DNA of 64,000 nucleotides from Terriglobia bacterium (lineage in GTDB: Bacteria; Acidobacteriota; Terriglobia; Terriglobales; Acidobacteriaceae). Of this stretch, positions 1 to 64,000 are shown piece by piece (the first letter of the stretch is position 1; each line of letters begins with the position of its first letter). The notes under the pieces are model-generated. The model ran no database searches and had not been told where the DNA came from. It was given only the letters and a program-made list of their open reading frames with translations. The translations under genes were made by a program, and so were the position numbers. The stretch is from NCBI GenBank assembly GCA_020072845.1, contig JAIQGF010000002.1:124001-188000 (forward strand), given 5' to 3'.

Positions 1-1
1 C

Positions 2-805
2 ATGGCCGGTGGCGTGGCGCTAAACAGCATGGCCAACGCGCGTATCCTGCGCGAAACGCCGTTTGAGGATCTGTTTATTCAACCGGCCGCCGGCGATTCC
101 GGGGGCGCGGTTGGCGCGGCCCTGTATGCGTGGCATGTCTTGCTTGGCCATGACCGCGAATTTGTTCTGGAGAACGCTTATCTCGGCAGCAGTTACGAGG
201 AGGCGGACATTGCGCGCGCCATCGGCGACGCGCCGCACCAGCGCTACGACGATTCCGCTGCTTTGGTGGAGCGGGTGGTCCAGGAACTGGAGGCGGGCAA
301 GGTGGTGGGTTGGTTCCAGGGACGCGGTGAGTGGGGGCCGCGCGCCTTGGGTAACCGCAGCATTCTCGCCGACCCGCGCAGTGCGGCGATGAAAGACACC
401 ATCAATCGCAAGATCAAATTTCGCGAGCCGTTCCGCCCGTTTGCTCCCGTCGTTGCGGAGCAGGACGCCAGCCGCTTTTTTGACGGCCTGCCCGACGTCG
501 CCCGCCAGTACCCGGCGCGGTACATGCTCCTGGTCCTGCCCTGGAAGCCGGGCGCCGCTGAAACCGTTCCCGCTGTGAACCACATGGGTACGGGCCGGGT
601 GCAAACATTGCGCCGAGAATGGAATCCGTTGTATTACGATGCTCTCGATCAATTCGGGCAGGCGACAGGCACACCGGTGCTGCTCAACACCAGTTTTAAC
701 CTGCGCGGTGAACCGATCGTCTGCTCCCCGGTGGATGCCTGCAGGACGTTTCGCAACAGCGGGCTCGATTTGTTGGTCTTGAACAACTTCGTGGTGGTGA
801 AATAA
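2..805 (+). CDS. Carbamoyltransferase (NodU/CmcH family), C-terminal part; start lies outside window
   Basis: The 267 visible residues match the C-terminal part of the NodU/CmcH carbamoyltransferases, which transfer a carbamoyl group from carbamoyl phosphate to a hydroxyl of a natural product or glycan. Family-like blocks are visible: GGVALN at the cut end, GRGEWGPRALGNRS near residue 105, REPFRPFAP near 140, and LNTSFNLRGEPIV near 230. The full family is about 550-600 residues, so roughly half lies upstream and the ATG at position 2 is internal. The next gene starts 4 bp after the stop and encodes a DUF5989 protein, a common partner. The substrate cannot be told from this fragment. Confidence 0.88.
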   Translation: MAGGVALNSMANARILRETPFEDLFIQPAAGDSGGAVGAALYAWHVLLGHDREFVLENAYLGSSYEEADIARAIGDAPHQRYDDSAALVERVVQELEAGKVVGWFQGRGEWGPRALGNRSILADPRSAAMKDTINRKIKFREPFRPFAPVVAEQDASRFFDGLPDVARQYPARYMLLVLPWKPGAAETVPAVNHMGTGRVQTLRREWNPLYYDALDQFGQATGTPVLLNTSFNLRGEPIVCSPVDACRTFRNSGLDLLVLNNFVVVK

Positions 806-809
806 GCGA

Positions 810-986
810 ATGAGTATCTTGAATCAGGTCGCGGGACGCGCCAGCACGCTGGCGGAAGTCTTCTCTTTCCTGCGGGAACGCAAGCTGTGGTGGATGATGC
901 CGCTCTTCATCTTGCTGCTCCTCCTCGGACTTATCATCGTGCTGGTGCAGTCCTCGGCCGTCGCCCCGTGGCTGTATCCGTTGTAG
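810..986 (+). CDS. DUF5989 family small membrane protein
   Basis: A 58-residue protein with a soluble N-terminal part, then a single hydrophobic segment (about residues 29-47, rich in Leu and Ile) and a conserved-looking tail around QSSAVAPWLYPL. This is the pattern of DUF5989 proteins, short single-pass membrane proteins usually encoded directly after a NodU/CmcH carbamoyltransferase. The ATG is 4 bp after the upstream stop, so the two genes are almost certainly co-transcribed and translationally coupled. Its molecular role is unknown; a membrane tether or partner for the carbamoyltransferase is only an inference from the pairing. Confidence 0.75.
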   Translation: MSILNQVAGRASTLAEVFSFLRERKLWWMMPLFILLLLLGLIIVLVQSSAVAPWLYPL

Positions 987-1111
987 TGGCCTCTGCCGGA
1001 TGGTTGAGCGGAGGCCGGCGCAGCAGTTGTTCGGCGATATGCGCAGCTACCATCCGCGCCCCGTTTTCGTTGAAGTGACAATCCTTGGTAAGGCGCATTC
1101 GGAGACAGTAA

Positions 1112-1291
1112 ATGGCAAAAATCGCAAAGACCGCCGACCGCAAGAAGGTCATGGACACCACCAAGAGCACGGATTGCCCCAAGTGCGGCAAGCCGACCCG
1201 GATCGTGAAGCGGGTGAAGGACCGCGACCGCAACGTGCCCGGCGGGATCTACATTTCTTGTTCGGCGTGCGACTTTTATGAAAAACTTTAG
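1112..1291 (+). CDS. Small zinc-ribbon protein
   Basis: A 59-residue basic protein with two cysteine pairs, CPKC near residues 22-25 and CSAC near 50-53, about 25 residues apart. This is the layout of a single zinc ribbon like those of ribosomal or nucleic-acid-binding small proteins. The N-terminal 20 residues are rich in Lys and Ala. The start ATG follows GGAGACAGTAA, a reasonable ribosome site. It is followed by an intergenic inverted repeat and then nuoB. I do not recognise a named family; nucleic acid binding is inferred from the zinc ribbon and charge. Confidence 0.6.
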
Positions 1292-1353
1292 AGGCGCAAG
1301 GCACAAGGCGCCAGGCTGAATGTTTCCTTTGGTTATGCCTTGCGCCTTGCGCC
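1292..1353. repeat. Intergenic inverted repeat with GCGCAAGGC word
   Basis: AGGCGCAAGGC at 1292-1302 is exactly complementary to GCCTTGCGCCT at 1337-1347. Each arm is extended by a partial second copy of the same word. It starts directly after the stop of the zinc-ribbon gene and could act as a terminator-like hairpin. It belongs to the class of gap-specific inverted arrays seen across the host part of the window. Another short array, based on AGCTAATAGCTAAGAGCT, lies at 1426-1458 just before nuoB. Confidence 0.75.
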
Positions 1354-1464
1354 GAGAGCCGTGAGCCGATACCCTGTGACCGGAATCACATACCGGATGT
1401 TCGGCCGATTGCGACAATCAAACGGGCTAATGGCCAAGAGCTAATAGCTAAGAGCTGGGTTCCC

Positions 1465-2028
1465 ATGTCCTCCTGGTTGCAAAACAAATTCGAAAAGAAT
1501 TTTCTCATCAGCACGGTGGATTACGTCTTCAACTGGGCGCGGAAGTCGGCCATCTGGCCGATGACCTTCGGCCTGGCGTGCTGCGCCATCGAGATGATCG
1601 CCTCCTCCACCTCGCGCTTCGACATCGCGCGCTTCGGCAGCGAGGTGTTCCGTCCCAGCCCGCGGCAGAGCGATCTGATGATCGTCGCCGGCACGGTGAC
1701 GCTGAAGATGGCGCCGGTGGTGAAGCGCATTTACGACCAGATGCCCGATCCCAAGTGGGTAATCTCCATGGGCGCGTGCTCTTCGGTCGGCGGGCCGTTC
1801 AATACCTACGCGGTGCTGCAGGGCGTGGACAAGATCGTGCCGGTGGACGTGTACGTGATCGGCTGCCCGCCGCGGCCGGAGAACCTGTTCTACGCGCTGC
1901 TCAAGCTGCAGGACAAGATTGACCAGATGTCGCTGGCCAAAAAGCCCACCGAAGTCCGCCTCGACCAAGACATGGCGGAGAACTTCAAGCGCCAGGTCAT
2001 GATCGCGCAGACGCTGCAACCGAAATAG
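1465..2028 (+). CDS. nuoB: NADH-quinone oxidoreductase subunit B (NuoB)
   Basis: A 187-residue protein with the NuoB cores: [10 protein letters not shown] at 35-44, [10 protein letters not shown] around 103-112 and VIGCPPRPE around 131-139. The four ligands of the N2 [4Fe-4S] cluster are Cys39, Cys40, Cys105 and Cys134. N2 is the last cluster before quinone in complex I, in the membrane-proximal arm. Length is normal. Oddly, no other nuo gene is near: a zinc-ribbon protein lies upstream and a Rieske protein downstream. It may be a second, detached NuoB copy or part of a split nuo locus; the window cannot decide. Confidence 0.93.
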
Positions 2029-2179
2029 CTGTCAGCTCTCAGCTATCAGCTTTCAGCCAAACCAGCCCGACCTTCGAGTCGGGCTTTTGTTTTTCGTACG
2101 CGGGAAGATGATGTTGACGATGGCGAGTGCCGAGCTTAGTTCGTGTAAGCTGATGGCTGACAGCTGAGAGCTGATAGCC
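2029..2179. repeat. Inverted pair of AGCTGATAGCTGA-type arrays around a terminator
   Basis: Two short arrays of a degenerate CAGCT-centred 7-8 base word lie at about 2029-2061 and 2148-2179, directly flanking the gap between nuoB and the Rieske gene. They are inverse to each other and could pair over about 30 bases, with the hairpin at 2065-2092 between them. The second array ends at the base before the Rieske start codon, so pairing could also affect its translation. Confidence 0.75.
2065..2094 (+). terminator. Rho-independent terminator after nuoB
   Basis: A perfect 7-bp stem, GCCCGAC (2065-2071) and GTCGGGC (2078-2084), with a 6-base loop, followed by TTTTGTTTTT. This is a strong intrinsic terminator on the plus strand, 36 bp after the nuoB stop. 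Confidence 0.85.
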
Positions 2180-2482
2180 ATGTGGCAAAAGATCGCAAGC
2201 AAATCCGACCTGCCGGGCGACGGCGAAGCCCGGGAGTTCACCCTCGGCGAGAAGGTCGTCTGCATTGCCAGCGTTGACGGCACGTATGCGGCGATGGACA
2301 ACGTCTGCGTGCACCGCGGCGGGCCGCTGGGGCAGGGAGTGATCCTGGACGGCAAAGTGGTCTGCCCATGGCACGGCTGGATGTACGACCCCAAGACGGG
2401 CGCCGCCGACGTCAGTCCCGATGCGCACGTGACGATTTATCCAATCAAGTTGGAAGGTGAGGACGTGTTGATCGAAGTCTAG
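2180..2482 (+). CDS. Rieske [2Fe-2S] ferredoxin-like protein
   Basis: A 100-residue single-domain Rieske protein. Both cluster boxes are present: CVHRGG (Cys43, His45) and CPWHGW (Cys62, His65), 16 residues apart, with no membrane segment or signal peptide. Such small soluble Rieske proteins resemble NirD or dioxygenase ferredoxin components and pass electrons to a partner. No oxygenase or nitrite reductase is nearby; the only redox neighbour is nuoB, upstream and separated by a terminator. The partner is therefore unknown. The ATG follows directly on a repeat array rather than on a clear ribosome site. Confidence 0.88.
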   Translation: MWQKIASKSDLPGDGEAREFTLGEKVVCIASVDGTYAAMDNVCVHRGGPLGQGVILDGKVVCPWHGWMYDPKTGAADVSPDAHVTIYPIKLEGEDVLIEV

Positions 2483-2525
2483 ACACGCTGATCACCACGG
2501 AGGCACGGAGGAATGAAGAATTAAT

Positions 2526-2562
2526 AAGTCAGAATGAAGACTGCACGGGCGCATTCTGACTT
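2526..2562. repeat. Perfect 11-bp inverted repeat (AAGTCAGAATG)
   Basis: AAGTCAGAATG at 2526-2536 and CATTCTGACTT at 2552-2562 are exact complements with a 15-base loop. The wider region 2511-2577 holds further AGAATGAAGA and CATTCTATTAA words. It lies between the Rieske gene and a small gene on the other strand and could end transcription from both sides. Confidence 0.7.
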
Positions 2563-2578
2563 CTCATTCTATTAACTG

Positions 2579-2722
2579 TCATTTTGGTTCTTTTGCCGCT
2601 TGTGCGGCCGCCGCGGCAAAGGTTGAGGCGACATACGCTGCCAGCACGCTGAGTGAGCCGCCGTAAACCGCCATCCAGGTCCACACCCAGTTCAGGTTCG
2701 TTTTTTCCCAAAGGCTGCGCAC
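2579..2722 (-). CDS. Possible small single-pass membrane protein
   Basis: A short frame of 47 codons starting at GTG, with GGAG placed 6 bases upstream, which decides this start. The product has a charged N-terminus (about 10 residues), then aromatic and hydrophobic residues (NWVWTWMAVYGG, then an Ala/Leu/Val-rich stretch) and ends in a Lys-containing tail (AAKEPK). This looks like one membrane segment of about 25 residues. It fills an otherwise empty 470-bp gap between the Rieske gene and the XRE regulator. There is no family I recognise, and short frames of this size can arise by chance. Confidence 0.4.
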   Translation of the reverse strand: MRSLWEKTNLNWVWTWMAVYGGSLSVLAAYVASTFAAAAAQAAKEPK

Positions 2723-2906
2723 CGGCGACTCCGTGTGTCGCACGCCCCAATCAGTTGAACCCGCTCATTCGAGGTAAGTTCCGTAAAGATTGGTAAAGGC
2801 TTAGTGCGGTGCTTGCGCGCTTGCACGTACAAACATATGAGTGCGCTCGGAAGGACAAGCCTCTGGAGAAGTGGGCAATGCATTGAAAACACGGCAAATA
2901 AAGTTC

Positions 2907-2941
2907 TTGACTAATATTACATATTGCAATATACATATTGC
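2907..2941 (+). promoter_or_regulatory. Promoter with overlapping palindromic operator for the XRE/flotillin cluster
   Basis: TTGACT (2907-2912) is followed at 17 bp by TATACA (2930-2935). GCAATATACATATTGC (2926-2941), two 7-bp half sites with a 2-bp spacer, covers the -10 box. The surrounding AT-rich stretch also has CTAAT/ATTAG flanks in inverse orientation. It sits 10 bp before the XRE start, so autoregulation by that protein is the natural reading (inference). Confidence 0.6.
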
Positions 2942-2951
2942 GATTAGTAAT

Positions 2952-3473
2952 ATGAAACTCGGCGAGAAAATTCGCTACCTGCGGGAAGTCGAGGGCACGC
3001 TGCGCGGATTGGGCCGCGCCATGACCCAGCAGGAGGTCGTGGACGCCATCCGCGAGCGGCTGGGCCGGCCCATCAGCCAGTCGTACCTCTCGCAGATTGA
3101 AAGCGGCGCGCGCCCGCACCTGACCAACTCCAGCCGCATGTTGCTGGCGAAGTTCTTCAACGTGCACCCCGGCTACCTGGTGGACGATCCGGAGGGCTAC
3201 CACACGGAGCTGCAGTCGGAGCTGCGCGCGTCGGAGGACAAGCTGGACTTGTGGCTGATCAACAGCGCCGAGCAGTTTCGCCGCGATCCCGAAGTGTGCG
3301 AGGCGCTGCTGGCCGTCGCCCGTCACGAGGATTCCCGCAAGTGCCTGCTGCTCCTGGAAGCGATTTTGGATGCGCCGAATCTGGCAGAGCGGTTGTTGCA
3401 GGTCTTGCGGCCGGAAAGGGCGGAACACGGATCCGAGAGGCGCACTACGCAAGCCGGGAGGCAAGAGTTATGA
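2952..3473 (+). CDS. XRE-family transcriptional regulator
   Basis: A 173-residue protein with an N-terminal helix-turn-helix of the XRE/Cro type: residues 1-65 include MKLGEKIRYLRE, the TQQEVV helix and SQSYLSQIESGARP, the usual recognition helix region. The C-terminal half is helical and acidic, with no enzyme motif. The ATG at 2952 is chosen because it begins the HTH domain and directly follows the palindromic operator; an upstream in-frame start would run through the promoter. The stop overlaps the next start (TTATGA), so it is translationally coupled to the NfeD-like gene and probably controls this membrane-stress operon. Confidence 0.85.
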   Translation: MKLGEKIRYLREVEGTLRGLGRAMTQQEVVDAIRERLGRPISQSYLSQIESGARPHLTNSSRMLLAKFFNVHPGYLVDDPEGYHTELQSELRASEDKLDLWLINSAEQFRRDPEVCEALLAVARHEDSRKCLLLLEAILDAPNLAERLLQVLRPERAEHGSERRTTQAGRQEL

Positions 3474-4054
3474 ACTGGGCAGACGTGTACATGTTCTGTT
3501 TCCTGGTGGGATTCATTCTCAGCCTGCTGTCGTTGGTGGTAGGCGTATGGAACATTCACATTCCCGTATTCCATCACTTGCACCTGGACACGCATTTCGG
3601 GCACGCGCCCGGCGGCTTCAGTTTTTCCAACGCGATGGCGTTTCTGGCTTGGTTCGGCGGCGCCGGCTACCTGCTGACCGCCTGGGGAAAGGTGGGCACG
3701 CTGGCGGTGCTGGGCTTTGCTGCCATGGCGGGTCTCACCGGCGCGGCCATCGTCTTTATGTTCCTGGCCAAGGTGCTGATGCGCACCGACAGCGCGCTCT
3801 ACGAGAGCGACTACCGCATGGACGGCGTGCTGGGGCGCGTGAGCAGCGGCATACGCGCGGGCGGCACCGGGGAAATCATTTTTTCGCAGGAGGGAGTACG
3901 CCGCACCTGCGGCGCACGCAGCGAGAACGGGACGGCGATCGCGCGCGGCACCGAAGTGATGATTACGCGTTACGAGAAGGGGATCGCCTACGTTCGCCCC
4001 TGGGAGGAGATGGCGAAGGAAGCGGGAGTGAGCGGGTCGATGGAAAGCAAGTAA
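3470..4054 (+). CDS. NfeD/YuaF-like membrane protein, flotillin partner
   Basis: A 194-residue membrane protein with a hydrophobic segment near residues 5-28, a His-rich loop around 32-45 (HIPVFHHLHLDTHFGH), further hydrophobic segments at about 50-105, and a soluble C-terminal domain of about 75 residues. That domain contains the GRVSSGIRAGGTGEI and MITRYEKGIAYVRPWEE stretches typical of the small OB-fold of NfeD-type proteins. In Bacillus the equivalent yuaF gene is next to floT, and here a flotillin follows 163 bp downstream. A role in assembling or anchoring flotillin is inferred from family and context. The start overlaps the stop of the XRE gene. Confidence 0.72.
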   Translation: MNWADVYMFCFLVGFILSLLSLVVGVWNIHIPVFHHLHLDTHFGHAPGGFSFSNAMAFLAWFGGAGYLLTAWGKVGTLAVLGFAAMAGLTGAAIVFMFLAKVLMRTDSALYESDYRMDGVLGRVSSGIRAGGTGEIIFSQEGVRRTCGARSENGTAIARGTEVMITRYEKGIAYVRPWEEMAKEAGVSGSMESK

Positions 4055-4061
4055 GGCAACG

Positions 4062-4206
4062 ACATTTCCGATTGCCGATTGCCGATTTTCGATTGTCGAT
4101 TGCCGATTGAGTTCTGAGTTGTGAGTTCTGAGTTGTGAGCAAGACGCGTTCTGAGTTCCACCGATTTCTTTTGCTGGCCACTGGCAACTGACCACTGGCC
4201 ACTGTC
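4062..4206. repeat. Three successive degenerate short arrays before the flotillin gene
   Basis: Array 1 (about 4068-4110) repeats CGATTGC. Array 2 (about 4110-4160) repeats GAGTTCTGAGTTGT. Array 3 (about 4173-4206) repeats CCACTGGCAACTGA. Each has a period of 7-15 bases with scattered changes. The block fills the gap between two genes that should be co-expressed, so it may set up RNA processing or partial termination. Confidence 0.75.
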
Positions 4207-4217
4207 TAGGAGCGTAT

Positions 4218-5675
4218 ATGCAAATCGCAGCGGGGGTATGGGTGATGGTGGGACTGGCGATCATGGCCGTGCTCTTCATCATTGGAGTGCTGACGCGGCT
4301 GTACCGCATCGCCGGGCCCAACGAGGCGCTGGTCATCACCGGATTTCGTGGCCAGCAGGGAACGATTGTCAAAGCCGGCGGCAGGATCGTCTTTCCGCTG
4401 ATCGAGCAGTGCCGGGTGCTGTCGCTGGAGCTGATGTCGTTCGACGTGGCGCCGCAACAGGATCTGTACACCAAGCAAGGCGTCGCGGTCACGGTGGAGG
4501 CGGTGGCGCAGATCAAGGTGAGGTCGGATCCGGAGTCCATCCGCACCGCCGCGGAGCAGTTCCTCAACAAGACGCCGCAAATCCGGGAGGGCCTGATCCG
4601 GCTGGTGATGGAAGGCCATCTGCGCGGCATCATCGGCCAGCTCACGGTGGAAGAGATCGTGAAACAGCCGGAGATGGTGGCGGAGCGCATGCGCTCCACC
4701 TGCGCCGACGACATGAACAAGATGGGCCTGGAAGTGATTTCCTTCACCATCAAGGAAGTGAAGGACAAGAACGATTACATTTCCAACATGGGCCGGCCCG
4801 ACATCGCGCGCATCAAGCGCGATGCCGACATCGCCGCCGCCGAAGCCGAGCGCGACACGGCGATCAGGCGCGCTGTCGCCAAGCGCGAAGCCTCCGTGGC
4901 CGAAGCGCAGGCGGACCAGGAGCGCGTGCTGGCGCAGACTTTGTCGCAGGCCAAGCAGGCCGAGGCCACGCGCGACCTCAATGTCAAACAGGCGCAATAC
5001 CTGGAAACCAGTAAGAAGCAGCAGGCGCAGGCTGACAAGGCGTACGACATCCAGACGCAGGTCATGCAGCAGCAGCTCACCGCCGAGCAAGTGCGCGTGC
5101 AGCAGGTGGAGCGCGAAGCGCAGGTCAAGGTGCAGGAAGCCGAGATCATGCGCCGCGAGAAGGAACTGATCGCCACCGTGCTTAAGCAGGCGGAGATCGA
5201 GCGCCAGCGCATCGAGACCCTGGCCGCGGCCGAGAAAGCCCGGCTCACGGTAGAGGCGGAAGGCAAGGCGTCTTCCATCCGCCAGCAGGGCGAGGCCGAA
5301 GCCGACATCATCTTCAAGAAGGGCGACGCCGAGGCGCGGGCGATGAACGTCAAGGCCGCGGCCTTCCAGGAGTACAACCAGGCGGCGGTCATTGACAAGC
5401 TGCTCACCGGTTTGCCGGAGATCGTAAGGGCGTTGTCGGCGCCGCTGGCGAATGTGGACAAGATCACCATCGTCAGCACGGGCAATGGCGATTCCGCCGG
5501 CATGAACAAGATCACCGGCGACATCGCGCAGATGGCGGCGCAGGTGCCGGCGCTGTTCGAGACCCTGAGCGGGATGAAGATGTCGGAGCTGCTCGGCAAG
5601 GTACGGCTGATCGGCGACAAGGGTGCGAAGCCGGATGCATCGAGTGAGGGCAAGGGCGCTGGGGCTGGCAAATAG
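4218..5675 (+). CDS. floT: Flotillin-family SPFH protein
   Basis: A 485-residue protein with one N-terminal membrane segment (about residues 8-27), an SPFH/band-7 domain (about 30-200, with GGRIVFPLIEQ and SFTIKEVKDKNDYI), then a long Ala/Glu/Lys/Gln-rich coiled coil (about 205-385) typical of flotillins. Its C-terminal part includes AAAFQEYNQAAVIDKLLTGL and KMSELLGKV. Flotillins form membrane microdomain scaffolds and stress assemblies. Gene order NfeD-like, flotillin, small membrane protein and PspA supports a membrane-integrity role. The ATG at 4218 follows TAGGAGCGTAT, a good ribosome site. Length matches the FloT/YuaG type rather than the short FloA type. Confidence 0.92.
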   Translation: MQIAAGVWVMVGLAIMAVLFIIGVLTRLYRIAGPNEALVITGFRGQQGTIVKAGGRIVFPLIEQCRVLSLELMSFDVAPQQDLYTKQGVAVTVEAVAQIKVRSDPESIRTAAEQFLNKTPQIREGLIRLVMEGHLRGIIGQLTVEEIVKQPEMVAERMRSTCADDMNKMGLEVISFTIKEVKDKNDYISNMGRPDIARIKRDADIAAAEAERDTAIRRAVAKREASVAEAQADQERVLAQTLSQAKQAEATRDLNVKQAQYLETSKKQQAQADKAYDIQTQVMQQQLTAEQVRVQQVEREAQVKVQEAEIMRREKELIATVLKQAEIERQRIETLAAAEKARLTVEAEGKASSIRQQGEAEADIIFKKGDAEARAMNVKAAAFQEYNQAAVIDKLLTGLPEIVRALSAPLANVDKITIVSTGNGDSAGMNKITGDIAQMAAQVPALFETLSGMKMSELLGKVRLIGDKGAKPDASSEGKGAGAGK

Positions 5676-5699
5676 TTGCGAGTCCCGAGTGTGACTCGA

Positions 5700-5730
5700 C
5701 CCACATCTGCCAAAGGCGGGCAGATGTGGG
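5700..5730. repeat. 12-bp perfect hairpin between floT and the small membrane gene
   Basis: CCCACATCTGCC (5700-5711) pairs exactly with GGCAGATGTGGG (5719-5730) across a 7-base loop. No run of T follows, so it is more likely a REP-like or RNA-stabilising element than a classic terminator. Confidence 0.7.
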
Positions 5731-5759
5731 GCACCAAGCGCGACGGAAGGAGTTCGGAG

Positions 5760-5921
5760 ATGGAAAGAGCATATTTACTGATCGCGGGAATTCTGACGGG
5801 GGCGGCGGTCGGCCTGCTGAGTGGCCAGATTGCGGTGTGGATTCCGCTCGGCGTCGTCATGGGCATCGTGCTGTCGGCCAGCGCGCGGCGCCGCCCCAAA
5901 CGTCCAGTCGAACCGCAGTAG
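5760..5921 (+). CDS. Small membrane protein of the flotillin/PspA cluster
   Basis: A 53-residue protein with two hydrophobic stretches (about residues 4-20 and 22-40), the second including VWIPLGVVMGIVLSAS, followed by a basic Arg/Lys/Pro tail. It is probably inserted in the inner membrane. The ATG at 5760 is preferred over an upstream in-frame start because GGAAGGAG lies just before it and the upstream start would translate the hairpin. Position between the flotillin and PspA suggests a membrane-stress role by association only; no family is recognised. Confidence 0.6.
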   Translation: MERAYLLIAGILTGAAVGLLSGQIAVWIPLGVVMGIVLSASARRRPKRPVEPQ

Positions 5922-5927
5922 CGGAAA

Positions 5928-5956
5928 GCTGATCGCTGAGAGCGGAAAGCTCAAAG
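5928..5956. repeat. Short AGCGGAAAGCT array before pspA
   Basis: Two copies of AGCGGAAAGCT (5930-5940 region and 5941-5951 region) with a linking TGATCGCTGAG lie directly before the pspA ribosome site AAAGGAG. It is a minimal member of the gap-specific arrays. Confidence 0.55.
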
Positions 5957-5965
5957 GAGTTTGTC

Positions 5966-6646
5966 ATGGCACTACTGGAACGAGTTGCAACCCTGGTCCG
6001 CGCCAATCTCAATGACCTGATTGACAAGGCGGAAGACCCCGAGAAGATGATCAAGCAGATCATCCTCGACATGCAGAACCAGCTCCTGCAGGTGAAGACG
6101 CAGGTGGCCATCGCCATCGCCGATCAGCACCTGCTGGAAAAGAAGCAGAAAGAGAACGCAGACGCCGCGTCCGAGTGGGTGCGGAAAGCGGAGCTGGCCG
6201 TGGACAAGAAGCAGGACGACCTGGCGCGCGTCGCGCTGGAGCGCTCCATCAGCTACAAGGAGCTGGCGGAAAGCTTCGCGCAGCAGGTGTCCGACCAGAA
6301 GGCGCAAGTCGAAAACCTGAAGACGGCGCTCAGCAAGCTGGATCAAAAGCTGGCGGAGGCGCAGAACAAGTGCGACATGCTGATCGCGCAGCATCGCCGG
6401 GCGCGCGCGCTGGGCAAGGCGAGCGACGCGCGGTCGAGCATGGTGGACAGCTCCAAGGCGGCCGGGTTCGACCGCATGAAGCGGCGCGTCGCCCATGACG
6501 AAGCGGTGAGCGAGGCCAAGGCCGAGTTGGCGGGCGACACCGTGGACGACAAGTTCGCCGCCCTGGAGAAAGAAGACGCCATCGAAAAGCTGCTGGCGGA
6601 GATCAAGAGCCGGCGCAGCGCTGGCACGAACCAGGCGGCGGGATAA
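5966..6646 (+). CDS. pspA: Phage shock protein A / IM30 family protein
   Basis: A 226-residue, nearly all-helical protein with the PspA start MALLERVATLVRANLNDLI and the following AEDPEKMIKQIILDM, the amphipathic and first coiled-coil helices of the ESCRT-III-like PspA/Vipp1 family. These proteins bind stressed inner membrane from the cytoplasm and block proton leak. The rest is a heptad-rich coiled coil with charged residues, and the length fits PspA. An AAAGGAG site precedes the ATG. It follows the flotillin and a small membrane protein on the same strand; PspA and flotillins often act in the same envelope-stress response. Confidence 0.92.
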   Translation: MALLERVATLVRANLNDLIDKAEDPEKMIKQIILDMQNQLLQVKTQVAIAIADQHLLEKKQKENADAASEWVRKAELAVDKKQDDLARVALERSISYKELAESFAQQVSDQKAQVENLKTALSKLDQKLAEAQNKCDMLIAQHRRARALGKASDARSSMVDSSKAAGFDRMKRRVAHDEAVSEAKAELAGDTVDDKFAALEKEDAIEKLLAEIKSRRSAGTNQAAG

Positions 6647-6668
6647 GGGCGGCCACCGGAGCACAGTT

Positions 6669-6696
6669 GGCGGCCGATACGGGCGATTCGGCCGCC
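6669..6696. terminator. Hairpin between convergent pspA and rmuC
   Basis: GGCGGCCGA (6669-6677) pairs with TCGGCCGCC (6688-6696) across a 10-base loop. It lies in the 85-bp gap between two genes that read towards each other. There is no T-tract, so termination is only likely from position. Confidence 0.45.
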
Positions 6697-6731
6697 CGCC
6701 CCAAAATCATGGCGCTGAAAAAATGCGCCGA

Positions 6732-8186
6732 TTACGGGCCGGCCGGTGATGACCGACCGGGCTGTTGCCCACTGGGTTCGGGGTTAGCCAGCGGCGGCGA
6801 TTCTTCAGCGGACGCAGCGAGATCCAACTGTGCGCTCCAGTCATGGGCCTGCAGGGTGCGCGCCGTGCTCTCCACGGCTTCGATCTCAGGAATTTCTTCT
6901 CTTGCTGCGGCGCCGAGTTCGGTGAACTTGCGCGCGGAGGCAAGAACCCGGGTCTCCAGCGATCCAACCGTACTGTTGTAGGACTTTACGGCGCTGTCGA
7001 GGGCCCTCCCGACGCCGGCGAAGTGTCCAGCCATGGTGCGCAGGCGATCATAAAGCTCCTTGCCCAGGTCGCTAATCATCTGCGCGCTTTCCGCAATGGT
7101 TTCCTGCCGCCAGCCATAGGCCACGGCGCGCAGCAGCGCGATCAGGGTAGTCGGCGATGCCGGGATGACGCGCTGATTCACGCCTTCCTCGATTAACGCC
7201 GGATCCTGCGCCAGCGCCGCGCTGAAAAACGCTTCCCCCGGCAGGAACATGACGACAAACTCGGGTGTCGGCTGCAGGTGCTCCCAATAAGATTTTGCGC
7301 TCAGCTTCGCCAGGTGGGTACGAATCTGCGCTGCATGCGCGTCCAGTTTCGCGCGACGCACATCTTCGTCCTGTGCCTCGAGCGCTTCCAGGTAGGCGGA
7401 GAGCGGGGCCTTCGAATCCACGACGATGTTCTTGCCGCCGGGCAAGCGCACAATCATGTCGGGGCGCAGGCGGCCGTCCGCGGTGGTTACGGTTTCCTGC
7501 TCCGCGAAGTCGCAGTAAGGCAGCATGCCCGCGATCTCCACCACCCGTCGCAATTGGATTTCTCCCCAGCGGCCGCGGACCGTAGGAGAGCGCAACGCTT
7601 TCACCAAGTTGCCGGTTTCGGCCTGCAGCTTTTCCTGCGTCTGCTTCAGAGAGTTCACTTGCTCGCTCAGCGTGCTATACGCGGTGGTACGCGCGATTTC
7701 CAGCCGGCGAATTTCTTCGTTAAATTGGCCAAGCTTTTCCTGGATGGGTTGAACCAGGTCCGCGACCGCATCTTTTTCCGCGGTTGTCTCCGCTTTGATT
7801 GCTCCTAAGTTCTGATTGGCCAGCGCCAGGAACGCCTCATTGTTGTTGCGCAGAGCTGCGGAAGCGAGTGCGTCGAAGGCGTCCTTGAGTTTTTGGCTTG
7901 CCTGGTTCAGTAGTTCACGTTCCGCGACCATCCGCTCGCGCTCCGATTTCAATTCCGCCTCGGCGGTGGCCCGAGCCTGTTGTTCGACTGCGAGATTGGA
8001 GCGGACCGCGGACAATTCCGAGCGCGTGATCTCGGCCTGCGCTCGCACCGCCTTGAGGACGGATTCGGCTCCGACCGCCCGAATTTCCATTCCTGGTGAC
8101 TTTTCGCGTCCGGCAAAATACGCGATCGCGGACCCAATGGCCACGCCGATCAGCAGCGGCACCATTGCGACTGCCCATTGGTCCAT
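6732..8186 (-). CDS. rmuC: DNA recombination protein RmuC homologue
   Basis: A 484-residue protein with an N-terminal membrane or signal-anchor segment (about residues 5-25), a long coiled coil (about 40-190), and the RmuC core from about 195: [37 protein letters not shown] and [18 protein letters not shown]. The core has a PD-(D/E)XK nuclease-like fold. RmuC limits inversions at short inverted repeats in E. coli; this is of interest here because the genome section is full of such repeats, though the link is speculation. Start at 8186 follows AAGGAGTACATC. It is transcribed away from the CAP gene. Confidence 0.92.
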
Positions 8187-8260
8187 GATGTACTCCTTGA
8201 GCGGGAAGATCGCATGCTATCACAGGAGATTTCCACCGGGTTCGCGCATCCAATCGAGCG

Positions 8261-9067
8261 ATGAAAATACGATTCCTGCTGATTTGTATCTTCGCCGTGT
8301 CGGCGACCCTTTCGGTCGCGGTTGCTACGGCCCAGCAGTTTGACAACCAGGCGGAGCCACAACTGGTGGACATGCTGAACCTGGAACGGGCTCGTGCCGG
8401 ACTGCCCAGTTTGAAAACGGACGACCGCCTGACGCAAGCCGCGCGCGAACACTCGGTGCTGATGGCCAAGGCGAAGCAGTTATCGCACGAGTTTCCCGGC
8501 GAGCCGCCGCTGCCCAAGCGGCTGGCCGCGGCCAATCTCCGCTTCGACCGGGACGCCGAGAACGTTGCCTACGACTATTCCGTCGAGGCGGCGCATGAGG
8601 GGCTGATGCTGTCGGCGCCGCATCGTGCCAACATCCTCAGCCCGAATTACAACACGGTCGGCATCGGCGTGGTGCGCAGCGGCGACCTGCTGTGGGTGAC
8701 GGAAGATTTTGCGCACCGGGTACAGGAATACTCGGTGAACGAGGCGGAAAACGCGATCATCGCCGCCTTCGAGCAAGAACGCCGGCGCGCGCACATCCCG
8801 CTGGCGCAGGTTGTCCGCATGCCGCAACTTCCGCGAATGGCGTGCGCCATGGCGCAGCAGGGACGGCTCGATTCGCGCACGCCGTTGGGCTTGCCCGAGG
8901 TTGATGCCGCGGTGGCGTACACCGAATCAGAGCCCTCCCAGCTTCCCCCCAATGCCGTGAAGATGGCGCACGATCTCAGCGTGAAGCGCTTTGCCGTCGG
9001 TGCCTGCTTCGCCGATAGCGCGCAGTATCCCACCGGTGTGTGGTGGGTGGTGATAGTCTTCTTTTAA
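8261..9067 (+). CDS. Secreted CAP-domain (SCP/YkwD-like) protein
   Basis: A 268-residue protein with a clear N-terminal signal peptide (MKIRFLLICIF to about residue 24, ending VATA). The CAP domain follows at about 30-150: LVDMLNLERARAGLPSL, a His in REHSVLMA, and HRANILSPNYNTVGIGVV, the conserved HR..IL....NxVG(I/V)G block. Bacterial CAP proteins are exported and of mostly unknown activity. The second half (about 155-268) is not CAP and has no motif I recognise. It is divergent from rmuC with a 74-bp shared upstream region. Confidence 0.85.
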   Translation: MKIRFLLICIFAVSATLSVAVATAQQFDNQAEPQLVDMLNLERARAGLPSLKTDDRLTQAAREHSVLMAKAKQLSHEFPGEPPLPKRLAAANLRFDRDAENVAYDYSVEAAHEGLMLSAPHRANILSPNYNTVGIGVVRSGDLLWVTEDFAHRVQEYSVNEAENAIIAAFEQERRRAHIPLAQVVRMPQLPRMACAMAQQGRLDSRTPLGLPEVDAAVAYTESEPSQLPPNAVKMAHDLSVKRFAVGACFADSAQYPTGVWWVVIVFF

Positions 9068-9086
9068 CTCACTTCGAAAGTAGAAA

Positions 9087-9226
9087 TCCCGACAATTAAG
9101 AATCAAGAAGTCAGAAGTCAGAAAGCCGAAGTCAAAATGAAAAACCAGAATTGCCAAATCGCCATCGGCATTTGGTTTGGTCTGACTTCTTAAATTCTTA
9201 CTTCTGACTTCTTACTTCCGCCATTC
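9087..9226. repeat. Inverted pair of AAGTCAGAAGTCAGA-type arrays
   Basis: An AGAAGTCAGAAGTCAGAA array at about 9095-9135 and an inverse TTCTGACTTCTTACTTCTG array at about 9178-9222 flank about 45 bases with a second small dyad. The rest of the 297-bp gap before the next small gene holds only an AT-rich stretch and that gene's ribosome site. Confidence 0.75.
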
Positions 9227-9364
9227 CCCCACTGGTTTTCACGAAAAAAATCTCGAACACGGAACCTTCCTCCCTCGTCTTCCGTATTAACAGACAGCTG
9301 GGACGGACGGCCTGCTAACCAAAAACGATATCCACCGTCCAAGGAAACAGGATCGGAGGAAGTT

Positions 9365-9475
9365 ATGGACGCCAAGTACAACTGGATCATCGACAACACC
9401 GGCATCCGGCTGACCTTGAACATTGTGGGGTTTGTCATTTGGCTGCTGGCGTGCGCGGCCCTGCTGAGCTTCTAG
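9365..9475 (+). CDS. Very small single-pass membrane protein
   Basis: A 36-codon frame: MDAKYNWIIDNTGIRL, then a hydrophobic stretch of about 20 residues (LNIVGFVIWLLACAALL) ending SF. It is preceded by GGAGGAAGTT, a strong ribosome site, which makes it more credible than chance frames of this length. It stands alone between the CAP gene and the convergent ispG. No family is recognised. Confidence 0.55.
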   Translation: MDAKYNWIIDNTGIRLTLNIVGFVIWLLACAALLSF

Positions 9476-9601
9476 CCGATCGCTCACGCGCCGCGAGTCT
9501 GGGGAGACCTTCCAACGCGCGTGCCGGGCCCCAGGGGCCAAAGCAGGGTTGATCGTCCACCGCGGCGGCGGCATCGTCCGTAGATCCGGCGACCGCAAAT
9601 T

Positions 9602-9700
9602 CTTAACCACAGAGGACCCGGAGATTTGAGGGAGGGCATTCAACCCTCCAATGCCCTCGGTGTTTTCCCTCGGGCTTCGTGGTCTCTGTGGTTGGGAATT
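9602..9700. repeat. Nested inverted repeats before convergent ispG
   Basis: AACCACAGAG (9605-9614) pairs with CTCTGTGGTT (9684-9693), and inside it GGGCATT (9634-9640) pairs with AATGCCC (9650-9656). The region 9476-9601 before it shows no gene. The structure abuts the ispG stop, so it may terminate ispG transcription. Confidence 0.65.
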
Positions 9701-9701
9701 C

Positions 9702-10946
9702 TTATTGGATCGGAGCGGTGGTTTCCGCCTTACGCGCGTAGTGGGACGCAACGTAGTTGTCGAGAATGCGGATGAACTCCTCGACGATGTGATCGCCGCG
9801 CAGGGTCGTAGCGAGCTTCCCGTCAACAAACACCGGCGCGACCGGTTCCTCAAAGGTTCCCGGCAGCGAAATTCCGATGTTGGCGTGCTTGGATTCGCCC
9901 GGCCCGTTGACCACGCATCCCATGACCGCCAGCGTCATTTCCTCGACGCCTTCGTAGCGCTGCTTCCACGCCGGCATCTGCCGCCGGACGTAGGACTGGA
10001 TGTCGTCCGCCAACTCCTGGAAAAAGGTGCTCGTGGTGCGGCCGCAGCCCGGACACGCCGTCACCTGCGGCAGGAAACTGCGGATGCCCAGCGATTGCAG
10101 AATCTGCTGCGCAACCGCCACCTCCTCGGTGCGGTCTCCGTTGGGTGCGGGGGTGAGTGAAACGCGAATCGTGTCGCCGATTCCTTCCTGCAGCAGCACG
10201 CCAATGCCGGCGGTGGAAGCCACCACGCCTTTGGTTCCCATGCCGGCTTCGGTCAGCCCCAGGTGCAGCGGGTAGTCGCAACGAGCGGCGAGGGCGCGAT
10301 AAACGTCAATCAGGTCCTGCACGCCGCTGACCTTGGCGCTGAGAATGACCTGGTCGCGCCGCAGCCCATATTTTTCCGCCAGTCCCGCCGAATTGAGCGC
10401 ACTCACGATCATCGCTTCCATGGTGACGTCGCGCGCTTCCCGGGGTTCCGCCTGCCGCGAGTTTTCGTCCATCATGCGCGTCAACAGCGCCTGGTCCAGC
10501 GAACCCCAGTTCACGCCGATGCGCACCGGCTTCTGGTTTGCGACTGCGACTTCGATCATGGTGCGGAAATTGTCGTCGTCCTTGCGCCCCACGCTGACAT
10601 TGCCGGGATTGATGCGGTACTTCGCCAGCGCGCGCGCGCACGCGGGATACTTTTTGAGCAGCAGATGGCCGTTGTAGTGAAAATCGCCGACGATGGGAAC
10701 GTTGACACCGCGGCGGTCCAGCAGATCCAGGATGCGGGGCACGGCTTCGGCGGCGGCATCGTTGTTGACCGTGATCCGCACCAGCTCCGAGCCGGCGCGC
10801 GCCAGCGCTTCCACCTGCTGCGCGGTCGCCAGCGCATCCGCGGTATCGGTGTTGGTCATGGATTGCACCACCACCGGCGCGTCCGACCCGACGCGCACCC
10901 CGCCCACCTCGGCGGTCACAGTCTTCCTGCGGTGAATCTCTGCCAT
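9702..10946 (-). CDS. ispG: 4-hydroxy-3-methylbut-2-enyl diphosphate synthase (IspG/GcpE)
   Basis: A 414-residue protein matching IspG, the penultimate MEP-pathway enzyme. It reduces 2-C-methylerythritol 2,4-cyclodiphosphate to HMBPP with a [4Fe-4S] cluster. Visible blocks: [10 protein letters not shown] near 28-37, [10 protein letters not shown] and RINPGN near 88-115, GVNWGSLDQ near 143-151, HLGLTEAG near 230, and the cluster-binding ACPGCGRT and [10 protein letters not shown] (third Cys) in the last third. It is the short bacterial two-domain type. It reads in the same direction as rseP-dxr-cdsA-uppS and is separated from rseP by the oppositely oriented SIR2-TPR gene. Confidence 0.97.
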
Positions 10947-11217
10947 GCATTGAGTGTAACAAGTCGTCGGTCCCCTCGGCTACGCTCGGGGCAGGCTTTG
11001 GTCGACGGTCGACGGCAAAAGCAAACCCGGCCGCGGGCGGCCGGGCTACATCTTGCGTTCATTCCGAGTTACCGACTATCCGGACAGTTGTCGCAAGCCG
11101 TAAGGCCAATAGGCCTGAAATTGACCGCTCAACATCTCGCAACCATTTTGAAGTCGGGCACCTTACAATGTTGAAAGGCTGACGGTTGGTCAGGCGGTGT
11201 GTCTCGACAATTCTCTG

Positions 11218-12930
11218 ATGATGACCTCTCCTGCGATCGATTCGGCGGTATTGGAACTCGCCGAAGGACCTTTCTGTCTTTTCTGCGGAGCGGGCATTTC
11301 ACTTTATTCTGATGTTCCGCTGGCAGGGACTCTGGTGACGGCGGTCTTAGACCTAGTAGGTATGAACGATGGCACGAAGAGTGAATTTTTAAGTGTCCAA
11401 CTTCCATTCGAGTCTGTTATGGAGGTGCTCCTCCAAGCTACGGGACTGCAGGACCTGTTCAAGGTCTTTCAGGGTACGAAACCTAATCAAGACCACGTAT
11501 TGTTCGCTCGGCTCGCGGCTCGCGGATTCCTGAGCACGGTTGTCACCACCAATTTCGATACGTTCCTCGAAGACAGTTTGAACGAGCAGGGCGTTCCCTT
11601 CGACCTTTACTACCGAGATCAAGAACTTCGGCGCATTTCATGGAATTCCGGAAGGGTCCAACTTCTAAAACTTCACGGCACATTGCGGGACCCAAGAAGT
11701 TTAGCCATTACTATCCGAGGAGTTGCGAATCAAACCCTAGTGGCTAATCGTGCTGAGGCTCTCCTGGAACTTCTCGGCCATCCTGGAATCAGGGTCATTC
11801 TTATAATTGGGTACAGTTGTTCCGACCGGTTTGATATTGGGCCTGCGATTCGCCGAGTACCGAGCACTTCTCAGAGAATCTTGTTTGTTCAGCATGTTGA
11901 CGTTCCTCCAGCCGATGCTACGTTGGATGATATTGCTGTATGGGAGGAAAATCCATTTTCTAGGTTTGTCGGCAACGTACTGCGATGCAACGCAGATGAC
12001 CTATTGAACGCAGCATGTGGCAGGCTCCTCGGCGCTCCGATTTCCGAACCGGTGCGACCCGCAGGGATTTGGCGTGACTACTTAACGCGTTGGCACAACA
12101 ATGCGCTCTTCAAATACGGTAAGAATCTTAATAGTTACCTAGCGGGGCATCTGTTACAACGCGCCGGCCGCTACAAACGATCAACCGAGTTACTCGAACA
12201 GTTCGTCGCTGTGAATACTCAAATGGGTCTTCAGATCTCAGCTTTTCAAACGATCGGAGACAACTATCGCGACCTTGGAAGATGTCATGAGGCACTTGAG
12301 AATCTTCGAATTGCCCTGGAACTTAGCCGAGCTTGCCGGTTGCCATTAGGTCAAGCCCGCGCTTTGGGGAGCATCGGCATCGTGTTAGAGGACTTGGGCG
12401 ACCATTCACGGGCTATTAGCTGTTACAAACGAGCGATGCGGCTCAGCAGAAGAGCTAGGAACAAGGAGATTGAGGGTAAGTGCAACGGCAACGCGGGCAT
12501 AGCCTACAAATCCATCGGTGACCGCAATAGCCTAATGAAATCTGTTCTCTATCACGAGAATGCTTTGAGAATCGCAAGAATCATAGGCGATAAAGCGAGC
12601 GAAGGAAGGACTCTCGGAAATTTGGGCGTGACACATAAGTATCTCGACGACACTCAAAAGGCTCTGGACTATTACAAGCAGGCATTGTCGATAGCTGAGG
12701 ATCTAGGCGACGTGAGGCACATCGGAATCTGGACGGCAAATGCCGGGATGGACATTGTAGACGTTTCCCCGTTGGCAGCCCGGAATTATCTGGAACGTGC
12801 GATAAGGATTTTCTCCAACCTTGACTTGCATCACTATGTCAAGGAATGTGAGGACTCGCTTAAGAAGATTAAGGTCAATCCTGATGCCAGTTCGAGTCCC
12901 GGCCCTACGATGGACGGAGAAGCGCAATAG
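11218..12930 (+). CDS. SIR2-domain protein with C-terminal TPR repeats (possible defence gene)
   Basis: A 570-residue protein, counted from the ATG at 11218. The N-terminal 260 residues form a SIR2-like NAD-binding domain: CGAGIS (23-28), TTNFD (110-114), KLHGT (about 151-155) and GYSCSD (198-203). Residues from about 300 to 545 hold repeated TPR-like helices (for example ALGSIGIVLEDLGDHSRAI and TLGNLGVTHKYLDD). SIR2-TPR proteins are known in antiphage systems where SIR2 depletes NAD; that role here is inferred. Base composition is clearly lower in GC than the flanking genes and codon choice is mixed, suggesting transfer. It is opposite in strand to ispG and rseP, which it separates. Confidence 0.8.
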   Translation: MMTSPAIDSAVLELAEGPFCLFCGAGISLYSDVPLAGTLVTAVLDLVGMNDGTKSEFLSVQLPFESVMEVLLQATGLQDLFKVFQGTKPNQDHVLFARLAARGFLSTVVTTNFDTFLEDSLNEQGVPFDLYYRDQELRRISWNSGRVQLLKLHGTLRDPRSLAITIRGVANQTLVANRAEALLELLGHPGIRVILIIGYSCSDRFDIGPAIRRVPSTSQRILFVQHVDVPPADATLDDIAVWEENPFSRFVGNVLRCNADDLLNAACGRLLGAPISEPVRPAGIWRDYLTRWHNNALFKYGKNLNSYLAGHLLQRAGRYKRSTELLEQFVAVNTQMGLQISAFQTIGDNYRDLGRCHEALENLRIALELSRACRLPLGQARALGSIGIVLEDLGDHSRAISCYKRAMRLSRRARNKEIEGKCNGNAGIAYKSIGDRNSLMKSVLYHENALRIARIIGDKASEGRTLGNLGVTHKYLDDTQKALDYYKQALSIAEDLGDVRHIGIWTANAGMDIVDVSPLAARNYLERAIRIFSNLDLHHYVKECEDSLKKIKVNPDASSSPGPTMDGEAQ

Positions 12931-12936
12931 GGTTGG

Positions 12937-12956
12937 GGCCGAGCACTCGGCCTTCT
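12937..12956 (+). terminator. Hairpin after the SIR2-TPR gene
   Basis: GGCCGA (12937-12942) and TCGGCC (12947-12952) form a stem with a GCAC loop, followed by TTCT, 7 bp after the stop codon. The T-tract is weak. The rest of the gap to rseP (to 13147) shows no gene. Confidence 0.45.
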
Positions 12957-13147
12957 AGACCTGACATGATACGACTAAGAATAATACATAGAGAACCCAA
13001 AGCGGCTAGGAGTGAATAAAGTCAGAGCTTTTGCGATTCCTTCTGGATCACGGGCAAAGTAGAAACTATCCCAGCGACGAGCTTGCCGGAACTACCCGAA
13101 TCCGATATGTGAGATGGGTTTCTAGTTCCTAGCCACTGACCACTGTC

Positions 13148-14488
13148 TTACGGCAATCTCTGCAAACTCGGTATGGTCTTCGCCAGATCGTTGTAGATGA
13201 CGATCACGGCGAACAGGATCAGCAGCACGAAGGCGAGCTGGTAGATGCGCTCCTTCAAACGCAGGCTGATGTCGCGCCGCCGGATTCCTTCGATTGCCAG
13301 GAACAGAATCATTCCGCCATCCAGGATGGGGAAGGGGAACAGGTTGAAGATCGCCAGGTTCAGGCTGATCGCCGACATCAACTGCAGCAGCGGCGTCCAG
13401 CCCTGTTGCCGGGCCGCCTCGCCGGAGGCCTGCGCAATTCCGATCGGGCTGGAGAACTGTTTTACCGAGACCTTGCGCTGCACCATCTTCTCGACCAGTT
13501 CGATGATCAGGAAGGAGTTCTTCTTGTTCTGTTCCAGCGACTTGGCAAACGCCTTGCCGAAGGGAAGCTTGTCGCTGCGCATCGGCTCGGCCGCCTGGAA
13601 GCCCAGCCGGTAACGCTTCGTCCCCTGCACATCGGCCAGCACCGGCGTGATCTTCAAGGTCATCTCCGACCCGTTGCGCAGCACGCCCACGGTCACCGGG
13701 TTTTCCTTGTTGGCCTCTAGCGCCGCCAGTAATGCCTCGATGGAGCGCACCGGCTTGCCGTTAATGCTGGCGACGATGTCGCCCGGCTGCATGCCCGCCT
13801 TGGCGGCCGGCATGGAATCATCCACCTTGCCGACCTGGATCTGCCGGTTGGGGATCAAGCCCATCTCCCCGATTTCGCTCGGCCCCACCGCCTTGGGAAC
13901 GATTTGTTTTTCGGTGACGACGCTGCCGTGCTGCACCGAGATGTCGAGCGGGTGCCCGGGACTCAGCATCGCCTTCAGCAGCACATCTTCCCAAGTGGGG
14001 TTCTGCTCTCCGTCCACCCGCACAATGAGGTCGCCCTGCTCGATGCCAGCCTTCTCCGCCGGCGAACCCGGCGCGACAAAGCCCACCACCGCCGGCTGCT
14101 CCAGATAAACCGGGTGCTCGTAGCGGACCATGAACACGCCGGTCAGCAAGCCGATGGCGAGCACGATGTTGGCGAAGGGCCCGGCGAAGGCGATGATGAA
14201 CCGCTGCCAGCGCGGCTTGGAGGGAAACTCCCGCGGGTCACCGGTATGGGCCTCGAGCGGGTTTTCGCCCGCCATCTTGACGTAGCCGCCGAAGGGCAGA
14301 GCGTTAAAACGGTAATCGGTCTCGCCGTGCTTGATCCCGAACAGCCGTTTGCCAAAGCCGATGGCGAACTGCTCCACCCGCACGTCGAACAGTTTGGCGG
14401 CGGCAAAATGCCCGAACTCGTGCACGATGATCATGATCCCGAGCACGACGGCAACCGCCGCCAGGTCGACAAAGAAATTTTCCATCAA
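13148..14488 (-). CDS. rseP: Site-2 intramembrane metalloprotease RseP
   Basis: A 446-residue M50-family protease. The zinc motif HEFGH (His23-His27) is in the first membrane segment and LDGGM (about 390) in a later one. Two PDZ domains lie between (about 115-200 with GSPAEKAGIEQGDLIV, and 205-290 with AKAGMQPGDIVASING). Two PDZ domains and the length match RseP rather than small S2Ps. It cuts membrane anchors of anti-sigma factors or signal peptides. It is the last gene of the uppS-cdsA-dxr-rseP group, 16 bp after dxr. Confidence 0.95.
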   Translation of the reverse strand: MMENFFVDLAAVAVVLGIMIIVHEFGHFAAAKLFDVRVEQFAIGFGKRLFGIKHGETDYRFNALPFGGYVKMAGENPLEAHTGDPREFPSKPRWQRFIIAFAGPFANIVLAIGLLTGVFMVRYEHPVYLEQPAVVGFVAPGSPAEKAGIEQGDLIVRVDGEQNPTWEDVLLKAMLSPGHPLDISVQHGSVVTEKQIVPKAVGPSEIGEMGLIPNRQIQVGKVDDSMPAAKAGMQPGDIVASINGKPVRSIEALLAALEANKENPVTVGVLRNGSEMTLKITPVLADVQGTKRYRLGFQAAEPMRSDKLPFGKAFAKSLEQNKKNSFLIIELVEKMVQRKVSVKQFSSPIGIAQASGEAARQQGWTPLLQLMSAISLNLAIFNLFPFPILDGGMILFLAIEGIRRRDISLRLKERIYQLAFVLLILFAVIVIYNDLAKTIPSLQRLP

Positions 14489-14504
14489 AGGGTTAAAGAG
14501 TCCT

Positions 14505-15704
14505 TTATGAGCTTACTTGGGCGGAACGCGGCGATGGGCTGCCGCTCCGTGACTCAATTTTATCCCAAGCCGACCGGCGCGCCTCAGCATCGGCCGCCAG
14601 TACCTGACTAATAGATTCGGGATGCACGTCCGCAGTTTCACGAACTGTGCCCTCAATGATGCGGGGGATATCGGGGAAGCTGATTCTGCGGTCCAGGAAG
14701 GCGGCCACCGCGACCTCATCGGCGGCATTCAGGGCAATCGTCTTGGCCCCGCCGGCCTCGGCCGCTTCATAGGCCAGCCGCAGGCAGGGGAAGCGCTCCA
14801 GGTCGGGCGGGCTGAAGTCCAGCGTCCGGAGTTCCTGGACGGGGAAGCGCAAATCCGATCCGATGCGATCCGGATACGTGAGCGCGTACAGGATCGGCAG
14901 GCGCATGTCGGTCACCGAAAGCTGCGCCAGCAAGCTTCCGTCCACGAATTCCACCAGGGAATGAATCGTGGACTGCGGATGCACGATCACGCCGATGCGG
15001 CTGGCCGGCATGCCAAACAGCCGGCAGGCTTCGATCACCTCGAATCCCTTGTTCATCAGCGTGGCCGAATCAATCGTGATCCGCGGCCCCATTTTCCACG
15101 TCGGGTGATTCAGCGCCTGCTCCGGCGTGATGCCGTCGAACTCCGATGCCGGCAGGTTGAGGAACGGGCCGCCGGAGGCCGTCAGCCAGATCCGCTCCAC
15201 CTCCTGGGCGCGTCCGCCGCGCATGCATTGGTGCACCGCGTTGTGTTCGCTGTCGATGGGAAGCAGCGGCTTGCCCTGGCGCCGGGCTTCCGCGGTGATC
15301 AATTCGCCGGCGACCACCAGGGCTTCCTTGTTGGCGAGTCCCAGTGTCTTTCCGGCTCGCACCGCCTCGTAGGTCGCTTCCAGTCCGGCAACGCCCACGA
15401 TGGCGCTGACCACGAACTCCGCTTCCGCATGGGTCGAGACGGCAACATTTCCCGCAGGCCCGTGCACGACTTCAATACCCTCGAGACCCGACATCTCGAG
15501 TCCTTCGCGGATCGACCGCGCATCCTCTTCGTTGGCGATGGAAACCAGGCGCGGTTTGTAGCGCAGCGCCTGCCGGAAGAGCGCGTCGGCATCGTTGCCG
15601 GCGGCGAGCGAAACCACGGAAAAGCGCTCGGGATACGCGCTGATGATGCTCAGCGTGCTGCGTCCAATCGAACCCGTGGACCCGAGAATGGCGATCTTTT
15701 TCAT
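14505..15704 (-). CDS. dxr: 1-deoxy-D-xylulose 5-phosphate reductoisomerase
   Basis: A 399-residue enzyme of the MEP pathway: NADPH-dependent rearrangement and reduction of DXP to MEP. The N-terminal Rossmann motif ILGSTGSIGRSTL is at residues 5-17. Substrate and metal segments include LANKEALVVAGE, PIDSEHNAVHQCM, LTASGGPFL, HPTWKMGPRITIDSATLMNKGFE (in part) and GVIVHPQSTIHSLVEF. Length is typical. It lies between cdsA (with a small coiled-coil gene in the gap) and rseP, all on one strand. With ispG it places two MEP steps near each other. Confidence 0.97.
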   Translation of the reverse strand: MKKIAILGSTGSIGRSTLSIISAYPERFSVVSLAAGNDADALFRQALRYKPRLVSIANEEDARSIREGLEMSGLEGIEVVHGPAGNVAVSTHAEAEFVVSAIVGVAGLEATYEAVRAGKTLGLANKEALVVAGELITAEARRQGKPLLPIDSEHNAVHQCMRGGRAQEVERIWLTASGGPFLNLPASEFDGITPEQALNHPTWKMGPRITIDSATLMNKGFEVIEACRLFGMPASRIGVIVHPQSTIHSLVEFVDGSLLAQLSVTDMRLPILYALTYPDRIGSDLRFPVQELRTLDFSPPDLERFPCLRLAYEAAEAGGAKTIALNAADEVAVAAFLDRRISFPDIPRIIEGTVRETADVHPESISQVLAADAEARRSAWDKIESRSGSPSPRSAQVSS

Positions 15705-15749
15705 GAATGGGTGTCGGCAGTCGGCGATCGGAAGGGGAACTCGTTTTGG

Positions 15750-15959
15750 CTATTTGTCCTTGTCTTCCAAGCGCGTAATGCGGTGTTCATGAATTTGAGC
15801 AATATGCAACAAGCGGGCGGTTCCTTCCGCTATCTCGCCCACGAATTTTTCCAGATTGGTCAGGTCGGAGGTGAGCAACTCTAGGCTCTGGGTAAGAGCC
15901 TCATGGCGTTCGGTTAGCCGCTCTAAGCGTTGATCAATGGTCACAACGAGCCTCCCCAA
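15750..15959 (-). CDS. Small coiled-coil protein
   Basis: A 69-residue protein rich in Leu, Glu and Arg with clear heptads (IDQRLERLTERHEALTQSLE, then LLTSDLTNLEKFVGEIA). It is predicted to be one long helix. Proteins with this IDQRLERL...HEAL pattern are, from memory, common in acidobacteria as short hypothetical genes, but their role is unknown. A later GTG (at VTIDQRL) is an alternative start. It lies between cdsA and dxr on the same strand. Confidence 0.55.
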   Translation of the reverse strand: MGRLVVTIDQRLERLTERHEALTQSLELLTSDLTNLEKFVGEIAEGTARLLHIAQIHEHRITRLEDKDK

Positions 15960-16045
15960 ATACTTAGACGAGTTTGGCAGTGTTTTCGGTTCAAGGCAGC
16001 TTACAGCCGATCACCGCCACAGCGATCACCGAAAACCCTCTGGTG

Positions 16046-16936
16046 CTAACTCAAAACCCTGAAAGCCGCATAATACCAGAGCACCGGGGCGGCAAAGAGC
16101 AGCGCGTCAATGCGATCGAGCATGCCTCCGTGCCCGGGCAGAATCGTGCCCGAATCCTTCACCCCGGCCCCGCGCTTGAGCAACGATTCCGCCAGGTCCC
16201 CAACCTGCGCCGCGATGTTAATCGCCGCCGAGAGCGCGGCGAAATGCCACAGTGGCGGCATGCGTGGCGGCAAGTACGCCTGTCCCGGCGCCAGCAGCCC
16301 GGCGGAAATCAATCCACTGCTGATCGGCCTTGAGTAGGCGAACACCAGCGTTCCGCAGACAATCGCTCCGACAAACGATCCCACCGTTCCTTCCCAGGTC
16401 TTGCCCGGGCTGACGCGTGGCGCCAGCTTGTGCCGCCCCAGCGCGCGCCCGGTGTAGTACGCCACCGTGTCGCCCATCCACACCACAATCAGGATGTAGA
16501 GAATCAGGAACGCGCCCGAGCCTTGCTGGCGCAATTGCACCAGCATGGCCAGCGGTATCGCGACGTAAACGAAGCCGAACGTCGCCGCCGTTGCGGCGGG
16601 GAATCCGGTGGACAGCGGCTCGCGCCGCATCGCCAGCGCAAGAAACAAGAATGCAACTCCCACCACGGCCACCGCGATGCCAAACAGCATCTGCGAGGTC
16701 GCGATCAGGTAGTCGCTGCCCGTCTGCGCCGCCAGCGCCGCAAATCCCAGGACTGTGACGACATAGAGAGGACTGCGAAACGGCTCGACGTTGTAGTGGC
16801 GCACCAGGTCCACGTACTCGCGCAGGGTGAGGACGGCGGCCGCGGCCACCACCGCCGCCAGCAGCGGCACCGGCGCGCGCAGCACCAGGACGAGAACGAT
16901 GGGAATCAGGACGGCCGCGGTGGCGACACGCTTCAT
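16046..16936 (-). CDS. cdsA: Phosphatidate cytidylyltransferase
   Basis: A 296-residue polytopic membrane protein with about eight hydrophobic segments. The signature near the C-terminus (about 205-280) includes SPGKTWEGTVGSFVGAI and a later GDLAESLLKRGAGVKDSGTI then PGHGGMLDRIDALLF, the CDP-alcohol cytidylyltransferase signature. It makes CDP-diacylglycerol from phosphatidic acid and CTP for phospholipid synthesis. Its ATG overlaps the uppS stop by 4 bp, so the two are coupled. Confidence 0.96.
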   Translation of the reverse strand: MKRVATAAVLIPIVLVLVLRAPVPLLAAVVAAAAVLTLREYVDLVRHYNVEPFRSPLYVVTVLGFAALAAQTGSDYLIATSQMLFGIAVAVVGVAFLFLALAMRREPLSTGFPAATAATFGFVYVAIPLAMLVQLRQQGSGAFLILYILIVVWMGDTVAYYTGRALGRHKLAPRVSPGKTWEGTVGSFVGAIVCGTLVFAYSRPISSGLISAGLLAPGQAYLPPRMPPLWHFAALSAAINIAAQVGDLAESLLKRGAGVKDSGTILPGHGGMLDRIDALLFAAPVLWYYAAFRVLS

Positions 16937-17760
16937 TGAGCGCGCTGGCTCCCGTTGCCCGCGGCTGAGGAGGGGTGCTTACCGCCGTCGCCCAGCCCGC
17001 CATAACGGCGCTCGCGCTTTTGATATTCGGCGATCGCCTCCAGCAGGTGCACGCCGCGGAACTCCGGCCACAGCGTGTTGGTCACGTAAATCTCCGCGTA
17101 CGCCACCTGCCACAGGAGGAAATTGCTGAGGCGCATTTCGCCGCTGGTGCGGATCACAAAATCAAGTTCCGGCAGATTTCGGGTATAGAGGTGCTGCGCG
17201 ATGAGCTCTTCGCTGCACTGGAGGTGCGCGAGTCCGCCGTTCTGGGCGGCGGCGTGCGCGATCGCCTGGAAGGCGTCCACCAACTCCAGCCGCGCGCTGT
17301 AATTCAGGGCCAGGGTGAGCCGCAGCCCGGTATTGCGCGAGGTTTGCTCGCGCGCCCAGTTCATCCGCTCCTGGACCTCCGGCGGAAGCTCATGCTGCCG
17401 CCCAATGTAGTCCAGGCGAATGTTGTTCTTCTGCAGGGTCGGGAGTTCCCGCTTGAGATACTGCCGCAGCAGCCGCATCAGGAAGCCGACCTCGGTGCGC
17501 GGCCGCCGCTGCCAGTTTTCGGTGGAGAAAGCGTACAGGGTCAACGACTGAATGCCGACGCGGGCGGCGGTCTCCACCGTCGAACGCACCGCATCCACGC
17601 CGGCGCGATGTCCCGCAATGCGCGGCAGATGACGCTGGCGCGCCCAGCGCCCGTTGCCGTCCATGATGATGGCGATGTGCTGGGGCAGCCGCCGCGGATC
17701 CAATTGCCGGTAGATCTCGGTTTCCTTCCGGTCGAGTCCGGAAGGCACACTGACTTCCAA
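16933..17760 (-). CDS. uppS: Isoprenyl (undecaprenyl) diphosphate synthase
   Basis: A cis-prenyltransferase that builds the C55 lipid carrier for cell-wall synthesis. The motif HIAIIMDGNGRWA carries the catalytic Asp, with the later RIAGHR, LYAFSTENW, LNYSAR and DFVIRTSGEMRLSNFLLWQ blocks. The last normally reads RTSGExRxSNFLxWQ. The start is uncertain: TTG at 17760 has AGAGG 7 bases upstream and gives a normal length of about 275 residues, while a frame open to 17865 would add an unlikely Cys/Arg-rich leader. It is the first gene of the uppS-cdsA-dxr-rseP group. The C-terminal tail after residue 255 is Gly/Ser-rich and probably disordered. Confidence 0.95.
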   Translation of the reverse strand: MEVSVPSGLDRKETEIYRQLDPRRLPQHIAIIMDGNGRWARQRHLPRIAGHRAGVDAVRSTVETAARVGIQSLTLYAFSTENWQRRPRTEVGFLMRLLRQYLKRELPTLQKNNIRLDYIGRQHELPPEVQERMNWAREQTSRNTGLRLTLALNYSARLELVDAFQAIAHAAAQNGGLAHLQCSEELIAQHLYTRNLPELDFVIRTSGEMRLSNFLLWQVAYAEIYVTNTLWPEFRGVHLLEAIAEYQKRERRYGGLGDGGKHPSSAAGNGSQRAQ

Positions 17761-17923
17761 GGGGTAACCTCTACAGGAATGAACTGGAGAACCTGGCACG
17801 TGGCACGTGTCAGAGTAATTGTACCGCCTGCCGACATCCCTTGTAAGGCGTAACCCGCAATGCACGCATCAATAAAAACGCCGGAGCATGAGGCTCCGGC
17901 GGAACAAATGGGGGAGAAATCGG

Positions 17924-18454
17924 TTATGCGGTGCGCCGCGGGCGCGTGGTCATTTCCCGCATCTGCGAGAGCACGCTCTGCCACTGCATGCCGTTGAGCT
18001 TCGACAGGAACGGCACCAGCTCGGCGATGAACTCGTCTTTCATCAGGTCGCGGGTCTCCTCGTCGTGGCCGCAGCCCATGATCAGGTCGGGCACGGTCAC
18101 CTCCAGCGCCCGCGCCAGCCGCTCCAGCGACGACAAGGTCGGCGTCGCCTTCTCGTTTTCGATCTTGGACACGTAGGTGCGCGGCACGCTCATGCGCATG
18201 GCAAGCTGCCGCTGGCTCAGCCCGTTGCGCTGCCGCAGGGTACGGATGGCGAACGCCACCTGGATGCCATGGCGGTGCATCGCCGGCGGCTGCAGTTGCG
18301 GTTGCGGCTGCACCAGGATAGGCTCGGGCTCTTCCTGGTCGAGCGAGGTCTTGCAACGCCGGCAATTGTTGTTGTTGGTTCTAAACTGGACAAGCTGACA
18401 ACGGTCGCATCTCACCACTTCCCGGGAATCTACAGGAGCTAAAGTCGTGGCCAT
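17924..18454 (-). CDS. XRE-family regulator with N-terminal zinc ribbon
   Basis: A 176-residue protein counted from the ATG at 18454; a GTG at 18484 is an alternative. Residues 15-36 contain CDRC and CRRC, a short zinc ribbon. A Pro/Gln linker follows, then an XRE helix-turn-helix at about 70-125: IRTLRQRNGLSQRQLAMRM, VPRTYVSKIENEKATP and SSLERLARALEV. The C-terminus is helical. The zinc-ribbon plus XRE fusion is uncommon but seen in acidobacteria. It stands alone, divergent from the HD-domain gene. Confidence 0.82.
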   Translation of the reverse strand: MATTLAPVDSREVVRCDRCQLVQFRTNNNNCRRCKTSLDQEEPEPILVQPQPQLQPPAMHRHGIQVAFAIRTLRQRNGLSQRQLAMRMSVPRTYVSKIENEKATPTLSSLERLARALEVTVPDLIMGCGHDEETRDLMKDEFIAELVPFLSKLNGMQWQSVLSQMREMTTRPRRTA

Positions 18455-18502
18455 CAGGCTTGTGGGAGATGCCAGAGCGGGCACCTGACCGGGTTAGGAC
18501 TT

Positions 18503-18530
18503 TTGTCAAGCGCTAACCTTGGTGCATAAT
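18503..18530 (+). promoter_or_regulatory. Promoter candidate for the HD-domain gene
   Basis: TTGTCA (18503-18508) and CATAAT (18525-18530) are separated by 16 bp in the gap between the divergent XRE and HD genes. Confidence 0.4.
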
Positions 18531-18545
18531 TTGCGGCAAGTGTTA

Positions 18546-18561
18546 AGGTGTGTCAACACCT
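18546..18561. promoter_or_regulatory. 6-bp dyad AGGTGT/ACACCT in the divergent gap
   Basis: AGGTGT (18546-18551) and ACACCT (18556-18561) with a GTCA centre, placed just downstream of the candidate -10 box. It could be an operator for the neighbouring XRE regulator or a short RNA hairpin in the leader. Confidence 0.4.
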
Positions 18562-18650
18562 ATTTGGGGTAATTCCGCGAGATAACCTGTGGAAATCCAA
18601 GAATATGAGGAAAACAGGGGAGAAATATCGGCGAATCGGGGGAGAAAGCC

Positions 18651-19232
18651 ATGTATGAGCGTCAGTCCGCGTGGTGTTTACTAACTGAGTTCACCCAGTC
18701 GGAAAATTTGCGCAAGCACGCTCTCGCGGTCGAGGCCTGCATGCGCGCTTACGCCCGCAAGTTCGGCGATGACGAGGAAAAATGGGGCGTCGTCGGCCTC
18801 ATCCACGACTTCGATTACGACCGCTGGCCCAGCCAGGAAGACCATCCCTACCGCGGCCACGAGATCCTCACTCAGCGCGGCTGGCCCGACGAGGTCAAGA
18901 AGGCGGTCATGTCGCACGCCGACTATACCGGCGTCCCGCGTGACACGCACTTGGAGAAAGCGCTCTTTGCCTGCGACGAACTGGCCGGATTCATCACCGC
19001 CGCCGCCCTCGTCCGGCCGGACAAATCCATCCGCTCATTGGAAGCCAAATCGGTGAAGAAGCGCATGAAGGACAAGGCGTTCGCCCGCAGCGTCAGCCGC
19101 GAAGACATCGTCAACGGCGCCGCCGCCCTCGGCGTGGACCTGGACCAGCACATCGCCTTCTGCATTGATGCCATGAAGACGATCGCACTGGAGTTGGGAT
19201 TGGAAGGCAGCCCGGCCGCGCCCCAGTCGTAG
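18651..19232 (+). CDS. HD-domain phosphohydrolase
   Basis: A 193-residue single-domain HD protein. The metal-site pattern is visible: His23 in LRKHALAVE, His52-Asp53 in GLIHDFDYDRW, the GHEIL segment, and a further His in VMSHADYTG. Such proteins hydrolyse nucleotides or phosphodiesters with a dinuclear metal centre. The size and the DFDYDRWPS...HPYRGHEIL stretch match a widespread HDIG-type hydrolase family of unknown substrate. The ATG at 18651 is preceded by GGAGAAAGCC. The next gene on this strand is the CDF transporter 100 bp on; a functional link is not evident. Confidence 0.85.
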   Translation: MYERQSAWCLLTEFTQSENLRKHALAVEACMRAYARKFGDDEEKWGVVGLIHDFDYDRWPSQEDHPYRGHEILTQRGWPDEVKKAVMSHADYTGVPRDTHLEKALFACDELAGFITAAALVRPDKSIRSLEAKSVKKRMKDKAFARSVSREDIVNGAAALGVDLDQHIAFCIDAMKTIALELGLEGSPAAPQS

Positions 19233-19334
19233 CCGTACTACCGCGCCGTGGCGCGGCCGCCGAAACTGGAAACTGAAACTGATTTCCAAGTTCGTTTTGG
19301 TGCGCCGCGCGCGCGCCTAACCTACAATCGCCCC

Positions 19335-20153
19335 GTGCCGACCGCGCCCCTTGACGGACAAGCCTTGCGCGACACGCGCTTCGCCATGCGCCTGTCGCTG
19401 ATTTTTGGGGTGGTCATGCTGGCCGGGAAAGTCGGTGCGTACCTGCTCACCGGCTCGGCCGCGATTCTCTCCGATGCCGCCGAATCCATCATCCACGTGG
19501 TTGCCGTCGGCTTCGCGGCCTTCAGCCTGAACCTGAGCACCAAGCCTGCCGACGAGCGTTTTCCCTACGGCTATGAGCGCATCACGTTTTTCTCCGCCGG
19601 GTTCGAGGGCGCCATGATCATCATCGCCGCCATTGCCATCATCTGGGCGGCGGTCGACAAGTGGCTCCACGGCCTGCGGCTCCAAAACCTGGGCGCCGGC
19701 GCGCTGTTCGTGCTCGCCGCGTCGGTGATCAACGCCCTTCTGGGCTGGTACCTTGTGCGCACCGGACGCCGCCACCACTCGCTCATCCTGGAAGCCAACG
19801 GAAAGCACGTGCTGACCGACAGTTGGACCAGCTTCGGGGTGGTCGGCGGTCTCGCGCTGGTTCTGCTCACGGGATGGAAGCCGTTCGACCCGCTGTTCGC
19901 CATCGCGGTGGCCATCAACATCGTCTGGTCCGGCGGACATCTTGTCTGGCGTTCCGCCCAGGGGCTGATGGACTATTCCGATCCCGACACCGGCCGCAAG
20001 CTGCGCGATAAACTTGACCAGGTGTGCGCGCGGCTCGGCGTCGAGTACCACGGCGTGCGCTTCCGCACCACCGGCTACACCCTGATGATCGAGGTCCACC
20101 TGTTGTTCCCCTACGAAGTTTCGGTCGGCGAGGCGCATACCATCGCCACCTAG
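19335..20153 (+). CDS. Cation diffusion facilitator transporter, ended early by an amber codon
   Basis: The product (272 residues from GTG at 19335) has six membrane segments (about residues 15-200) with the CDF metal-site residues in SDAAESIIHVV and in HVLTDSWTSFGVVGG (HxxxD), followed by the start of the cytoplasmic domain (GVRFRTTGYTLMIEVHLLFP). CDF proteins export Zn, Co, Fe or Mn ions in exchange for protons. The frame stops at TAG (20151-20153) within the usual EAHTIAT-helix. Codons after it continue the domain in the same frame to 20276, so about 40 residues are lost. A TACAAT box 7 bp before the GTG suggests a near-leaderless mRNA. A GTG at 19248 is an alternative start. Confidence 0.85.
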   Translation: MPTAPLDGQALRDTRFAMRLSLIFGVVMLAGKVGAYLLTGSAAILSDAAESIIHVVAVGFAAFSLNLSTKPADERFPYGYERITFFSAGFEGAMIIIAAIAIIWAAVDKWLHGLRLQNLGAGALFVLAASVINALLGWYLVRTGRRHHSLILEANGKHVLTDSWTSFGVVGGLALVLLTGWKPFDPLFAIAVAINIVWSGGHLVWRSAQGLMDYSDPDTGRKLRDKLDQVCARLGVEYHGVRFRTTGYTLMIEVHLLFPYEVSVGEAHTIAT

Positions 20154-20276
20154 GTGGAAGAAAGCCTGCCCAAGGCGCTGGGCGTGCGGGCGCAGGTGAT
20201 CACTCACCTGGAAGCGGCGGAGGACCATCACGAGGTGCATCGCGACGAGCACGACACCGGCCGGCCGAACGGATGA
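20151..20276 (+). other. In-frame amber codon and C-terminal remainder of the CDF transporter
   Basis: After TAG at 20151 the same frame reads VEESLPKALGVRAQVITHLE and on, with a His-rich end, to TGA at 20274-20276. This is the expected last helix and strand of a CDF cytoplasmic domain. One base change (for example CAG, AAG or GAG to TAG) explains it. Readthrough, a recent nonsense mutation and a sequencing error are all possible. Confidence 0.75.
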
Positions 20277-20353
20277 TGCCTGATTTCAGAAGGAGCGAAG
20301 CGGAGCCAGGAGCACACCTGGCCAATCAGCGTTCCCAGATCAAATGGCAAAGG

Positions 20354-22990
20354 TCAGCCAGCGGCAACCGCGCTCAGCGCCGCCGGCGTGTGATCCATGA
20401 CCATGCGCCGCAGGCGTCCTCGCCCGTCCATGTCGATTTCCAGGACTTCGAAGGCCAATTCGCGTGTGGCCAGGTGCCGCAGCACTACATGGCCTCGCAG
20501 CCGGTGTAAGCCGGACTGCCATTCCAGCACCGCCTCGCCGCCGCGCGGCAGACGCGAATCGGAGGCGATCAGTCCTCCGCCCAGGCTCAAGGCTTCTACG
20601 TCCACGGCGCACTTTCCCTTGCCCGTGATGGCCAGCGCGCTGATGGCACGCGCCGGCTGTACGCGCGGGTACCGCCGCTGACGCACCCAATCCGATTCCG
20701 TCGCTCCCAGCGCGCCCACTGCCAGTTCCTGCGGACCAATGCCGCCCTGGGCGTACACCGCAGCCGTGCGCTCCGGATCCAAGCTCAGCAGGGCGCGGGC
20801 CGCCGTAAGCTGCAATTCGCGGGAGCGTCGCGAGGCAAACAGACCGCGCGGCGCCAGCATTTCCGCGAGCATCGAGATTGCATCCGGCGAGCCCACCCGG
20901 CCCAGCGCCTCGATTGCCTTCAATCGCACCAAGGGGTGATCCTTGGCCAGACCCTCGCCGGCGGCCAACTCCATCAACTTGCCCGCCGCGGACACATCCC
21001 CGGCAAATCCGATCTCGTCCAACGTTACCGGCAGCAACAGCGGGTCCAACTGGGGCAGGATTTCCAGCAGCAGCCGGCCGCGCTGGGTTGCGCCGGCGGC
21101 CGCCAGCGCGCGCACAATCGCGTCCTGCTGCGGGCGTCCGAAAACCTTGATCCGACCCGGCAGTTCCTGCTCGACAATCTCCGGCCTCAGCCGGCTTAGC
21201 AGCGCGGCCGTGCCGACCACTTCGCCCGACGCGCCGGCGCGCATCGTGCCAATGAGGCATTCGATGACATTCTTGCCCACGCCCTGGGCCAGCTCGACGA
21301 AGCGGTTCGCCTCGCTGCGCAGGGTGCACTGGGCGAACTGGACGGCGAGCTCGTGCGCCGCTGCCTGGGGCACCCGCGCCAGCAGCGGCACCAGGCCGTC
21401 GGGCGCGATGGGCTGTTGCACCGCGTCGCTGATGAACCCGCGCAGCCGGTTGTCCATGGTCACCCGCGGGCGTACCTCCTGCGCCGTGCGCGGCCGGTAT
21501 TCCAGCAGCCGCTCCAGCGTGATCTGCGACTGCATGACCGCCGGATAGTTCCGCTGTTGGGCCGCCTCCTGCGTCAGGCGCACGTACGCCGCGCCCAGCA
21601 GGGCCTGCATCTCCAGCGAGTCTTCACTACAGATCCCCATTCCCACCTGGCGCAGCGCGTCCGACTGCAGGTCGGAGTCAACCTTGCCAAAAAGGTCGGC
21701 CAGTTCGCTGACCATGGCGGAGGCCTTGCGGCGCGCGTCCAATTCCTCATTCGTCAGTTGCCGCAGGCAGTTTCTCAGGATCTGGTCGGCCAGGTTTAGG
21801 TCGCCACGCTCGATCAGTTCCTCGATGTAAGCTCGAGTATTGCGCGCCGGGATGCACCACATGTCCGCCGACAGCAGGACACTTTTCTTACCCTGCTCGG
21901 GAACGGAAGCCCAGAACTTGCGGTCGAGCACGTCGGCATAGGACTCCACCGCGATGCCCGCCTTGGTCATTTTGGCTTCGCGCGAATCGAGCACCGAGCG
22001 CAGCTCTTCGATGTCGCGCCCCATGCGCTCCATCATCTCGTGCACGGCATTCACTTTCACGTTGCCGCGCTCAAACTGCTGCATGGCGAAGCGGATCGCC
22101 AGCCGTTCTGCCAGCCGCTTCAACGAGTTCGTGCCCAGGCCATCATCCTCGCCTTCGACCGGGAGCGACAACATGACCTTGCGCAGCACGCGGCAGGCAT
22201 CCTTGTCGTTCGACAGTTCGCGTATCACCGCCGTTTCCGCGTTAGCCTTGCCTTGTAAGGTGGCCACGCTGGCTAACAGGCGCAAGGTCTTGGTGACCGA
22301 TGACTCTTCGAACAAGTCGCCGCCCCCGCCTCCTGAGCCGCTGCCCGAACCGCTACCCGATCCGCCGCCGCTACCCGATCCGCCGCCGGCTCCTTCACCG
22401 CTCCCATTTCCGCTGCCGCTTCCTGTGCCGCCGTCCTTGCTATCGGAACCCTCCGCCGCCAAGATCAGTTGCAGAAGCTTTTCCGGGTCGTGCAGCCACG
22501 GCACAATGTTGTCGACTCGGTCGGCGAGGGTCCGGGCCGCCAGTTGCTCCGCCAGGCCCGCTTCCGAGTCGGGAACAAAGTGGATTTCATTGACCCGGAT
22601 GGCGCCGTTGTCGCCGAGTGTGGCCTTCAGGTGTGCCCCCACCTCGGAAGGCTTGCAGCTATGGAATGCGTGCAGCAGTTGTTCCAGGTCGCGGCGTTGG
22701 ATACCGTAGGTGAATTGCAGGCTGCCGATGTTTGCCGTTGTCAATAGGGTGGCAAAGCTGCGCTCCGAGTGCCCTTCCAAGGGCATTCCGTCGATCAGCA
22801 GCTTGCCATCAGCCGTGCCCATCAGCAGGCCGGTCTCGGGCGCCGCTGCCTTCACCAGTTCGCTCCATGCGGTGTCTACCTGCTTCCGTGTGCGTTGGTG
22901 GGTGAGGCCGTACATGCGGACATACTTCAGCAGGATGTTCAGACTGCGCGCGAAGGCCCGTGCGGATTCGACTTGCGACATGTCATTCAT
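20354..22990 (-). CDS. HEAT-repeat-like protein with C-terminal PilZ-like domain
   Basis: An 878-residue soluble protein. Residues 1-180 are an N-terminal helical and mixed domain. A Gly/Ser linker of about 35 residues (about 190-223) follows, encoded by imperfect repeats at 22313-22440. Long helical repeats of HEAT type run to about 770 (for example VRLKAIEALGRVGSPDAISML). The last 110 residues look like a PilZ domain: RRYPR, then EALSLGGGLI, then HVVLRHLATRELAFEVLEI. PilZ domains bind cyclic di-GMP; whether the binding arginines are intact cannot be settled by eye. Start at 22990 follows AAGGAG. A c-di-GMP-responsive scaffold is an inference. Confidence 0.65.
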   Translation of the reverse strand: MNDMSQVESARAFARSLNILLKYVRMYGLTHQRTRKQVDTAWSELVKAAAPETGLLMGTADGKLLIDGMPLEGHSERSFATLLTTANIGSLQFTYGIQRRDLEQLLHAFHSCKPSEVGAHLKATLGDNGAIRVNEIHFVPDSEAGLAEQLAARTLADRVDNIVPWLHDPEKLLQLILAAEGSDSKDGGTGSGSGNGSGEGAGGGSGSGGGSGSGSGSGSGGGGGDLFEESSVTKTLRLLASVATLQGKANAETAVIRELSNDKDACRVLRKVMLSLPVEGEDDGLGTNSLKRLAERLAIRFAMQQFERGNVKVNAVHEMMERMGRDIEELRSVLDSREAKMTKAGIAVESYADVLDRKFWASVPEQGKKSVLLSADMWCIPARNTRAYIEELIERGDLNLADQILRNCLRQLTNEELDARRKASAMVSELADLFGKVDSDLQSDALRQVGMGICSEDSLEMQALLGAAYVRLTQEAAQQRNYPAVMQSQITLERLLEYRPRTAQEVRPRVTMDNRLRGFISDAVQQPIAPDGLVPLLARVPQAAAHELAVQFAQCTLRSEANRFVELAQGVGKNVIECLIGTMRAGASGEVVGTAALLSRLRPEIVEQELPGRIKVFGRPQQDAIVRALAAAGATQRGRLLLEILPQLDPLLLPVTLDEIGFAGDVSAAGKLMELAAGEGLAKDHPLVRLKAIEALGRVGSPDAISMLAEMLAPRGLFASRRSRELQLTAARALLSLDPERTAAVYAQGGIGPQELAVGALGATESDWVRQRRYPRVQPARAISALAITGKGKCAVDVEALSLGGGLIASDSRLPRGGEAVLEWQSGLHRLRGHVVLRHLATRELAFEVLEIDMDGRGRLRRMVMDHTPAALSAVAAG

Positions 22991-23017
22991 GGGTGCAGCT
23001 CCTTCCGCTACACACAA

Positions 23018-23564
23018 GGCCTAACCAAAGGAGTGCACCGCAGATGCCACAAGTTCAAGATTGCAAGTCATTGAGCCGGCGAGAGTTGTCCAAAAAGGCA
23101 GGAGATCATTTTGAGATGGAGAGGCTGGCTGCGCCAAAGTGAGACTCAAGACTCAACACCGTAGCCCTGCCGCCGGCAACTCCTGCCCAAGCGCACCGAT
23201 CCCCGATAACCCTGGGCTTCGACCTGCCCCATCTGGACGCCTGGGGTGAGCACAAGTTGGTCGCAGAGGCGTATTCCTGCAGCGTTCAGAAATCGAGATC
23301 GTTGGCCGGATCCACCACGGTCGCGCGCTGTATTGCCCCGGCAAAATATGCTGGCAGAGAAATGGCCCAAGCCGAGGAACATATCTTTGAGTTCTTGTTC
23401 ACAAGGATGGACAGCTAGGCGTAGAAATTGATCCCGCCCGACGATCCGGGTAAGTCGGCTGCTGTTATCTGCCTTCCCATAACTCACTCATCGTGTTACA
23501 TTGCGCTCCCTACAAACAAAGAAGTGTAAGTTTTGGCGCGATTCTACGAGTGTGAGGTCCTGCT
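23018..23564. other. 547-bp gap without a convincing gene
   Basis: This gap lies between the divergent HEAT/PilZ-like gene and the exported TPR-like gene. Several short frames cross it on both strands, but none has a ribosome site plus protein-like composition. It must contain the promoters of both neighbours. An old gene remnant is possible at 23230-23420 on the plus strand. Confidence 0.5.
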
Positions 23565-26237
23565 ATGGGGGCACGAATCGCCTGGCTGATGTTTCTCCTT
23601 TGCATGTGCATGTCCGTCTCTGCCAAGGACAAATCTCCTCTCGTCGCCGTAGTCCTGTACCAAGTTCATTCAGGTGGTGCATACATCGAGTTGGCTGATT
23701 TCGCGGTGAACGGAAGACGCGAGATGTACGTCTGTAAGAGTTCGACAATTACAGGCAGTGAGTACAAGCACCTGGATAAGACCACAATCGAACCGGGAAT
23801 GGTGCTGGAACGAGCGCAAGGCGGCGCCCTCACCCTGACGGCAAACTCAAGCTCCCAGTGCGTCGTACCTGCGAACTTAAAGGTAGATAAGAGCCGGTCG
23901 TATTCAGTCGCTGAACTTGCCGATATGGCGGCGATCACCGGCACGCTGGCCGGCCGCTCCAGCAATGCCGGCGACACATTTCCGACCAACATCCAGGCAG
24001 AGATGCAGGTGCACCTTGTGGCCGAGGCGGACACAGAGTTGGCGGAGTATCTGCGGGCGGTGCGTGCCAATACGATCGAACTGTGGGGCAACTTTCTGCG
24101 GCAATTTCCAGCCTCGTCCCGTGCCGGTGACAGCCGCAAAGCGCTTGCCAAGCTGATCACCGACGAGGGCGACCGCCATTTTGCCGACTATCGCAAGTCC
24201 CAGGAGGGAGGCAAGCCGCGCTTCGACGAATTGCGCCAGGCACGCGTGGCCTCGCAGAACGCCCTGGAGGCGCAAAAGGGGTTTGTCGCCGCAGAAAGGT
24301 TGCGTCTGAATACCGACTCAGAACTCTATAGGATCGTCGGACTTGCCCGTTCCGAATTCAATGCCTACCTTAGAGCGATCAGCGAGCACACCGGTGGTTA
24401 TGCTCACCTGACGCAAGCGCAGTCACACCTGCAGGAAGCGTACCTGGTCGATCCTTCCTATTCGGCGGCCGACCAACTCAAAATTGCCGTTTACACCCAA
24501 GCGCAGGAATTCAATGCGGCGGTGCAGTACGCCGAGTCCTTGCTGGCCGAAAAGAAATTCGATCCCGCCTATGCCTCTGTCCTTCGTTATAAAAGCTTCG
24601 CCGGCGAAGTGCCGCGGGTGGCCGCAGTGGTGGACGCGGCCTTTGAATACCACCGCAATCTTGGCCGGCAGTTCGTGAACGAGGCGAATTGGGATCGTTC
24701 CATCCGTGAATTTCAGCGGGCTCTTGAATGTAAGGACGATGCCGAAATCGCCGCCAGCCTGCAGAACGCGCAAACCGAACTAAAGTCGCTAAGAGACAAA
24801 GAAGCGGCGCTTGCCACGGCAGCCGAAGCTCGTGCTCTCGCCGCGAAAAAGCAATATATCGAAGCCTACGAACTGCTGGACGGTTTGTCGGAGTCGCAGC
24901 ACCCGCTGGTGGAGGAGGACCTTCAAGCGTTGAAGCCGCAGTACTTACAGGCCCTCACCGCCAGGAGCACGGAGTTGCTGCGCATCCATTTGCCCATCCG
25001 CGGGCGAGCCGACGAAAAGGCCGTACGGCAGGCATTCGATTATCTGGAGGAAGCCAGCAAGCTGTCGGAGAACGAGCAGATCAAAATCAAGCTCGACCAG
25101 ATCAGCGACAAGCTAGCCGACTACTACATCAAGGAAGCGAAACGGCTCTTCGACAAGCCGCGCGGCTCGGGCGTCGGACTGGGATGGCTGTTACTCAGGG
25201 AGGCCGAACTCTTCAAGCCCGATTCCGGGGAGTTGCGCAACCTGATCACAACCCATGCGCCCCACTTCGACAGTCGCGCCAAACTGTCGTTGACCGTTTC
25301 TTTTCGCGACCAGACGTCCGGACGGAACAGCTTTGGTCTTGCCGATCAACTCGCGGACGCGGTCGTCACCGGCCTTGAGAACTCGGGACTTCCCGGCCTG
25401 AAAGCCGTAAGCCAACAGCAACGTTCTGCGGACCCAGACGAGACGGCCAGTTCCGGCCCGTTTGTCGCCAACTATCACGTTGTCGGGAGCGTTACGCAAC
25501 ACCACGTCGACAAGAAAATAGAAACGCAATCGTTGCAGTCGCACTATCGCGCCGGTACGCACGATGTGAAAAATCCCGCGTGGCTGCAAGCCAAGCGTCA
25601 AGTTGAAACCATCCAGCAGGAACTGGAACGAATCAACCAGCAATTGAGCATCTACCGCGGTTTGAACAAGAAAAAAGAGGTGATCGAAACTTTACCTCTG
25701 GTCACTGAGGCCGACAAGAAGTTGACCGACGCGAAGAAAAGCCTGGATCAAATCCCGGAAACAACCGTGGAAGAGATCGTTCTGCCGTACAACTACACCC
25801 GGCGCACCATCCAGCTCAACGCCGTGGTGGAGATTTCCTTCCGTATCTCCGAATCGTATTCCGACAGCCGTGGCGCCATGGATAGTGTCCACGTCGAAAT
25901 TCCCAACAAAGTTACCGTACTGGAGAACGTCAAGCCTGAGGACGTGGATCGCGTCGTGGAAGAGGGAATACCACCGGACGAGGTGGAGTTACGACGACGG
26001 GCAGAAAACCAGGCCTCGGAGGAGCTGTTGAGAAAGCTCATTCAACGCCTCAATGAGGTGCCGCAAAAAGTGATTGAGCAAGCCCGCGCCTATGCCTCCA
26101 ACGGTGATCTGGAAGCTGCGGCGGAAAAATACGTCCTGTACCTGAATACCACGGCAGGGAAATCCAACCCGGAGCGAAGCGAAGCGCAAGAGTTTCTACG
26201 AAAAGAGTTCGACGTGAATTCGACGACGGCGCAGTAG
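23565..26237 (+). CDS. Large exported protein with TPR-like helical repeats
   Basis: An 890-residue protein with an N-terminal signal peptide (about residues 1-20, IAWLMFLLCMCMSVSA). Two Cys-containing beta-rich segments follow (to about 120). A long helical region (about 200-570) has TPR-like units such as ANWDRSIREFQRALECKDDAEI and AKKQYIEAYELLDGL. A mixed domain (about 575-690) contains the LSVTVSFRDQ-like start, and a coiled coil follows at about 690-740. The last TPR-like unit is near 850 (ASNGDLEAAAEKYVLYLNTT). It ends 7 bp before the convergent kinase gene. No named family is recognised; envelope localisation is predicted from the signal peptide. Confidence 0.65.
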   Translation: MGARIAWLMFLLCMCMSVSAKDKSPLVAVVLYQVHSGGAYIELADFAVNGRREMYVCKSSTITGSEYKHLDKTTIEPGMVLERAQGGALTLTANSSSQCVVPANLKVDKSRSYSVAELADMAAITGTLAGRSSNAGDTFPTNIQAEMQVHLVAEADTELAEYLRAVRANTIELWGNFLRQFPASSRAGDSRKALAKLITDEGDRHFADYRKSQEGGKPRFDELRQARVASQNALEAQKGFVAAERLRLNTDSELYRIVGLARSEFNAYLRAISEHTGGYAHLTQAQSHLQEAYLVDPSYSAADQLKIAVYTQAQEFNAAVQYAESLLAEKKFDPAYASVLRYKSFAGEVPRVAAVVDAAFEYHRNLGRQFVNEANWDRSIREFQRALECKDDAEIAASLQNAQTELKSLRDKEAALATAAEARALAAKKQYIEAYELLDGLSESQHPLVEEDLQALKPQYLQALTARSTELLRIHLPIRGRADEKAVRQAFDYLEEASKLSENEQIKIKLDQISDKLADYYIKEAKRLFDKPRGSGVGLGWLLLREAELFKPDSGELRNLITTHAPHFDSRAKLSLTVSFRDQTSGRNSFGLADQLADAVVTGLENSGLPGLKAVSQQQRSADPDETASSGPFVANYHVVGSVTQHHVDKKIETQSLQSHYRAGTHDVKNPAWLQAKRQVETIQQELERINQQLSIYRGLNKKKEVIETLPLVTEADKKLTDAKKSLDQIPETTVEEIVLPYNYTRRTIQLNAVVEISFRISESYSDSRGAMDSVHVEIPNKVTVLENVKPEDVDRVVEEGIPPDEVELRRRAENQASEELLRKLIQRLNEVPQKVIEQARAYASNGDLEAAAEKYVLYLNTTAGKSNPERSEAQEFLRKEFDVNSTTAQ

Positions 26238-26244
26238 GCGGAAC

Positions 26245-27660
26245 TCAGCGGAGCATGGCGTTGGCGTCTTTCGCGCGCTGCAGTCCGTCCCGTGCGCGCT
26301 GGTTTTGCGGATCAATCACCAGCACCTGTTCGTAGCGGCTGATCGCCTTTTCATAGTCTCCGTTGGCCATGCACGCGTCAGCCTGGCCCAACAGGTCCGG
26401 AATGTCGTCGCGCGTCCACATTCCGTTGTCACGCTGTGCTCCGCGCCCGGTTGGCTTTCCCGCGCGCCCAGGGGAGGCGGGAGCTTTAGCGGCGCCTTTT
26501 GCAGCCCCCTCCGGCCGCGGCGGCGGTGGGGGCGGCGTCTCCGCTGCTAGCGGCTGAGCTGGCGCCTTGCTTGGGGTGCTCGCCTCGGCTGCCACGCTCG
26601 GCGGCGACTTCCCCCTCGCGCTCGATTCACCGGCCAAGTTTCCCGGATTGGTAGCTCTTGCCGGCTGATGTTTCAGGATAGCTACACCGATACCGAGCAA
26701 TACCACTGCCAGCGCGGCTGCGATCGGCACTCCAAACCTGAAGCGCCGCACGCCTTTGCGGGGGCTCTTGCGGCCGCCTGCTACAGGGAGCGGATCGTTG
26801 TCGAGCGCGGAAGGCGCCAGCCTCCGCAGGTCAATCTGCAAATCGTTCGCCGATTGATACCGGTTCTCCGGCTCCTTCTCCAGGCACTTCAGGATGATCT
26901 CTTCCAGCCGCGGTGAAAGCGTCAGCCGCAGCCGTCCGGGCGGAGGCGGAGGGCTGTGCAGGATATCGCCAATCAAGGAGGCCGCCGACTTGTTTTCAAA
27001 CGGGCGGCGCCCCGTTGCCATCTCGTACAGGACCATCCCGGCCGCATAAATGTCAGCCCTGGCGTCTACATCTCGCTCCTGCAACTGCTCCGGCGCCATG
27101 TATGGCAAGGTGCCGACTGCGCCATGCGAGTGCATAGAAGATTCGGTCGCCGTACTGTTGCTGTTGCCCGGAGACAGGGCCTTGGCGAGGCCGAAATCCA
27201 GCACCTTCAGCCGCCCGTCCGGAGTGACGCGCACATTTCCAGGCTTCAGGTCACGATGAATTACGCCTTGTTCGTGGGCCGCGACGAGCCCTTGGGCCAG
27301 TTGTGTCCCCAGGCGTGCGATTTCTCTCTCCGTCAGTGCGCCGGCGGCAATCTTGTCGCTGAGCGTTATGCCAGGGATGTACTCCATCACCAGGAAGTCA
27401 ACGTCGTTTTGCCGGCCGAAATCGTGAATGATGGCGATGTTGGGATGATTGAGCCGAGACAACGCCAGGGCCTCTTTACGAAAACGCTTGCGGGCAGTCT
27501 CATCGGCCAAGGTGCCGGGTGGCAGCACCTTGATCGCGACCTCGCGATCCAGTTGTTCGTCGCGAGCGAGATAAACCTCGCCCATGCCCCCGGAACCGAT
27601 TTTGCGCAAAATGCGGTAGCGGTCGTTGATGCCGGGAAGCCTCAACACCTCAGCTAGCAT
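26245..27660 (-). CDS. Serine/threonine protein kinase, membrane-anchored, with TPR-like tail
   Basis: A 471-residue Hanks-type kinase counted from the ATG at 27660 (AAGGGACC upstream). Kinase domain at about 15-275: glycine loop GSGGMGEVY (22-30), Lys44 in VAIKVL, HRDLKPGN (135-142), DFG (155-157), and GTLPYMAPEQL. All catalytic residues are present. One membrane segment lies at about 315-335 and a Pro/Ala-rich linker follows. A short TPR-like end (ANGDYEKAISRYEQVLVIDPQN) completes it. Acidobacteria carry many such kinases; the target is unknown. It converges on the exported TPR-like gene with a 7-bp gap. Confidence 0.93.
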   Translation of the reverse strand: MLAEVLRLPGINDRYRILRKIGSGGMGEVYLARDEQLDREVAIKVLPPGTLADETARKRFRKEALALSRLNHPNIAIIHDFGRQNDVDFLVMEYIPGITLSDKIAAGALTEREIARLGTQLAQGLVAAHEQGVIHRDLKPGNVRVTPDGRLKVLDFGLAKALSPGNSNSTATESSMHSHGAVGTLPYMAPEQLQERDVDARADIYAAGMVLYEMATGRRPFENKSAASLIGDILHSPPPPPGRLRLTLSPRLEEIILKCLEKEPENRYQSANDLQIDLRRLAPSALDNDPLPVAGGRKSPRKGVRRFRFGVPIAAALAVVLLGIGVAILKHQPARATNPGNLAGESSARGKSPPSVAAEASTPSKAPAQPLAAETPPPPPPRPEGAAKGAAKAPASPGRAGKPTGRGAQRDNGMWTRDDIPDLLGQADACMANGDYEKAISRYEQVLVIDPQNQRARDGLQRAKDANAMLR

Positions 27661-27895
27661 ACGAGGTCCCTTGTGTAAGTAGGCGGCAATTCTGGTCTTG
27701 CCCGCCCCACCTGTCAAGCCAGAACTCTGGTTTTCCGGGGACTTAGAAGGAATCGTTCCTAGTGCTTACGGCTGACGACCGAAGACTGACGACTGTCTCC
27801 TGCCAAGTAACCCTAGGTCACCTATAGCTTACCTATACGTTAGGTGTTGGATCCCCGCGCTGCCGGAGGAGGTGGGTATCCGATTAGCAAAACGG

Positions 27896-29107
27896 TTAGT
27901 TCGTCGGCGCGAAGTAGCCTTTGCGAGCGCGGACGCGCAGATTCTTGTGGTTTTCCGCCAGGATGTCGATGGAGCGATATCGGCCATCCGGCTTCAAGTC
28001 CGCAGGCTTGTATGCCAGCAGATACTGGCTGCGCAACTCGTCCTGGATCTCGGAGAAGGCGTTGGCCACGTCCTGGATTTTGAAGGGAAAGAAGGCTCTT
28101 CCGCCGGTCGCATCGGCCAGACGCTCCAGCACCTTGTCGCCGCGCAGTTTCATGCCGCTGATGTTGGTGCTGATGGTGTAGATGATCACTTCCGCGCGCT
28201 GTGCCATCTCGATGGCTTCCTCGCGGGTCACGCGGCTTTGATTGTCTTCGCCGTCGCTCAGCAGGATGATGGCGCGGCGCGCCGGGCCGATGGTCGGCGC
28301 CTTCATCAGCTTGTCGCGGCAGGCGAAGTACACCGCGTCAAACATCGCCGTGCCGCCGCCGGGACGCAGCATGCGCACGCCGCGCGAAAGCTGTTCGGCG
28401 CTGTCGGTGAAGTCCTGCGTGACCTCCGCGGTCGTGTCGAAGCCGATGACGAAGGCGCGGTCCGATTTCGGCCGGACAATCTGGTTGAGGAACTCGATCG
28501 CCGACTCCTGCTCGAAGCGGAATCGGTCGCGCACGGAGTTGCTGGAGTCAATCAGCAGGCCAACGCGCAGCGGCAGGTTGGTCTCGCTGCTGAAGCTCAC
28601 AATCGAGACTGCCGGCTTGTTGTCGTCCACCACACGGAAGTCGCTCTTGCTGAGATTCTTGACGAAGTGGCCGTGCCTGTCGGTGACGGTGAACACGACA
28701 TTGACTTCGTCGACGCGCTTTTTGATCGTCTCCAGCGGAATGCCGCGCTCGTCGGTGGTGAGGTCCTTGTCCGCCGCATAGCTACCCTTCGCCTGCTGCC
28801 TTGCCGCCGGCGATGATGGCTCCGGGTCGGCGGAATCGGCCTCCGGTTGCGGAGCGGCGGCGGCCGGCGCCGGCTTCTTGCTGCCGGGCAGATCCTGCAG
28901 CGCAGGCTCGCTTTTGGCGGGCGCTTCGGCCGGTTTCGCCGGTTCCTGTTGGGGAGCCTCTTGCTTGGGTGGGGGCGCCGGCTGCGCGGGCGCGATGCTG
29001 GCCGACGGCGCCGACGGCAGCTCCTGCTCCGGCGGATTCTGCTGCTGGGCTGAGGCGCCTGCGGCCATGAAGAGGGCGAGCGCGCCGCTGAGAAATGCGT
29101 ATTTCAT
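27896..29107 (-). CDS. VWFA-related secreted protein, acidobacterial type
   Basis: A 403-residue protein with a signal peptide (1-20, ending ASA), a long Pro/Ala/Gln/Glu-rich linker (about 21-110), and a von Willebrand A domain. The domain has LRVGLLIDSSNSVRDRF (MIDAS DxSxS), GGGTAMFDAV and ILLSDGEDNQSR. The segment VDEVNVVFTVTDRHGHFVKNLSKSDFRVVDDNK before the domain (given here in part) and the overall plan match the VWFA-related proteins that are greatly expanded in acidobacteria. A TATAAT box at 29118-29123 ends 10 bp before the ATG, so the mRNA may be almost leaderless. Function is unknown; binding or surface adhesion is inferred. Confidence 0.9.
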   Translation of the reverse strand: MKYAFLSGALALFMAAGASAQQQNPPEQELPSAPSASIAPAQPAPPPKQEAPQQEPAKPAEAPAKSEPALQDLPGSKKPAPAAAAPQPEADSADPEPSSPAARQQAKGSYAADKDLTTDERGIPLETIKKRVDEVNVVFTVTDRHGHFVKNLSKSDFRVVDDNKPAVSIVSFSSETNLPLRVGLLIDSSNSVRDRFRFEQESAIEFLNQIVRPKSDRAFVIGFDTTAEVTQDFTDSAEQLSRGVRMLRPGGGTAMFDAVYFACRDKLMKAPTIGPARRAIILLSDGEDNQSRVTREEAIEMAQRAEVIIYTISTNISGMKLRGDKVLERLADATGGRAFFPFKIQDVANAFSEIQDELRSQYLLAYKPADLKPDGRYRSIDILAENHKNLRVRARKGYFAPTN

Positions 29108-29158
29108 GGGAAATTTTATTATAGCTGCAACTCGAACCGGCTGCGCACACCGCTAGTG

Positions 29159-30286
29159 CTAGTGCTTTAGGAGGCGCAAAAAATCCTCTAATTCGGGCGG
29201 CAACGGCCTCTCCAGGACGAGGGGCTCACCGGTGAGAGGCTGTTTAAGTTCGATGGCAGCAGCATGCAAAAAGTTTCTCGGAAGAGATAACGCGGGCAGC
29301 GCCGGTTTGGTTTTCTCGCGCGGCAGGATCTCGCGCGGCGCGCCGTAGAGCGTGTCGCCGACCACGGGATGTCCGAGCGAGGACAGGTGCACGCGGATCT
29401 GGTGGGTGCGCCCGGTTTCGATCCTTACCTCCAGCAGCGTGAATTTGCCACGAGGCGAGTCGATGCGCTGCAGAACCCGGTAGTGCGACACGGCCTCGCG
29501 GCCGCCGGCGCGGCGCGTGGTCATGCGGGTGCGGCGCAGGCGATCGCGGCTGATGGCGGACTGAATCGTGCCTTGGTCCCGCTTCACCGAGCCGTGGACG
29601 AGCGCGATGTAGGTCTTGCGCACCTGCCGGCGGGCAAACTGCTCGGCGAGCTTGCGGTGGGCGCGGTCGTTCTTGGCGACCACGATCAACCCGCTGGTGT
29701 TGCGGTCCAGGCGGTGCACGATTCCGGGGCGCAATTCGCCGCCGACCGCCGACAGCGCGCCGAAGCGGTGCAGCAGCGCGTTGACCAGCGTGCCGCGATT
29801 GCGCGCATCTTCAGTGGAGCCCGCCCCGGCGTGGACCATCATGCCGGCGGGCTTGTTGACCACCGCCAGGTCATCGTCTTCGTAAGCGATGTCGAGGGGA
29901 ATCTCTTCCGCGGTGGCGCGCAGCGGCGGACGCGGGCCGGGCGCCTGGACTTCAATGGTTTCACCGCCACGCAGGCGCAACGAAGGTTTGGCGGGCTTGC
30001 CGTCCACCAGGACCTTCTCCTGCGTGATGAGGTCCTGAACGCGGGCGCGGCTGATGTCGGGGAGGTGGGCGACAAGGAAATGGTCAAGGCGGCGACCGGC
30101 GGCCTCGGCGGCGACTTGGAATGATTTTGCGCGCTGGAAGTTGAACGGCTCGCCGGGCAGGTGCAAAACCGCCTCTTCGAAGAATTCCTGGTCCAGCGCC
30201 GGAGTTTCGGACAGATCGATGTCCTCGTCGCGCATACGATCTATGCGGTCCCAATCGGTGCGCGACTTGCGCTTCTGTTCCCTCAT
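29159..30286 (-). CDS. rluD: RluD-type pseudouridine synthase
   Basis: A 375-residue protein with an S4 RNA-binding domain (about residues 60-110, RRLDHFLVAHLPDISRARVQDLI in part) and a RluA/RluD catalytic domain (about 120-375). The motif GIVHRLDRNTSGLIVVAK contains the catalytic Asp in HRLDxxTSG, and the later RKTYIALVHG and ETGRTHQIRVHL blocks are present. The enzyme modifies uridines of 23S rRNA. The N-terminal 55 residues are an acidic extension, and an internal ATG at 30235 is an alternative start. It stands between the VWFA gene and a palindromic repeat block. Confidence 0.93.
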   Translation of the reverse strand: MREQKRKSRTDWDRIDRMRDEDIDLSETPALDQEFFEEAVLHLPGEPFNFQRAKSFQVAAEAAGRRLDHFLVAHLPDISRARVQDLITQEKVLVDGKPAKPSLRLRGGETIEVQAPGPRPPLRATAEEIPLDIAYEDDDLAVVNKPAGMMVHAGAGSTEDARNRGTLVNALLHRFGALSAVGGELRPGIVHRLDRNTSGLIVVAKNDRAHRKLAEQFARRQVRKTYIALVHGSVKRDQGTIQSAISRDRLRRTRMTTRRAGGREAVSHYRVLQRIDSPRGKFTLLEVRIETGRTHQIRVHLSSLGHPVVGDTLYGAPREILPREKTKPALPALSLPRNFLHAAAIELKQPLTGEPLVLERPLPPELEDFLRLLKH

Positions 30287-30310
30287 GGCACGAATTCGCT
30301 AAGCGTTCTC

Positions 30311-30400
30311 AGCCGTCCCTACGGGACTCGCACTCATTCTACGCGGCGACCCGGCACTGAAGTGCCGGGCTACTTTCACGCCGTCCCTGACGGGACGGAC
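30311..30400. repeat. Three-part palindromic repeat, copy 1
   Basis: Three palindromes in a row: GTCCCTACGGGAC (30315-30327), CCCGGCACTGAAGTGCCGGG (30350-30369) followed by CTAC, and CCGTCCCTGACGGGACGG (30381-30398). The first two modules recur exactly at 37574 and 37610. The rest of the gap to lgt (30401-30560) holds two copies of CAGCAACCAGCAAAT but no gene. Confidence 0.8.
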
Positions 30401-30560
30401 GCGACGTTGAAAGCCCGCGAAGCCGGCAATCCGTGAAGTCGATGAATAAGATGAATAAAACGTAAATCAGCAACCAGCAAATTGGTACTGATCTAATCCC
30501 ATTCCACTCAGCAACCAGCAAATTTGATCCGTGTGAATCCGCGGAGATCCGCGGTTAGGC

Positions 30561-31370
30561 TTATCTTGCGGCGCGGGCGACGGTGGCGGGCTGCTGCAGG
30601 CGAACGCGGCGCAGCCAGAGAATGCCCCCGATGATAACCAGGAAAATTGAGATGAGCTGCGTGCCGGTCATGGCGCCGCCAAAGACGGAGCCGCGGTCGG
30701 GATCGTCGCGGATGAATTCCAGGAAATAGCGCGCCACGCCGTAGAGGAACAGGTAGGTTCCCATCACCTGGCCTTCAAATTTCTTGCGCTTGATGAGCCA
30801 GTACAGGATGAAGAAATTCACCAGTTCGACGGCGGACTCGAACAGTTGCGTCGGCTCCAGCGGCACGTTGAGCGGCGTGCCGACCCAGGCGTGCGCCAGC
30901 GGGTTCTTGAACGTCACTCCCCACCAATGGCTGGTCGGCTTGCCGTAGCAGCAGCCGGCGGCGAAGCATCCGATGCGGCCGATGGCGTGGCCGAGCGCCA
31001 GGCCCGGCGCGAAGGCGTCGGCCGTGCGCAGCCAGGGCATGTGGTTCTTGCGCATGTACCAGACGGACAAGGCGAGGCCGGTGAGCACGCCGCCATAAAA
31101 GACTCCGCCGGCCTGGAGCACGCTGAGGCTGAAAATTTCCCCGGGATGCTGGGAGTAGTACCCGAAGTCGTTGATGATCAGCAGCAGCTTGGCGCCCACG
31201 ATGGCGCCGAGAACGACCAGGATGCCGAGGTTCCAGGCCTTCTCCGGGTCAATCCCCTGGCGCTGGGAGAGGCGCGCGGCGATGGCAAGGCCGACGATCA
31301 CGCCGGTGGCGACAAGCAGGCCGTAGGTGGGAAGGCTGAAGCTGCCGAGATGGAACAGTCGGGGAAACAC
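30561..31370 (-). CDS. lgt: Prolipoprotein diacylglyceryl transferase
   Basis: A polytopic membrane protein of about 270 residues with seven hydrophobic segments. The Lgt signature region HAIGRIGCFAAGCCYGKPT is in the middle, including the GRIGCF...GCCYG pattern, and the C-terminal helix has RYFLEFIRDDPDRGS. Lgt transfers diacylglycerol from phosphatidylglycerol to the lipobox Cys of lipoprotein precursors in the inner membrane. GTG at 31370 starts right before the first helix (FPRLFHLGSFSLPTYGLL); a frame open to 31409 adds 13 unlikely residues. It is monocistronic by appearance. Confidence 0.94.
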   Translation of the reverse strand: MFPRLFHLGSFSLPTYGLLVATGVIVGLAIAARLSQRQGIDPEKAWNLGILVVLGAIVGAKLLLIINDFGYYSQHPGEIFSLSVLQAGGVFYGGVLTGLALSVWYMRKNHMPWLRTADAFAPGLALGHAIGRIGCFAAGCCYGKPTSHWWGVTFKNPLAHAWVGTPLNVPLEPTQLFESAVELVNFFILYWLIKRKKFEGQVMGTYLFLYGVARYFLEFIRDDPDRGSVFGGAMTGTQLISIFLVIIGGILWLRRVRLQQPATVARAAR

Positions 31371-31432
31371 TGATGATTCGATGTTCCGGGCGGTGTGCCG
31401 GAAACACAAACAGTTTATCAGGGGACGGTATG

Positions 31433-31526
31433 GTTCGCGTCGTCCCGTACGGGACTGGGAGGGTTGTTGTCACGGTGTTCCCAGCACTGGCGTGCTGGGC
31501 TACCAGCGCGCGCCCCTTCGGGGCTG
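31433..31526. repeat. Three-part palindromic repeat, copy 2
   Basis: GTCCCGTACGGGAC (31442-31455), CCCAGCACTGGCGTGCTGGG (31480-31499) followed by CTACC, and GCCCCTTCGGGGC followed by TGGG (about 31512-31527). The module order and spacing parallel copies 1 and 3, while stem sequences differ in compensating ways. Confidence 0.75.
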
Positions 31527-31574
31527 GGAAAGGAACGAACAGGAAGAGCAATGAGCAGAGAAAAGCCGACCCGC

Positions 31575-31797
31575 GGGGCCGTGTGGTGGGCCGTCAATGA
31601 ACCTTGCTCAGCAAGGTGGGAACCCGCCGCAATCCTTTAGGCATTTCCGCATGGCGGAACATTGCACACCGGATCAGAAGTCGAGTCGAGCTCCCGTTCA
31701 TTGAGGTGTTGGTTCAAATTCCGGTTACCACCAGCACCTGCTTTGCAGGCCGGCTTACAGGGGTGATGCTAGGGGAAAAGGCGGAGAAATGGCAAGT
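31575..31797 (-). ncRNA. ssrS: Possible 6S RNA downstream of zapA
   Basis: This gene-free stretch lies after zapA on the same strand, where 6S RNA is found in many bacteria. On the minus strand a GGGTTCCCACC segment is followed by a CCTTGC-TGA-GCAAGG hairpin and GTTCA, which resembles the 3' bulge side of 6S RNA. The interval from a weak -10-like TATTTA near 31810 gives about 200 nt, a usual 6S length. I could not build the long closing stem by eye, so this stays a weak candidate. The remaining gap (31410-32010) shows only repeats. Confidence 0.25.
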
Positions 31798-31873
31798 GGC
31801 CGGACGTAAATAGTTGGCATGCGGCTTGCACTGGGGTAACCAGAGAGGCACAGAGGAAACAAAAATAGCAGCA

Positions 31874-31954
31874 TTGCCGATTCTCGATTGCCGATTGACG
31901 ATTGCGCTGAGTTCGCGTCCGAAATCGGCAATCGAAAATCGACCATCGGAAATG
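31874..31954. repeat. Inverted pair of CGATTGCCGATT-type arrays
   Basis: TTGCCGATTCTCGATTGCCG and its continuation (31874-31905) face the inverse words AATCGGCAATCGAAAATCG and GACCATCGG (31922-31952). The period is 7-8 bases with scattered changes. The same word occurs before the flotillin gene at 4068-4110. Confidence 0.75.
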
Positions 31955-32010
31955 ACTTATCCCGAATGTGCTCTGAGACTTAGAACCTGCCGCGTCGAGG
32001 TGGATCCGGC

Positions 32011-32325
32011 CTACCCGGCGCGGCGCGAGTCCTGCAGGACCTCGTCGAGGGCGCTTTCCAGGGAACTGGTGCGCTGGTTCATGTCCTTGGCGATGCCGTC
32101 GTACTTGCGCTTGAGGATGTGGTACTCATCGGCAATATTGAGCGCGGCGAGGACGGCAAGGCGGAGGGAGTCGACGGTGGAGGTCTGCGTAGCGACGGCG
32201 CGCATCTTGGTGTCGACGAATTCGGCGAGCTTGAAAATATAGTCGGGATCGGTGCCGCGCAGGTTATACGGCTGGTCGAAGATTTCCACGCGGACGCTGT
32301 TTACGTTTCCGTTGGGGGGATTCAA
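32011..32325 (-). CDS. zapA: Cell division protein ZapA
   Basis: A 104-residue protein with the ZapA pattern: VRVEIFDQPYNLRGTDPDYI, then a helical dimerisation part with DSLRLAVLAALNIADEYHIL and a coiled C-terminus. ZapA binds FtsZ and bundles protofilaments at the division ring. TTG at 32325 is chosen because GGAGG lies 8 bases upstream; a longer frame to 32418 would translate the repeat array. It follows the ZapB-like gene, separated by an inverted array. Confidence 0.85.
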   Translation of the reverse strand: MNPPNGNVNSVRVEIFDQPYNLRGTDPDYIFKLAEFVDTKMRAVATQTSTVDSLRLAVLAALNIADEYHILKRKYDGIAKDMNQRTSSLESALDEVLQDSRRAG

Positions 32326-32337
32326 CCTTGGTTCCTC

Positions 32338-32429
32338 CACAGAGTTGTGAGTTGTGAGTTGTGAGTTGTGAGCGAAAGGCAACCACGGCGACGCGGCGGC
32401 TCCGAACTCAGAACTCACAACTCAGAACT
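32338..32429. repeat. Inverted pair of GAGTTGT/ACAACTC arrays
   Basis: Four near-identical copies of GAGTTGTGA (32341-32370) face CTCAGAACTCACAACTCAGA (32405-32427). The arrays can pair over about 25 bases across a 35-base loop. They sit in the mRNA between the ZapB-like and zapA genes. Confidence 0.8.
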
Positions 32430-32437
32430 TGACCCCA

Positions 32438-32734
32438 TTATGCCCCGGATTCTTCCGCCGTCAATTCATCAATTTGGCGCAGCATCTTCTCGACTCGGCT
32501 GCGGACCTCCTCGCGCTCCTTGCGCAGGCCGATCATTTCGCTGCGGAGCGACTCGATTTCTTCCTCGCGTAACTCCAGTTGCTCGCGCAGGCGCGAGGCG
32601 TCGCGCTCCGCCGCGGCCTTGGCATCGCGCGCTGCCTTCAGCAGCTCGATGGTGCGGTAAACCTTCTCTTCCAGTGAATGGAAATCGTCGGAAGAAACTT
32701 CAGGAGAGAACTCGCGTACAGCTTTTACTGACAT
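32438..32734 (-). CDS. ZapB-like coiled-coil cell division protein
   Basis: A 98-residue protein, almost wholly coiled coil: FHSLEEKVYRTIELLKAARD, then a run of Arg/Glu/Leu heptads to EKMLRQIDEL. Length and placement directly upstream of zapA on the same strand fit a ZapB-type factor, which links ZapA to the chromosome terminus region. The match rests on coiled-coil character and context; a direct family motif is not visible. The gap upstream to the aminotransferase (32735-32943) holds only repeats. Confidence 0.65.
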   Translation of the reverse strand: MSVKAVREFSPEVSSDDFHSLEEKVYRTIELLKAARDAKAAAERDASRLREQLELREEEIESLRSEMIGLRKEREEVRSRVEKMLRQIDELTAEESGA

Positions 32735-32821
32735 TCGTCTGCTCGCCTCGGGGGGAAATTTTGGGTTGACGGGGGGCAGTATATAGCGAAGGGCGGAGGA
32801 TTGGGGCTGTGAATTTCTTCT

Positions 32822-32941
32822 CGCGGGTTATCGGTTGTCGGTGATCGGTAGTCGGTAGTCCTGAGTCAGTATGGCAGGCCTAACCAGGTACCAACAACCA
32901 ATGGCCAGCTACTGAATACCGAAAACCGATAACCGAAAACC
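32822..32941. repeat. Inverted pair of GTTATCGGTTGTCGG arrays
   Basis: GTTATCGGTTGTCGGTGATC with GGTAGTCGGTAGTC (32827-32860) faces ATACCGAAAACCGATAACCG with AAAACC (32915-32941). The period is 7-8 bases. The same word family occurs after pheT at 36373-36456. Confidence 0.8.
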
Positions 32942-32943
32942 TA

Positions 32944-34077
32944 CTACTGCTTCGCCAGTGCGGGCAGCTTGTCCCAGCTCTGCCAGAAGGCGGCCATATC
33001 GTCCGACTTGCTGAAGGAGACGCGGAGAAAGTTTTCCATGCGGGGGAAGGGACGGCCGACAGCGATGTTGTCGCTGTGGAAATGCTGGATGACCTGGCGG
33101 ACGGGACGTCCGGTCTCGACCATGGCGAAATTGGCGTACGACGGAATGATGTGCAGCTTGCGCAACGCCGCCTGGCGCATGAATTCCTTGCGGTCGGCGG
33201 CATTGCGGGCGACGGCGGCGCGCATGGCGATGTCGTCGGCAAGCGCGGCCAGCCCGACGTGCAGGGCGATCATGTTGCCGTTGTCTTCGAGCTGCCATGA
33301 CTGCAGCAGCTTGGTGGTTTTTTCGGCGGCGAAGGAATAACCCAGCCGCAGTCCGGCCATGCCGTAAACCTTCGAGAACGTGCGCGCCACGATGACGCGG
33401 GGATCGTCCACCGGTTTCTCGATGAACGAAACGTAGTCAGGCGAGTCGGTGGCAAAGTGGTGGTAGGCCTCGTCAATCAGCACGTAGGTGTCGGCGGGGA
33501 GCTGGCGGAGAAAGGCTTCCAGGTCGCGCCGGGGCGTGAGCGAGGCGGTGGGATTATTGGGATTGCAGATGTACACCAGGCCGGTGTCGCTGCCGGCGCG
33601 GGCGAGCATGGCGTCGAGATCGTGGGCATAGCGGGCGGTCAGCGGAATTTCGACGACTTGCGCGCCGCGATCGCGCGAGTAGGCGAGAGAGGATTCGAAG
33701 GTCGGGATGGCGGCAATCAGCTTGCGTCCGGGGCCGGTGAAGGCCCGCGATGCCATGGCCAGCACTTCGGTGGATCCATTGCCGAGCAGCACCTGCTTGG
33801 TGGAAACCTTGTTGTAGGCGGCGATGCGCTCGACCACGTCGTTGTAGATCTTGAACGGATACCGATTGGCGAGGCGCAGGCCCTCGACGGCGGCCTTCTC
33901 AACGCTGGGGAACATGCCGTAGGCGTTTTCGTTAGCGTTCAGCAGAATGGGACCGCCGGGGGTGGAGGCACGCAGCGGCTCGCCGAAAGCAATGGGTTCG
34001 AGTCCGCTGAAGCCGGCGGCGGCAGCGGTGGCGCCGAGGCCAAGTGTGCCGAGAAAACTCCTGCGCGAGAAGGACAT
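32944..34077 (-). CDS. Histidinol-phosphate aminotransferase-like enzyme with Tat signal
   Basis: A 377-residue PLP-dependent class I/II aminotransferase related to HisC. The core is visible: GNGSTEVL, YICNPNNPTASLTPR (Asn-Pro-Asn substrate loop), VLIDEAYHHFA (Asp before the cofactor) and ARTFSKVYGMAGLRLGYSFA, where Lys in TFSKVYG is the Schiff-base lysine. Unusually, the N-terminus is a twin-arginine signal, SRRSFLGTLGLGATAAAAGF, so the enzyme is probably exported folded with PLP. A periplasmic role, for instance in amino acid or cell-wall precursor turnover, is inference; HisC itself is cytoplasmic. It stands alone between repeat arrays. Confidence 0.88.
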   Translation of the reverse strand: MSFSRRSFLGTLGLGATAAAAGFSGLEPIAFGEPLRASTPGGPILLNANENAYGMFPSVEKAAVEGLRLANRYPFKIYNDVVERIAAYNKVSTKQVLLGNGSTEVLAMASRAFTGPGRKLIAAIPTFESSLAYSRDRGAQVVEIPLTARYAHDLDAMLARAGSDTGLVYICNPNNPTASLTPRRDLEAFLRQLPADTYVLIDEAYHHFATDSPDYVSFIEKPVDDPRVIVARTFSKVYGMAGLRLGYSFAAEKTTKLLQSWQLEDNGNMIALHVGLAALADDIAMRAAVARNAADRKEFMRQAALRKLHIIPSYANFAMVETGRPVRQVIQHFHSDNIAVGRPFPRMENFLRVSFSKSDDMAAFWQSWDKLPALAKQ

Positions 34078-34110
34078 CGCTCACCCCTGAAGCGCGCATT
34101 GTAGCAATAA

Positions 34111-34271
34111 AGTACCGAGTACCTAGTGCCGAGTACCGAGTCGATTCACCACCGAGACACAGAGGACACCGAGGTTCACCGAGAATTTTGGTTCAATCTT
34201 GCGTTGTCAGCCTCGGTGACCCTCTGTGATCTCGGTGTCTCGGTGGTGGCCGATCAAGTCGGTACTCGGCA
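34111..34271. repeat. Two nested inverted arrays (GAGTACC and ACCGAGA words)
   Basis: AAGTACCGAGTACC and AGTGCCGAGTACCGAG (34111-34139) face GTCGGTACTCGG (34260-34271). Inside, ACCACCGAGACACAGAGGAC (34149-34168) faces CTCTGTGATCTCGGTGTCTC and GGTGG (34222-34247). The block fills the 200-bp gap before pheT. Confidence 0.75.
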
Positions 34272-34283
34272 GGATTTCGGTCC

Positions 34284-36374
34284 TCAAGCCCGCAGAGCGC
34301 CGCCGAGGGATTCCAGCGCCTTGATGATCTGCTGCGACCACAAGGCGACCTCGTCATCGCGCAGCGTGCGCTCGGCGGACTGGAAGGTGGCGCGGACAAG
34401 CATGGAATACTTGCCCGAGGGAATCGAGCCGCCGCGGAAGATTTCAGCCGGCACAAGCGCACGCAACTCGGCGATACGTAGCGCCGAGATCGCATTGCGA
34501 ATGCGCTCGAAGGTGACGCTGTCGTCGAAGGCGAAGGAGAAATCGCGGTCCACGCCGGGGAAGCGCGGGATCGCTTGATAACGGATTTTGCGCAGATCGT
34601 GGCGGTAGAGGCGCTCGAGATCAATTTCGGCGATGTAGATCTCGGGAGTTTCCTGCGCGCTCAGGCGCAGCTTGCGCTCGGCGGCGAGTTCGGGATGAAG
34701 CTGGCCGAAGCGCGCCACGGTGGCGCCGTCCATAACCGCGCGCGCGGAGCGGCCGGGATGGTAATAGTCGGGCGTGCTGGCGTCGAAATAGAGCGCGTTG
34801 AACTGGAATGCGCCGAGCAGCGTTTCGATGTCGCCCTTGAGATCGAAGAATGAATACCGGCGGCCAGGCGCATGCACGCTCCCCGGGATGGCCGCGCCGG
34901 TCACGCCGATCGCGAGGCGGCGCTGCTCCTCGGTGCGCTCGCCCATGCTCTCGTAAATTTTGCCGGACTCGAACAGGCGCACGCCGGCGTTGCCGCGGTT
35001 CAGGTTGTACGCCAGCATGTTGAGCATGCTGGGAACCATGGAGGTGCGCATGACCGAAGCTTCCTCGCTGATCGGGTTGGCGATTTCGACCGGCGTGGCG
35101 GTGGAGAAGCGCTGCGCGTCGGCGTGCGAGATGAAGGTCAGCGAAACGGCTTCGTTGTAGCCGAGTCCGAGCAGCGACGCGCGGATGGTTTCTTCCTTCT
35201 TGGCGTCCGGCAATTCGATGACGCCGCCGACGAAGCCGGGCAGCGTGTTGGGAAAGCGGTCGTAGCCGTAGATGCGCGCGATTTCTTCGATGAGATCGAT
35301 CTCGCGCTCCACGTCGAGGCGCCAGGTCGGCGCCTGCACGGTGAACTCGGCGACCTCTTCGGCGGCGGCGGCCCGGGCGGGGGTGATACCGAATCCGAGA
35401 CGGCGAAGAATGCGGGCGATCTCGGTATCAGGAATGTCCTGGCCGAGGTGGCGGCGGACTTCGCTGCGGCGCAGCGTCAGAGTGGGGCGGTCGAGCTGGC
35501 GCGGGTAAGGGTCAGTTTCCTCGCCTACGAGTTGTCCGCCGGCGGTTTGCAGAATGAGTTCGGCGACGCGAGCGCACGCGGTGGGCGTGATGCCGATATC
35601 GGCGCCGCGCTCGAAACGATGCGAAGCGTCGGTGTGCATCGCGTGGCGGCGCGCGGTGCGGCGGACGGAGGCCGGATCGAACCACGCGGACTCGATGAGC
35701 ACGTTGCGGGTTTTTTCCGTGATCATGGAATCGAAGCCGCCCATGACGCCGGCGAGCGCGACCGGCTTGACCGCGTCGGCGATGACGAGATCGTCGGGAT
35801 GGAGGATGTGGTCCACGCCGTCGAGCGTCTTCAGCTTTTCGCCGGGGCGGGCGCGGCGGACGTTGATCTTGCCGCCTTCCAGCAGGTCGAGATCGAAGCA
35901 GTGCGTGGGGTGGCCGATCTCTTGCAGCGCGTAGTTGCTGGCGTCGGCGGCATTGTTAATGGCGCGCGAGCCGAGCAGTTCCAGGCGCTGCGCAATCCTC
36001 TCCGGCGAGGCCGCGATCTTCACGTCGCGGATGACACGCGCGGTGTAACGGGCGCAGCCCTGGGGATCTTCGATTTCGATGGGGAAGGTGCGCTTCGGTT
36101 CTTTGACCCGAGCACCCGGATCGGAGACCCGAGCCACACTGGTTTCGATCGGCTTCAGGTCCTTGTCATAGATGGCGGCGCAGTCACGCGCCACGCCGTA
36201 GTGGTTCATGGCATCCACGCGGTTGGGCGTGAAATCCACGTCGTAGACAGTGCGCGTGCCTTCGCCCTCGATGGATTCGACGGAGATGCCGGCGAGGGTG
36301 AGATCGTCGGCGAGCTTCCGGTCGTCCGCCGGGATATCAACGAATTCGCGCAGCCAACTGGGGAGAATCTTCAT
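34284..36374 (-). CDS. pheT: Phenylalanine-tRNA ligase beta subunit
   Basis: A 696-residue protein. From the N-terminus: short B1-like region (MKILPSWLREFVDI), B3/B4 editing domain with TPNRVDAMNHYGVARD and INNAADASNYAL plus the ALAGVMGG segment, B5 with TLRRSEVRRHLG, catalytic-like core with EIARIYGYDRFPNTLP, and the C-terminal anticodon-binding domain (ending near RTLRDDEVALWSQQIIKAL). It lacks the extra tRNA-binding EMAP domain of about 110 residues found in the E. coli type, hence the shorter length of about 700. It pairs with pheS upstream, the usual heterotetramer. Confidence 0.97.
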   Translation of the reverse strand: MKILPSWLREFVDIPADDRKLADDLTLAGISVESIEGEGTRTVYDVDFTPNRVDAMNHYGVARDCAAIYDKDLKPIETSVARVSDPGARVKEPKRTFPIEIEDPQGCARYTARVIRDVKIAASPERIAQRLELLGSRAINNAADASNYALQEIGHPTHCFDLDLLEGGKINVRRARPGEKLKTLDGVDHILHPDDLVIADAVKPVALAGVMGGFDSMITEKTRNVLIESAWFDPASVRRTARRHAMHTDASHRFERGADIGITPTACARVAELILQTAGGQLVGEETDPYPRQLDRPTLTLRRSEVRRHLGQDIPDTEIARILRRLGFGITPARAAAAEEVAEFTVQAPTWRLDVEREIDLIEEIARIYGYDRFPNTLPGFVGGVIELPDAKKEETIRASLLGLGYNEAVSLTFISHADAQRFSTATPVEIANPISEEASVMRTSMVPSMLNMLAYNLNRGNAGVRLFESGKIYESMGERTEEQRRLAIGVTGAAIPGSVHAPGRRYSFFDLKGDIETLLGAFQFNALYFDASTPDYYHPGRSARAVMDGATVARFGQLHPELAAERKLRLSAQETPEIYIAEIDLERLYRHDLRKIRYQAIPRFPGVDRDFSFAFDDSVTFERIRNAISALRIAELRALVPAEIFRGGSIPSGKYSMLVRATFQSAERTLRDDEVALWSQQIIKALESLGGALRA

Positions 36375-36456
36375 TTCACGTTTTCGGTTATCGGTTATCG
36401 GTTTGCAGTTGTCGGGCGGTTTGAAACCGATAACCGAGAACCGATAACCGATAACG
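36373..36456. repeat. Inverted pair of CGGTTATCGGTTATCGG arrays between pheS and pheT
   Basis: TTTTCGGTTATCGGTTATCG (36379-36398) faces AAACCGATAACCGAGAACCG and ATAACCGATAACG (36422-36456). Within the operon it can fold to a strong hairpin in the mRNA just before pheT. Confidence 0.8.
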
Positions 36457-36457
36457 C

Positions 36458-37561
36458 CTACGCAAACTGCTCTAAAAATCTAACGTCACCGTTGAAAAAC
36501 AACTGCAAATCCGTCACGCCGTAGAGCATGGCGGCGATGCGGTCCACGCCCATGCCGAAGGCGAAGCCGCTGTACTTCTCCGGGTCGTAGCCGACGAAGC
36601 CATAGAGCGCCGGGTCCACCATGCCCGCGCCCAACAGTTCGATCCAGCCGCTGGCTTTGCAGTTCGGGCAGCGCGCCGCGCCCTGGTATCCCGAGCCGCC
36701 GCAGAAAATGCAGGAGATCAACACCTCCGCGCTGGGTTCGGTGAAGGGAAAAAACGACGGGCGGAAGCGCGTCTTCACCGAGGAGCCGAACAGCGACTTC
36801 ATGGCGTGGTCGAGCGAGCCCTTGAGATCGCAGAACGTGATGCCGGTGTCCACGGCTAGGCCCTCGACCTGGTGGAACATGGGCGAATGCGTCGCATCAG
36901 GCGCGTCGTTGCGATAGACGCGGCCGGGAATCACGACGCGCACCGGCGGCTTCTGCTTCTCCATGGTGCGAATCTGCACCGGCGAAGTGTGCGTGCGCAG
37001 CAGGAGACGATCGCGCGCCTGCTTCTGATCTTGGCCGGCGAGGAAAATAGTGTCCTGCATGTCGCGCGCCGGGTGGTTGGGCGGGAAATTCAGCGACTCG
37101 AAGTTGTAGTAGTCGGTCTCGATCTCCGGGCCTTCGGCAACCGAATAGCCCATCGCCTTGAAGACGCCGACAATGTCGTTCATGGTGCGGACGATGGGGT
37201 GCTCGGCGCCCAGGGGATGATGGATGCCGGGGAGGGTGAGGTCAACCGCGTCGGAGTCGGCCGACTTCTGCTCAGCTATTTCCAGCCGAGTGCCTTCTAC
37301 AAGGATTTCTATCTGCAAACGCAGTTCGTTTACGTGCGCGCCAACATCCCGCTTCGCTTCCTTAGGAGCGCTTCTCAACCAAAGTTCATTTACTTGCGTC
37401 AAGATGCCGTTTTTTCGCGCGAGCCATCGATCGCGGAAGTTCTTGCACTCGGATTCGTTCGCTACCCCTTGAGCTTCGATCCGGCAGGCATCAATGCACT
37501 CGTTGACCGCCTTTATTAGGGTGCGATCTGTGAAATCCTCGAGTTTGGGTACGGTGTACAT
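36458..37561 (-). CDS. pheS: Phenylalanine-tRNA ligase alpha subunit
   Basis: A 367-residue class II aminoacyl-tRNA synthetase subunit. N-terminal coiled-coil tRNA-binding arm (about 1-100), then motif 1 region (HPIVRTMNDIVGVFKAMGYS), motif 2 with RTHTSPVQIRTM and GRVYRNDAPDATHSPMFHQVEG, and motif 3 with FGMGVDRIAAMLYG. A Cys4 zinc-like insert (CIFCGGSG...CPNCKASG) is present before GAGMVDPAL, as in many bacteria. ATG at 37561 begins MYTVPKLEDF; upstream frame extension enters the palindromic repeat and is rejected. It follows rplT and precedes pheT. Confidence 0.97.
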   Translation of the reverse strand: MYTVPKLEDFTDRTLIKAVNECIDACRIEAQGVANESECKNFRDRWLARKNGILTQVNELWLRSAPKEAKRDVGAHVNELRLQIEILVEGTRLEIAEQKSADSDAVDLTLPGIHHPLGAEHPIVRTMNDIVGVFKAMGYSVAEGPEIETDYYNFESLNFPPNHPARDMQDTIFLAGQDQKQARDRLLLRTHTSPVQIRTMEKQKPPVRVVIPGRVYRNDAPDATHSPMFHQVEGLAVDTGITFCDLKGSLDHAMKSLFGSSVKTRFRPSFFPFTEPSAEVLISCIFCGGSGYQGAARCPNCKASGWIELLGAGMVDPALYGFVGYDPEKYSGFAFGMGVDRIAAMLYGVTDLQLFFNGDVRFLEQFA

Positions 37562-37570
37562 CGCAATCGT

Positions 37571-37656
37571 GCCGTCCCTACGGGACTCGGTAATCGAAAT
37601 GGCCGCTGACCCGGCACTGAAGTGCCGGGCTACTATCAGCCGCCCCTGCGGGGCTG
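37571..37656. repeat. Three-part palindromic repeat, copy 3
   Basis: GTCCCTACGGGAC (37574-37586), CCCGGCACTGAAGTGCCGGG (37610-37629) followed by CTAC, and GCCCCTGCGGGGC (37642-37654). The first two modules are identical to copy 1. It lies 10 bp upstream of the pheS start, in the mRNA leader between rplT and pheS. Confidence 0.8.
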
Positions 37657-37739
37657 GCGTTTGCGCCGTGCCCGCAGTGCGGATTCGCACAGAGATTCGT
37701 CGCAAGTCTCTGCGGAGCGCGGCTCACGGAGGCGAAATC

Positions 37740-37896
37740 ATCAGCCACGAATTTACGCAGATGAACACGGATAAGGCTATTCAGGTGAATCCGTGAGAAT
37801 CGGTGCCAATCCGTGGCCCGGTTTTGCTGAAAGCTGATGGCTGATAGCCGACAGCTAAGCCGGGGCTTTGCCGAGAGCTGATTGCTGACGGCTGCA
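37740..37896. repeat. Degenerate arrays between rplT and pheS
   Basis: At 37742-37810 words of the type GAATTTACGCAGATG and AATCCGTGAGAATCGG recur. At 37828-37896 GCTGATGGCTGATAGCCGAC faces GAGAGCTGATTGCTGACGGC as a partly inverted pair based on the AGCTGA word also seen near nuoB. Confidence 0.65.
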
Positions 37897-37899
37897 AGC

Positions 37900-38259
37900 T
37901 TACGCCGCGTGCGCGCTTTTGGCCTGGTCCGCCAGCTTGGCAAATCCCGCGGGGTCGTTGACCGCGAGGTCGGCCAGGATCTTGCGGTCCAGTTCCACGC
38001 CGGCTTTCTTCAGCCCGTTCACGAAGCGGCTGTAGCTGAGGCCGTTGAGCTTGGCGGCGGCGCCGATGCGCACGATCCACAGCGAGCGGTACTGGCGCTT
38101 TTTCTGGCGCCGTCCGGCGTAGGCGAATTTCAGCGCGCGCTCCACCGACTCTTTCGCCGAGCGGTAGAGCTTGGACTTTGTGAGGTAATAACCGCTGGCG
38201 CGCTCAAGAATCTTTTTGCGCTTGGCACGACGTTTGGTGCCGCGTTTTACGCGAGGCAT
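37900..38259 (-). CDS. rplT: 50S ribosomal protein L20
   Basis: A 119-residue basic protein with the L20 start [18 protein letters not shown] and the conserved [20 protein letters not shown] and [17 protein letters not shown] segments. L20 is needed for early 50S assembly and in many bacteria represses its own operon by binding the leader. ATG at 38259 follows AAAAAGGAGCC; the frame extends upstream into the repeat array, which is rejected. Order infC-rpmI-rplT is conserved. Confidence 0.98.
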
Positions 38260-38276
38260 GTGTGGCTCCTTTTTAT

Positions 38277-38444
38277 TCAGTTTCAGTTTCAGTTTCGGTT
38301 TCAGTTGATGTGCCAGCTGAAATCGAACTGATGTTGGCGGCTGGAGGCAGGAGTTGGATCCGGGCCTCTTCACACACCGAAGTTTCAGTTTCAGTTTCGA
38401 GTTTCAGCAGGTCTCGCTGAAACTGAAACTTGAAACTGAAACTG
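38277..38444. repeat. CAGTTTCAGTTTC arrays between rpmI and rplT
   Basis: TCAGTTTCAGTTTCAGTTTC with GGTTTCAG (38278-38306) and GAAGTTTCAGTTTCAGTTTC with GAGTTTCAG (38380-38408) are direct arrays. The second faces an inverse CTGAAACTGAAACTTGAAAC stretch (38418-38444). The period is 6 bases. The 186-bp gap is unusual for a ribosomal operon; the arrays may replace or modify the normal L20 operator. Confidence 0.8.
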
Positions 38445-38445
38445 T

Positions 38446-38640
38446 TTAGTACGGAATCATCCGCTTAACTTTTTTCTCGTCCGCCTTGTCCATGATGACG
38501 TCGCGGTCGAGGTGACGCTTCTTCTTCGTGGTCTTGGTGGTCAGAATGTGGCGCGCCTTGGCATGACCGCGTTTGATCTTGCCGGTGGCGGTCTTCTTGA
38601 AGCGCTTGGCGGCGCCGCTGTGGGTCTTCAGTTTCGGCAT
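38446..38640 (-). CDS. rpmI: 50S ribosomal protein L35
   Basis: A 64-residue basic protein matching L35: [20 protein letters not shown], then [20 protein letters not shown] and a C-terminus ending KVKRMIPY. The usual length is about 64-66. It lies between infC and rplT in the conserved order. Confidence 0.97.
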
Positions 38641-38649
38641 AAATCCCCT

Positions 38650-38908
38650 GTCAATCGGGTAATTGCGTAATCGGGTAATCGGGTAATTGAAAACGGCCGC
38701 GCGGAAAGGCGGCGAGCCGGCAGTAACCCTTACCAGGCGTACGCGAAATTTTTATTGTAGCAGAGCCGCATCAAGAACCAGGTTGCGCGCAGGCTGCGGT
38801 GCATCTCGATTGCACACGCGAGGGTGCCCTTCGACTTCGCTCAGGGCAGGCTGTGTGCCACGCGTAATCTGAAATTCCGCAATTACCCGATTGCGCAGTT
38901 CCGCAATC
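38650..38908. repeat. Inverted GGGTAATTG arrays and a palindrome between infC and rpmI
   Basis: ATCGGGTAATTGCGTAATCG and GGTAATCGGGTAATTG (38654-38689) face GCAATTACCCGATTGCGCAG (38880-38899) some 190 bases away. Between them is the palindrome-like CCCTTCGACTTCGCTCAGGG near 38827-38846 and no gene. This separates infC from rpmI by 266 bp, more than usual. Confidence 0.7.
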
Positions 38909-39494
38909 AGACCGTCGGCGCCTGCGGCGGCGGTTGCTGAACCTGCGGCGGATGCGGCGGCTTCGGCTTCGATTCCGGCTTAGCCTTTGTCGGCGCCAGG
39001 ATGGCGTGCAGCGTGTTGCCTTCCTGCCGCGGACGGAACTCCACGATGGCCTTGTCGCCCAAATCGGCGATCAGGCGCTCCAGGATCTGGCGTCCCAGGC
39101 TCTGGCGCGTCATTTCGCGGCCGCGGAAAAAGATGGTCGCCTTCACCTTGTCGCCGTCGTCGAGGAAGCGCAGCGCGTGGTTTTTCTTGGTCTGGTAATC
39201 GTGCTCGTCCACGTTGATGCGGAACTTGACCTCTTTGACGGTGATGACCTTCTGGTGCTTCTTGGCTTCGCGCTCCTGTTTTTCTTTCTGGTAGAGGAAC
39301 TTGCCGAAATCCATGATGCGGACGACGGGCGGCTGGGCGGTGGGGGAAATTTCCACCAGGTCGAGGCTTCTTTCCCGGGCCATTTTGAGTGCTTCATACG
39401 GGGGCATGATGCCGACCTGCTTGCCTTCGTCGTCAATCACGCGCACTTCGCGTGCCCGGATGCGGTCGTTGGTGCGAATGTACTTCTTATCGAT
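38907..39494 (-). CDS. infC: Translation initiation factor IF-3 with a likely ATC start codon
   Basis: The protein is 195 residues from ATC at 39494: IDKKYIRTNDRIRAREVRVI, the canonical IF-3 N-terminus, then the N-domain (SLDLVEISPTAQPPVVRIMD), the linker (QKEKQEREAKK), and the C-domain (KEVKFRINVDEHDYQTK, FRGREMTRQSLG). The Pro/Gln/Ala-rich C-terminal tail is an extension. No ATG, GTG or TTG fits: AGGAGG is 5 bases before this ATC, while a GTG at 39446 would delete 16 conserved residues. Non-ATG starts (ATT, ATC) are the known means of IF-3 autoregulation. An out-of-frame ATG codes only three residues here. Confidence 0.95.
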   Translation of the reverse strand: MDKKYIRTNDRIRAREVRVIDDEGKQVGIMPPYEALKMARERSLDLVEISPTAQPPVVRIMDFGKFLYQKEKQEREAKKHQKVITVKEVKFRINVDEHDYQTKKNHALRFLDDGDKVKATIFFRGREMTRQSLGRQILERLIADLGDKAIVEFRPRQEGNTLHAILAPTKAKPESKPKPPHPPQVQQPPPQAPTV

Positions 39495-39526
39495 GCATGC
39501 CTCCTAAAGGCGCAAATAGTTGGTGG

Positions 39527-39532
39527 ATTATA
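39527..39532 (-). promoter_or_regulatory. -10 box (TATAAT) of the infC operon
   Basis: TATAAT on the minus strand at 39532-39527 lies 33 bases before the infC start codon. No good -35 is seen at the usual spacing. The Mu-like element's target duplication begins only 27 bp further upstream (39560), so any upstream control sequence beyond that is displaced. Confidence 0.55.
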
Positions 39533-39559
39533 GCATGCGGGGGATGCGGAAATGAGCGC

Positions 39560-39564
39560 GTCGT
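39560..39564. repeat. Target site duplication, left copy (GTCGT)
   Basis: GTCGT directly precedes the TG terminus at 39565; the right copy is at 54054-54058. The undisturbed target would read GAGCGCGTCGTAGCACGAAC. Confidence 0.85.
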
Positions 39565-39572
39565 TGGGGCTC

Positions 39573-39634
39573 CGGGAATTACGTGTCAGCAAAACGGGAA
39601 TTACGTGTCAGCAAACGGGAATTACGTGTCAGCA
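39573..39634 (+). repeat. Left-end transposase binding sites, three tandem 19-bp copies
   Basis: CGGGAATTACGTGTCAGCA occurs exactly at 39573-39591, 39595-39613 and 39616-39634, all in the same direction, at 22 and 21 bp steps (two helix turns). This arrangement is typical for MuA/TnsB-type end sites. Confidence 0.85.
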
Positions 39635-39756
39635 GTCGGGGCGCGATCCCGGCAAACACACAAATGCGTCGGCTTCTGAGGCCCAGCTCCAAAACCGACG
39701 ATTCAGGCGCGCGCCGCCGAATGGAACTCAGCGTGCTAATGCGCTAAAGTCCTGCC

Positions 39757-39774
39757 AAAAACCGCCGGGCGGCG
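39757..39774 (-). terminator. Terminator of the leftward late genes
   Basis: On the minus strand, GCCGC and CCGGCGG form a short GC stem followed by TTTTT, 11 bp after the tail tube stop and inside the left end of the element. Confidence 0.55.
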
Positions 39775-39784
39775 AGCGACAGCG

Positions 39785-40798
39785 TCACGCTCCCACCAGG
39801 TAGGTCGCCTGGCCGTTAATCACCGTGGCTTCGATGATCTCGGCGGCGCCCACCTTCACCAGGTCCTGGTCGCTGGCGTCGATTTGCCACGATAAATATT
39901 TGCCATCCATCACCGGCGTGGTCTTCACGTAGGCGTTGGGGAACTTAATCTTCATCTGCGCCGACGCGCCGGAGTTGACGTTGATCTGCACCTCGCGCAA
40001 CGTGTTCGCGATCATCAGCGTGCGCGGCTCGGCGCCGTCTTCCGTGGCGATCGCGCGTACCACGATCGAGAACGACGCGCGTTGCTGGTCCACGTTGGCC
40101 TGCACCGCATACATGCCGCCGCCTTGCGCTCGGTGGATCTCGATCGTGCGCGTGATTTTGAATTGGCACTGGCGTAGCCGCGGCTTGATCGAGGCCGCCG
40201 CGCCCGAGGCGCCGATCAGCACATCGGCATCGGAGCCCAGGAGCAGCGTGCGTGCCGATACCGCCGGCATCGCATTACCGAGCGCGCCATCTGTCCAGCG
40301 TCCGCTGCCGGTGAGCGAGATCTGCGCCGTCACCGGGCCGCTGTCGGGAATAGTGACCGTCAGTTCCACGCCGACCAGGTCCGGCATCCTGTACTTGATG
40401 GCCGCCGAGTCTTCGAAATAGACCGTGGTCGGCTTGGCCTGGCGCGTCGTCGAGAGCGGTTTGAAGACGTGCGTGTAAACGGCGCCGACATTGGTCACCG
40501 AATACTCTTGCAGCACCTGGGCGAGCATCCAACCGGCGAACCATTCATCGACGTGCCGCGATAACTGCAGCGAACTATCCCACTTGATGTTCTGGCGCAC
40601 GGTGGGGAACTCGTGCCCCAACCCGCTGAGCGCGCCGTCGTCCCAGAAGCTGGGCACGATGGAAGCGAACGCCTGCCCATCGAACCGGCAATGCTCCAGC
40701 AGGTTGGCATCCGGGACTGGCGTGGCATAGGCGTTCTGCCGGTTCGCGGTGAGCAGCAGGTTGCGCACCAGAATATGTTGCGGTTCATAAGTCGGCAT
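39785..40798 (-). CDS. Phage tail tube-like protein
   Basis: A 337-residue beta-rich protein resembling major tail (tube) proteins of long-tailed phages: WDSSLQLSRHVDEWFAGWML, then VELTVTIPDSGPVTAQISLTGSG, and near the end REVQINVNSGASAQMKIKFPNAY. The repeated beta blocks and a length of about 300-340 fit tail tube proteins with an extra Ig-like part. It is the last gene of the leftward late group, after the tape measure and an HTH gene, which agrees with a tail module. Family assignment is by pattern only. Confidence 0.6.
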   Translation of the reverse strand: MPTYEPQHILVRNLLLTANRQNAYATPVPDANLLEHCRFDGQAFASIVPSFWDDGALSGLGHEFPTVRQNIKWDSSLQLSRHVDEWFAGWMLAQVLQEYSVTNVGAVYTHVFKPLSTTRQAKPTTVYFEDSAAIKYRMPDLVGVELTVTIPDSGPVTAQISLTGSGRWTDGALGNAMPAVSARTLLLGSDADVLIGASGAAASIKPRLRQCQFKITRTIEIHRAQGGGMYAVQANVDQQRASFSIVVRAIATEDGAEPRTLMIANTLREVQINVNSGASAQMKIKFPNAYVKTTPVMDGKYLSWQIDASDQDLVKVGAAEIIEATVINGQATYLVGA

Positions 40799-40829
40799 CG
40801 CTCAGATCCTCTCTTTTTTCTGCGCGGTT

Positions 40830-41231
40830 TCAGCCGCGCCGGGGCGCGCGAAATTTCAGCCGCTCGTCGTCTTCTTCCTCGATCACTTGGAGCCAAAACA
40901 TCAGTTTGAGCAGCGATTCCCGCGTCACGCTTATTCCGCGGATCGTGAACCGCCGCCCCTGCAGCATGCCGTCGCTGAGCAGCCGGCGAACGATCGCAGG
41001 CGAGCAGCCGAGAATTGCGGCGGCGTCCCGGATGACAATGCGGCGCGAATCAGCATTTGACTGGGGCAGCAGCAAAGGGTCGGGGCGCAGCGTGCGGACG
41101 CGGCGAGAGGCTTTCGCGCCCAAGGTAATGCCGTTCCGTCGAATGGGGCGCGCGATCAGAAACTCCTTCCTTCCAGCCGGCGCCCGCGCACATAGGTAGC
41201 CAGCACGTCGCCGCCGCCTTGTTTGAGCCAT
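40830..41231 (-). CDS. Excisionase-type helix-turn-helix protein in the tail cluster
   Basis: The C-terminal 75 residues hold an HTH_17/MerR-like domain: RRIVIRDAAAILGCSPAIVR, then RLLSDGMLQGRRF and VTRESLLKLMFWLQ. The N-terminal part up to the tape measure stop (41156) is Arg-rich and may not be translated; the true start is uncertain, because AAGGAG lies right at the tape measure end and only a CTG follows. It stands between tape measure and tail tube. It is the second such small HTH protein on the leftward side; a role in controlling the late genes or the ends is possible. Confidence 0.5.
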   Translation of the reverse strand: MAQTRRRRRAGYLCARAPAGRKEFLIARPIRRNGITLGAKASRRVRTLRPDPLLLPQSNADSRRIVIRDAAAILGCSPAIVRRLLSDGMLQGRRFTIRGISVTRESLLKLMFWLQVIEEEDDERLKFRAPRRG

Positions 41232-44170
41232 GTCGCGAAGTTCCGCGGGTCGAGTGTGTTGATGTTCCAGATGTGCACGTCGCCGCCGACGCTCGCGCCG
41301 GCATTCATCCGATCGAGAGCACCGCGCCCGATGCGGGCGGTCGTTGGTTCATCGAAGACATATTCGCGCGGGTGCACGATTCCGGCGGCGCCTGGCGGCA
41401 GTCCCCATCCGCCGTAAGCCCCCTCGCCGGTGTAGCCGCCGCCGGCGAATTGCGGCGGCGCAAAGGCCAGCGTCGAGCGCCGTTCGCGCTCGTCTTCATA
41501 GCCCTTCAGCTCGCCCTCGATCTTGTTGACGTAGGGCTCCAGATCGCGCCCGTATTCCTTTTTGCCTTCGTCTTTGAGCTTGCGCAGTTGTTCCCAGGCG
41601 TTGCTCTTGATCTGCTCCAGATCGGCGAGCGCGGTGGGATAATCGAGCTGGAAAGATTTGAATTGCGCCTCGATCTGGTCGGCCGCCGCCTTCTGCTCGT
41701 CGGCAAACTGCCGCGCCGCCTTGGTGCGCGCACTGCCGCCGAACATTCCGCCGAAGATTCCGCCCAGCAGACCGAGGATGCCGCCGATGATCGCCCCGAC
41801 CGGTCCGCCGAACATCAGTCCCAGGAGTGCGCCGGAGCCGGCGCCGCCGAGCGTACCGGGGATCGTGCCGTATTGTTGACCGATACCGAAGCCGAGGAGT
41901 CCGCCGGCCGCGCCGGCCAGCAGACCGCCGGCCGCTCCTCCCCACATCGCCGAGGAGGAAGCGCCCCAGCTCGCGGCGCCCTGCAAACCGATATATTTGA
42001 GCCCCAGATAAGCCATCAGCCCCGCCAGACCGCCACCGATCGTGCCGGCGGTGCCTCCCAGTTTGCCTCCCAGGAAAAGGCCGGCGAGGGGAAGCATCGA
42101 TTGCAACCCGGCGATCGACAGCAGGCCGCTTCCACCTCCGCCGGCCAGCGATCCCGCGCCGCTCAATGCGGGGACTCCGGTCAGCGTGGGAATCCCGAGC
42201 AGTTGGTTCACTGCATTTACGTTGTACGACCCCGTGTTGCCGGCGCCGCCCAGCATGCCTCCAGGGCCGATTGCGCCCGCGCCGGAGAATGGAGTTAGGC
42301 CGAGGCCGATCATCGATGACGCGCCCGCCGTCGTAGAACCGCCGCCCGTTGCGCCCATGCCGAGCAATGCGGCCAGTGACGAGGTCCCGCCGCCGAACGT
42401 CGTCCCGAAGCCGGCATTGGTCATGCCCGGAACGCCGCTGGGCAGGCCCAGGATCGGTCCCAGAACTTCGCTGAGGCCGCTGCTCAAGGTGAGTTCAGCC
42501 GCAATGCGCGCCATGAACTTATGCGCGAGATTCTGGATGTAGTTCGACCAGCCGCCGCTGAACAGCTCTTCAAAAGTGCTCGTCCAGGAATCGAGGACTT
42601 TTCCGGCCGACTCCTGCCAGACGGCGGCGGTGCGCGCCGCAACGTCGGTGTCGAAAATCAGCCCACGTTGTTTCAGATCGTTGATCTCGCGAATGCGCTG
42701 CGCGGCGCTGGCATAGATTTCCATGTCGGCGCGTTCCCACGGCGGCGCGATCGCGATCGCTGCCTGCATCTCGATCTGCTGCGTTTCGAGGGCCGCCTTC
42801 TCCTGCAGCTTCGCCAGTCCCTCAATCCTTTCTTTCTTCGCCGCGTCGTTGCGCGCGTCCAGATCCAGCGACAGTTTCTTGCGCGCGGCCTGAAGCTGAT
42901 CGTAGTCCGAGGTCTCCTTCTGCTCCTTATCGAGCGCCGCTTTGTAATCCTGTAGGTTCTTGTCGCGCTGCGCCTTCTCGTCGGCGTAAAGTTTGTAGGA
43001 ACCCTCGATCTCGCGCGCGTTGGCCCGGTCCTCGATCTCCAGCGTCTGCGCGTGGAACTGATCGGTGATTTCGACTTCGGCAGCGACGCGCTTCCGCAGG
43101 GCGGCGAGGGTCTCCTGATCGGCCTGCTCGCGATAGAGAACGCGGCGCGCCTCCAAATCGGCGTCGGTGTCGCCCGTATGTTTTGCAATGTCGCCGAGCG
43201 CGGCCTCCAGCGCTTGCTCTTTCGCCAGGATCAGGTCGTCTCCCTGAAGCCAGCCCTGCACTACCTGTTCCCGCAGTTTGCGCGTCGTTTCGGCGTTCTG
43301 CTCGGCGAGCGCACCGAGCAGCCGCGAATACTTTTGATTTTCGGCAGTGACCATCGCGTCGTACTGGCCCTGCCCCATCGGGGTGGGGCCGGACAGCGCG
43401 CGACTTAGTTCATCCAGCGCGGCGCTGTGCTGCTGCGCCAGTGCGGCGTAGCCCTGCAGTCCGGCAGCGCCCGCGGCGGCCTGTGCCTTGGAGACCGCGG
43501 TGCCGGCGGCGAATTCCAGTTCGGCCATCTTCCGCAGCAGCGGATCGCGCTCCAACTCGACCTTCTGGAGCTCCTTCTCCAGCGCCACGCGTTCACTGGC
43601 CGTTGCGACCCCTTTCGCGCCGATATCGAAGAAATCTTCGGCGAGTTCATTCTCCTTTTCTTGCGCGGCGATGATCTCGTCGTTCTTTTCTCTCTGCTCC
43701 TTCATCATCGCGAGCGACTGGCGCGCGATTTCCGGAGTCCGCGGATTGCCGAGCTGCTCGAGGTTGGCTTTGACGTTGGCGGCGTAAGCCTCTTGCATCG
43801 CCTTGGTGTAGCCGCCCCATTCCAGCGCCGCGTCGGCGATCTTTCCGCCGACCACGACAACGGCCGCGGCCATCGCCGCTACTACCGAGAAGTTGAAGGC
43901 CGCCGAGAGCACGTTCCCGAAGGCTTCGCTCTGGCCGATGATCTTGGTGAGCGTGCGCGGCAAGGCGACGCCGAGAGTACTCTCCAGCAGCCGCGCCGAG
44001 TCGATATTTCTCTGGGTGTTTTTGTCGAGGCCATCCAGCGCCTGGCCGGCGCCCTGCGCGCCCGTGGCGGCGCGAGTCTTCAGGCCGTCCAGCTCGCCGC
44101 CCACCGAACGCAGCCCGGTCATGACTCCTTTGTCGTCGAGCGTGAGTTGGATTACGACTGAGGCAGCCAT
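41156..44170 (-). CDS. Phage tail tape measure protein
   Basis: A 1004-residue protein from ATG at 44170 (GAGGAG 14 bp upstream). A beta-like start (ASVVIQLTLDDKGVMTGL) is followed by a hydrophobic helix near 95-120, a long charged coiled coil (about 130-560), and a Gly/Ala-rich hydrophobic stretch (about 590-860, e.g. GGLLAGAAGGLLGFGIGQQY). A helical end with KAAADQIEAQFKSF completes it. The order coiled coil then hydrophobic Gly-rich helices is the signature of tape measure proteins, which set tail length and pass through the membrane. A real tail of roughly 150 nm would follow from this length (inference). Confidence 0.85.
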   Translation of the reverse strand: MAASVVIQLTLDDKGVMTGLRSVGGELDGLKTRAATGAQGAGQALDGLDKNTQRNIDSARLLESTLGVALPRTLTKIIGQSEAFGNVLSAAFNFSVVAAMAAAVVVVGGKIADAALEWGGYTKAMQEAYAANVKANLEQLGNPRTPEIARQSLAMMKEQREKNDEIIAAQEKENELAEDFFDIGAKGVATASERVALEKELQKVELERDPLLRKMAELEFAAGTAVSKAQAAAGAAGLQGYAALAQQHSAALDELSRALSGPTPMGQGQYDAMVTAENQKYSRLLGALAEQNAETTRKLREQVVQGWLQGDDLILAKEQALEAALGDIAKHTGDTDADLEARRVLYREQADQETLAALRKRVAAEVEITDQFHAQTLEIEDRANAREIEGSYKLYADEKAQRDKNLQDYKAALDKEQKETSDYDQLQAARKKLSLDLDARNDAAKKERIEGLAKLQEKAALETQQIEMQAAIAIAPPWERADMEIYASAAQRIREINDLKQRGLIFDTDVAARTAAVWQESAGKVLDSWTSTFEELFSGGWSNYIQNLAHKFMARIAAELTLSSGLSEVLGPILGLPSGVPGMTNAGFGTTFGGGTSSLAALLGMGATGGGSTTAGASSMIGLGLTPFSGAGAIGPGGMLGGAGNTGSYNVNAVNQLLGIPTLTGVPALSGAGSLAGGGGSGLLSIAGLQSMLPLAGLFLGGKLGGTAGTIGGGLAGLMAYLGLKYIGLQGAASWGASSSAMWGGAAGGLLAGAAGGLLGFGIGQQYGTIPGTLGGAGSGALLGLMFGGPVGAIIGGILGLLGGIFGGMFGGSARTKAARQFADEQKAAADQIEAQFKSFQLDYPTALADLEQIKSNAWEQLRKLKDEGKKEYGRDLEPYVNKIEGELKGYEDERERRSTLAFAPPQFAGGGYTGEGAYGGWGLPPGAAGIVHPREYVFDEPTTARIGRGALDRMNAGASVGGDVHIWNINTLDPRNFATWLKQGGGDVLATYVRGRRLEGRSF

Positions 44171-44174
44171 TGCT

Positions 44175-44510
44175 TCACGCAGCTCCTCCGCTGGGCTGTG
44201 CCGGCGAGGCGTCGGCGAGTTGCTCGCCCTCAGACCGCAGATCGACCACCGGCTGTAAAGAGCAGCGCGGAGAATGGCGACGATGCGCCGCTGCGATCGT
44301 CGAGGCGTCACTCCGATTGGGCAGAAGGTTGGCGTCGATGCCAGTCACGCCGGGGCGGCCTTGCGCCGCCGCGAGCAAGTTGAGGTTCGCGGGTTTGCTG
44401 ATCACCGCTTCGCCTTTGGCGCCGCAGCCTTCACACGACCAGCGAAACAGACGCATCGGCGGGCCGGCGAGCGGGGCGGGCAGGTAGGTCGAGACATCAA
44501 TAACCGGCCC
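44175..44510 (-). CDS. Small protein before the tape measure, downstream reading frame
   Basis: About 112 codons ending 4 bp before the tape measure start: VIDVSTYLPAPLAGPPMRLF, RWSCEGCGAKGEAVISKPAN and LNLLAAAQGRPG are protein-like, with a CxxC pair, while the upstream continuation of this frame is Arg-rich and not protein-like. A stand-alone start would be ATG at 44456. Its position just before the tape measure is where long-tailed phages encode tail assembly chaperones. It lies in the -1 frame relative to the overlapping gene at 44402-44605, the same relation as the G/GT frameshift pair of lambda. Confidence 0.45.
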   Translation of the reverse strand, partial: GPVIDVSTYLPAPLAGPPMRLFRWSCEGCGAKGEAVISKPANLNLLAAAQGRPGVTGIDANLLPNRSDASTIAAAHRRHSPRCSLQPVVDLRSEGEQLADASPAQPSGGAA

Positions 44511-44605
44511 CTTGGGACGGGGGCTGTGCCTGCGGGCGTATCGGGCACGTCGGGATCGGGGCGCTCTTTGTTGCAAGGTTCCTCCACCGTGGAATTCGAC
44601 GGCAT
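44402..44605 (-). CDS. Small protein before the tape measure, upstream reading frame
   Basis: From ATG at 44605 this frame reads MPSNSTVEEPCNKERPDPDV then PDTPAGTAPVPRG, a natural acidic N-terminus, and then turns into Pro/Arg/Cys-rich sequence until its stop at 44402. The natural-looking part ends near 44515, where the -1 frame becomes protein-like. This suggests one product made by a -1 shift, or one gene split by an indel. No classic X-XXY-YYZ slippery heptamer was found in the overlap; CCCAAGG near 44515 is the nearest. Confidence 0.4.
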   Translation of the reverse strand: MPSNSTVEEPCNKERPDPDVPDTPAGTAPVPRGRLLMSRPTCPPRSPARRCVCFAGRVKAAAPKAKR

Positions 44606-44646
44606 CTGGAATGCCCGTTCGAGGTGAAGGACCCCGCCCATCTTTA

Positions 44647-44721
44647 GGTTTCGCGTAGCCTGCGAAACCCGGCACCCGCGTAGCCTGCGGAAGCCAAGGG
44701 GCGCGCGCTAGCAGGCGCCCC
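44647..44721. repeat. Cluster of three hairpins between late genes
   Basis: GGTTTCGC and GCGAAACC (44647-44654 and 44662-44669) close a GTAGCCT loop. CCGC and GCGG (44676-44679 and 44687-44690) close the same loop. GGGGCGC and GCGCCCC (44698-44704 and 44715-44721) form a third stem 18 bp after the stop of the 44740 gene. They may attenuate transcription between the two parts of the late cluster. Confidence 0.6.
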
Positions 44722-44739
44722 TCTACCACTGAAAAGCTC

Positions 44740-45615
44740 CTAGACGAACACTTGCAGCTTGTTCGTGCCGCCTACCGGAGGCTGCGGATCGCGCACGATG
44801 GCGGCTTCCTCCGCCTTAGCTTCGGGCTCTGCCTCTTCAATCAGCAGGCCCTCCTTGACGTAATAGGCCGCGTGCTCGGGCCGCAGATATAAGAGGTCGC
44901 CGCCCTTCACTGCCAGGCCGCGCACATCGAAACGGGAACCCGCCTTTGCTCGATAGGCGCGGCGATCAGACGGCACCGGCTCGCCGGGTAACAAGTGAGC
45001 CTCGATCGCTGCCAGCGCCTGGTCGAATATGCGTGCCCCACCGCGCCCGAAGGATTCCAGGGCTTGGTTGGGGCCGTACTCGATTCGCACCGGCTCGATG
45101 TATTGAGCAGTCACCCCAACGCCCACGCGCTGAAGCCGCGGGTCGAATTGCGCGAGCGCGTGTGCGACCGCGGCCTTGTCGGCGGTCCATCCGGCCAGCT
45201 CGCTCTCCAGATCGCGTATGAGTTTCACGATGCGCGCGGGGCGATCCTTGTCGGCGCGTGCCGCAATAAATGTTCGGAGCTGCTCGCGCTCCGCCAACCG
45301 TTTGGCCAATGCCAGGGCGGGGCGCAAAACCTGAACTTTCTTTTCGATCTCGGCGAGGGCCGCATCGTCTTGACCATCTTCGCGACGCGCCTTTGCGATC
45401 TCCGCCTCGACGTCATGAAGCGTTTTCTGCGCAGTCGAGTTCTTGTCAACTCGCGCGGAGAGGGCCAGTTCCTGGCGCTTCCGCTCCAGCCCAGCGATGT
45501 GCCCGCGAGCCGCATTGCGCGTATCGCTTATGCCTGCCAGCGCTGACTCCCACTGACCGATTTCTTTTTCCATCTCCTGAATCGTTGCCACGTCTCCTCC
45601 TCCTGTGCTGCTCAT
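44740..45615 (-). CDS. Element protein of unknown function with coiled-coil N-terminus
   Basis: A 291-residue protein. The first 150 residues are charged coiled coil (EKEIGQWESALAGISDTRNA, then long Glu/Lys/Ala/Arg helices). The second half is mixed (VGVGVTAQYIEPVRIEYGPN and RGLAVKGGDLLYLRPEHAAY) and the tail is Glu/Ala-rich. I recognise no family. The coiled-coil start could be a scaffold or tail component; it is the second gene of the leftward late group. ATG start follows a GGAGGAGAC-type ribosome site. Confidence 0.6.
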   Translation of the reverse strand: MSSTGGGDVATIQEMEKEIGQWESALAGISDTRNAARGHIAGLERKRQELALSARVDKNSTAQKTLHDVEAEIAKARREDGQDDAALAEIEKKVQVLRPALALAKRLAEREQLRTFIAARADKDRPARIVKLIRDLESELAGWTADKAAVAHALAQFDPRLQRVGVGVTAQYIEPVRIEYGPNQALESFGRGGARIFDQALAAIEAHLLPGEPVPSDRRAYRAKAGSRFDVRGLAVKGGDLLYLRPEHAAYYVKEGLLIEEAEPEAKAEEAAIVRDPQPPVGGTNKLQVFV

Positions 45616-45646
45616 TTCCGCTGCTCGTCTTTCTTCGTCTTCGGAC

Positions 45647-46318
45647 CTAGCCGGCTGTCAGAACCGTGCAAACATCGCCGACCTTCAACTGCCCCACGTT
45701 TGCGCCCTTCGCGTCCGCTGAAACGTCATCCAATTTCGTGATCGTGATGGTGCCCAACGGGAGATAAATCTTGCGGATTACCTGCTTCTGCGCAGGGTCC
45801 GTGATCTCGCGATCCAACCGCTGCACGGAAAGGCGGTCCCCCACCTTCAGGCCCGCGGCGGTGCCGGCATTGAGGATCACCTGGCCGTCTTGAATCGCCG
45901 CCACAAGGATCTGGCGCATCGCTCCATCGGCGCGCGTGAACGGCGCGCCCTCGGCATACACTTCGCGGAGTGCCGTGCCGTAATCAATGCCCTTCTCGCT
46001 GGCGCGCTGCTGCGCGGCCTCAGCAAAAATCACGGACTGAAGATCAACATTGCCATTGCGCACGGCGCGGCTGAGAGCAGCCCGCGTGGCGTCTTCCCGA
46101 TCGGCTTGGCGCAAAGCCTCGCCGAATGTGATGCCGCGTTCTCTGGCGAGTTCTTGGGTCGCCTCGCAGCGGACATCGATCACGTTCCCGCGCGTCTCGC
46201 CAAATCTCGTCACCTGGCGCACCTCCTGCGCTTCGTCGTCCTTGAGTGCCCTGCGTAGGATCGTCTCCCCGGAGAGCCATTCCGCTTGTTCCTGTTCTAT
46301 CTCGACGAACTTAGCCAT
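45647..46318 (-). CDS. Element protein with internal repeat and FlgT/CsgG-like C-terminal part
   Basis: A 223-residue protein. Two related segments, ATQELARERGITFGEALRQA (about 53-72) and AAQQRASEKGIDYGTALREV (about 102-121), show an internal duplication of a helical motif that is also seen in phage scaffold/protease-type proteins. The C-terminal 80 residues (ILNAGTAAGLKVGDRLSVQR and on) resemble the small beta domain at the end of FlgT and of some CsgG-like secretion proteins. The combination inside a Mu-like element is unusual. Function is unknown. A 6-bp hairpin (46365-46380) lies 47 bp upstream of the start. Confidence 0.55.
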   Translation of the reverse strand: MAKFVEIEQEQAEWLSGETILRRALKDDEAQEVRQVTRFGETRGNVIDVRCEATQELARERGITFGEALRQADREDATRAALSRAVRNGNVDLQSVIFAEAAQQRASEKGIDYGTALREVYAEGAPFTRADGAMRQILVAAIQDGQVILNAGTAAGLKVGDRLSVQRLDREITDPAQKQVIRKIYLPLGTITITKLDDVSADAKGANVGQLKVGDVCTVLTAG

Positions 46319-46792
46319 GCTTTTTCGCCCTCCGGAGCCGAGCTGACCCCGTCAAAACACCCCCGCGCGACACGTCGCGCAGCCCCGTGGAGGCGTCGGC
46401 GGGAAATTCAGGACATGCGGTGCCACTGTTGCAAGTTTGGTGCACCTTTTCAGGATTTGCTTGCCTTGGGGCTGGCATCGTGGGCCGCGATTCCTGTGCC
46501 CTTCCCGGCACGCGCCCGGAGTGCAGTAATGACGCATGCCGGTCCCGACGTTTTCCGTCGCACGGCGGCGAGGAGGCCGACACCGCCGCGCGCTGCTCCT
46601 CACGGAGTTCAGGACGTGAGGAAGGAAAACGACCCGGGACGGCATGCGCCTTCAGGAGGAACAACGGGCCGACAAACGCCGACAAAATTCGAGCGCCCCG
46701 CGGGAAAAAGACCATCACGGCAGAGACGTGCTGGCGAAAAACCCGCGGGCCGCTGAGCGCGCCTGGCGCTGGTAAGCGGCCAGGTGCACAGT
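46319..46792. other. 474-bp gap in the late cluster without a convincing gene
   Basis: Frames exist on both strands, but their products are Arg/Ser/Pro/Cys-rich and lack ribosome sites. A GCGCGA-CACG-TCGCGC hairpin is at 46365-46380. A control region or small RNA for the late genes is possible. Confidence 0.5.
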
Positions 46793-47014
46793 TCAAGGTT
46801 TCCGGGGATCGCGCGGCGCGTTCACTTGCGCCTTCATGCGCGCGAGAAGATCGAGGACTGATTGGCGCGAAACATGGAGGTCCGCGCCGGGATGGTCTTG
46901 CCTGGCGACGAGCAGTCCCATTCGAATATAGCGGCGGATGGTTTGATCCGACAGGTGCAGCATCTCCGCGGCGTCCCACGGGCAGATCCATAGGCCGGCT
47001 GATGCTTGGCTCAC
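46793..47014 (-). CDS. Excisionase-type helix-turn-helix protein
   Basis: A 73-residue protein made of one HTH_17-like domain: LWICPWDAAEMLHLSDQTIR, then RYIRMGLLVARQDHPGADLH and VSRQSVLDLLARM. Such proteins bind DNA near element ends (excisionases) or act as small activators. It is the first gene of the leftward late group, 96 bp after the repressor stop on the same strand, so it may be the late-gene activator, by analogy with Mu C. That role is inference. Confidence 0.65.
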   Translation of the reverse strand: MSQASAGLWICPWDAAEMLHLSDQTIRRYIRMGLLVARQDHPGADLHVSRQSVLDLLARMKAQVNAPRDPRKP

Positions 47015-47110
47015 GGCACGAAACAGTACTGCCGCCGCCGCGGGAGCGCTGTGATCGTTGGGCGGTACGCATCAGGTTAGTAACGTCGGCGGTGATGGCG
47101 GCGATCCTCA

Positions 47111-48076
47111 TCAGTGCTTCGCCTCGCCGGCGGCTGCACTGAACCACGCGATCATGCGGCCGATCACGGTGCAGCCATCGGTCGGCTTAATATTCTCGCG
47201 GACTCTCTCGCGCTCGCGCTCGTAAAGTCCCTCTTCGTTCGGCTCTGGATCGTCTGCCGCAGGGAGTTCCTCCAGTCCCTTCTCTCGTCTGATTCGTCTC
47301 CACTTCCACTGCACACTGTCCTGAAAGAACTGCTTACGCGCTTGCGAGTGCTTGTACCCGATCACAACCGGCTCATGTTTGAAAGAGCCCAGCGGACCCA
47401 GCGCGGCACCCCATAGAAAGCGATCCCAAGGCAGCTCCGAGAACTTCAGGAGTCCCATGCACGGACCCCAGTGCCATTCCCCCACACCAAGCGAAGCCGG
47501 TAACACCGAGGGGTCGAGGTGAACCAACACCACCTTGTTCCATAAAGATTGGAGCTTGGTACTGGAGCGATCCACCACCACGATGTCGCCGGGGGCAAAC
47601 ACAATCCCTTCCGCGTCGCGGTCTACACGTAAGGCCACAGTGGAGGCGCGGTTGACCACGCGGGCTGCGGAGAACCGAAATACTTGGCCACTTTCGAGCT
47701 TTGCCTGAGGCCCGCGCTCCGCTTCATCGATTGAGAGCAGCGGAAGCTCGATCATCTCGCCGGGCATCGCCGGCAGCCCGCGCGCCTTCAGTCGTTCTTC
47801 GACAACAGATTCGACTGTTTCTATGTCCTGGCCCGCCTGCTCCCAGAACCACATTGAGTACTCGCGCATGGCCGATCTCGCTGCCAAGTTGCCCATTCGC
47901 ATGTAGGTTTCCGGCGTTGGGGTGGCGCGGCCCTTTTCCCAGGACGAGACAACTGGCTGAGTGACGTCGAAGGCTTCCGCAAAGTCCTCTTGGGTGGTTT
48001 CTTTCCCCATCGCCTGCCTAAGGGCGAGGATCATCTCCCCCGGTGCCTTCTTCTCGGCTTTGCGCTCGCGTTTCAT
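47111..48076 (-). CDS. XRE-type phage repressor with S24-like C-terminal domain
   Basis: A 321-residue protein. An N-terminal XRE helix-turn-helix (about 12-60: LRQAMGKETTQEDFAEAFDV then TQPVVSSWEKGRATPTPETY) is followed by an S24-like domain (about 120-200) with VFAPGDIVVVDRSS and WNKVVLVHL. In LexA/CI-type peptidases a Ser-Met pair normally precedes the GD; here the place reads DAEGIVFAPGD, so the catalytic Ser seems absent and RecA-induced self-cleavage is doubtful. The C-terminal 100 residues are an added helical region. It is divergent from the early genes, with a shared 49-bp control region. Confidence 0.8.
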   Translation of the reverse strand: MKRERKAEKKAPGEMILALRQAMGKETTQEDFAEAFDVTQPVVSSWEKGRATPTPETYMRMGNLAARSAMREYSMWFWEQAGQDIETVESVVEERLKARGLPAMPGEMIELPLLSIDEAERGPQAKLESGQVFRFSAARVVNRASTVALRVDRDAEGIVFAPGDIVVVDRSSTKLQSLWNKVVLVHLDPSVLPASLGVGEWHWGPCMGLLKFSELPWDRFLWGAALGPLGSFKHEPVVIGYKHSQARKQFFQDSVQWKWRRIRREKGLEELPAADDPEPNEEGLYERERERVRENIKPTDGCTVIGRMIAWFSAAAGEAKH

Positions 48077-48081
48077 TGTGC

Positions 48082-48116
48082 TTGACTCACCTCGCCATCA
48101 GTGGTACAAATATCAC
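48082..48116 (+). promoter_or_regulatory. Early promoter with overlapping dyad operator
   Basis: TTGACT (48082-48087), a 17-bp spacer, and TACAAA (48105-48110) form a strong rightward promoter. GTGGTACAAATATCAC (48101-48116) is a dyad of the form GTGnTA...TAnCAC covering the -10 box, a likely repressor site. The repressor starts at 48076 in the other direction. Confidence 0.65.
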
Positions 48117-48125
48117 GTTATTCCC

Positions 48126-48530
48126 ATGGCCGCTATTCCCAAAACACGGGAAAATTTCGGAATCGGGCGCTGCTCCCGCACGGAAGACCTCGATGCCGAA
48201 CTGCGCCGGCTCATCAGCCGCATGATCAAGGACTCGCCGAAAAAGCGGAAGGAAATTGCGGCGGAAATGAGTGTACGCCTGCCGCGACCGGTCAGCGAGT
48301 CGATGCTGAATGACTTTACCCGCCCTGGGAAAAAGGCGGCGCGGTTCCCGGCGGTATTCGTTCCGGTCTTCTCCCAAGTCGTCGGTGACGACAGGCTTCA
48401 GCGCTACCTGCTCGGCCCACGCCTCCGTAAATTGCTGGATTTTGCTGAAAGGGAACTCCGCGCCAGGAGCGATCAGCGCGAACGCGATCGGCTCAGGCGA
48501 GAATTGTTACAAGAGGATGGCAAGCCATGA
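48126..48530 (+). CDS. CII-like early regulatory protein
   Basis: A 134-residue basic protein from ATG at 48126, the first ATG after the early promoter; an upstream frame extension would overlap the repressor and promoter and is rejected. The central region (KKRKEIAAEMSVRLPRPVSE, then SMLNDFTRPGKKAARFPAVF and VPVFSQVVGDDRLQRYLLG) resembles phage regulators of the CII/CP76 kind, with an HTH and a VPxFxxVxGD block. The C-terminus is a charged helix. As the first early gene opposite the repressor it takes the place of Ner in Mu. Its stop overlaps the next start. Confidence 0.65.
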   Translation: MAAIPKTRENFGIGRCSRTEDLDAELRRLISRMIKDSPKKRKEIAAEMSVRLPRPVSESMLNDFTRPGKKAARFPAVFVPVFSQVVGDDRLQRYLLGPRLRKLLDFAERELRARSDQRERDRLRRELLQEDGKP

Positions 48531-49027
48531 CCGCACCTCGCCAGCAAACGTCGAAGCCGCGCACCGCGGCCGAGCGGCTGACCGCGATCGTGCCTCTGGT
48601 CGAATACCTAACCCGAAAGGCTGCTGGGCGCGCGCCGGCGGTCACGCTAGCGGACGGTTCCGTGCCGCGCACGTCAGAAGATGTTGCACACGACATTGCA
48701 GGCCAGCGGGGTATTTCACGCGGTAGTGTGTGGCGGTGGTACATGCTTTTCGAGCGAGCCGGCGGTTGCTCCGCCTATGCCGCCCTGGCGCGCCGCACTC
48801 GCTCCGACAAAAACAGGCGCAGGTATTTCGAAGCTCGTCCTTATGTTGCGGAGCTGCTCGCGCGTCTGGTCCTCCGAAAAAAACTCTCCCCCAAAGCCGC
48901 GCACGATTCGATCCGGAGTCACATTTCTCAGCCTCCTTGTCTTTCAACCGTGCTCGCTGAAGTACGGCGGCTTCGGCCGCGCTCCCGCGCCGCGCGCCGC
49001 CACGAAAGAAAAGGCGGTCGGGCGTGA
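48527..49027 (+). CDS. Stand-alone transposase-type DNA-binding protein
   Basis: A 166-residue basic protein. Its centre (about 68-135: SVWRWYMLFERAGGCSAYAA, then LARRTRSDKNRRRYFEARPY and KKLSPKAAHDSIRSH) closely parallels a part of the MuA-like transposase encoded next (TIFRWVRRFRHFGLAGLADG, then IRADKNKSRWFQEHPEQ and ERLSCQLTYEAM). So it seems to be a paralogue of the transposase's DNA-binding region without the catalytic domain. It overlaps its neighbours by 4 bp on both sides. It could bind the same end sites and limit or organise transposition (inference). Confidence 0.7.
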   Translation: MTAPRQQTSKPRTAAERLTAIVPLVEYLTRKAAGRAPAVTLADGSVPRTSEDVAHDIAGQRGISRGSVWRWYMLFERAGGCSAYAALARRTRSDKNRRRYFEARPYVAELLARLVLRKKLSPKAAHDSIRSHISQPPCLSTVLAEVRRLRPRSRAARRHERKGGRA

Positions 49028-51063
49028 GTGAACTTTGGCTCAACCACGAAACCCTGATTCGGCTGACGAACTGGTCCGATCGCACAATCAGGGAGAAGCG
49101 TCAACATAATGAGGTTGTGTTTCGCGAGCGTCCTGGCCGCGAGCGCAACGGCCGGCGCGCGTTCGAATACGCGGCCTCCTCTTTGCCGCCCGAGGGACAG
49201 CGAAAGATGTACCGGCTCCAGCTCGCCGCGTCCACCGCCGCCGACACGACTCAGGCGCTGACAACACCGGCCGCGCAGTCCGCGTTGTTCCTGCCATCGG
49301 ACGCGGAGGCCGGCAACGCGCGGATCGCACTTAGCCCCGAGCAGCGGAAAATCGCCGAGCAACGGTTGGCTCCGGTCAAGACAATGATGGAAGTAAAGCG
49401 GCGGCTGCACGCGCGCTCGCCGATGACCATCACCTTGGGCGACGGGCGGATGATCGACACGGAACGGGCATGGGCCGATTACCTGGGCGAGCAGCACGAC
49501 GTTTCGGGGCGGACTATTTTTCGATGGGTCCGCCGCTTCCGCCACTTCGGCCTGGCCGGGCTGGCCGATGGCATCCGCGCCGACAAAAACAAATCGCGTT
49601 GGTTTCAGGAGCACCCAGAGCAAGCCGTTTTCGCGCAGCGCAAGTACTTCCATGAGCGCCTCTCCTGTCAGCTCACCTATGAAGCCATGAAGCGCGAGTT
49701 CGGCGACGCCCTGAGGCGCAAATGCAAAGACAGCGACCGCGTTTGCGATCTGAACTATGACACCGTTCGCCAGTTTCTTAACGCGCAGCCGAAGCCGCTG
49801 GCGATCATGGCGCGCGAAGGCGAAGCCGAATACCACGAGCGTTGCGCGCCCTACATTGTTCGCGGCTACATCGATCTGCGGGTGAACCAGTGCTGGTGCT
49901 CAGACCACATGACGCATGACGTGTGGGTGCAGAACGCGGGCTACTTCCCCGGCATCGGCCACGACGATGCTGTGCGTCCGTGGCTCTCCTGCTGGATGGA
50001 CCTGCGGTCGAGAAAAATCGTTGGCGCCGTCTGGTATCACACGCCCAGCTCGTACACCGCGGGTTCTGCGCTGCGCCTGGCGCTGGTGGAGAACGGCGTC
50101 CCAGAGACAGGTTATCTCGACAACGGGGCTGATTACAAAAAGCTGGGGCGTGAGAATTCGCTGGAGCCCGAAACCGAAGGCGTGCTCGCCCGGCTCGGCA
50201 TCCAGATCACGAACGCGATCCCCTACAACGCGCAAGCGAAGCCGGTGGAATCGTGGTTCGGAAACCGGCTCCACGAGCGCTTCGACAAACTGTGGAAGGG
50301 CTTCTACTGCGGCAGTTCACCGACCACGCGCCCCGAAGATTGCAGCGAGAACCTCGCGCGTCACAAGGCATGGAGAGAAGGGAAGGCGCCGACGTCACCG
50401 CTGCCGCCGGCGAGCGAATTTGTTGTGCTGGCCCGCGACTTCATACGCGAATACAACAACGACCTTCCGCATCGCGGGCTCGGCATGGAGGGACGCACGC
50501 CGCAAGCTGTGTTCGACGCGCTGCTGCCTGCGGACCAGCGCAAGCCGGTAGCCGACACCGCCGCGCTGGACGCCCTGCTCTGGGATCGGCAAAAACGGCG
50601 CGTATCCGAGGGCGGCTGTGTCCAGATTTACAACGCGCGATATGAGCCCGCCGACAACGATTCGCGCGTGCGCCTTTTTATGGAAATCGAACACGACATC
50701 CTGGTCGCATGCGACCCGACCAACCTTGGCGAAGCGCTTGCGCTTGACCAGGACGGCCGCCTGATCGGCCGGCTGGTGGCACAGAAGCTGATGGCGCAAG
50801 GTCCGGTTTCACACGAAGACATCAAGGTCCGCATGAAGCTCCAGCGGAAGCTGAGGCGCGCGACGAAGGATACGATCGCCATCCTCGGCTACGGAATCGA
50901 GAGTGAACTCGACGTGCGGCGGCGCCGCGCCGGCATTGGCCCTGCGGCGGCCGCGGTCGCCATGCCGCGCCAGCTCCCCGCGGCGGTGGGCGGCAGTCTC
51001 GCGGTGCGAGAGCCCGTCGAGTTCATTGACGACCTGGGCGAGCGGTTTGCAGGGAGGGACTGA
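49024..51063 (+). CDS. MuA-like DDE transposase
   Basis: A 679-residue transposase with an N-terminal HTH (about 5-50), further DNA-binding part (about 140-225), an RNase H-like catalytic core (about 280-430) and a C-terminal beta-barrel and tail. The catalytic triad is visible: Asp294 (WCSDHM), Asp366 (YLDNGADYK) and Glu409 (AKPVESWFGNRLHERFDK), with spacing like MuA/Tn552. It cuts the element ends and joins them to target with a 5-bp stagger, matching the GTCGT duplication. GTG start overlaps the previous stop (GTGA), and the MuB-like gene follows 3 bp after the stop. It appears intact. Confidence 0.93.
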   Translation: MSELWLNHETLIRLTNWSDRTIREKRQHNEVVFRERPGRERNGRRAFEYAASSLPPEGQRKMYRLQLAASTAADTTQALTTPAAQSALFLPSDAEAGNARIALSPEQRKIAEQRLAPVKTMMEVKRRLHARSPMTITLGDGRMIDTERAWADYLGEQHDVSGRTIFRWVRRFRHFGLAGLADGIRADKNKSRWFQEHPEQAVFAQRKYFHERLSCQLTYEAMKREFGDALRRKCKDSDRVCDLNYDTVRQFLNAQPKPLAIMAREGEAEYHERCAPYIVRGYIDLRVNQCWCSDHMTHDVWVQNAGYFPGIGHDDAVRPWLSCWMDLRSRKIVGAVWYHTPSSYTAGSALRLALVENGVPETGYLDNGADYKKLGRENSLEPETEGVLARLGIQITNAIPYNAQAKPVESWFGNRLHERFDKLWKGFYCGSSPTTRPEDCSENLARHKAWREGKAPTSPLPPASEFVVLARDFIREYNNDLPHRGLGMEGRTPQAVFDALLPADQRKPVADTAALDALLWDRQKRRVSEGGCVQIYNARYEPADNDSRVRLFMEIEHDILVACDPTNLGEALALDQDGRLIGRLVAQKLMAQGPVSHEDIKVRMKLQRKLRRATKDTIAILGYGIESELDVRRRRAGIGPAAAAVAMPRQLPAAVGGSLAVREPVEFIDDLGERFAGRD

Positions 51064-51066
51064 CCA

Positions 51067-52104
51067 ATGGCTCTTTCCGTCGCATTCAAAGCCGCGCTCG
51101 CAGAGCGTCCCCAGCCCGATGAAACCCGGCTGCGGGCGCGCATGCAGACCTTCATGGCGGCGCACGGCCTCACCGACCGCGACCTCGGAATGCTCACCGG
51201 CTATTCCCGCGTCGCCATCTCGCACTTCCGGCTCGGCCGCTATGGCCACGTCTCCGCCAACCAGTCGGCGCTCATGGACGCGATCGACGCTGCCATCTCC
51301 GACGACAAAGAGGATCTCGACGACGAGCCCACCGGCAAGCTCTACACCCACACCCTGGATTACAAATTCCTGCGCCAAGCATTTTATTCGGCGCTCAACA
51401 ATGGCTTCGCCTACCACGTTCACGGCAATCCGGGAACGCAGAAGTCGTATATCGGCCGCGCGCTGAAGAACGAAGTGGAGGCGGCCGAAGCGAACCTGAA
51501 CGGCAAGGCGCGCCGCGTCATCTGGGTTGAACCGCTCGACCAGATCGCGCCGCTGGAATTCTTGAAACAGATTGCGGCCGGATGCGGGCTGTTCCCCAGC
51601 GGCAGCAAAACCCAGCTCGTGCTGAAGATCCGCTACGCGCTCGCCGGCCGGCGCTCGCTGCTGGTGCTCGATGAAGCGCAGCGCCTTTCGCCCGCCTGCC
51701 TGGAGGCCATTCGCCCACTGCTCGATCACAAGCCCTATGTCGGCATGCTCTTCATGGGCTCGCACAACCTGAACCTCACCTTCGAGCGCTTCGACCTGGC
51801 GCAGTGGCACGACCGGATTCGCAAAGGCAAGGAACTCCCCGGACTGAGCGAAGAAGAATCGCAGGTCATCTTGCGCGCGGAAATGCCGTGGCTGAATGCT
51901 GCCGAGCGCAAGGACCTGATCGAGCGTTCCCGGCGCGACGATCTCGGGGCGCTGTTGCTCATGAGCCGTGGCCGCCGCCGGCGCCCGCTGCCCGCGGCGG
52001 ACGAGATCCCTACCTACATCAACGCGCGCCGTCTCTTCGGGGCCATCCAGGTATCGCAACAGAGGCGCGCCGCCCGCAGCGAACGCGCGGATGCGCGAGA
52101 CTAA
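51067..52104 (+). CDS. MuB-like AAA+ target-selection ATPase
   Basis: A 345-residue protein with an N-terminal HTH (about 30-65, GLTDRDLGMLTGYSRVAISH) and an AAA+ domain: Walker A GNPGTQKS (120-127), Walker B SLLVLDEAQ (197-205), and a sensor-like MGSHN (about 228). MuB binds target DNA as ATP filaments, activates MuA and gives target immunity. Size, the HTH plus ATPase plan and the position right after the transposase agree. The ATP-site Lys126 and Asp202-Glu203 are present. The C-terminal 60 residues are Arg-rich. Confidence 0.92.
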   Translation: MALSVAFKAALAERPQPDETRLRARMQTFMAAHGLTDRDLGMLTGYSRVAISHFRLGRYGHVSANQSALMDAIDAAISDDKEDLDDEPTGKLYTHTLDYKFLRQAFYSALNNGFAYHVHGNPGTQKSYIGRALKNEVEAAEANLNGKARRVIWVEPLDQIAPLEFLKQIAAGCGLFPSGSKTQLVLKIRYALAGRRSLLVLDEAQRLSPACLEAIRPLLDHKPYVGMLFMGSHNLNLTFERFDLAQWHDRIRKGKELPGLSEEESQVILRAEMPWLNAAERKDLIERSRRDDLGALLLMSRGRRRRPLPAADEIPTYINARRLFGAIQVSQQRRAARSERADARD

Positions 52105-52114
52105 AGGAGACACG

Positions 52115-52657
52115 ATGCCATCCGCCGCGCAACTTCGAACCCTGCAGACGCTCTATAAGATGTGCGCCCCTCGATCCCTCGACTTCGGCGGCGCCGATCC
52201 GCGCGCGGAGCGCCTGGCATGGGCAACGAAGGCGATCGGGCGTAAGATCGATTCCTTTTCCGATCTTAGTGACCGCGAAGCCGGAACCCTGATCGACATG
52301 CTGAAGGGCCTGGCCGGGCAAGCGGTTGAACCGCCGAAGCGCTGGATACGTCCACGCGATCGGCATCACGCACGCGCGTTCGCAACGCACGGTCGCCGCG
52401 ATCGGAGCGGCAATGACGAGGTGATGGCTTCAGCCGGCGATTTGGCCGCGGTCGAAGAGATGTGGCAGCGCCTCGGATGGACGCGAGCGCAGTTCGAGGC
52501 GTGGCTCACCGGCCCGAGTTCGCCGCTGGCGCCGAATTCAGGCACGGCGCTGCGCACCTGGTCGCAATTGCAGCCCGTGCGATGGGCGCTGAAGGCCCTG
52601 CTCAAGCGCGCTGGGTTGTGGAGGTCCAGCGCGAAGCGCAGCCGGCGCGCGGCGTAG
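52115..52657 (+). CDS. gemA: GemA-like (Mu gp16) early protein
   Basis: A 180-residue protein from ATG at 52115, with AAAGGAGA 7 bp upstream. The N-terminal half (LRTLQTLYKMCAPRSLDF, RAERLAWATKAIGRKIDSFS, DLSDREAGTLIDMLKGLAGQ) matches the GemA/DUF1018 family, which in Mu alters host gyrase and gene expression. The later part is a basic helical region. Its early-operon place after MuB is the same as in Mu-like phages. Confidence 0.75.
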   Translation: MPSAAQLRTLQTLYKMCAPRSLDFGGADPRAERLAWATKAIGRKIDSFSDLSDREAGTLIDMLKGLAGQAVEPPKRWIRPRDRHHARAFATHGRRDRSGNDEVMASAGDLAAVEEMWQRLGWTRAQFEAWLTGPSSPLAPNSGTALRTWSQLQPVRWALKALLKRAGLWRSSAKRSRRAA

Positions 52658-52809
52658 ACTTCAGACTGAAAGCGGCTCCGCCGGGTGCATGAAACACCCG
52701 ACGAAGCCTGGCGGGAAGCGTGGGATTGGCACGCAACACGTTGACCGCATTTTAATCTACTTAGCGTGCCTCAGAGGCGGCGCCCCGCGCGCCGCACGGA
52801 GGCAACAAT

Positions 52810-53619
52810 ATGAAGCCGAGTCGGAAAGAGAAGAAAACCGCAAAACCCCCAACCCCGCGAAAGACGCGCCTGGCGCACCATTTCATCGCAAAACTCCCGC
52901 CGCCGGGTCCTGCTACGGGTGAAAAAGTCAGGCGGCGATCATTGAAGGCCGGCGATACACAGTGGGAAATCACAGCGCGGCCCGACGCTGAGTATGACTA
53001 CTTCGACATCGGGATTCGCGAACCGAACGGAGACGTGCTGCTGATCGGACAAACCTGGAACGAGGACGATGCCAAGCTGCTGATCGCTGCCGGGGCTGCA
53101 CTAGGAGCGGCCAGGAATTCGGACAAGGGCGAGATGCTCCAACTGCGGCACTCGATCGATGGCGTCATCGATTTATGGCCGGCGCGGTTCGCAAAGAAAA
53201 ATCTCCTCCCGAACAAGATCGTGGATCACATCTACTTCGCACACTTCCTCACTCATGCTGTGCTGCCGGCGCAAGTGGCACAGCGCACGACGGGCGTACC
53301 GGCGAGCCTGCTGATCGCGGAGGCAGTGACGGAGTTCGGCACCGAAGGGCGTGAGATCGGGGTCCATTCAGACGGGGACTTTAAGATTGGCCGGGTTGGC
53401 ATCGATGCGTGGTTTCTCGCCTTGGCGAAGCGTCGCAAAAAAACAGTGGCGCTGGCGCCAGCGCTCGCGGTTGCGGGCGACCGCTCCGCCTTCATCGAAG
53501 AGATTCGAAAATGTGAGGGCGTGTGGGAACCTCGGGTCCGCGGCGGGATCCTGCAAACGCTCGCCTACTACGATCTCCAGGACTGCGACCTGCCGAGGCC
53601 AGGACGACTGGAAGATTAG
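52810..53619 (+). CDS. Glucosaminidase-like protein, possible endolysin
   Basis: A 269-residue protein with a Lys/Pro-rich N-terminus (about 1-40). From about 135 a region resembles the FlgJ/Atl type glucosaminidase start: FAHFLTHAVLPAQVAQRTTG, then VPASLLIAEAVTEFGTEG, where Glu in AVTEFG fits the catalytic position. The part between (about 45-125) has no clear match. No signal peptide is seen. As an endolysin it would be unusual to find it at the end of the early group and not with late genes. The match is to a short segment only, so it remains uncertain. A strong terminator follows. Confidence 0.5.
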   Translation: MKPSRKEKKTAKPPTPRKTRLAHHFIAKLPPPGPATGEKVRRRSLKAGDTQWEITARPDAEYDYFDIGIREPNGDVLLIGQTWNEDDAKLLIAAGAALGAARNSDKGEMLQLRHSIDGVIDLWPARFAKKNLLPNKIVDHIYFAHFLTHAVLPAQVAQRTTGVPASLLIAEAVTEFGTEGREIGVHSDGDFKIGRVGIDAWFLALAKRRKKTVALAPALAVAGDRSAFIEEIRKCEGVWEPRVRGGILQTLAYYDLQDCDLPRPGRLED

Positions 53620-53644
53620 ACCGCCGGACCGTGTCTCCGGTGAT

Positions 53645-53673
53645 GCCGGCGCTTCCGCGCCGGCTTTTTTTTT
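53645..53673 (+). terminator. Strong rho-independent terminator of the early operon
   Basis: GCCGGCGC (53645-53652) and GCGCCGGC (53657-53664) form a perfect 8-bp stem with a TTCC loop, followed by nine T. It ends the rightward early transcript inside the element. Confidence 0.95.
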
Positions 53674-53732
53674 GCCGAACCAGCCAAGGTATCACGTCCT
53701 CGAAAAGTTGCATTTTTCGTCCCACGAGCACC

Positions 53733-53854
53733 GCCGTTGGATTGCCGCTTGTCTGCCGCGATTTTCGACCGTTGCCGCCTTGTAACTCCCGTGCGCTCAG
53801 ACGGTTATAGGCTCCGCACGGGCGTCAGAAGGCGTTGCCGTTGGATTGCCGCTT
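53733..53854. repeat. 18-bp direct repeat near the right end
   Basis: GCCGTTGGATTGCCGCTT occurs at 53733-53750 and exactly again at 53837-53854, 104 bp apart. It differs from the 19-bp end sites and could be a second protein-binding site, such as an enhancer or accessory site. The segment 53674-54053 holds no gene. Confidence 0.7.
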
Positions 53855-53909
53855 TACAATTCTCTAAGTTGTTGATTCTGTAGGAAACGATGTGCCGAAA
53901 TAGCTGAGT

Positions 53910-54045
53910 TGCTGACACGTAATTCCCGTTTTGCGGTTCGGCGGTTCATCCGACTTCCTGCCTCACAGGTCACTGATTCAGCGGCGCTTAACCCGCGAAG
54001 TCCCGCCGTATCCCTCCACCTCCCGCTGCTGACATACAATTCCCG
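53910..54045 (-). repeat. Right-end transposase binding sites, two copies
   Basis: TGCTGACACGTAATTCCCG (53910-53928) is the exact inverse of the left sites. TGCTGACATACAATTCCCG (54027-54045) matches at 16 of 19 positions and lies 8 bp from the end, as at the left. The pair is 117 bp apart, unlike the tight left array; no good third copy is seen between them. Confidence 0.82.
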
Positions 54046-54053
54046 TACTCACA

Positions 54054-54058
54054 GTCGT
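54054..54058. repeat. Target site duplication, right copy (GTCGT)
   Basis: GTCGT directly follows the CA terminus at 54053 and matches the left copy at 39560-39564. Confidence 0.85.
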
Positions 54059-54088
54059 AGCACGAACATTGTCGCAACCGTGGGTGTC

Positions 54089-54171
54089 AGTTATTCAGTA
54101 AGTAGTTCCTGACAAACTGACGCACTGAGCTACTGACCGACTGCTTCCATGCCTTGTCGACCACTGACCAC
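54089..54171. repeat. Host-type degenerate array next to the element
   Basis: CAGTAAGTAGTTCCTGACAA, ACTGACGCACTGAGCTACTG and ACCACTGACCACTTACTCA are copies of a CACTGACC-type word, the same family as after rseP (13121-13146). This starts the host sequence again after the element and abuts the next gene's stop. Confidence 0.6.
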
Positions 54172-55230
54172 TTACTCATTCGGCGGTCGCTTGTTCAGCG
54201 CCGGGCTCTCGCGCGTGCCGGTTTCGGTGTTGGCCACCGGCGCAGGTTTCCAGGCACTGGCGTTCTCGGGCGCGGAGGGGCTGACGCCGAAATCCCAGAC
54301 ATACATGTTGACGTCCTTGCCCAGCATCTCCACCAGCGCGTACTCGCCGGGGTCGAGTGGTTGTACCGGGACCACCTTGGTCCACTGGCTGTTCAGCGTC
54401 TCGGAGCGGGTCTGGACGTAATTTTGCTTCTGGCTCACTTTCCCATACACGGCGATTTCAACGGCGCCGACCACGCGCGCATCTTTCTTGGAGGTGGCGC
54501 GCACGATGCGGAAATGGTCGGAGAGGTCCCGAGCACCGGGGCCGGTGCGGGCATCCTGGTCGGCGTCAATGTTGACGTAAATCGCGGGTTGCGGGACGTG
54601 CGCCTGCACCGCCGCGCGCGGACCCTTGATTTCAATCGTCTGCTTGGCCTTCGACAGCGGATTGATGGCGGCGCGCAGGATGTTGCTCTTGCGATTCTGA
54701 TTGAGCTGGCCGCCGTTTTGCACCAGTTCGATCAGTTCCGGGTTGTCACGATAAACGTCGAGCAGGAAGATGCCGCCTTGCGAGGGCAGGCGCAGGCCGG
54801 GCTTGATCTCTGGGGACTTCTCCTCTTCCAGCCGGCGCTCGGCCTCTTCCTCGGCGTCCACGGCGGCGGCCTCGGCGCTCTTCTTTGGCTCCCCCTGGCC
54901 CAGTTCGTATTTATTCGTGGCGTCCCAATCCACCAGGGAGACTGGAAGGTCTTCCCACTCGGAGCGCTCGGTACTCATGTAATGCACGCGCTCGCCGATC
55001 AGCTCGCATTTGCTTGCCGTCTGGTAGTTGCCGTCCTTGAGCACGATGCGGTGCGAGGGACTGTCGGGAAGGGAGAAGGGGCAAGGCTTGGGGGCAGGCT
55101 CCGCCGCAGCGGGCTTGGCCGGCGGCTTGGATTTTGGCGAGCCAGTGCGCTGGGCCGGCGAGGAAAGGGAGATCAGCAGGCCAAAGGCGACGACGAGACC
55201 CCGAGACAAAACCGGCCAGCGCATGATCAA
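54172..55230 (-). CDS. Exported hypothetical protein
   Basis: A 352-residue protein with an N-terminal signal peptide (about 1-26, ending SSPAQ), a Lys/Pro/Ala-rich linker (27-48), then a mixed domain (HRIVLKDGNYQTASKCELIG, YMSTERSEWEDLPVSLVDWD). An acidic helix (EEEAERRLEEEK) and a beta-rich domain follow (GIFLLDVYRDNPELIELVQN, QPAIYVNIDADQDARTGPGA, PLDPGEYALVEMLGKDVNMY). The HYMS...DLPVSLVDWDAT part looks like a small motif found in exported acidobacterial proteins; no function is known. It is divergent from pyrG. Confidence 0.65.
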   Translation of the reverse strand: MIMRWPVLSRGLVVAFGLLISLSSPAQRTGSPKSKPPAKPAAAEPAPKPCPFSLPDSPSHRIVLKDGNYQTASKCELIGERVHYMSTERSEWEDLPVSLVDWDATNKYELGQGEPKKSAEAAAVDAEEEAERRLEEEKSPEIKPGLRLPSQGGIFLLDVYRDNPELIELVQNGGQLNQNRKSNILRAAINPLSKAKQTIEIKGPRAAVQAHVPQPAIYVNIDADQDARTGPGARDLSDHFRIVRATSKKDARVVGAVEIAVYGKVSQKQNYVQTRSETLNSQWTKVVPVQPLDPGEYALVEMLGKDVNMYVWDFGVSPSAPENASAWKPAPVANTETGTRESPALNKRPPNE

Positions 55231-55297
55231 ATTATCCGCTTTCTTCCGAAGCTCTGCATGGTTAGACCACGGAACAACGCGAAAGTCGCGTCGCTAT

Positions 55298-55315
55298 TGC
55301 ACCTATATTGGTGCA
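55298..55315. promoter_or_regulatory. Dyad TGCACC-N6-GGTGCA between divergent genes
   Basis: TGCACC (55298-55303) and GGTGCA (55310-55315) flank TATATT. It lies between the exported-protein gene and pyrG. It looks like an NtrC box but with a 6-bp rather than 5-bp centre. A CATAAT box lies at about 55350-55355 ahead of pyrG. Confidence 0.4.
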
Positions 55316-55445
55316 TTGTGAGGCGTTCCTTTTCGCACCTTTTTCTGGCATAATTGGTCGTGCACCCCACAAGCGGTTCCCAGGCAAACCCCAACCACGG
55401 CCTGGGCGAAGTATCCTTCAAAAATTCAGCGCGAGAGGTCGAAGC

Positions 55446-57125
55446 GTGTCGGCCAAATACATCTTCATAACCGGTGGTGTGGTTTCTTCCCTGGGCAAGG
55501 GCCTGGCGGCGGCGTCAATCGGATGCCTCCTGGAGAGCCGGGGCCTCAAGGTCAACCTGCAGAAATTCGATCCCTATCTCAACGTGGATCCCGGGACGAT
55601 GTCGCCGTTTCAGCACGGAGAAGTCTTCGTCACCGACGACGGCGCGGAGACCGACCTCGATCTCGGCCACTACGAGCGCTTCACCCACGCCAAGCTGACC
55701 CGCGACAACAATTGGACCACGGGAAAGATTTACGAGCAGATCATCGCCAAGGAACGGCGCGGCGATTACCTGGGCAAGACGGTGCAGGTGATTCCGCACG
55801 TCACCAATGAAATTAAAGCGGCGATGAAAAAGGTCTCGACGGATGTAGACGTGTGCATTATCGAGATCGGCGGCACGGTGGGCGATATCGAATCGCTGCC
55901 GTTCATCGAGGCCATTCGCCAGATGCGCCAGGACCTGGGGCGCGAACGGACGCTGTTCGTGCATGTGACGCTGGTGCCCTTCATCGGCGCCGCCGGCGAA
56001 CTGAAGACCAAGCCGACGCAGCACTCGGTGAAGGAATTGCTGAGCGTCGGCATTCAGCCCGACATCCTGCTGTGCCGCACCGACCGCTTCCTGTCGAAGG
56101 ACATCAAGCAGAAGATCGCGCTGTTCTGCAACGTGGAAGAAGAAGCGGTGATTACCGCCATCGACGTCAACTCGATCTACGAGGTGCCGCTGACCTTCGC
56201 GCGCGAGGGCGTCGACAAGCTGGTGCTGCGCTACCTGCACATTGACGGCGGAGTGCGCGACATCAGCCGCTGGGAAGAGCTGCTGAGCCGGGTCAACAAT
56301 CCGAAGGACGAGGTCTCGATCGCGCTGGTCGGCAAGTACGTGGAATACGAGGACTCGTACAAGTCACTGAAGGAAGCGCTGGTGCATGGCGCGCTGTCGC
56401 AGAATTTGAAGCTGAACGTCTCCTGGATCGAGGCCGAGGGGCTGGAGACCAAGGGCCCCGAATACGAATCGCAGCTCGAGAGTTACGACGGCATCCTGGT
56501 GCCGGGCGGCTTCGGCAAGCGCGGCATTGCCGGCATGCTGAACGGAATCCGCTTCGCGCGCGAGCACAAGGTTCCGTACTTCGGCATCTGCCTGGGCATG
56601 CAGACGGCGTGCATTGAATTCGCGCGCAACGTGGTCGGGCTGGAGAACGCCAACTCCAGCGAGTTCGATCCCGCCACGCCGCACCGCATCATCTACAAGC
56701 TGCGCGAACTGCGCGGCGTGGAAGAGTTGGGCGGCACCATGCGCCTGGGCGCGTGGATCTGCAAGCTGGAGCCGGGCTCGCTGGCGGCGCAGGCGTACGG
56801 CACGAATGAAATCAGCGAGCGCCACCGGCATCGCTACGAGTTCAACCGCGAGTACGAGCAGCCGCTGATTGCCGCCGGCCTGCGCATCAGCGGCGCCACG
56901 CCGGATGGCACCTACGTTGAGATTGTCGAGTTGCCGCAGGAGGAGCATCCGTACTTCCTCGGCTGCCAGTTCCACCCTGAGTTTAAGTCGAAGCCGCTGG
57001 AGCCGCATCCGCTGTTTGTAGCGTTCATCAAGGCGGCGTACGAAAACCGGCAGCGGCGCCGCGAGCAGAGGAGCGCGGCGGAAGTGGAGATGTTTTTGAG
57101 GCCGGAGAAGGTCAGCCGTTCGTAG
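55446..57125 (+). CDS. pyrG: CTP synthase
   Basis: A 559-residue two-domain enzyme that makes CTP from UTP, ATP and glutamine. The synthetase domain (1-270) opens with [20 protein letters not shown] (P-loop) and contains [35 protein letters not shown] and [13 protein letters not shown]. The glutaminase domain (about 290-545) has the GGFGKRG oxyanion part, the nucleophile Cys in FGICLGMQ, and the His-Glu pair in QFHPEF. GTG at 55446 is chosen because it begins the conserved [10 protein letters not shown]; upstream frame to 55308 is leader. Length is normal. Confidence 0.97.
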
Positions 57126-57184
57126 TGGCCTAATCTCTGGGGTTGTCGTTAGAATCCCCGTTGATCTGCGTTAATCTGCGGCTA

Positions 57185-58054
57185 ATGTCTTCTTCCTTCA
57201 AAGTCGGCGACGTGACGATTGGCGACGGCGGGCTGTTCCTCATCGCCGGGCCGTGCGTCATTGAGTCGGAAGAGCACGCGCTCAAGATGGCGGAGTGCAT
57301 TGCCGGGGTGGCGCGTGCGCTCAAAATGCCGTACATCTTCAAAGCCAGCTACGACAAAGCGAACCGCACTTCGGTGAAGAGCTATCGTGGCCCGGGAATG
57401 AAGGAAGGGCTGGCAATCCTGCGCAAGGTGGCCGATACGGTGCACGTGCCGGTACTCACCGACGTGCACGACGCGCACGATGTGGCCGAAGTCGCGCAAT
57501 ATGTGGACGTGGTGCAGATTCCCGCCTTCCTCTGCCGCCAGACCGACTTGCTGATCGCGGCGGCGAAATCCGGGCGCGCGGTGAACATCAAGAAGGGGCA
57601 GTTCGTTTCGCCGTGGGACATGCGGCACGCGGTGGAGAAGGTACGCGAGTCGGGCAACCAGCGCGTGCTGCTCACCGAGCGCGGGTCATCGTTCGGCTAC
57701 AACAACTTGGTGGTCGACATGCGCTCGCTGCCCATCATGCGCCAGTTCGCGCCGGTGGTGTTCGACGCGACGCACTCCGTGCAACTGCCGTCATCGGGTG
57801 GCCCACCCTTGCGCGAAGCGCAGGGTGGGGATGGTGTGGTTCAGTCCGGCGGCCAGCCCGAATTTATCCCGATCCTGGCGCGCGCCGCGGTGGCTGCCGG
57901 GGTCGATGGAGTGTTCATCGAAGTGCACGACAATCCCGCAGCCGCGCTCTCCGATGGCGCCAACGCGCTCGACCTGAAATGGCTGCGCCCGGTGCTGCAG
58001 GAACTGCAAGCCGTGCACGCGGCGGTCACCGCAGCCCGCAGCAATGCGGTATAA
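57185..58054 (+). CDS. kdsA: 3-deoxy-8-phosphooctulonate synthase with an in-frame palindrome insertion
   Basis: A 289-residue TIM-barrel enzyme joining phosphoenolpyruvate and arabinose 5-phosphate to Kdo 8-phosphate for LPS. Blocks visible: IAGPCVIESE (Cys marks the metal-dependent class), FKASYDKANRTS, YRGPGMKEGL, DVHDAHDV, LTERGSSFGYNNLVVDM and FDATHSVQLP. After LP, where others have about six residues before SGG, this protein has 18 (SSGGPPLREAQGGDGVVQ), about 12 extra residues encoded by the palindrome at 57802-57829. The loop lies near the active site, so activity may be affected, though the frame is kept. The kdsD gene lies two genes on. Confidence 0.94.
   Translation: MSSSFKVGDVTIGDGGLFLIAGPCVIESEEHALKMAECIAGVARALKMPYIFKASYDKANRTSVKSYRGPGMKEGLAILRKVADTVHVPVLTDVHDAHDVAEVAQYVDVVQIPAFLCRQTDLLIAAAKSGRAVNIKKGQFVSPWDMRHAVEKVRESGNQRVLLTERGSSFGYNNLVVDMRSLPIMRQFAPVVFDATHSVQLPSSGGPPLREAQGGDGVVQSGGQPEFIPILARAAVAAGVDGVFIEVHDNPAAALSDGANALDLKWLRPVLQELQAVHAAVTAARSNAV
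57802..57829. repeat. Palindromic repeat inserted in kdsA
   Basis: CCCACCC and GGGTGGG arms, then TGCGC and GCGCA inner arms around GAA, form a near-perfect palindrome with one unpaired T. It is like intergenic REP-type elements but lies within a coding sequence and keeps the frame. Confidence 0.8.
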
Positions 58055-58078
58055 CTGGATTTTTCAGGAAGAGCCATC

Positions 58079-58948
58079 ATGCGCCAAATCATCCGCCTGC
58101 TTGCATTCATGTTCGCAATCACGCTGGTCTGCGCCGCACAGCAGACCACGCCGCCCGGACTGGCGGCCGCGCTGGAGCGCTGGAAAACGGGTTTCACCGT
58201 GGGTGACGACGCCGCGGTCCAGAGTCTCTATTCCAGCAACCCGCCGGCTTACGTGCTGTCTTCCGATGGCAAGCAACAACTGCCCATCAGCTCCGAGATC
58301 GAATTCTGGCGGCAGACGAGAGCTGCCGGAATGATCGGGCTGGCGACGAAGGTGGCGAGCACCGACGACAAGCAGGGACTGGTTGTGGTCACAATCGAAG
58401 TTTCGTTTCGCATCATGACGGCGGCGGGCACACGGGAGCGGTACGTGCTCGAACAGCAAGGCTGGCAGCAGCAGCCACAGGGATGGCGCATAGTCGCCAG
58501 CAGTCACACCCCGGTGCTGAAGATGCGACCGGTGGGCAAACTGAATCCGCACCTGTACGAAAAAGATGCCGACGCCAAGGCGGAAATCCGTGCGGCCCTG
58601 GCGAAGGCTGCGCGCATGCACAAGCGCGTGATCCTCGACTTCGGCGGCAACTGGTGTTACGACTGCCATGTGCTGGAGGCGGCGTTTCACCAGGCCGACG
58701 TCGCACCGCTGGTAGGCGGCAATTTCATCGTGGTGCACGTGGACATCGGACAGATGGACAAAAACCTGGATGTGGCGCAGAAATACAAAGTACCAATCGA
58801 TAAAGGCGTGCCTGCGCTGGCGGTGCTGGCGCCCGACGGCACCCTGCTCTACAGCCAGCAGCACGGGGAGTTCGAAAAAGCGCGCAGTATGGATCCCGAC
58901 GACCTGATCGCGTTCCTGAAGAAGTGGAAACCGGCACGGGCGCGGTGA
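58079..58948 (+). CDS. Exported thioredoxin-fold protein with N-terminal NTF2-like domain
   Basis: A 289-residue protein with a signal peptide (1-20, ending CAA; a lipobox is possible but weak), an NTF2/SnoaL-like domain (about 26-150: LAAALERWKTGFTVGDDAAV and on to GWRIVASSHTPV), and a C-terminal thioredoxin-like domain (about 165-285). The active site is WCYDC (192-196), and the cis-Pro region is KGVPALAVL. It probably works as an envelope disulfide reductase or isomerase. The two-domain fusion is unusual. It lies between kdsA and kdsD on the same strand, 24 and 25 bp from them. Confidence 0.85.
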   Translation: MRQIIRLLAFMFAITLVCAAQQTTPPGLAAALERWKTGFTVGDDAAVQSLYSSNPPAYVLSSDGKQQLPISSEIEFWRQTRAAGMIGLATKVASTDDKQGLVVVTIEVSFRIMTAAGTRERYVLEQQGWQQQPQGWRIVASSHTPVLKMRPVGKLNPHLYEKDADAKAEIRAALAKAARMHKRVILDFGGNWCYDCHVLEAAFHQADVAPLVGGNFIVVHVDIGQMDKNLDVAQKYKVPIDKGVPALAVLAPDGTLLYSQQHGEFEKARSMDPDDLIAFLKKWKPARAR

Positions 58949-58973
58949 TCTGCTAACATCTGGTCGTTTCCTC

Positions 58974-59939
58974 ATGCACAAGATCGGCGAAAACGTGGTC
59001 CGCATCGAGGCTGAGGCCTTGCGCGCGCTCGCCGACCGCCTTGCCGGACCGATGGCGGAGGCGTTTGCCAGCGCGGTGGACTGTCTGTACTCCTGCGGCG
59101 GGCGCGTGGTGGTCACCGGCATGGGCAAGAGCGGGCTGGTGGCGCGCAAGATCGCGGCGACGCTGTCCTCCACCGGCACGCCGGCGCTGTTCATGCACCC
59201 GGTGGAAGCCGTGCACGGCGACCTGGGGATGATCGTGCGCGGCGACGTGGTGCTGGCGCTCTCGCAGAGCGGCGACACGGAAGAGATCCTGAACCTGGTG
59301 CCTAACATCAAGCGGCTCGATGTGAAGCTGGTGGCGATGACCGGCGCACTGCGCTCCACGCTGGCGCAGGCGGCCGACATCACGCTCGATTGTTCGGTCG
59401 CGCAGGAGGCGTGCAGCCTCGGCCTGGCGCCCACCGCGTCCACCACGACGATGGTCGCGCTCGGCGACGCGCTGGCCGTGGCGCTGGCGGAGAAACGCGG
59501 CTTCAAGGAAGAAGATTTTGCCGACCTGCATCCCGGCGGCAAGCTGGGCAAGAAACTGGCGCGGGTTTCGCGGCTGATGCACACCGGCGATGCCATCCCG
59601 CGGGTGACGCCGCAGACGCCGATGTCGGAAGTGATCTACGAAATGTCGCGCAAGAAGCTGGGCGTGGCCCTGGTCACCGATGGTGACAAGCTGCTGGGAA
59701 TCATCAGCGACGGCGACCTGCGGCGTCTGCTGGAGCGGCGCGGCAAGGACGTGCTCGACCTGACCGCCGGCGAATGCATGACGCGCGACCCGAAGACGAT
59801 TTGCCCCGACGAATTCGCCGCCGCCGCGCTGAACGTCATGGAACAGAAAAAGATCACGTCGCTGGCGGTGGTGGGCGACGGCGGCCGGCTGGAAGGCATC
59901 ATTCACCTGCATGATTTGTGGGGCACGGAAATGGTCTAA
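58974..59939 (+). CDS. kdsD: Arabinose-5-phosphate isomerase (KdsD/KpsF)
   Basis: A 321-residue protein: SIS domain (about 1-190) with VVVTGMGKSGLVARKIAATL, FMHPVEAVHGDLGM and ALSQSGDTEEILNL, and two CBS domains (about 205-321). It turns ribulose 5-phosphate into arabinose 5-phosphate, the substrate of KdsA, so with kdsA two neighbouring steps of Kdo synthesis are encoded here. KdsC and KdsB are not in the window. ATG at 58974 starts close to GATCTGC; the ribosome site is weak. Confidence 0.96.
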   Translation: MHKIGENVVRIEAEALRALADRLAGPMAEAFASAVDCLYSCGGRVVVTGMGKSGLVARKIAATLSSTGTPALFMHPVEAVHGDLGMIVRGDVVLALSQSGDTEEILNLVPNIKRLDVKLVAMTGALRSTLAQAADITLDCSVAQEACSLGLAPTASTTTMVALGDALAVALAEKRGFKEEDFADLHPGGKLGKKLARVSRLMHTGDAIPRVTPQTPMSEVIYEMSRKKLGVALVTDGDKLLGIISDGDLRRLLERRGKDVLDLTAGECMTRDPKTICPDEFAAAALNVMEQKKITSLAVVGDGGRLEGIIHLHDLWGTEMV

Positions 59940-60048
59940 TTTGCAATTTGTAATTGGTAATTTGCAATTTGATTTGTATCCGCAGACACTTCGGATTCAT
60001 CCGACCAACTAGCAAGCCGGGCAATTACGAATTACCAATTGCAAATTC
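59939..60048. repeat. Inverted pair of TTTGCAATTTGTAATTGG arrays
   Basis: ATTTGCAATTTGTAATTGGT with AATTTGCAATTTG (59940-59972) faces GGCAATTACGAATTACCAAT with TGCAAATTC (60020-60048). They can pair over about 28 bases. The right arm ends 2 bp before the next start codon. Confidence 0.85.
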
Positions 60049-60050
60049 CT

Positions 60051-60263
60051 ATGTATCACTACGACATCAACACCGCCCTCGAGGAACTCAAGGAAGACGC
60101 GGTCCTTCCGAACCCCGTCCATGTGCGCGACATGATGCTGCGCGCCAAGCTCTCGCCCGACCGTTCGCTGGAGTTGAACCGGCTGTTCGTGGAATATCAG
60201 CGGCTGTTTGGGGAATTGCAGAAGGTGGGCAAGGAACTGTTGACGCACCTGGCAGGGGAATAG
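60051..60263 (+). CDS. Small conserved-looking helical protein
   Basis: A 70-residue protein with protein-like composition: MYHYDINTALEELKEDAVLP, then NPVHVRDMMLRAKLSPDRSL and ELNRLFVEYQRLFGELQKVG. It is helical and mildly acidic, without Cys or membrane segments. The frame has an earlier ATG at 60039, but that lies within the inverted array. The product is unknown; a regular codon use like its neighbours supports a real gene. It follows kdsD by 111 bp. Confidence 0.6.
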   Translation: MYHYDINTALEELKEDAVLPNPVHVRDMMLRAKLSPDRSLELNRLFVEYQRLFGELQKVGKELLTHLAGE

Positions 60264-60356
60264 GTCTGTCGGTCGATCGGTCTTTCGGTCACTCGGAAAC
60301 TGCCGTTAGACGCATGGACCGATAGACTGATAGACCGAAAGACCGAACGACCAGCT
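60264..60356. repeat. Inverted pair of GGTCTTTCGGTC/GACCGAAAGACC arrays
   Basis: CTGTCGGTCGATCGGTCTTT with CGGTCACTCGG (60267-60297) faces GACCGATAGACTGATAGACC with GAAAGACCGAACGACC (60318-60353). It lies between two genes reading towards each other and may end both transcripts. Confidence 0.85.
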
Positions 60357-60357
60357 C

Positions 60358-60693
60358 TCACCGCCGCTTCTTCCTCGCCGTCCTCGTCTTCGACCTTACG
60401 AAAAAGCTGAAGTGGTGCGCGCGCATGTCCACCTTCAAGCCGACAAATTTCACGCCCTCATTTTCCAGGCGGAAGCGCTGTTCCATGGCGGCTTCGCCGG
60501 TAAGCAGGATTTTGCCGCCGGCGCCGACCACACGCTGCCACGGCAATCCGCTGGAGCCGTGCAGCGCCCACGCGACCTGACGCGCCGCGCCGGGGAATCC
60601 TGCGGCATACGCGACGTCGCCATAGGTCGCGACCTTGCCGCGGGGAATGCGCCGCACCTGGCGCAGCATCTTTTGGAACATTCCATTCTTCAT
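60358..60693 (-). CDS. Alkyltransferase-like (ATL) DNA repair protein
   Basis: A 111-residue protein matching the C-terminal domain of O6-alkylguanine transferases: FQKMLRQVRRIPRGKVATYG, then DVAYAAGFPGAARQVAWALH with the Arg finger (Arg38). At the active-site place it has LPWQRVV instead of PCHRV (Trp52 instead of Cys), so it cannot take up alkyl groups. That is the mark of ATL proteins, which bind O6-alkylguanine and pass it to nucleotide excision repair. ATG at 60693 fits ATL length; the upstream frame overlaps the neighbouring gene. Confidence 0.88.
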   Translation of the reverse strand: MKNGMFQKMLRQVRRIPRGKVATYGDVAYAAGFPGAARQVAWALHGSSGLPWQRVVGAGGKILLTGEAAMEQRFRLENEGVKFVGLKVDMRAHHFSFFVRSKTRTARKKRR

Positions 60694-60716
60694 GGTGATC
60701 AGCGGGTGATCGCGAT

Positions 60717-61451
60717 TCACCCAAACACATCGGTTGATCTGGCGCGCCGGAACGCATTCGCCAAGGACTCCGCCGGCTGCAGAAAATCGCGCAGTTGCTG
60801 CACCGGAATCAATCGGCCCGGGCGATACACCACCAGCCACGGGCCCGACCCGCTGACGGAGAAATGAACCTTGGTATCCAACTGCTCGAACGCCTGCGTC
60901 ACCTCCGGGGTGAACAGCGCGCGCACCGCCGCCTCGTCCTTTCCGTGAAGGAAAAAACGCTCTGAGAAGTCCGGCGCGCCGTCAATGCGGATATCCGAGT
61001 ATCCGACCTTATCCGCCAAACGCCAAAGCACGTTTTCCCAGCAGACCATGAAGGTGGGCAGCGGCGTCTTCATGTTGAAGGCGACGACGGTGGTTATGGT
61101 CCGGCTTTTCCCCGCGCCAACGGTTCTATCGGCGATGACCGCGTCGCCACCGCCGGCGCTGCCCTGGAGCACATTGCTGTAGTGCGGCGCATATTCCAGT
61201 TGTGCGGCGTTGAAGTGAATTTCCGCCAGGTGCGCGGCCAGCTCATCGTCGAGCTTCTCCGAAAAGAGAAAACCGTTTTCCATCCCGAATTGTTGCAGAC
61301 CCTCGCGCCGTTTTTTCGTCTCCCGTGATTTGACGTACAGCATGAGCACGACCAGGCAGAGGAAGCCCAGCCACATCGTCCAGAACAGCCAGGGCGGAGA
61401 GTTGAAACGGATTTTCTGCGGCGCCAGTGCGCATGCGAGCAAGAAAATCAT
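60717..61451 (-). CDS. Membrane-anchored protein of unknown function, paralogue 1
   Basis: A 244-residue protein with one or two N-terminal membrane segments (about 1-12 and 20-42), a charged stretch (KSRETKKRREG) and a soluble domain. The domain's end (about 150-235: FSERFFLHGKDEAAVRALFT and TKVHFSVSGSGPWLVVYRPG) parallels the next gene upstream ([39 protein letters not shown]). The family resembles DUF3137-like cytosolic domains with a transmembrane anchor, but I am not sure. It overlaps its paralogue by 4 bp. Confidence 0.6.
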   Translation of the reverse strand: MIFLLACALAPQKIRFNSPPWLFWTMWLGFLCLVVLMLYVKSRETKKRREGLQQFGMENGFLFSEKLDDELAAHLAEIHFNAAQLEYAPHYSNVLQGSAGGGDAVIADRTVGAGKSRTITTVVAFNMKTPLPTFMVCWENVLWRLADKVGYSDIRIDGAPDFSERFFLHGKDEAAVRALFTPEVTQAFEQLDTKVHFSVSGSGPWLVVYRPGRLIPVQQLRDFLQPAESLANAFRRARSTDVFG

Positions 61452-62131
61452 CGCGTTACTTTATGCTGACCGTTTGACAGTTCATTACCTAGCTCACCGG
61501 CAGTAGTGATTAATCGTGGAATGGCGCTAGGATCGAGCATGCTGCTTTCTGCAAATACCAGTAACCAGTCGCCTCCGTGTTCTACGGACAGCATGTGTTC
61601 CGGATCGTGCGACGCGATGATGTGTGGAATCGGAGGTCTGAATACGTATTCGATACCACGCACATCGCGTCCTCGCAACCAATAGCGCCCGTCGAACTGA
61701 TCGTCACCTGTTCGAATCCGATCCGACCCAATTTTCCATCCGACTTTGTCGAGGGATGTCGCGGGCGCCAGTTGAAAATCTGGCAGACCCGTATCTCGCA
61801 CGGAAATCGCAACCACGGTTTGCCAAACGTAACGCGCAGCCAACAGAGGTATGCCAAATGTATATCTGTAGTCGAAAACGATGATTTCCGCAGGGCCTTC
61901 CTTGACGAATACTCTGGAGAAAATGCCGCTGTGGCCTTTGCGAAGCAGTGGCAGCTTCTTTTTGGCTGCTTTCGAAAAAGCCTTACGAGGCCCGGGGCGA
62001 AAACCCATCCCGACCAGCACTCGCCGTACTTTCTTGTTACGTTTGCGGCTACTGTAAGTACGAATTCCGATGACCAGTACGATACCAATCGCAAGTACTG
62101 GCACCCAAATCCACGGAGAAGACCAGTCCAT
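61448..62131 (-). CDS. Membrane-anchored protein of unknown function, paralogue 2
   Basis: A 227-residue protein from ATG at 62131 ([16 protein letters not shown]), with an N-terminal membrane segment, a basic stretch ([13 protein letters not shown]) and a soluble domain sharing layout and motifs with the gene downstream (see 60717-61451). Overall GC is lower than in the neighbouring genes. A frame start at 62173 would add 14 residues. The two overlapping genes probably form one unit, perhaps as a hetero-oligomer (inference). Confidence 0.6.
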
Positions 62132-62220
62132 GGTCACGAATGTTACGCCACTTTCGAAAATTGGCCCATGCACATCAATCGTTTAGAATCAGAGATTCAC
62201 TGATCGCGGAGAGCACGTTC

Positions 62221-64000
62221 ATGTATCGCTGGTCGCAATTATTCATCCCGACGCTGCGCGAAGCCCCGGCCGACGCCGAGGTCGCCAGCCACAAGTACCT
62301 GCTGCGCGCGGGCTACGTGCGCCAACTCGCCGCCGGAATTTACTCGCACCTCTTTCTCGGGCAGCGCGCCATGCTCAAGATCACTCAGATTGTGCGCGAG
62401 GAGATGGACAAGATCGGGCAGGAATTCAATCTGCCGGCGCTGCATCCGGCGGAAATCTGGCAGGAGAGCGGGCGCTGGCAGGTGATGGGCGACAACATGT
62501 TTCGCCTGAAGGACCGCAAGGGCGCCGATCTCTGCCTGGGCATGACGGAAGAAGAGGTCATGACCACGATCGCGCGCCGCGAGCTGCGCAGCTACAAGCA
62601 GCTTCCGCAGATCTGGTACCAGATCCAGTCCAAGTTCCGCGACGAGCCCCGCCCCAAGTCGGGCCTGCTGCGCGTCCGGCAATTCACTATGAAGGATTCG
62701 TACTCCTTCGATCTGGATGCGGCGGGACTCGACGTGTCCTATCAGAAGCACTACGACGCCTACTGCCGCATCTTCGACCGCTGCGGATTGCAGTACGTGG
62801 TGGTGGAAGCGCACTCGGGCGCGATGGGCGGTTCGCAGTCGCACGAGTTCATGGTGTACACCGACGCCGGCGAAGACCTGGTGGTGAGCTGTCCGAGCTG
62901 CAAGTACGCGGCGAACCTGGAGAAAGCGACCTCGCGGCTGGATGCGGTGGAAGATTATCCCGACGTGGGCGACGGCAAGCCCGCGCTGGTGCACACGCCG
63001 GGGATGAAAACGATCGAGGAGGTCGCCAGGTTTCTCGGCGTGTCGCCCAAGAACAAGATGAAGACGCTGGCGCTGATGGCGACCGACGCTGAAGGCGGCA
63101 AGCCACGCGAGGTCCCGGTGGTTGCCTTCCTGCGGGGCGACCACTCGCTCAATGAAGCGAAATTATCCGGCGCCCTCGGCACCACCGACTTTCGTCCCAT
63201 GCGCCCGGAGGAAATCGAGGCGGTGTTCGGCTCGCCCGCCGGATTTCTCGGCCCTATCGGATCGGAGAATTGGGCGTACAAGGGAATCAAGGCCAAGGTG
63301 CTGGTAGAGCGCGCGCTGCTGGGCCGCAAGAACCTGATCGCCGGCGCCAACAAGCAGGACTACCACCTGCGCAACGTCACGCCGCAGCGGGATTTTCCTG
63401 TTTCCGACGAGATGTGGGCCGACCTGCGCGCGGTGGAAGCCGGTGAAGGCTGTCCCAACTGCGGCACGCCGCTCAAGGTCGCCAAGGCGGTGGAGATCGG
63501 ACACATCTTCAAGCTCGGCTACAAGTACGCGGAATCGATGGGCGCGCGCGTGCTCGACAAGGACGGCAAGGAAGTCACTCCCATCATGGGCAGCTACGGG
63601 ATCGGCATCGAGCGCATCCTGACCGCGGCCATCGAGGAAAACCACGATAACGACGGCTTTTTCCTGCCGCCGCAGATTGCGCCGTTCGAAGTGGTGGTCA
63701 CGCCCACCAATGTGTCGGACGCCAAGCTGCTTACCACCGCGGGGGAGATCGCGCAGCAGCTCCAGGCCGCCGGCTTCGACGTCTTGCTCGACGATCGCGA
63801 CGAGCGTCCGGGCGTGAAGTTCAAGGATGCGGATCTGGTCGGCATACCGTTCCGCATCACCATCGGAAAGAAGCTGGCGGAGGGCAAAGTTGAGGTGTTT
63901 CAGCGCTCGACACGCAAGTCTCTGGATGCTAGTATCCCGGAAATTACTGACATCCTTGAAAAGATGCTCCGGAATAGCCGGGTCCACCCTGACCGGAGGG
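62221..64000 (+). CDS. proS: Proline-tRNA ligase, C-terminus cut by window end
   Basis: 593 residues are visible and no stop occurs before the end. It is the bacterial long type: [20 protein letters not shown] at the start, motif 1/2 ([33 protein letters not shown]), an inserted YbaK-like editing domain (about 230-390, with [20 protein letters not shown] in part), then [14 protein letters not shown] and motif 3 with [14 protein letters not shown]. The anticodon-binding domain follows at about 490-585 ([20 protein letters not shown], then GIPFRITIG). ATG at 62221 has GGAGAG 9 bp upstream. Charging tRNA-Pro with editing of Ala is the expected role. Confidence 0.97.

Follow-up and report, generated by a model that had tools for sequence, protein, structure and literature searches.

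A compact, exactly bounded Mu-type element in Acidobacteriota: a candidate transposing phage satellite

We found an exactly bounded and intact Mu-type insertion, 14,489 bp long with TG...CA termini, at positions 39565-54053 of the 64,000-nt stretch of DNA that was analysed (the window; all coordinates are window positions). The insertion is precise and brings its own end sites, a transposase, a MuB-like ATPase and a repressor-like gene; the family to which it belongs is recurrent and marked by hallmark genes. Profiles found neither terminase nor portal, capsid or fibre genes in the element, so that it does not qualify as a complete Mu-like phage. It is likely that the element is not a one-off deletion. 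On balance, we lean towards a phage satellite that depends on a helper and uses Mu-type transposition to move; the helper dependence, the packaging and the redirection of assembly are inferred.

The features of the element are listed in Table 1. An earlier sequence-only reading had claimed exact TG/CA ends with a GTCGT duplication, three left and two inverted right 19-bp sites, outermost sites starting 8 bp in from either terminus, and an intact insertion rather than a decayed island. The ends, the sites and their spacing all held, and the intact insertion was supported; the three mismatches of the outer right site (CGGGAATTACGTGTCAGCA being the exact 19-mer) had not been stated. No match to the site was found in 100 shuffles of the sequence. 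In addition, a joint end scan, which combines equal 5-bp flanks, TG/CA termini and similar 19-bp sites at offset 8, gave 16/19 at the element ends. As background, 300 pairs of 3-kb segments were drawn at random from elsewhere in the window; they scored 15 at most (once), followed by 13 (twice), and all others reached 12 or less. The window element thus has TG/CA ends, a 5-bp duplication and multiple inverted end sites.

Table 1. Features of the element and its borders (window positions)
Feature	Position	Strand	Basis
Target-site duplication GTCGT, left copy	39560..39564	.	sequence
Left terminus TGGGGCTC, 8 bp up to first site	39565..39572	+	sequence
End site L1, exact 19-mer	39573..39591	+	site search
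End site L2, exact 19-mer	39595..39613	+	site search
End site L3, exact 19-mer	39616..39634	+	site search
Tail tube-like protein, 337 aa	39785..40798	-	Phage_tube_2 E 4.5e-5, below curated cut-off
Small HTH-like protein, 133 aa	40830..41231	-	weak HTH_17 (E 0.02), excisionase (E 0.012)
Tape-measure protein, about 1014 aa (open frame to 44311)	41156..44200	-	phrog_24, E 3.2e-7; relatives
CC, coiled-coil-like protein, 291 aa, compact-element hallmark	44740..45615	-	no Pfam/PHROG match at E 0.01
Scaffold-like protein, 223 aa, related to relatives' head-maturation protease genes	45647..46318	-	phmmer E 2.5e-6 to G436 protein; PROT profile E 1.1e-8
Small HTH (HTH_17/MerR-like), 73 aa	46793..47014	-	domain match; relative in G511
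Repressor-like HTH_3 protein, 321 aa	47111..48076	-	domain/profile matches
Early regulator (open frame 47961-48530)	48117..48530	+	phrog_2345, E 1.5e-15
Stand-alone MuA N-terminal paralogue, 166 aa, compact-element hallmark	48527..49027	+	phrog_310 weak; profiles
MuA-like transposase, 679 aa	49024..51063	+	phrog_310, E 2.4e-89
MuB-like AAA protein, 345 aa, Walker A-like at 120, Walker B-like at 198	51067..52104	+	phrog_296, E 1.5e-19
GemA-like protein (open frame 51968-52657)	52118..52657	+	Pfam E 0.0033, below curated cut-off; matches relatives' GemA-type genes
Diverged glucosaminidase-related protein, 269 aa	52810..53619	+	profile with G511 relative
Inner right end site, exact 19-mer	53910..53928	-	site search
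Outer right end site, 3 mismatches	54027..54045	-	site search
Right terminus, TGTGAGTA read inwards	54046..54053	-	sequence
Target-site duplication GTCGT, right copy	54054..54058	.	sequence

The empty-site comparison was also run. In the same-genus genome G488, which lacks the element at this site, both flanking blocks lie 131 bp apart. Two outcomes would have refuted the proposed ends, namely sequence continuous through one of them or copies with other ends. Neither was seen, but only one copy of the element is present in its 27-contig genome and only three same-genus genomes were comparable at the site. A copy of the end site with two mismatches (G000:C5:61787) was rejected as a second element, because the surrounding genes have no match to element proteins.

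By its genes, too, the element is of Mu type, with a MuA-family transposase and a MuB-type ATPase. Both had been called intact, and both reading frames are indeed uninterrupted; the GemA-like call is weak on its own and is backed by the GemA-type genes of relatives. The acidic residues D294, D366 and E409 of the MuA-like protein are invariant in the alignment, and we infer that they are the catalytic residues. In a profile search of solved structures, the closest to this transposase were TnsB chains (E 3.9e-28), then MuA (E 1.4e-9); such searches gave nothing meaningful for the stand-alone MuA copy or for CC. No integrase other than the MuA-type transposase was matched among the scanned window-element proteins (Pfam/PHROG).

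Two points were beyond the earlier reading: the cargo holds only part of a virion gene set, and compact elements of this kind recur, marked by hallmark genes. The tube-like protein shares 42% identity with the tube-position gene of the full-length phage G405, and the G436 relative of the scaffold-like protein belongs to phrog_976 (E 4.1e-53). Residues 4-120 of CC were predicted to be helical by a single-sequence model (mean pLDDT 52.7; poor beyond residue 141). Pfam gave no match to the 269-aa protein at E 0.1; a profile built from it and its G511 relative picks up PF01832-type genes in some full-length phages, but only weakly. The protein was rejected as a lysin, since Pfam scans gave no support for an intact enzyme.

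Compact relatives are present in genomes of the same family (Acidobacteriota). A scan of 396 genomes of the phylum, 21 of them with a MuA match, was used only for leads. Eight compact elements were counted, of which three have no resolved ends and one has flanks a base out of register. For G647, no exact duplication was resolved; for G528, the scan gave no exact duplication, and its CCCTG flanks, identified by eye, are off register by one base. The terminase-bearing relatives number 18, comprising five full-length phages and 13 loci seen only around MuA. Pieces from G073 (contigs 12, 108 and 117), G511 contig 260 and G614 contig 15 were counted in neither group, and the same holds for other short or unclear MuA loci.

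The earlier reading had noted that the unit is far below the usual 35-40 kb of a Mu-like prophage. This small size is matched by three other compact elements with their own exact 5-bp duplications (G436, 14,887 bp; G739, 13,428 bp; G494, 15,713 bp), whereas two full-length Mu-like phages measured alike span 43,512 and 41,866 bp, so that the compact form reaches only about a third of their length. Ends of the same type as those of the window element also bound the full-length relatives G405 and G171. It should be noted that G739 and G405 scored only 12/19 in the end scan, a value reached by 16 of the 300 background pairs; their ends also rest on repeated sites. For G743, the ends were not found. 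Furthermore, the divergent layout, with transposition genes pointing one way and structural genes the other, is common to the window element and its full-length relatives.

The two groups differ in gene content. Terminase, MuF and fibre genes are absent from all eight compact elements and present in all five full-length phages; the window element and the seven others thus fulfil one of the criteria for a satellite (a compact element without the genes to complete and pack virions), although the groups were chosen partly for this, and the terminase contrast is partly a product of that choice. The head and tail genes of the compact elements are few, varied and partly reordered. Tape-measure genes occur in six of the eight, as do protease/scaffold-like genes. 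Capsid genes occur in only two, and on this ground a hijack through the capsid alone was rejected. The structural gene order departs from that of phages in the window element, G436 and G739 (three of the six elements with at least two structural genes).

On the other side, CC was found in seven of the eight compact elements (G647 being the exception) and the stand-alone copy of the MuA end-binding region also in seven, whereas both were absent from the five full-length phages. Neither was found at the 13 further terminase-bearing loci, viewed only near MuA, which gives 0/18 in all. Leave-one-out CC profiles recovered each of the seven (E 4.9e-9 or better) and no full-length phage, and a MuA profile built from full-length phages alone recovered the same seven stand-alone copies. 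Six of nine stand-alone MuA copies cluster in the tree with moderate support (91/75). The compact elements thus share a gene set of their own, distinct from that of terminase-bearing relatives, with the reservation that 13 of the 18 were seen only near MuA. In addition, the CC/tape-measure pair occurs in two integrase elements that have tRNA repeats at their borders, both seen only in G414, and one of them (G414a) carries a terminase gene. A further CC match in G673 (E 8.1e-5), on a 3-kb contig, was left unclassed.

Across 12 element gene pairs, dN/dS ranged from 0.12 to 0.56. Nevertheless, some members of the compact family are decayed, because G647 lacks CC, the MuA of G249 is truncated, G528 has MuB split into two frames and no tape measure, and the tape measure of G073 is broken.

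In the satellite reading, the element would sit repressed in the chromosome until its cell supports the growth of a full-length Mu-like siphophage, and would then amplify by MuA/MuB transposition. The helper terminase would pack element DNA into helper-made particles, and the tape-measure, tube, coiled-coil and scaffold-like proteins would enter or redirect helper virion assembly, possibly giving particles sized for a genome a third as long. As for the stand-alone MuA end-binding copy, it may regulate transposition of the element itself or act as a competitor at the ends of the helper. This reading rests on sequence, with no induction, packaging or transfer data behind it. In the window's own genome, no Mu-like helper and no other MuA relative were found.

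A bolder reading can be proposed, which we hold more loosely and would not yet back. The compact elements would be the first satellite family to move by replicative Mu-type transposition and to exploit the helper largely via its tail, with a CC and tape-measure module, able to ride transposase or integrase vehicles, redirecting assembly towards helper particles that contain the satellite. If true, a transposition-amplified satellite would depend on neither an attachment site nor a replication origin of its own and could become dispersed across genomes, and acidobacteria would gain a satellite-helper system for study. The shared coiled-coil/tape-measure pair makes such tail-based piracy directly testable.

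The main rival, which remains possible, is an internally deleted prophage, in which a full-length Mu-like phage lost most of its head, packaging and fibre genes but retained its two ends and its transposition genes. In favour of this, the genes that are left are phage genes, the G249, G528 and G073 members are partly broken, and the MuA proteins of the compact elements are scattered among full-length phages in the tree (polyphyletic), the pattern expected of repeated independent deletions. However, deletion does not readily account for CC and the stand-alone MuA copy, which are common to compact elements and were not found in the 18 terminase-bearing relatives, nor for the 13.4-15.7 kb range into which all four elements with exact duplications fall. 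The reordered structural genes and the dN/dS values below 0.6 in the pairs tested also speak against it.

It is less probable that the element serves phage exclusion, its partial structural proteins acting as dominant-negative poisons of a superinfecting phage while it spreads only by transposition and cell division. The virion genes do occur as small, varying subsets, and immune systems aimed at phage structural parts or virion assembly are described, some carried by prophages or PICIs (PMC11364771, PMC10884400). Nevertheless, we infer that this view leaves unexplained both the sizes and how the elements came to be in several genera with no vehicle. The tail tube-like and tape-measure genes could suggest a small self-sufficient phage or a tail-like particle (tailocin or gene-transfer agent), but this is the least credible of the three: profiles found no terminase, portal, capsid or fibre gene in the window element, and other members have different virion genes.

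Compared with known systems, the element resembles phage Mu and Mu-like siphophages in its MuA/MuB/GemA-type genes, TG/CA ends, 5-bp duplication and several sites per end, but it is about one third the size and lacks terminase, MuF and fibre genes. Like P4-like, PICI and PLE satellites, it is a compact chromosomal element without terminase and with repressor-like and small HTH regulators. P4 and PICI satellites are about one third the size of their helpers, and the element is likewise about one third the size of its putative helper. However, those satellites are defined by a site-specific integrase with attachment sites, which the window element, with its MuA-type transposase and ends, does not meet; the element also has tape-measure and tail genes, and its helper dependence is inferred. 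Like the element, capsid-forming PICIs and the Streptomyces satellites MulchRoom and MiniFlayer encode part of the virion gene set themselves (PMC10690885). Those genes include capsid and packaging genes with terminase, whereas compact elements lack terminase and most often carry tape-measure and protease/scaffold-like genes. A Mu-like phage is the helper of PmCI172 (PMC6092414), which is described as a PICI; the relevant sections of that paper name no self-transposing satellite. TnsB/Tn7-like transposases are close to the element's own in solved structures, but its neighbouring genes are MuB-like, GemA-like and phage genes.

No MuA-type satellite was found in the open-access literature searched (top-ranked results only), and none is described in the sections bearing on satellites in PMC10803314, PMC11389934, PMC10690885, PMC6092414, PMC9239132, PMC10689766 and PMC13232261. 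Among 50,697 phage records, none matched the tape-measure protein, and 150 matched MuA without any covering 80% of the query. Single-protein IMG/VR searches with the window MuA, tape-measure and MuB proteins gave no relatives; a search with the MuA alignment A5 found 18 loci.

The Mu-like element of the window is a real and precisely bounded member of a recurrent family. The sequence-only reading had claimed exact bounds with a 5-bp GTCGT duplication, three left end sites at 22- and 21-bp steps and two inverted right sites. The duplication and bounds held when the flanks were read: the joint score, which combines duplication, TG/CA termini and similarity of the 19-bp sites (maximum 19), was higher there than in any of 300 background pairs (<=15). 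The three left sites also held, all being exact at the claimed start-to-start steps. The claim of the right sites held only in part, as the inner site is exact and the outer one has 3 mismatches. In addition, 100 shuffles gave no match to the 19-bp end site. The same reading had suggested searching for further copies and for an empty site. Only one copy was found in the window's genome (4,230,756 bases searched). In G488, a genome of the same genus, the blocks flanking the insertion are 131 bp apart, with 162 bases of the joined window flanks unmatched. In the same-site comparison, the blocks are ~830 bp apart in G511 and ~730 bp in G073; these gaps, below the element's length, are too short and thus leave no room for the element. 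A lone 19-mer resembling the end site, with 2 mismatches, also occurs in the window's genome; no element genes were found around it, and it might be a relic or a chance match.

Coordinates, sizes and ends of the elements and loci discussed
Feature	Location	Length (bp)	Duplication	Joint score
Window element, compact, exact duplication	window 39565-54053	14,489	GTCGT	16
G436 element, compact, exact duplication		14,887	CGGTG	15
G739 element, compact, exact duplication		13,428	ATGGC	12
G494 element, compact, exact duplication		15,713	GCTGT	15
G405 full-length phage, same measurement		43,512		12
G171 full-length phage, same measurement		41,866		14
Beside the window element, taken to be the infC end of a pheT-pheS-rplT-rpmI-infC run	window 34284-39446
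On its other side, taken to be a gene, then pyrG and kdsA	window 55308-58054
G249 element, part (bounds arbitrary)	L037:1-6715
Lone end-site-like 19-mer, window's genome	G000:C5:61787-61805 (L038:5788)
MuA/MuB pair adjoining SspB, SspC, SspD and BrxL (G514 contig 111)	L094:962-12668
Candidate ends at L094, Ssp genes inside		12,820	CATGA	14
MuA/MuB pair adjoining Lamassu LmuA/LmuB (G514 contig 109)	L093:4228-11993

The rightward genes of the window element encode, in order, a regulator, a short stand-alone MuA-like protein, MuA, MuB, a GemA-like protein and a diverged glucosaminidase-related protein. The leftward genes encode, in order, a repressor-like protein, a small HTH protein, a scaffold-like protein, a coiled-coil-like protein (CC), a tape measure, a small HTH-like protein and a tail tube-like protein. 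MuA retains D294, D366 and E409, and MuB retains Walker-like motifs. In searches with profiles derived from relatives, the element matched none of those for terminase, portal, capsid, MuF and fibre. The precise insertion, the complete MuA and MuB frames and ends, the absence of packaging genes, the hallmark genes and, from the comparisons below, the recurrence count as shown.

In a blind scan, the end pairs of the window, G436, G739 and G494 elements each topped their regions, with runners-up at <=9. The G739 score alone was matched or beaten by 16 of 300 background pairs, and its ends are additionally supported by repeated sites. The left end of G436 has three sites with the same 22/21 spacing as the window, and by eye its two right sites are ~117 bp apart, as in the window. 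The G528 element (~10.9 kb) has flanks one base out of register. The G647 element shows end-like repeats, and its duplication was not resolved on its 14,918-bp contig. The elements of G511 and G249 lie only partly on the contig read. The four sizes with exact duplications are 0.31-0.38 of those of G405 and G171; the same scan found no ends for the full-length phage of G743.

The gene content of eight compact elements of MuA type (window, G436, G739, G494, G528, G647 and parts of G511 and G249) was compared with that of five full-length phages (G405, G171 and parts of G420, G743 and G696). The compact set was chosen for short MuA-to-tape-measure distance, CC or absent terminase; thus, the absence of terminase from all eight is partly by choice. 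MuF and fibre genes were absent from all eight but present in all five phages. CC was found in 7/8 compact elements (absent in G647) and no phage, and so was the stand-alone MuA copy (absent in G249, where MuA is truncated). Several profiles contain sequences of the scored elements and phages, so some matches arise by construction, and these two genes were searched again without them. Leave-one-out CC profiles recovered all seven carriers (E 4.9e-9 to 5.9e-44) and no full-length phage, and a MuA profile of full-length phages only gave the same stand-alone result (E 3.1e-10 to 6.9e-35). The tape measure occurs in 6/8 compact elements (absent in G528 and G249) versus 5/5 phages. Among compact elements, a protease or scaffold-like gene was found in the window, G436, G739, G494, G528 and G249, a portal gene in G436 and a capsid gene in G647 and G511. 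Furthermore, 13 further loci with terminase and MuA, reaching ~10 kb either side of MuA, showed no CC and no second MuA frame. The CC profile did not match 12 whole IMG/VR records; this search had no positive control, so it shows little.

Within the same family (of the Terriglobia, a class of Acidobacteriota), MuA matches, many of them weak, occurred in at least 35 of 398 genomes and tape-measure matches in at least 24; both counts are lower bounds, with two candidates scored per genome. On contigs with both genes, they are ~2-6 kb apart in the window's genome (G000), G436, G647 and G511 and ~19-26 kb apart in G405, G420, G171, G743, G614, G434, G696 and G735. The full-length Mu-like siphophages of G405 (L095-L097), G171 (L035/L084-L086) and G420 (L114-L116) have a divergent layout, with transposition genes in one direction and terminase to fibres in the opposite one. 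One Acidobacteriaceae genome (PLXE01, palsa_357) has eight contigs with MuA relatives (L127, L129, L131, L132, L134, L135, L139, L140); several extend to a contig end, suggesting that the element is multicopy. In addition, contigs of G249 (L036, L037, L107, L108) break off within tape-measure genes, and pieces of MuA occur on two contigs; more than one related element is therefore likely in this genome.

A five-protein CC profile (G000, G511, G249, G739, G528) matched 9/398 family genomes, including all five sources; the other matches were in G494, G073, G414 (two) and G673 (weak). The G494 match led to a complete compact element. In G073, CC lies with a broken tape measure on a contig that begins at this locus, so the presence of MuA there is not established. 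A nine-row CC profile matched 9/382 genomes sampled across the order, and every one of the nine belongs to the same family; the profile already contained eight of them, but not G436 (E 1e-14). The two G414 loci (L179/L201, L180/L200, G414:C15) encode CC, a tape-measure protein, a tail protein and a tyrosine integrase. These integrase-type elements adjoin tRNA genes, at tRNA-Gln and tRNA-Arg, with tRNA repeats of 46 and 40 bp that are ~17.4 and ~18.4 kb apart; one locus also has a terminase gene.

The compact elements could be prophages shortened by internal deletion. The full-length order is protease/capsid, tube, chaperone, tape measure and fibre (G405, G171, G420, G743, G696), and this phage order is retained in G494, G647 and G511. 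In the window, however, the tube comes after the tape measure; in G436, portal and protease both come after the tape measure and tube, and in G739 the protease comes after the tape measure. Simple internal deletion does not produce such reordering, and we consider this explanation unlikely. We lean, without certainty, towards a family that works like a phage satellite, which it resembles by gene content; mobilisation by a helper is inferred. In the satellite reading, the element would be repressed in the lysogen, induced together with a helper and amplified by replicative transposition, and the helper would package its DNA. The tape measure, tube, coiled-coil and scaffold-like proteins may be used to steer assembly. 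By analogy with P4 and PICIs, genomes one-third of helper size would point to smaller heads.

Described satellites redirect capsids or packaging, and one putative satellite is described as lacking structural genes. Capsid-forming satellites have been described with terminase (PMC10690885), whereas the window element has none. One PICI has been described with a Mu-like phage as helper (PMC6092414). In the literature searched, which left out most subscription journals, we found no satellite with a MuA-type transposase, and a joint search on phage satellites, MuA and transposable elements returned nothing.

A tree of 37 MuA proteins requires six changes to accommodate its eight compact rows (G436, G647, G511, two of G073, G739, G528 and the window); thus, the transposition genes are not one clade. 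The window MuA is sister to that of L144 (support 100/100), a 41.8-kb IMG/VR record that has genes for MuF, a capsid protein and a tape measure. In the end-binding-region tree, a cluster with 91/75 support, below the program's mark for strong support, unites six of the nine stand-alone copies (window, G511, two of G073, G494, G528); those of G436, G647 and G739 are placed outside it, two with long branches. That the six copies group although the MuA proteins of their carriers form no single group suggests either a common pool of satellite genes, carried along by transposition genes that were exchanged, or capture on several occasions; the data do not decide. Between G511 and G073, dN/dS was 0.22 for MuA and 0.12 for MuB. 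It was 0.32-0.56 in 10 other pairs (tape measure, CC, repressor, stand-alone MuA, glucosaminidase-like, tube) and 0.04 for the host infC control. These values are rough because most pairs have accumulated many synonymous changes; they speak against free decay, yet constraint is weaker than in a core gene.

The G514 loci carry MuA proteins 45% identical to the window MuA. The end scan found no ends at L093. The MuA/MuB pairs adjoin anti-phage defence genes, and the candidate L094 ends enclose the Ssp genes; these loci might be Mu-type defence transposons.
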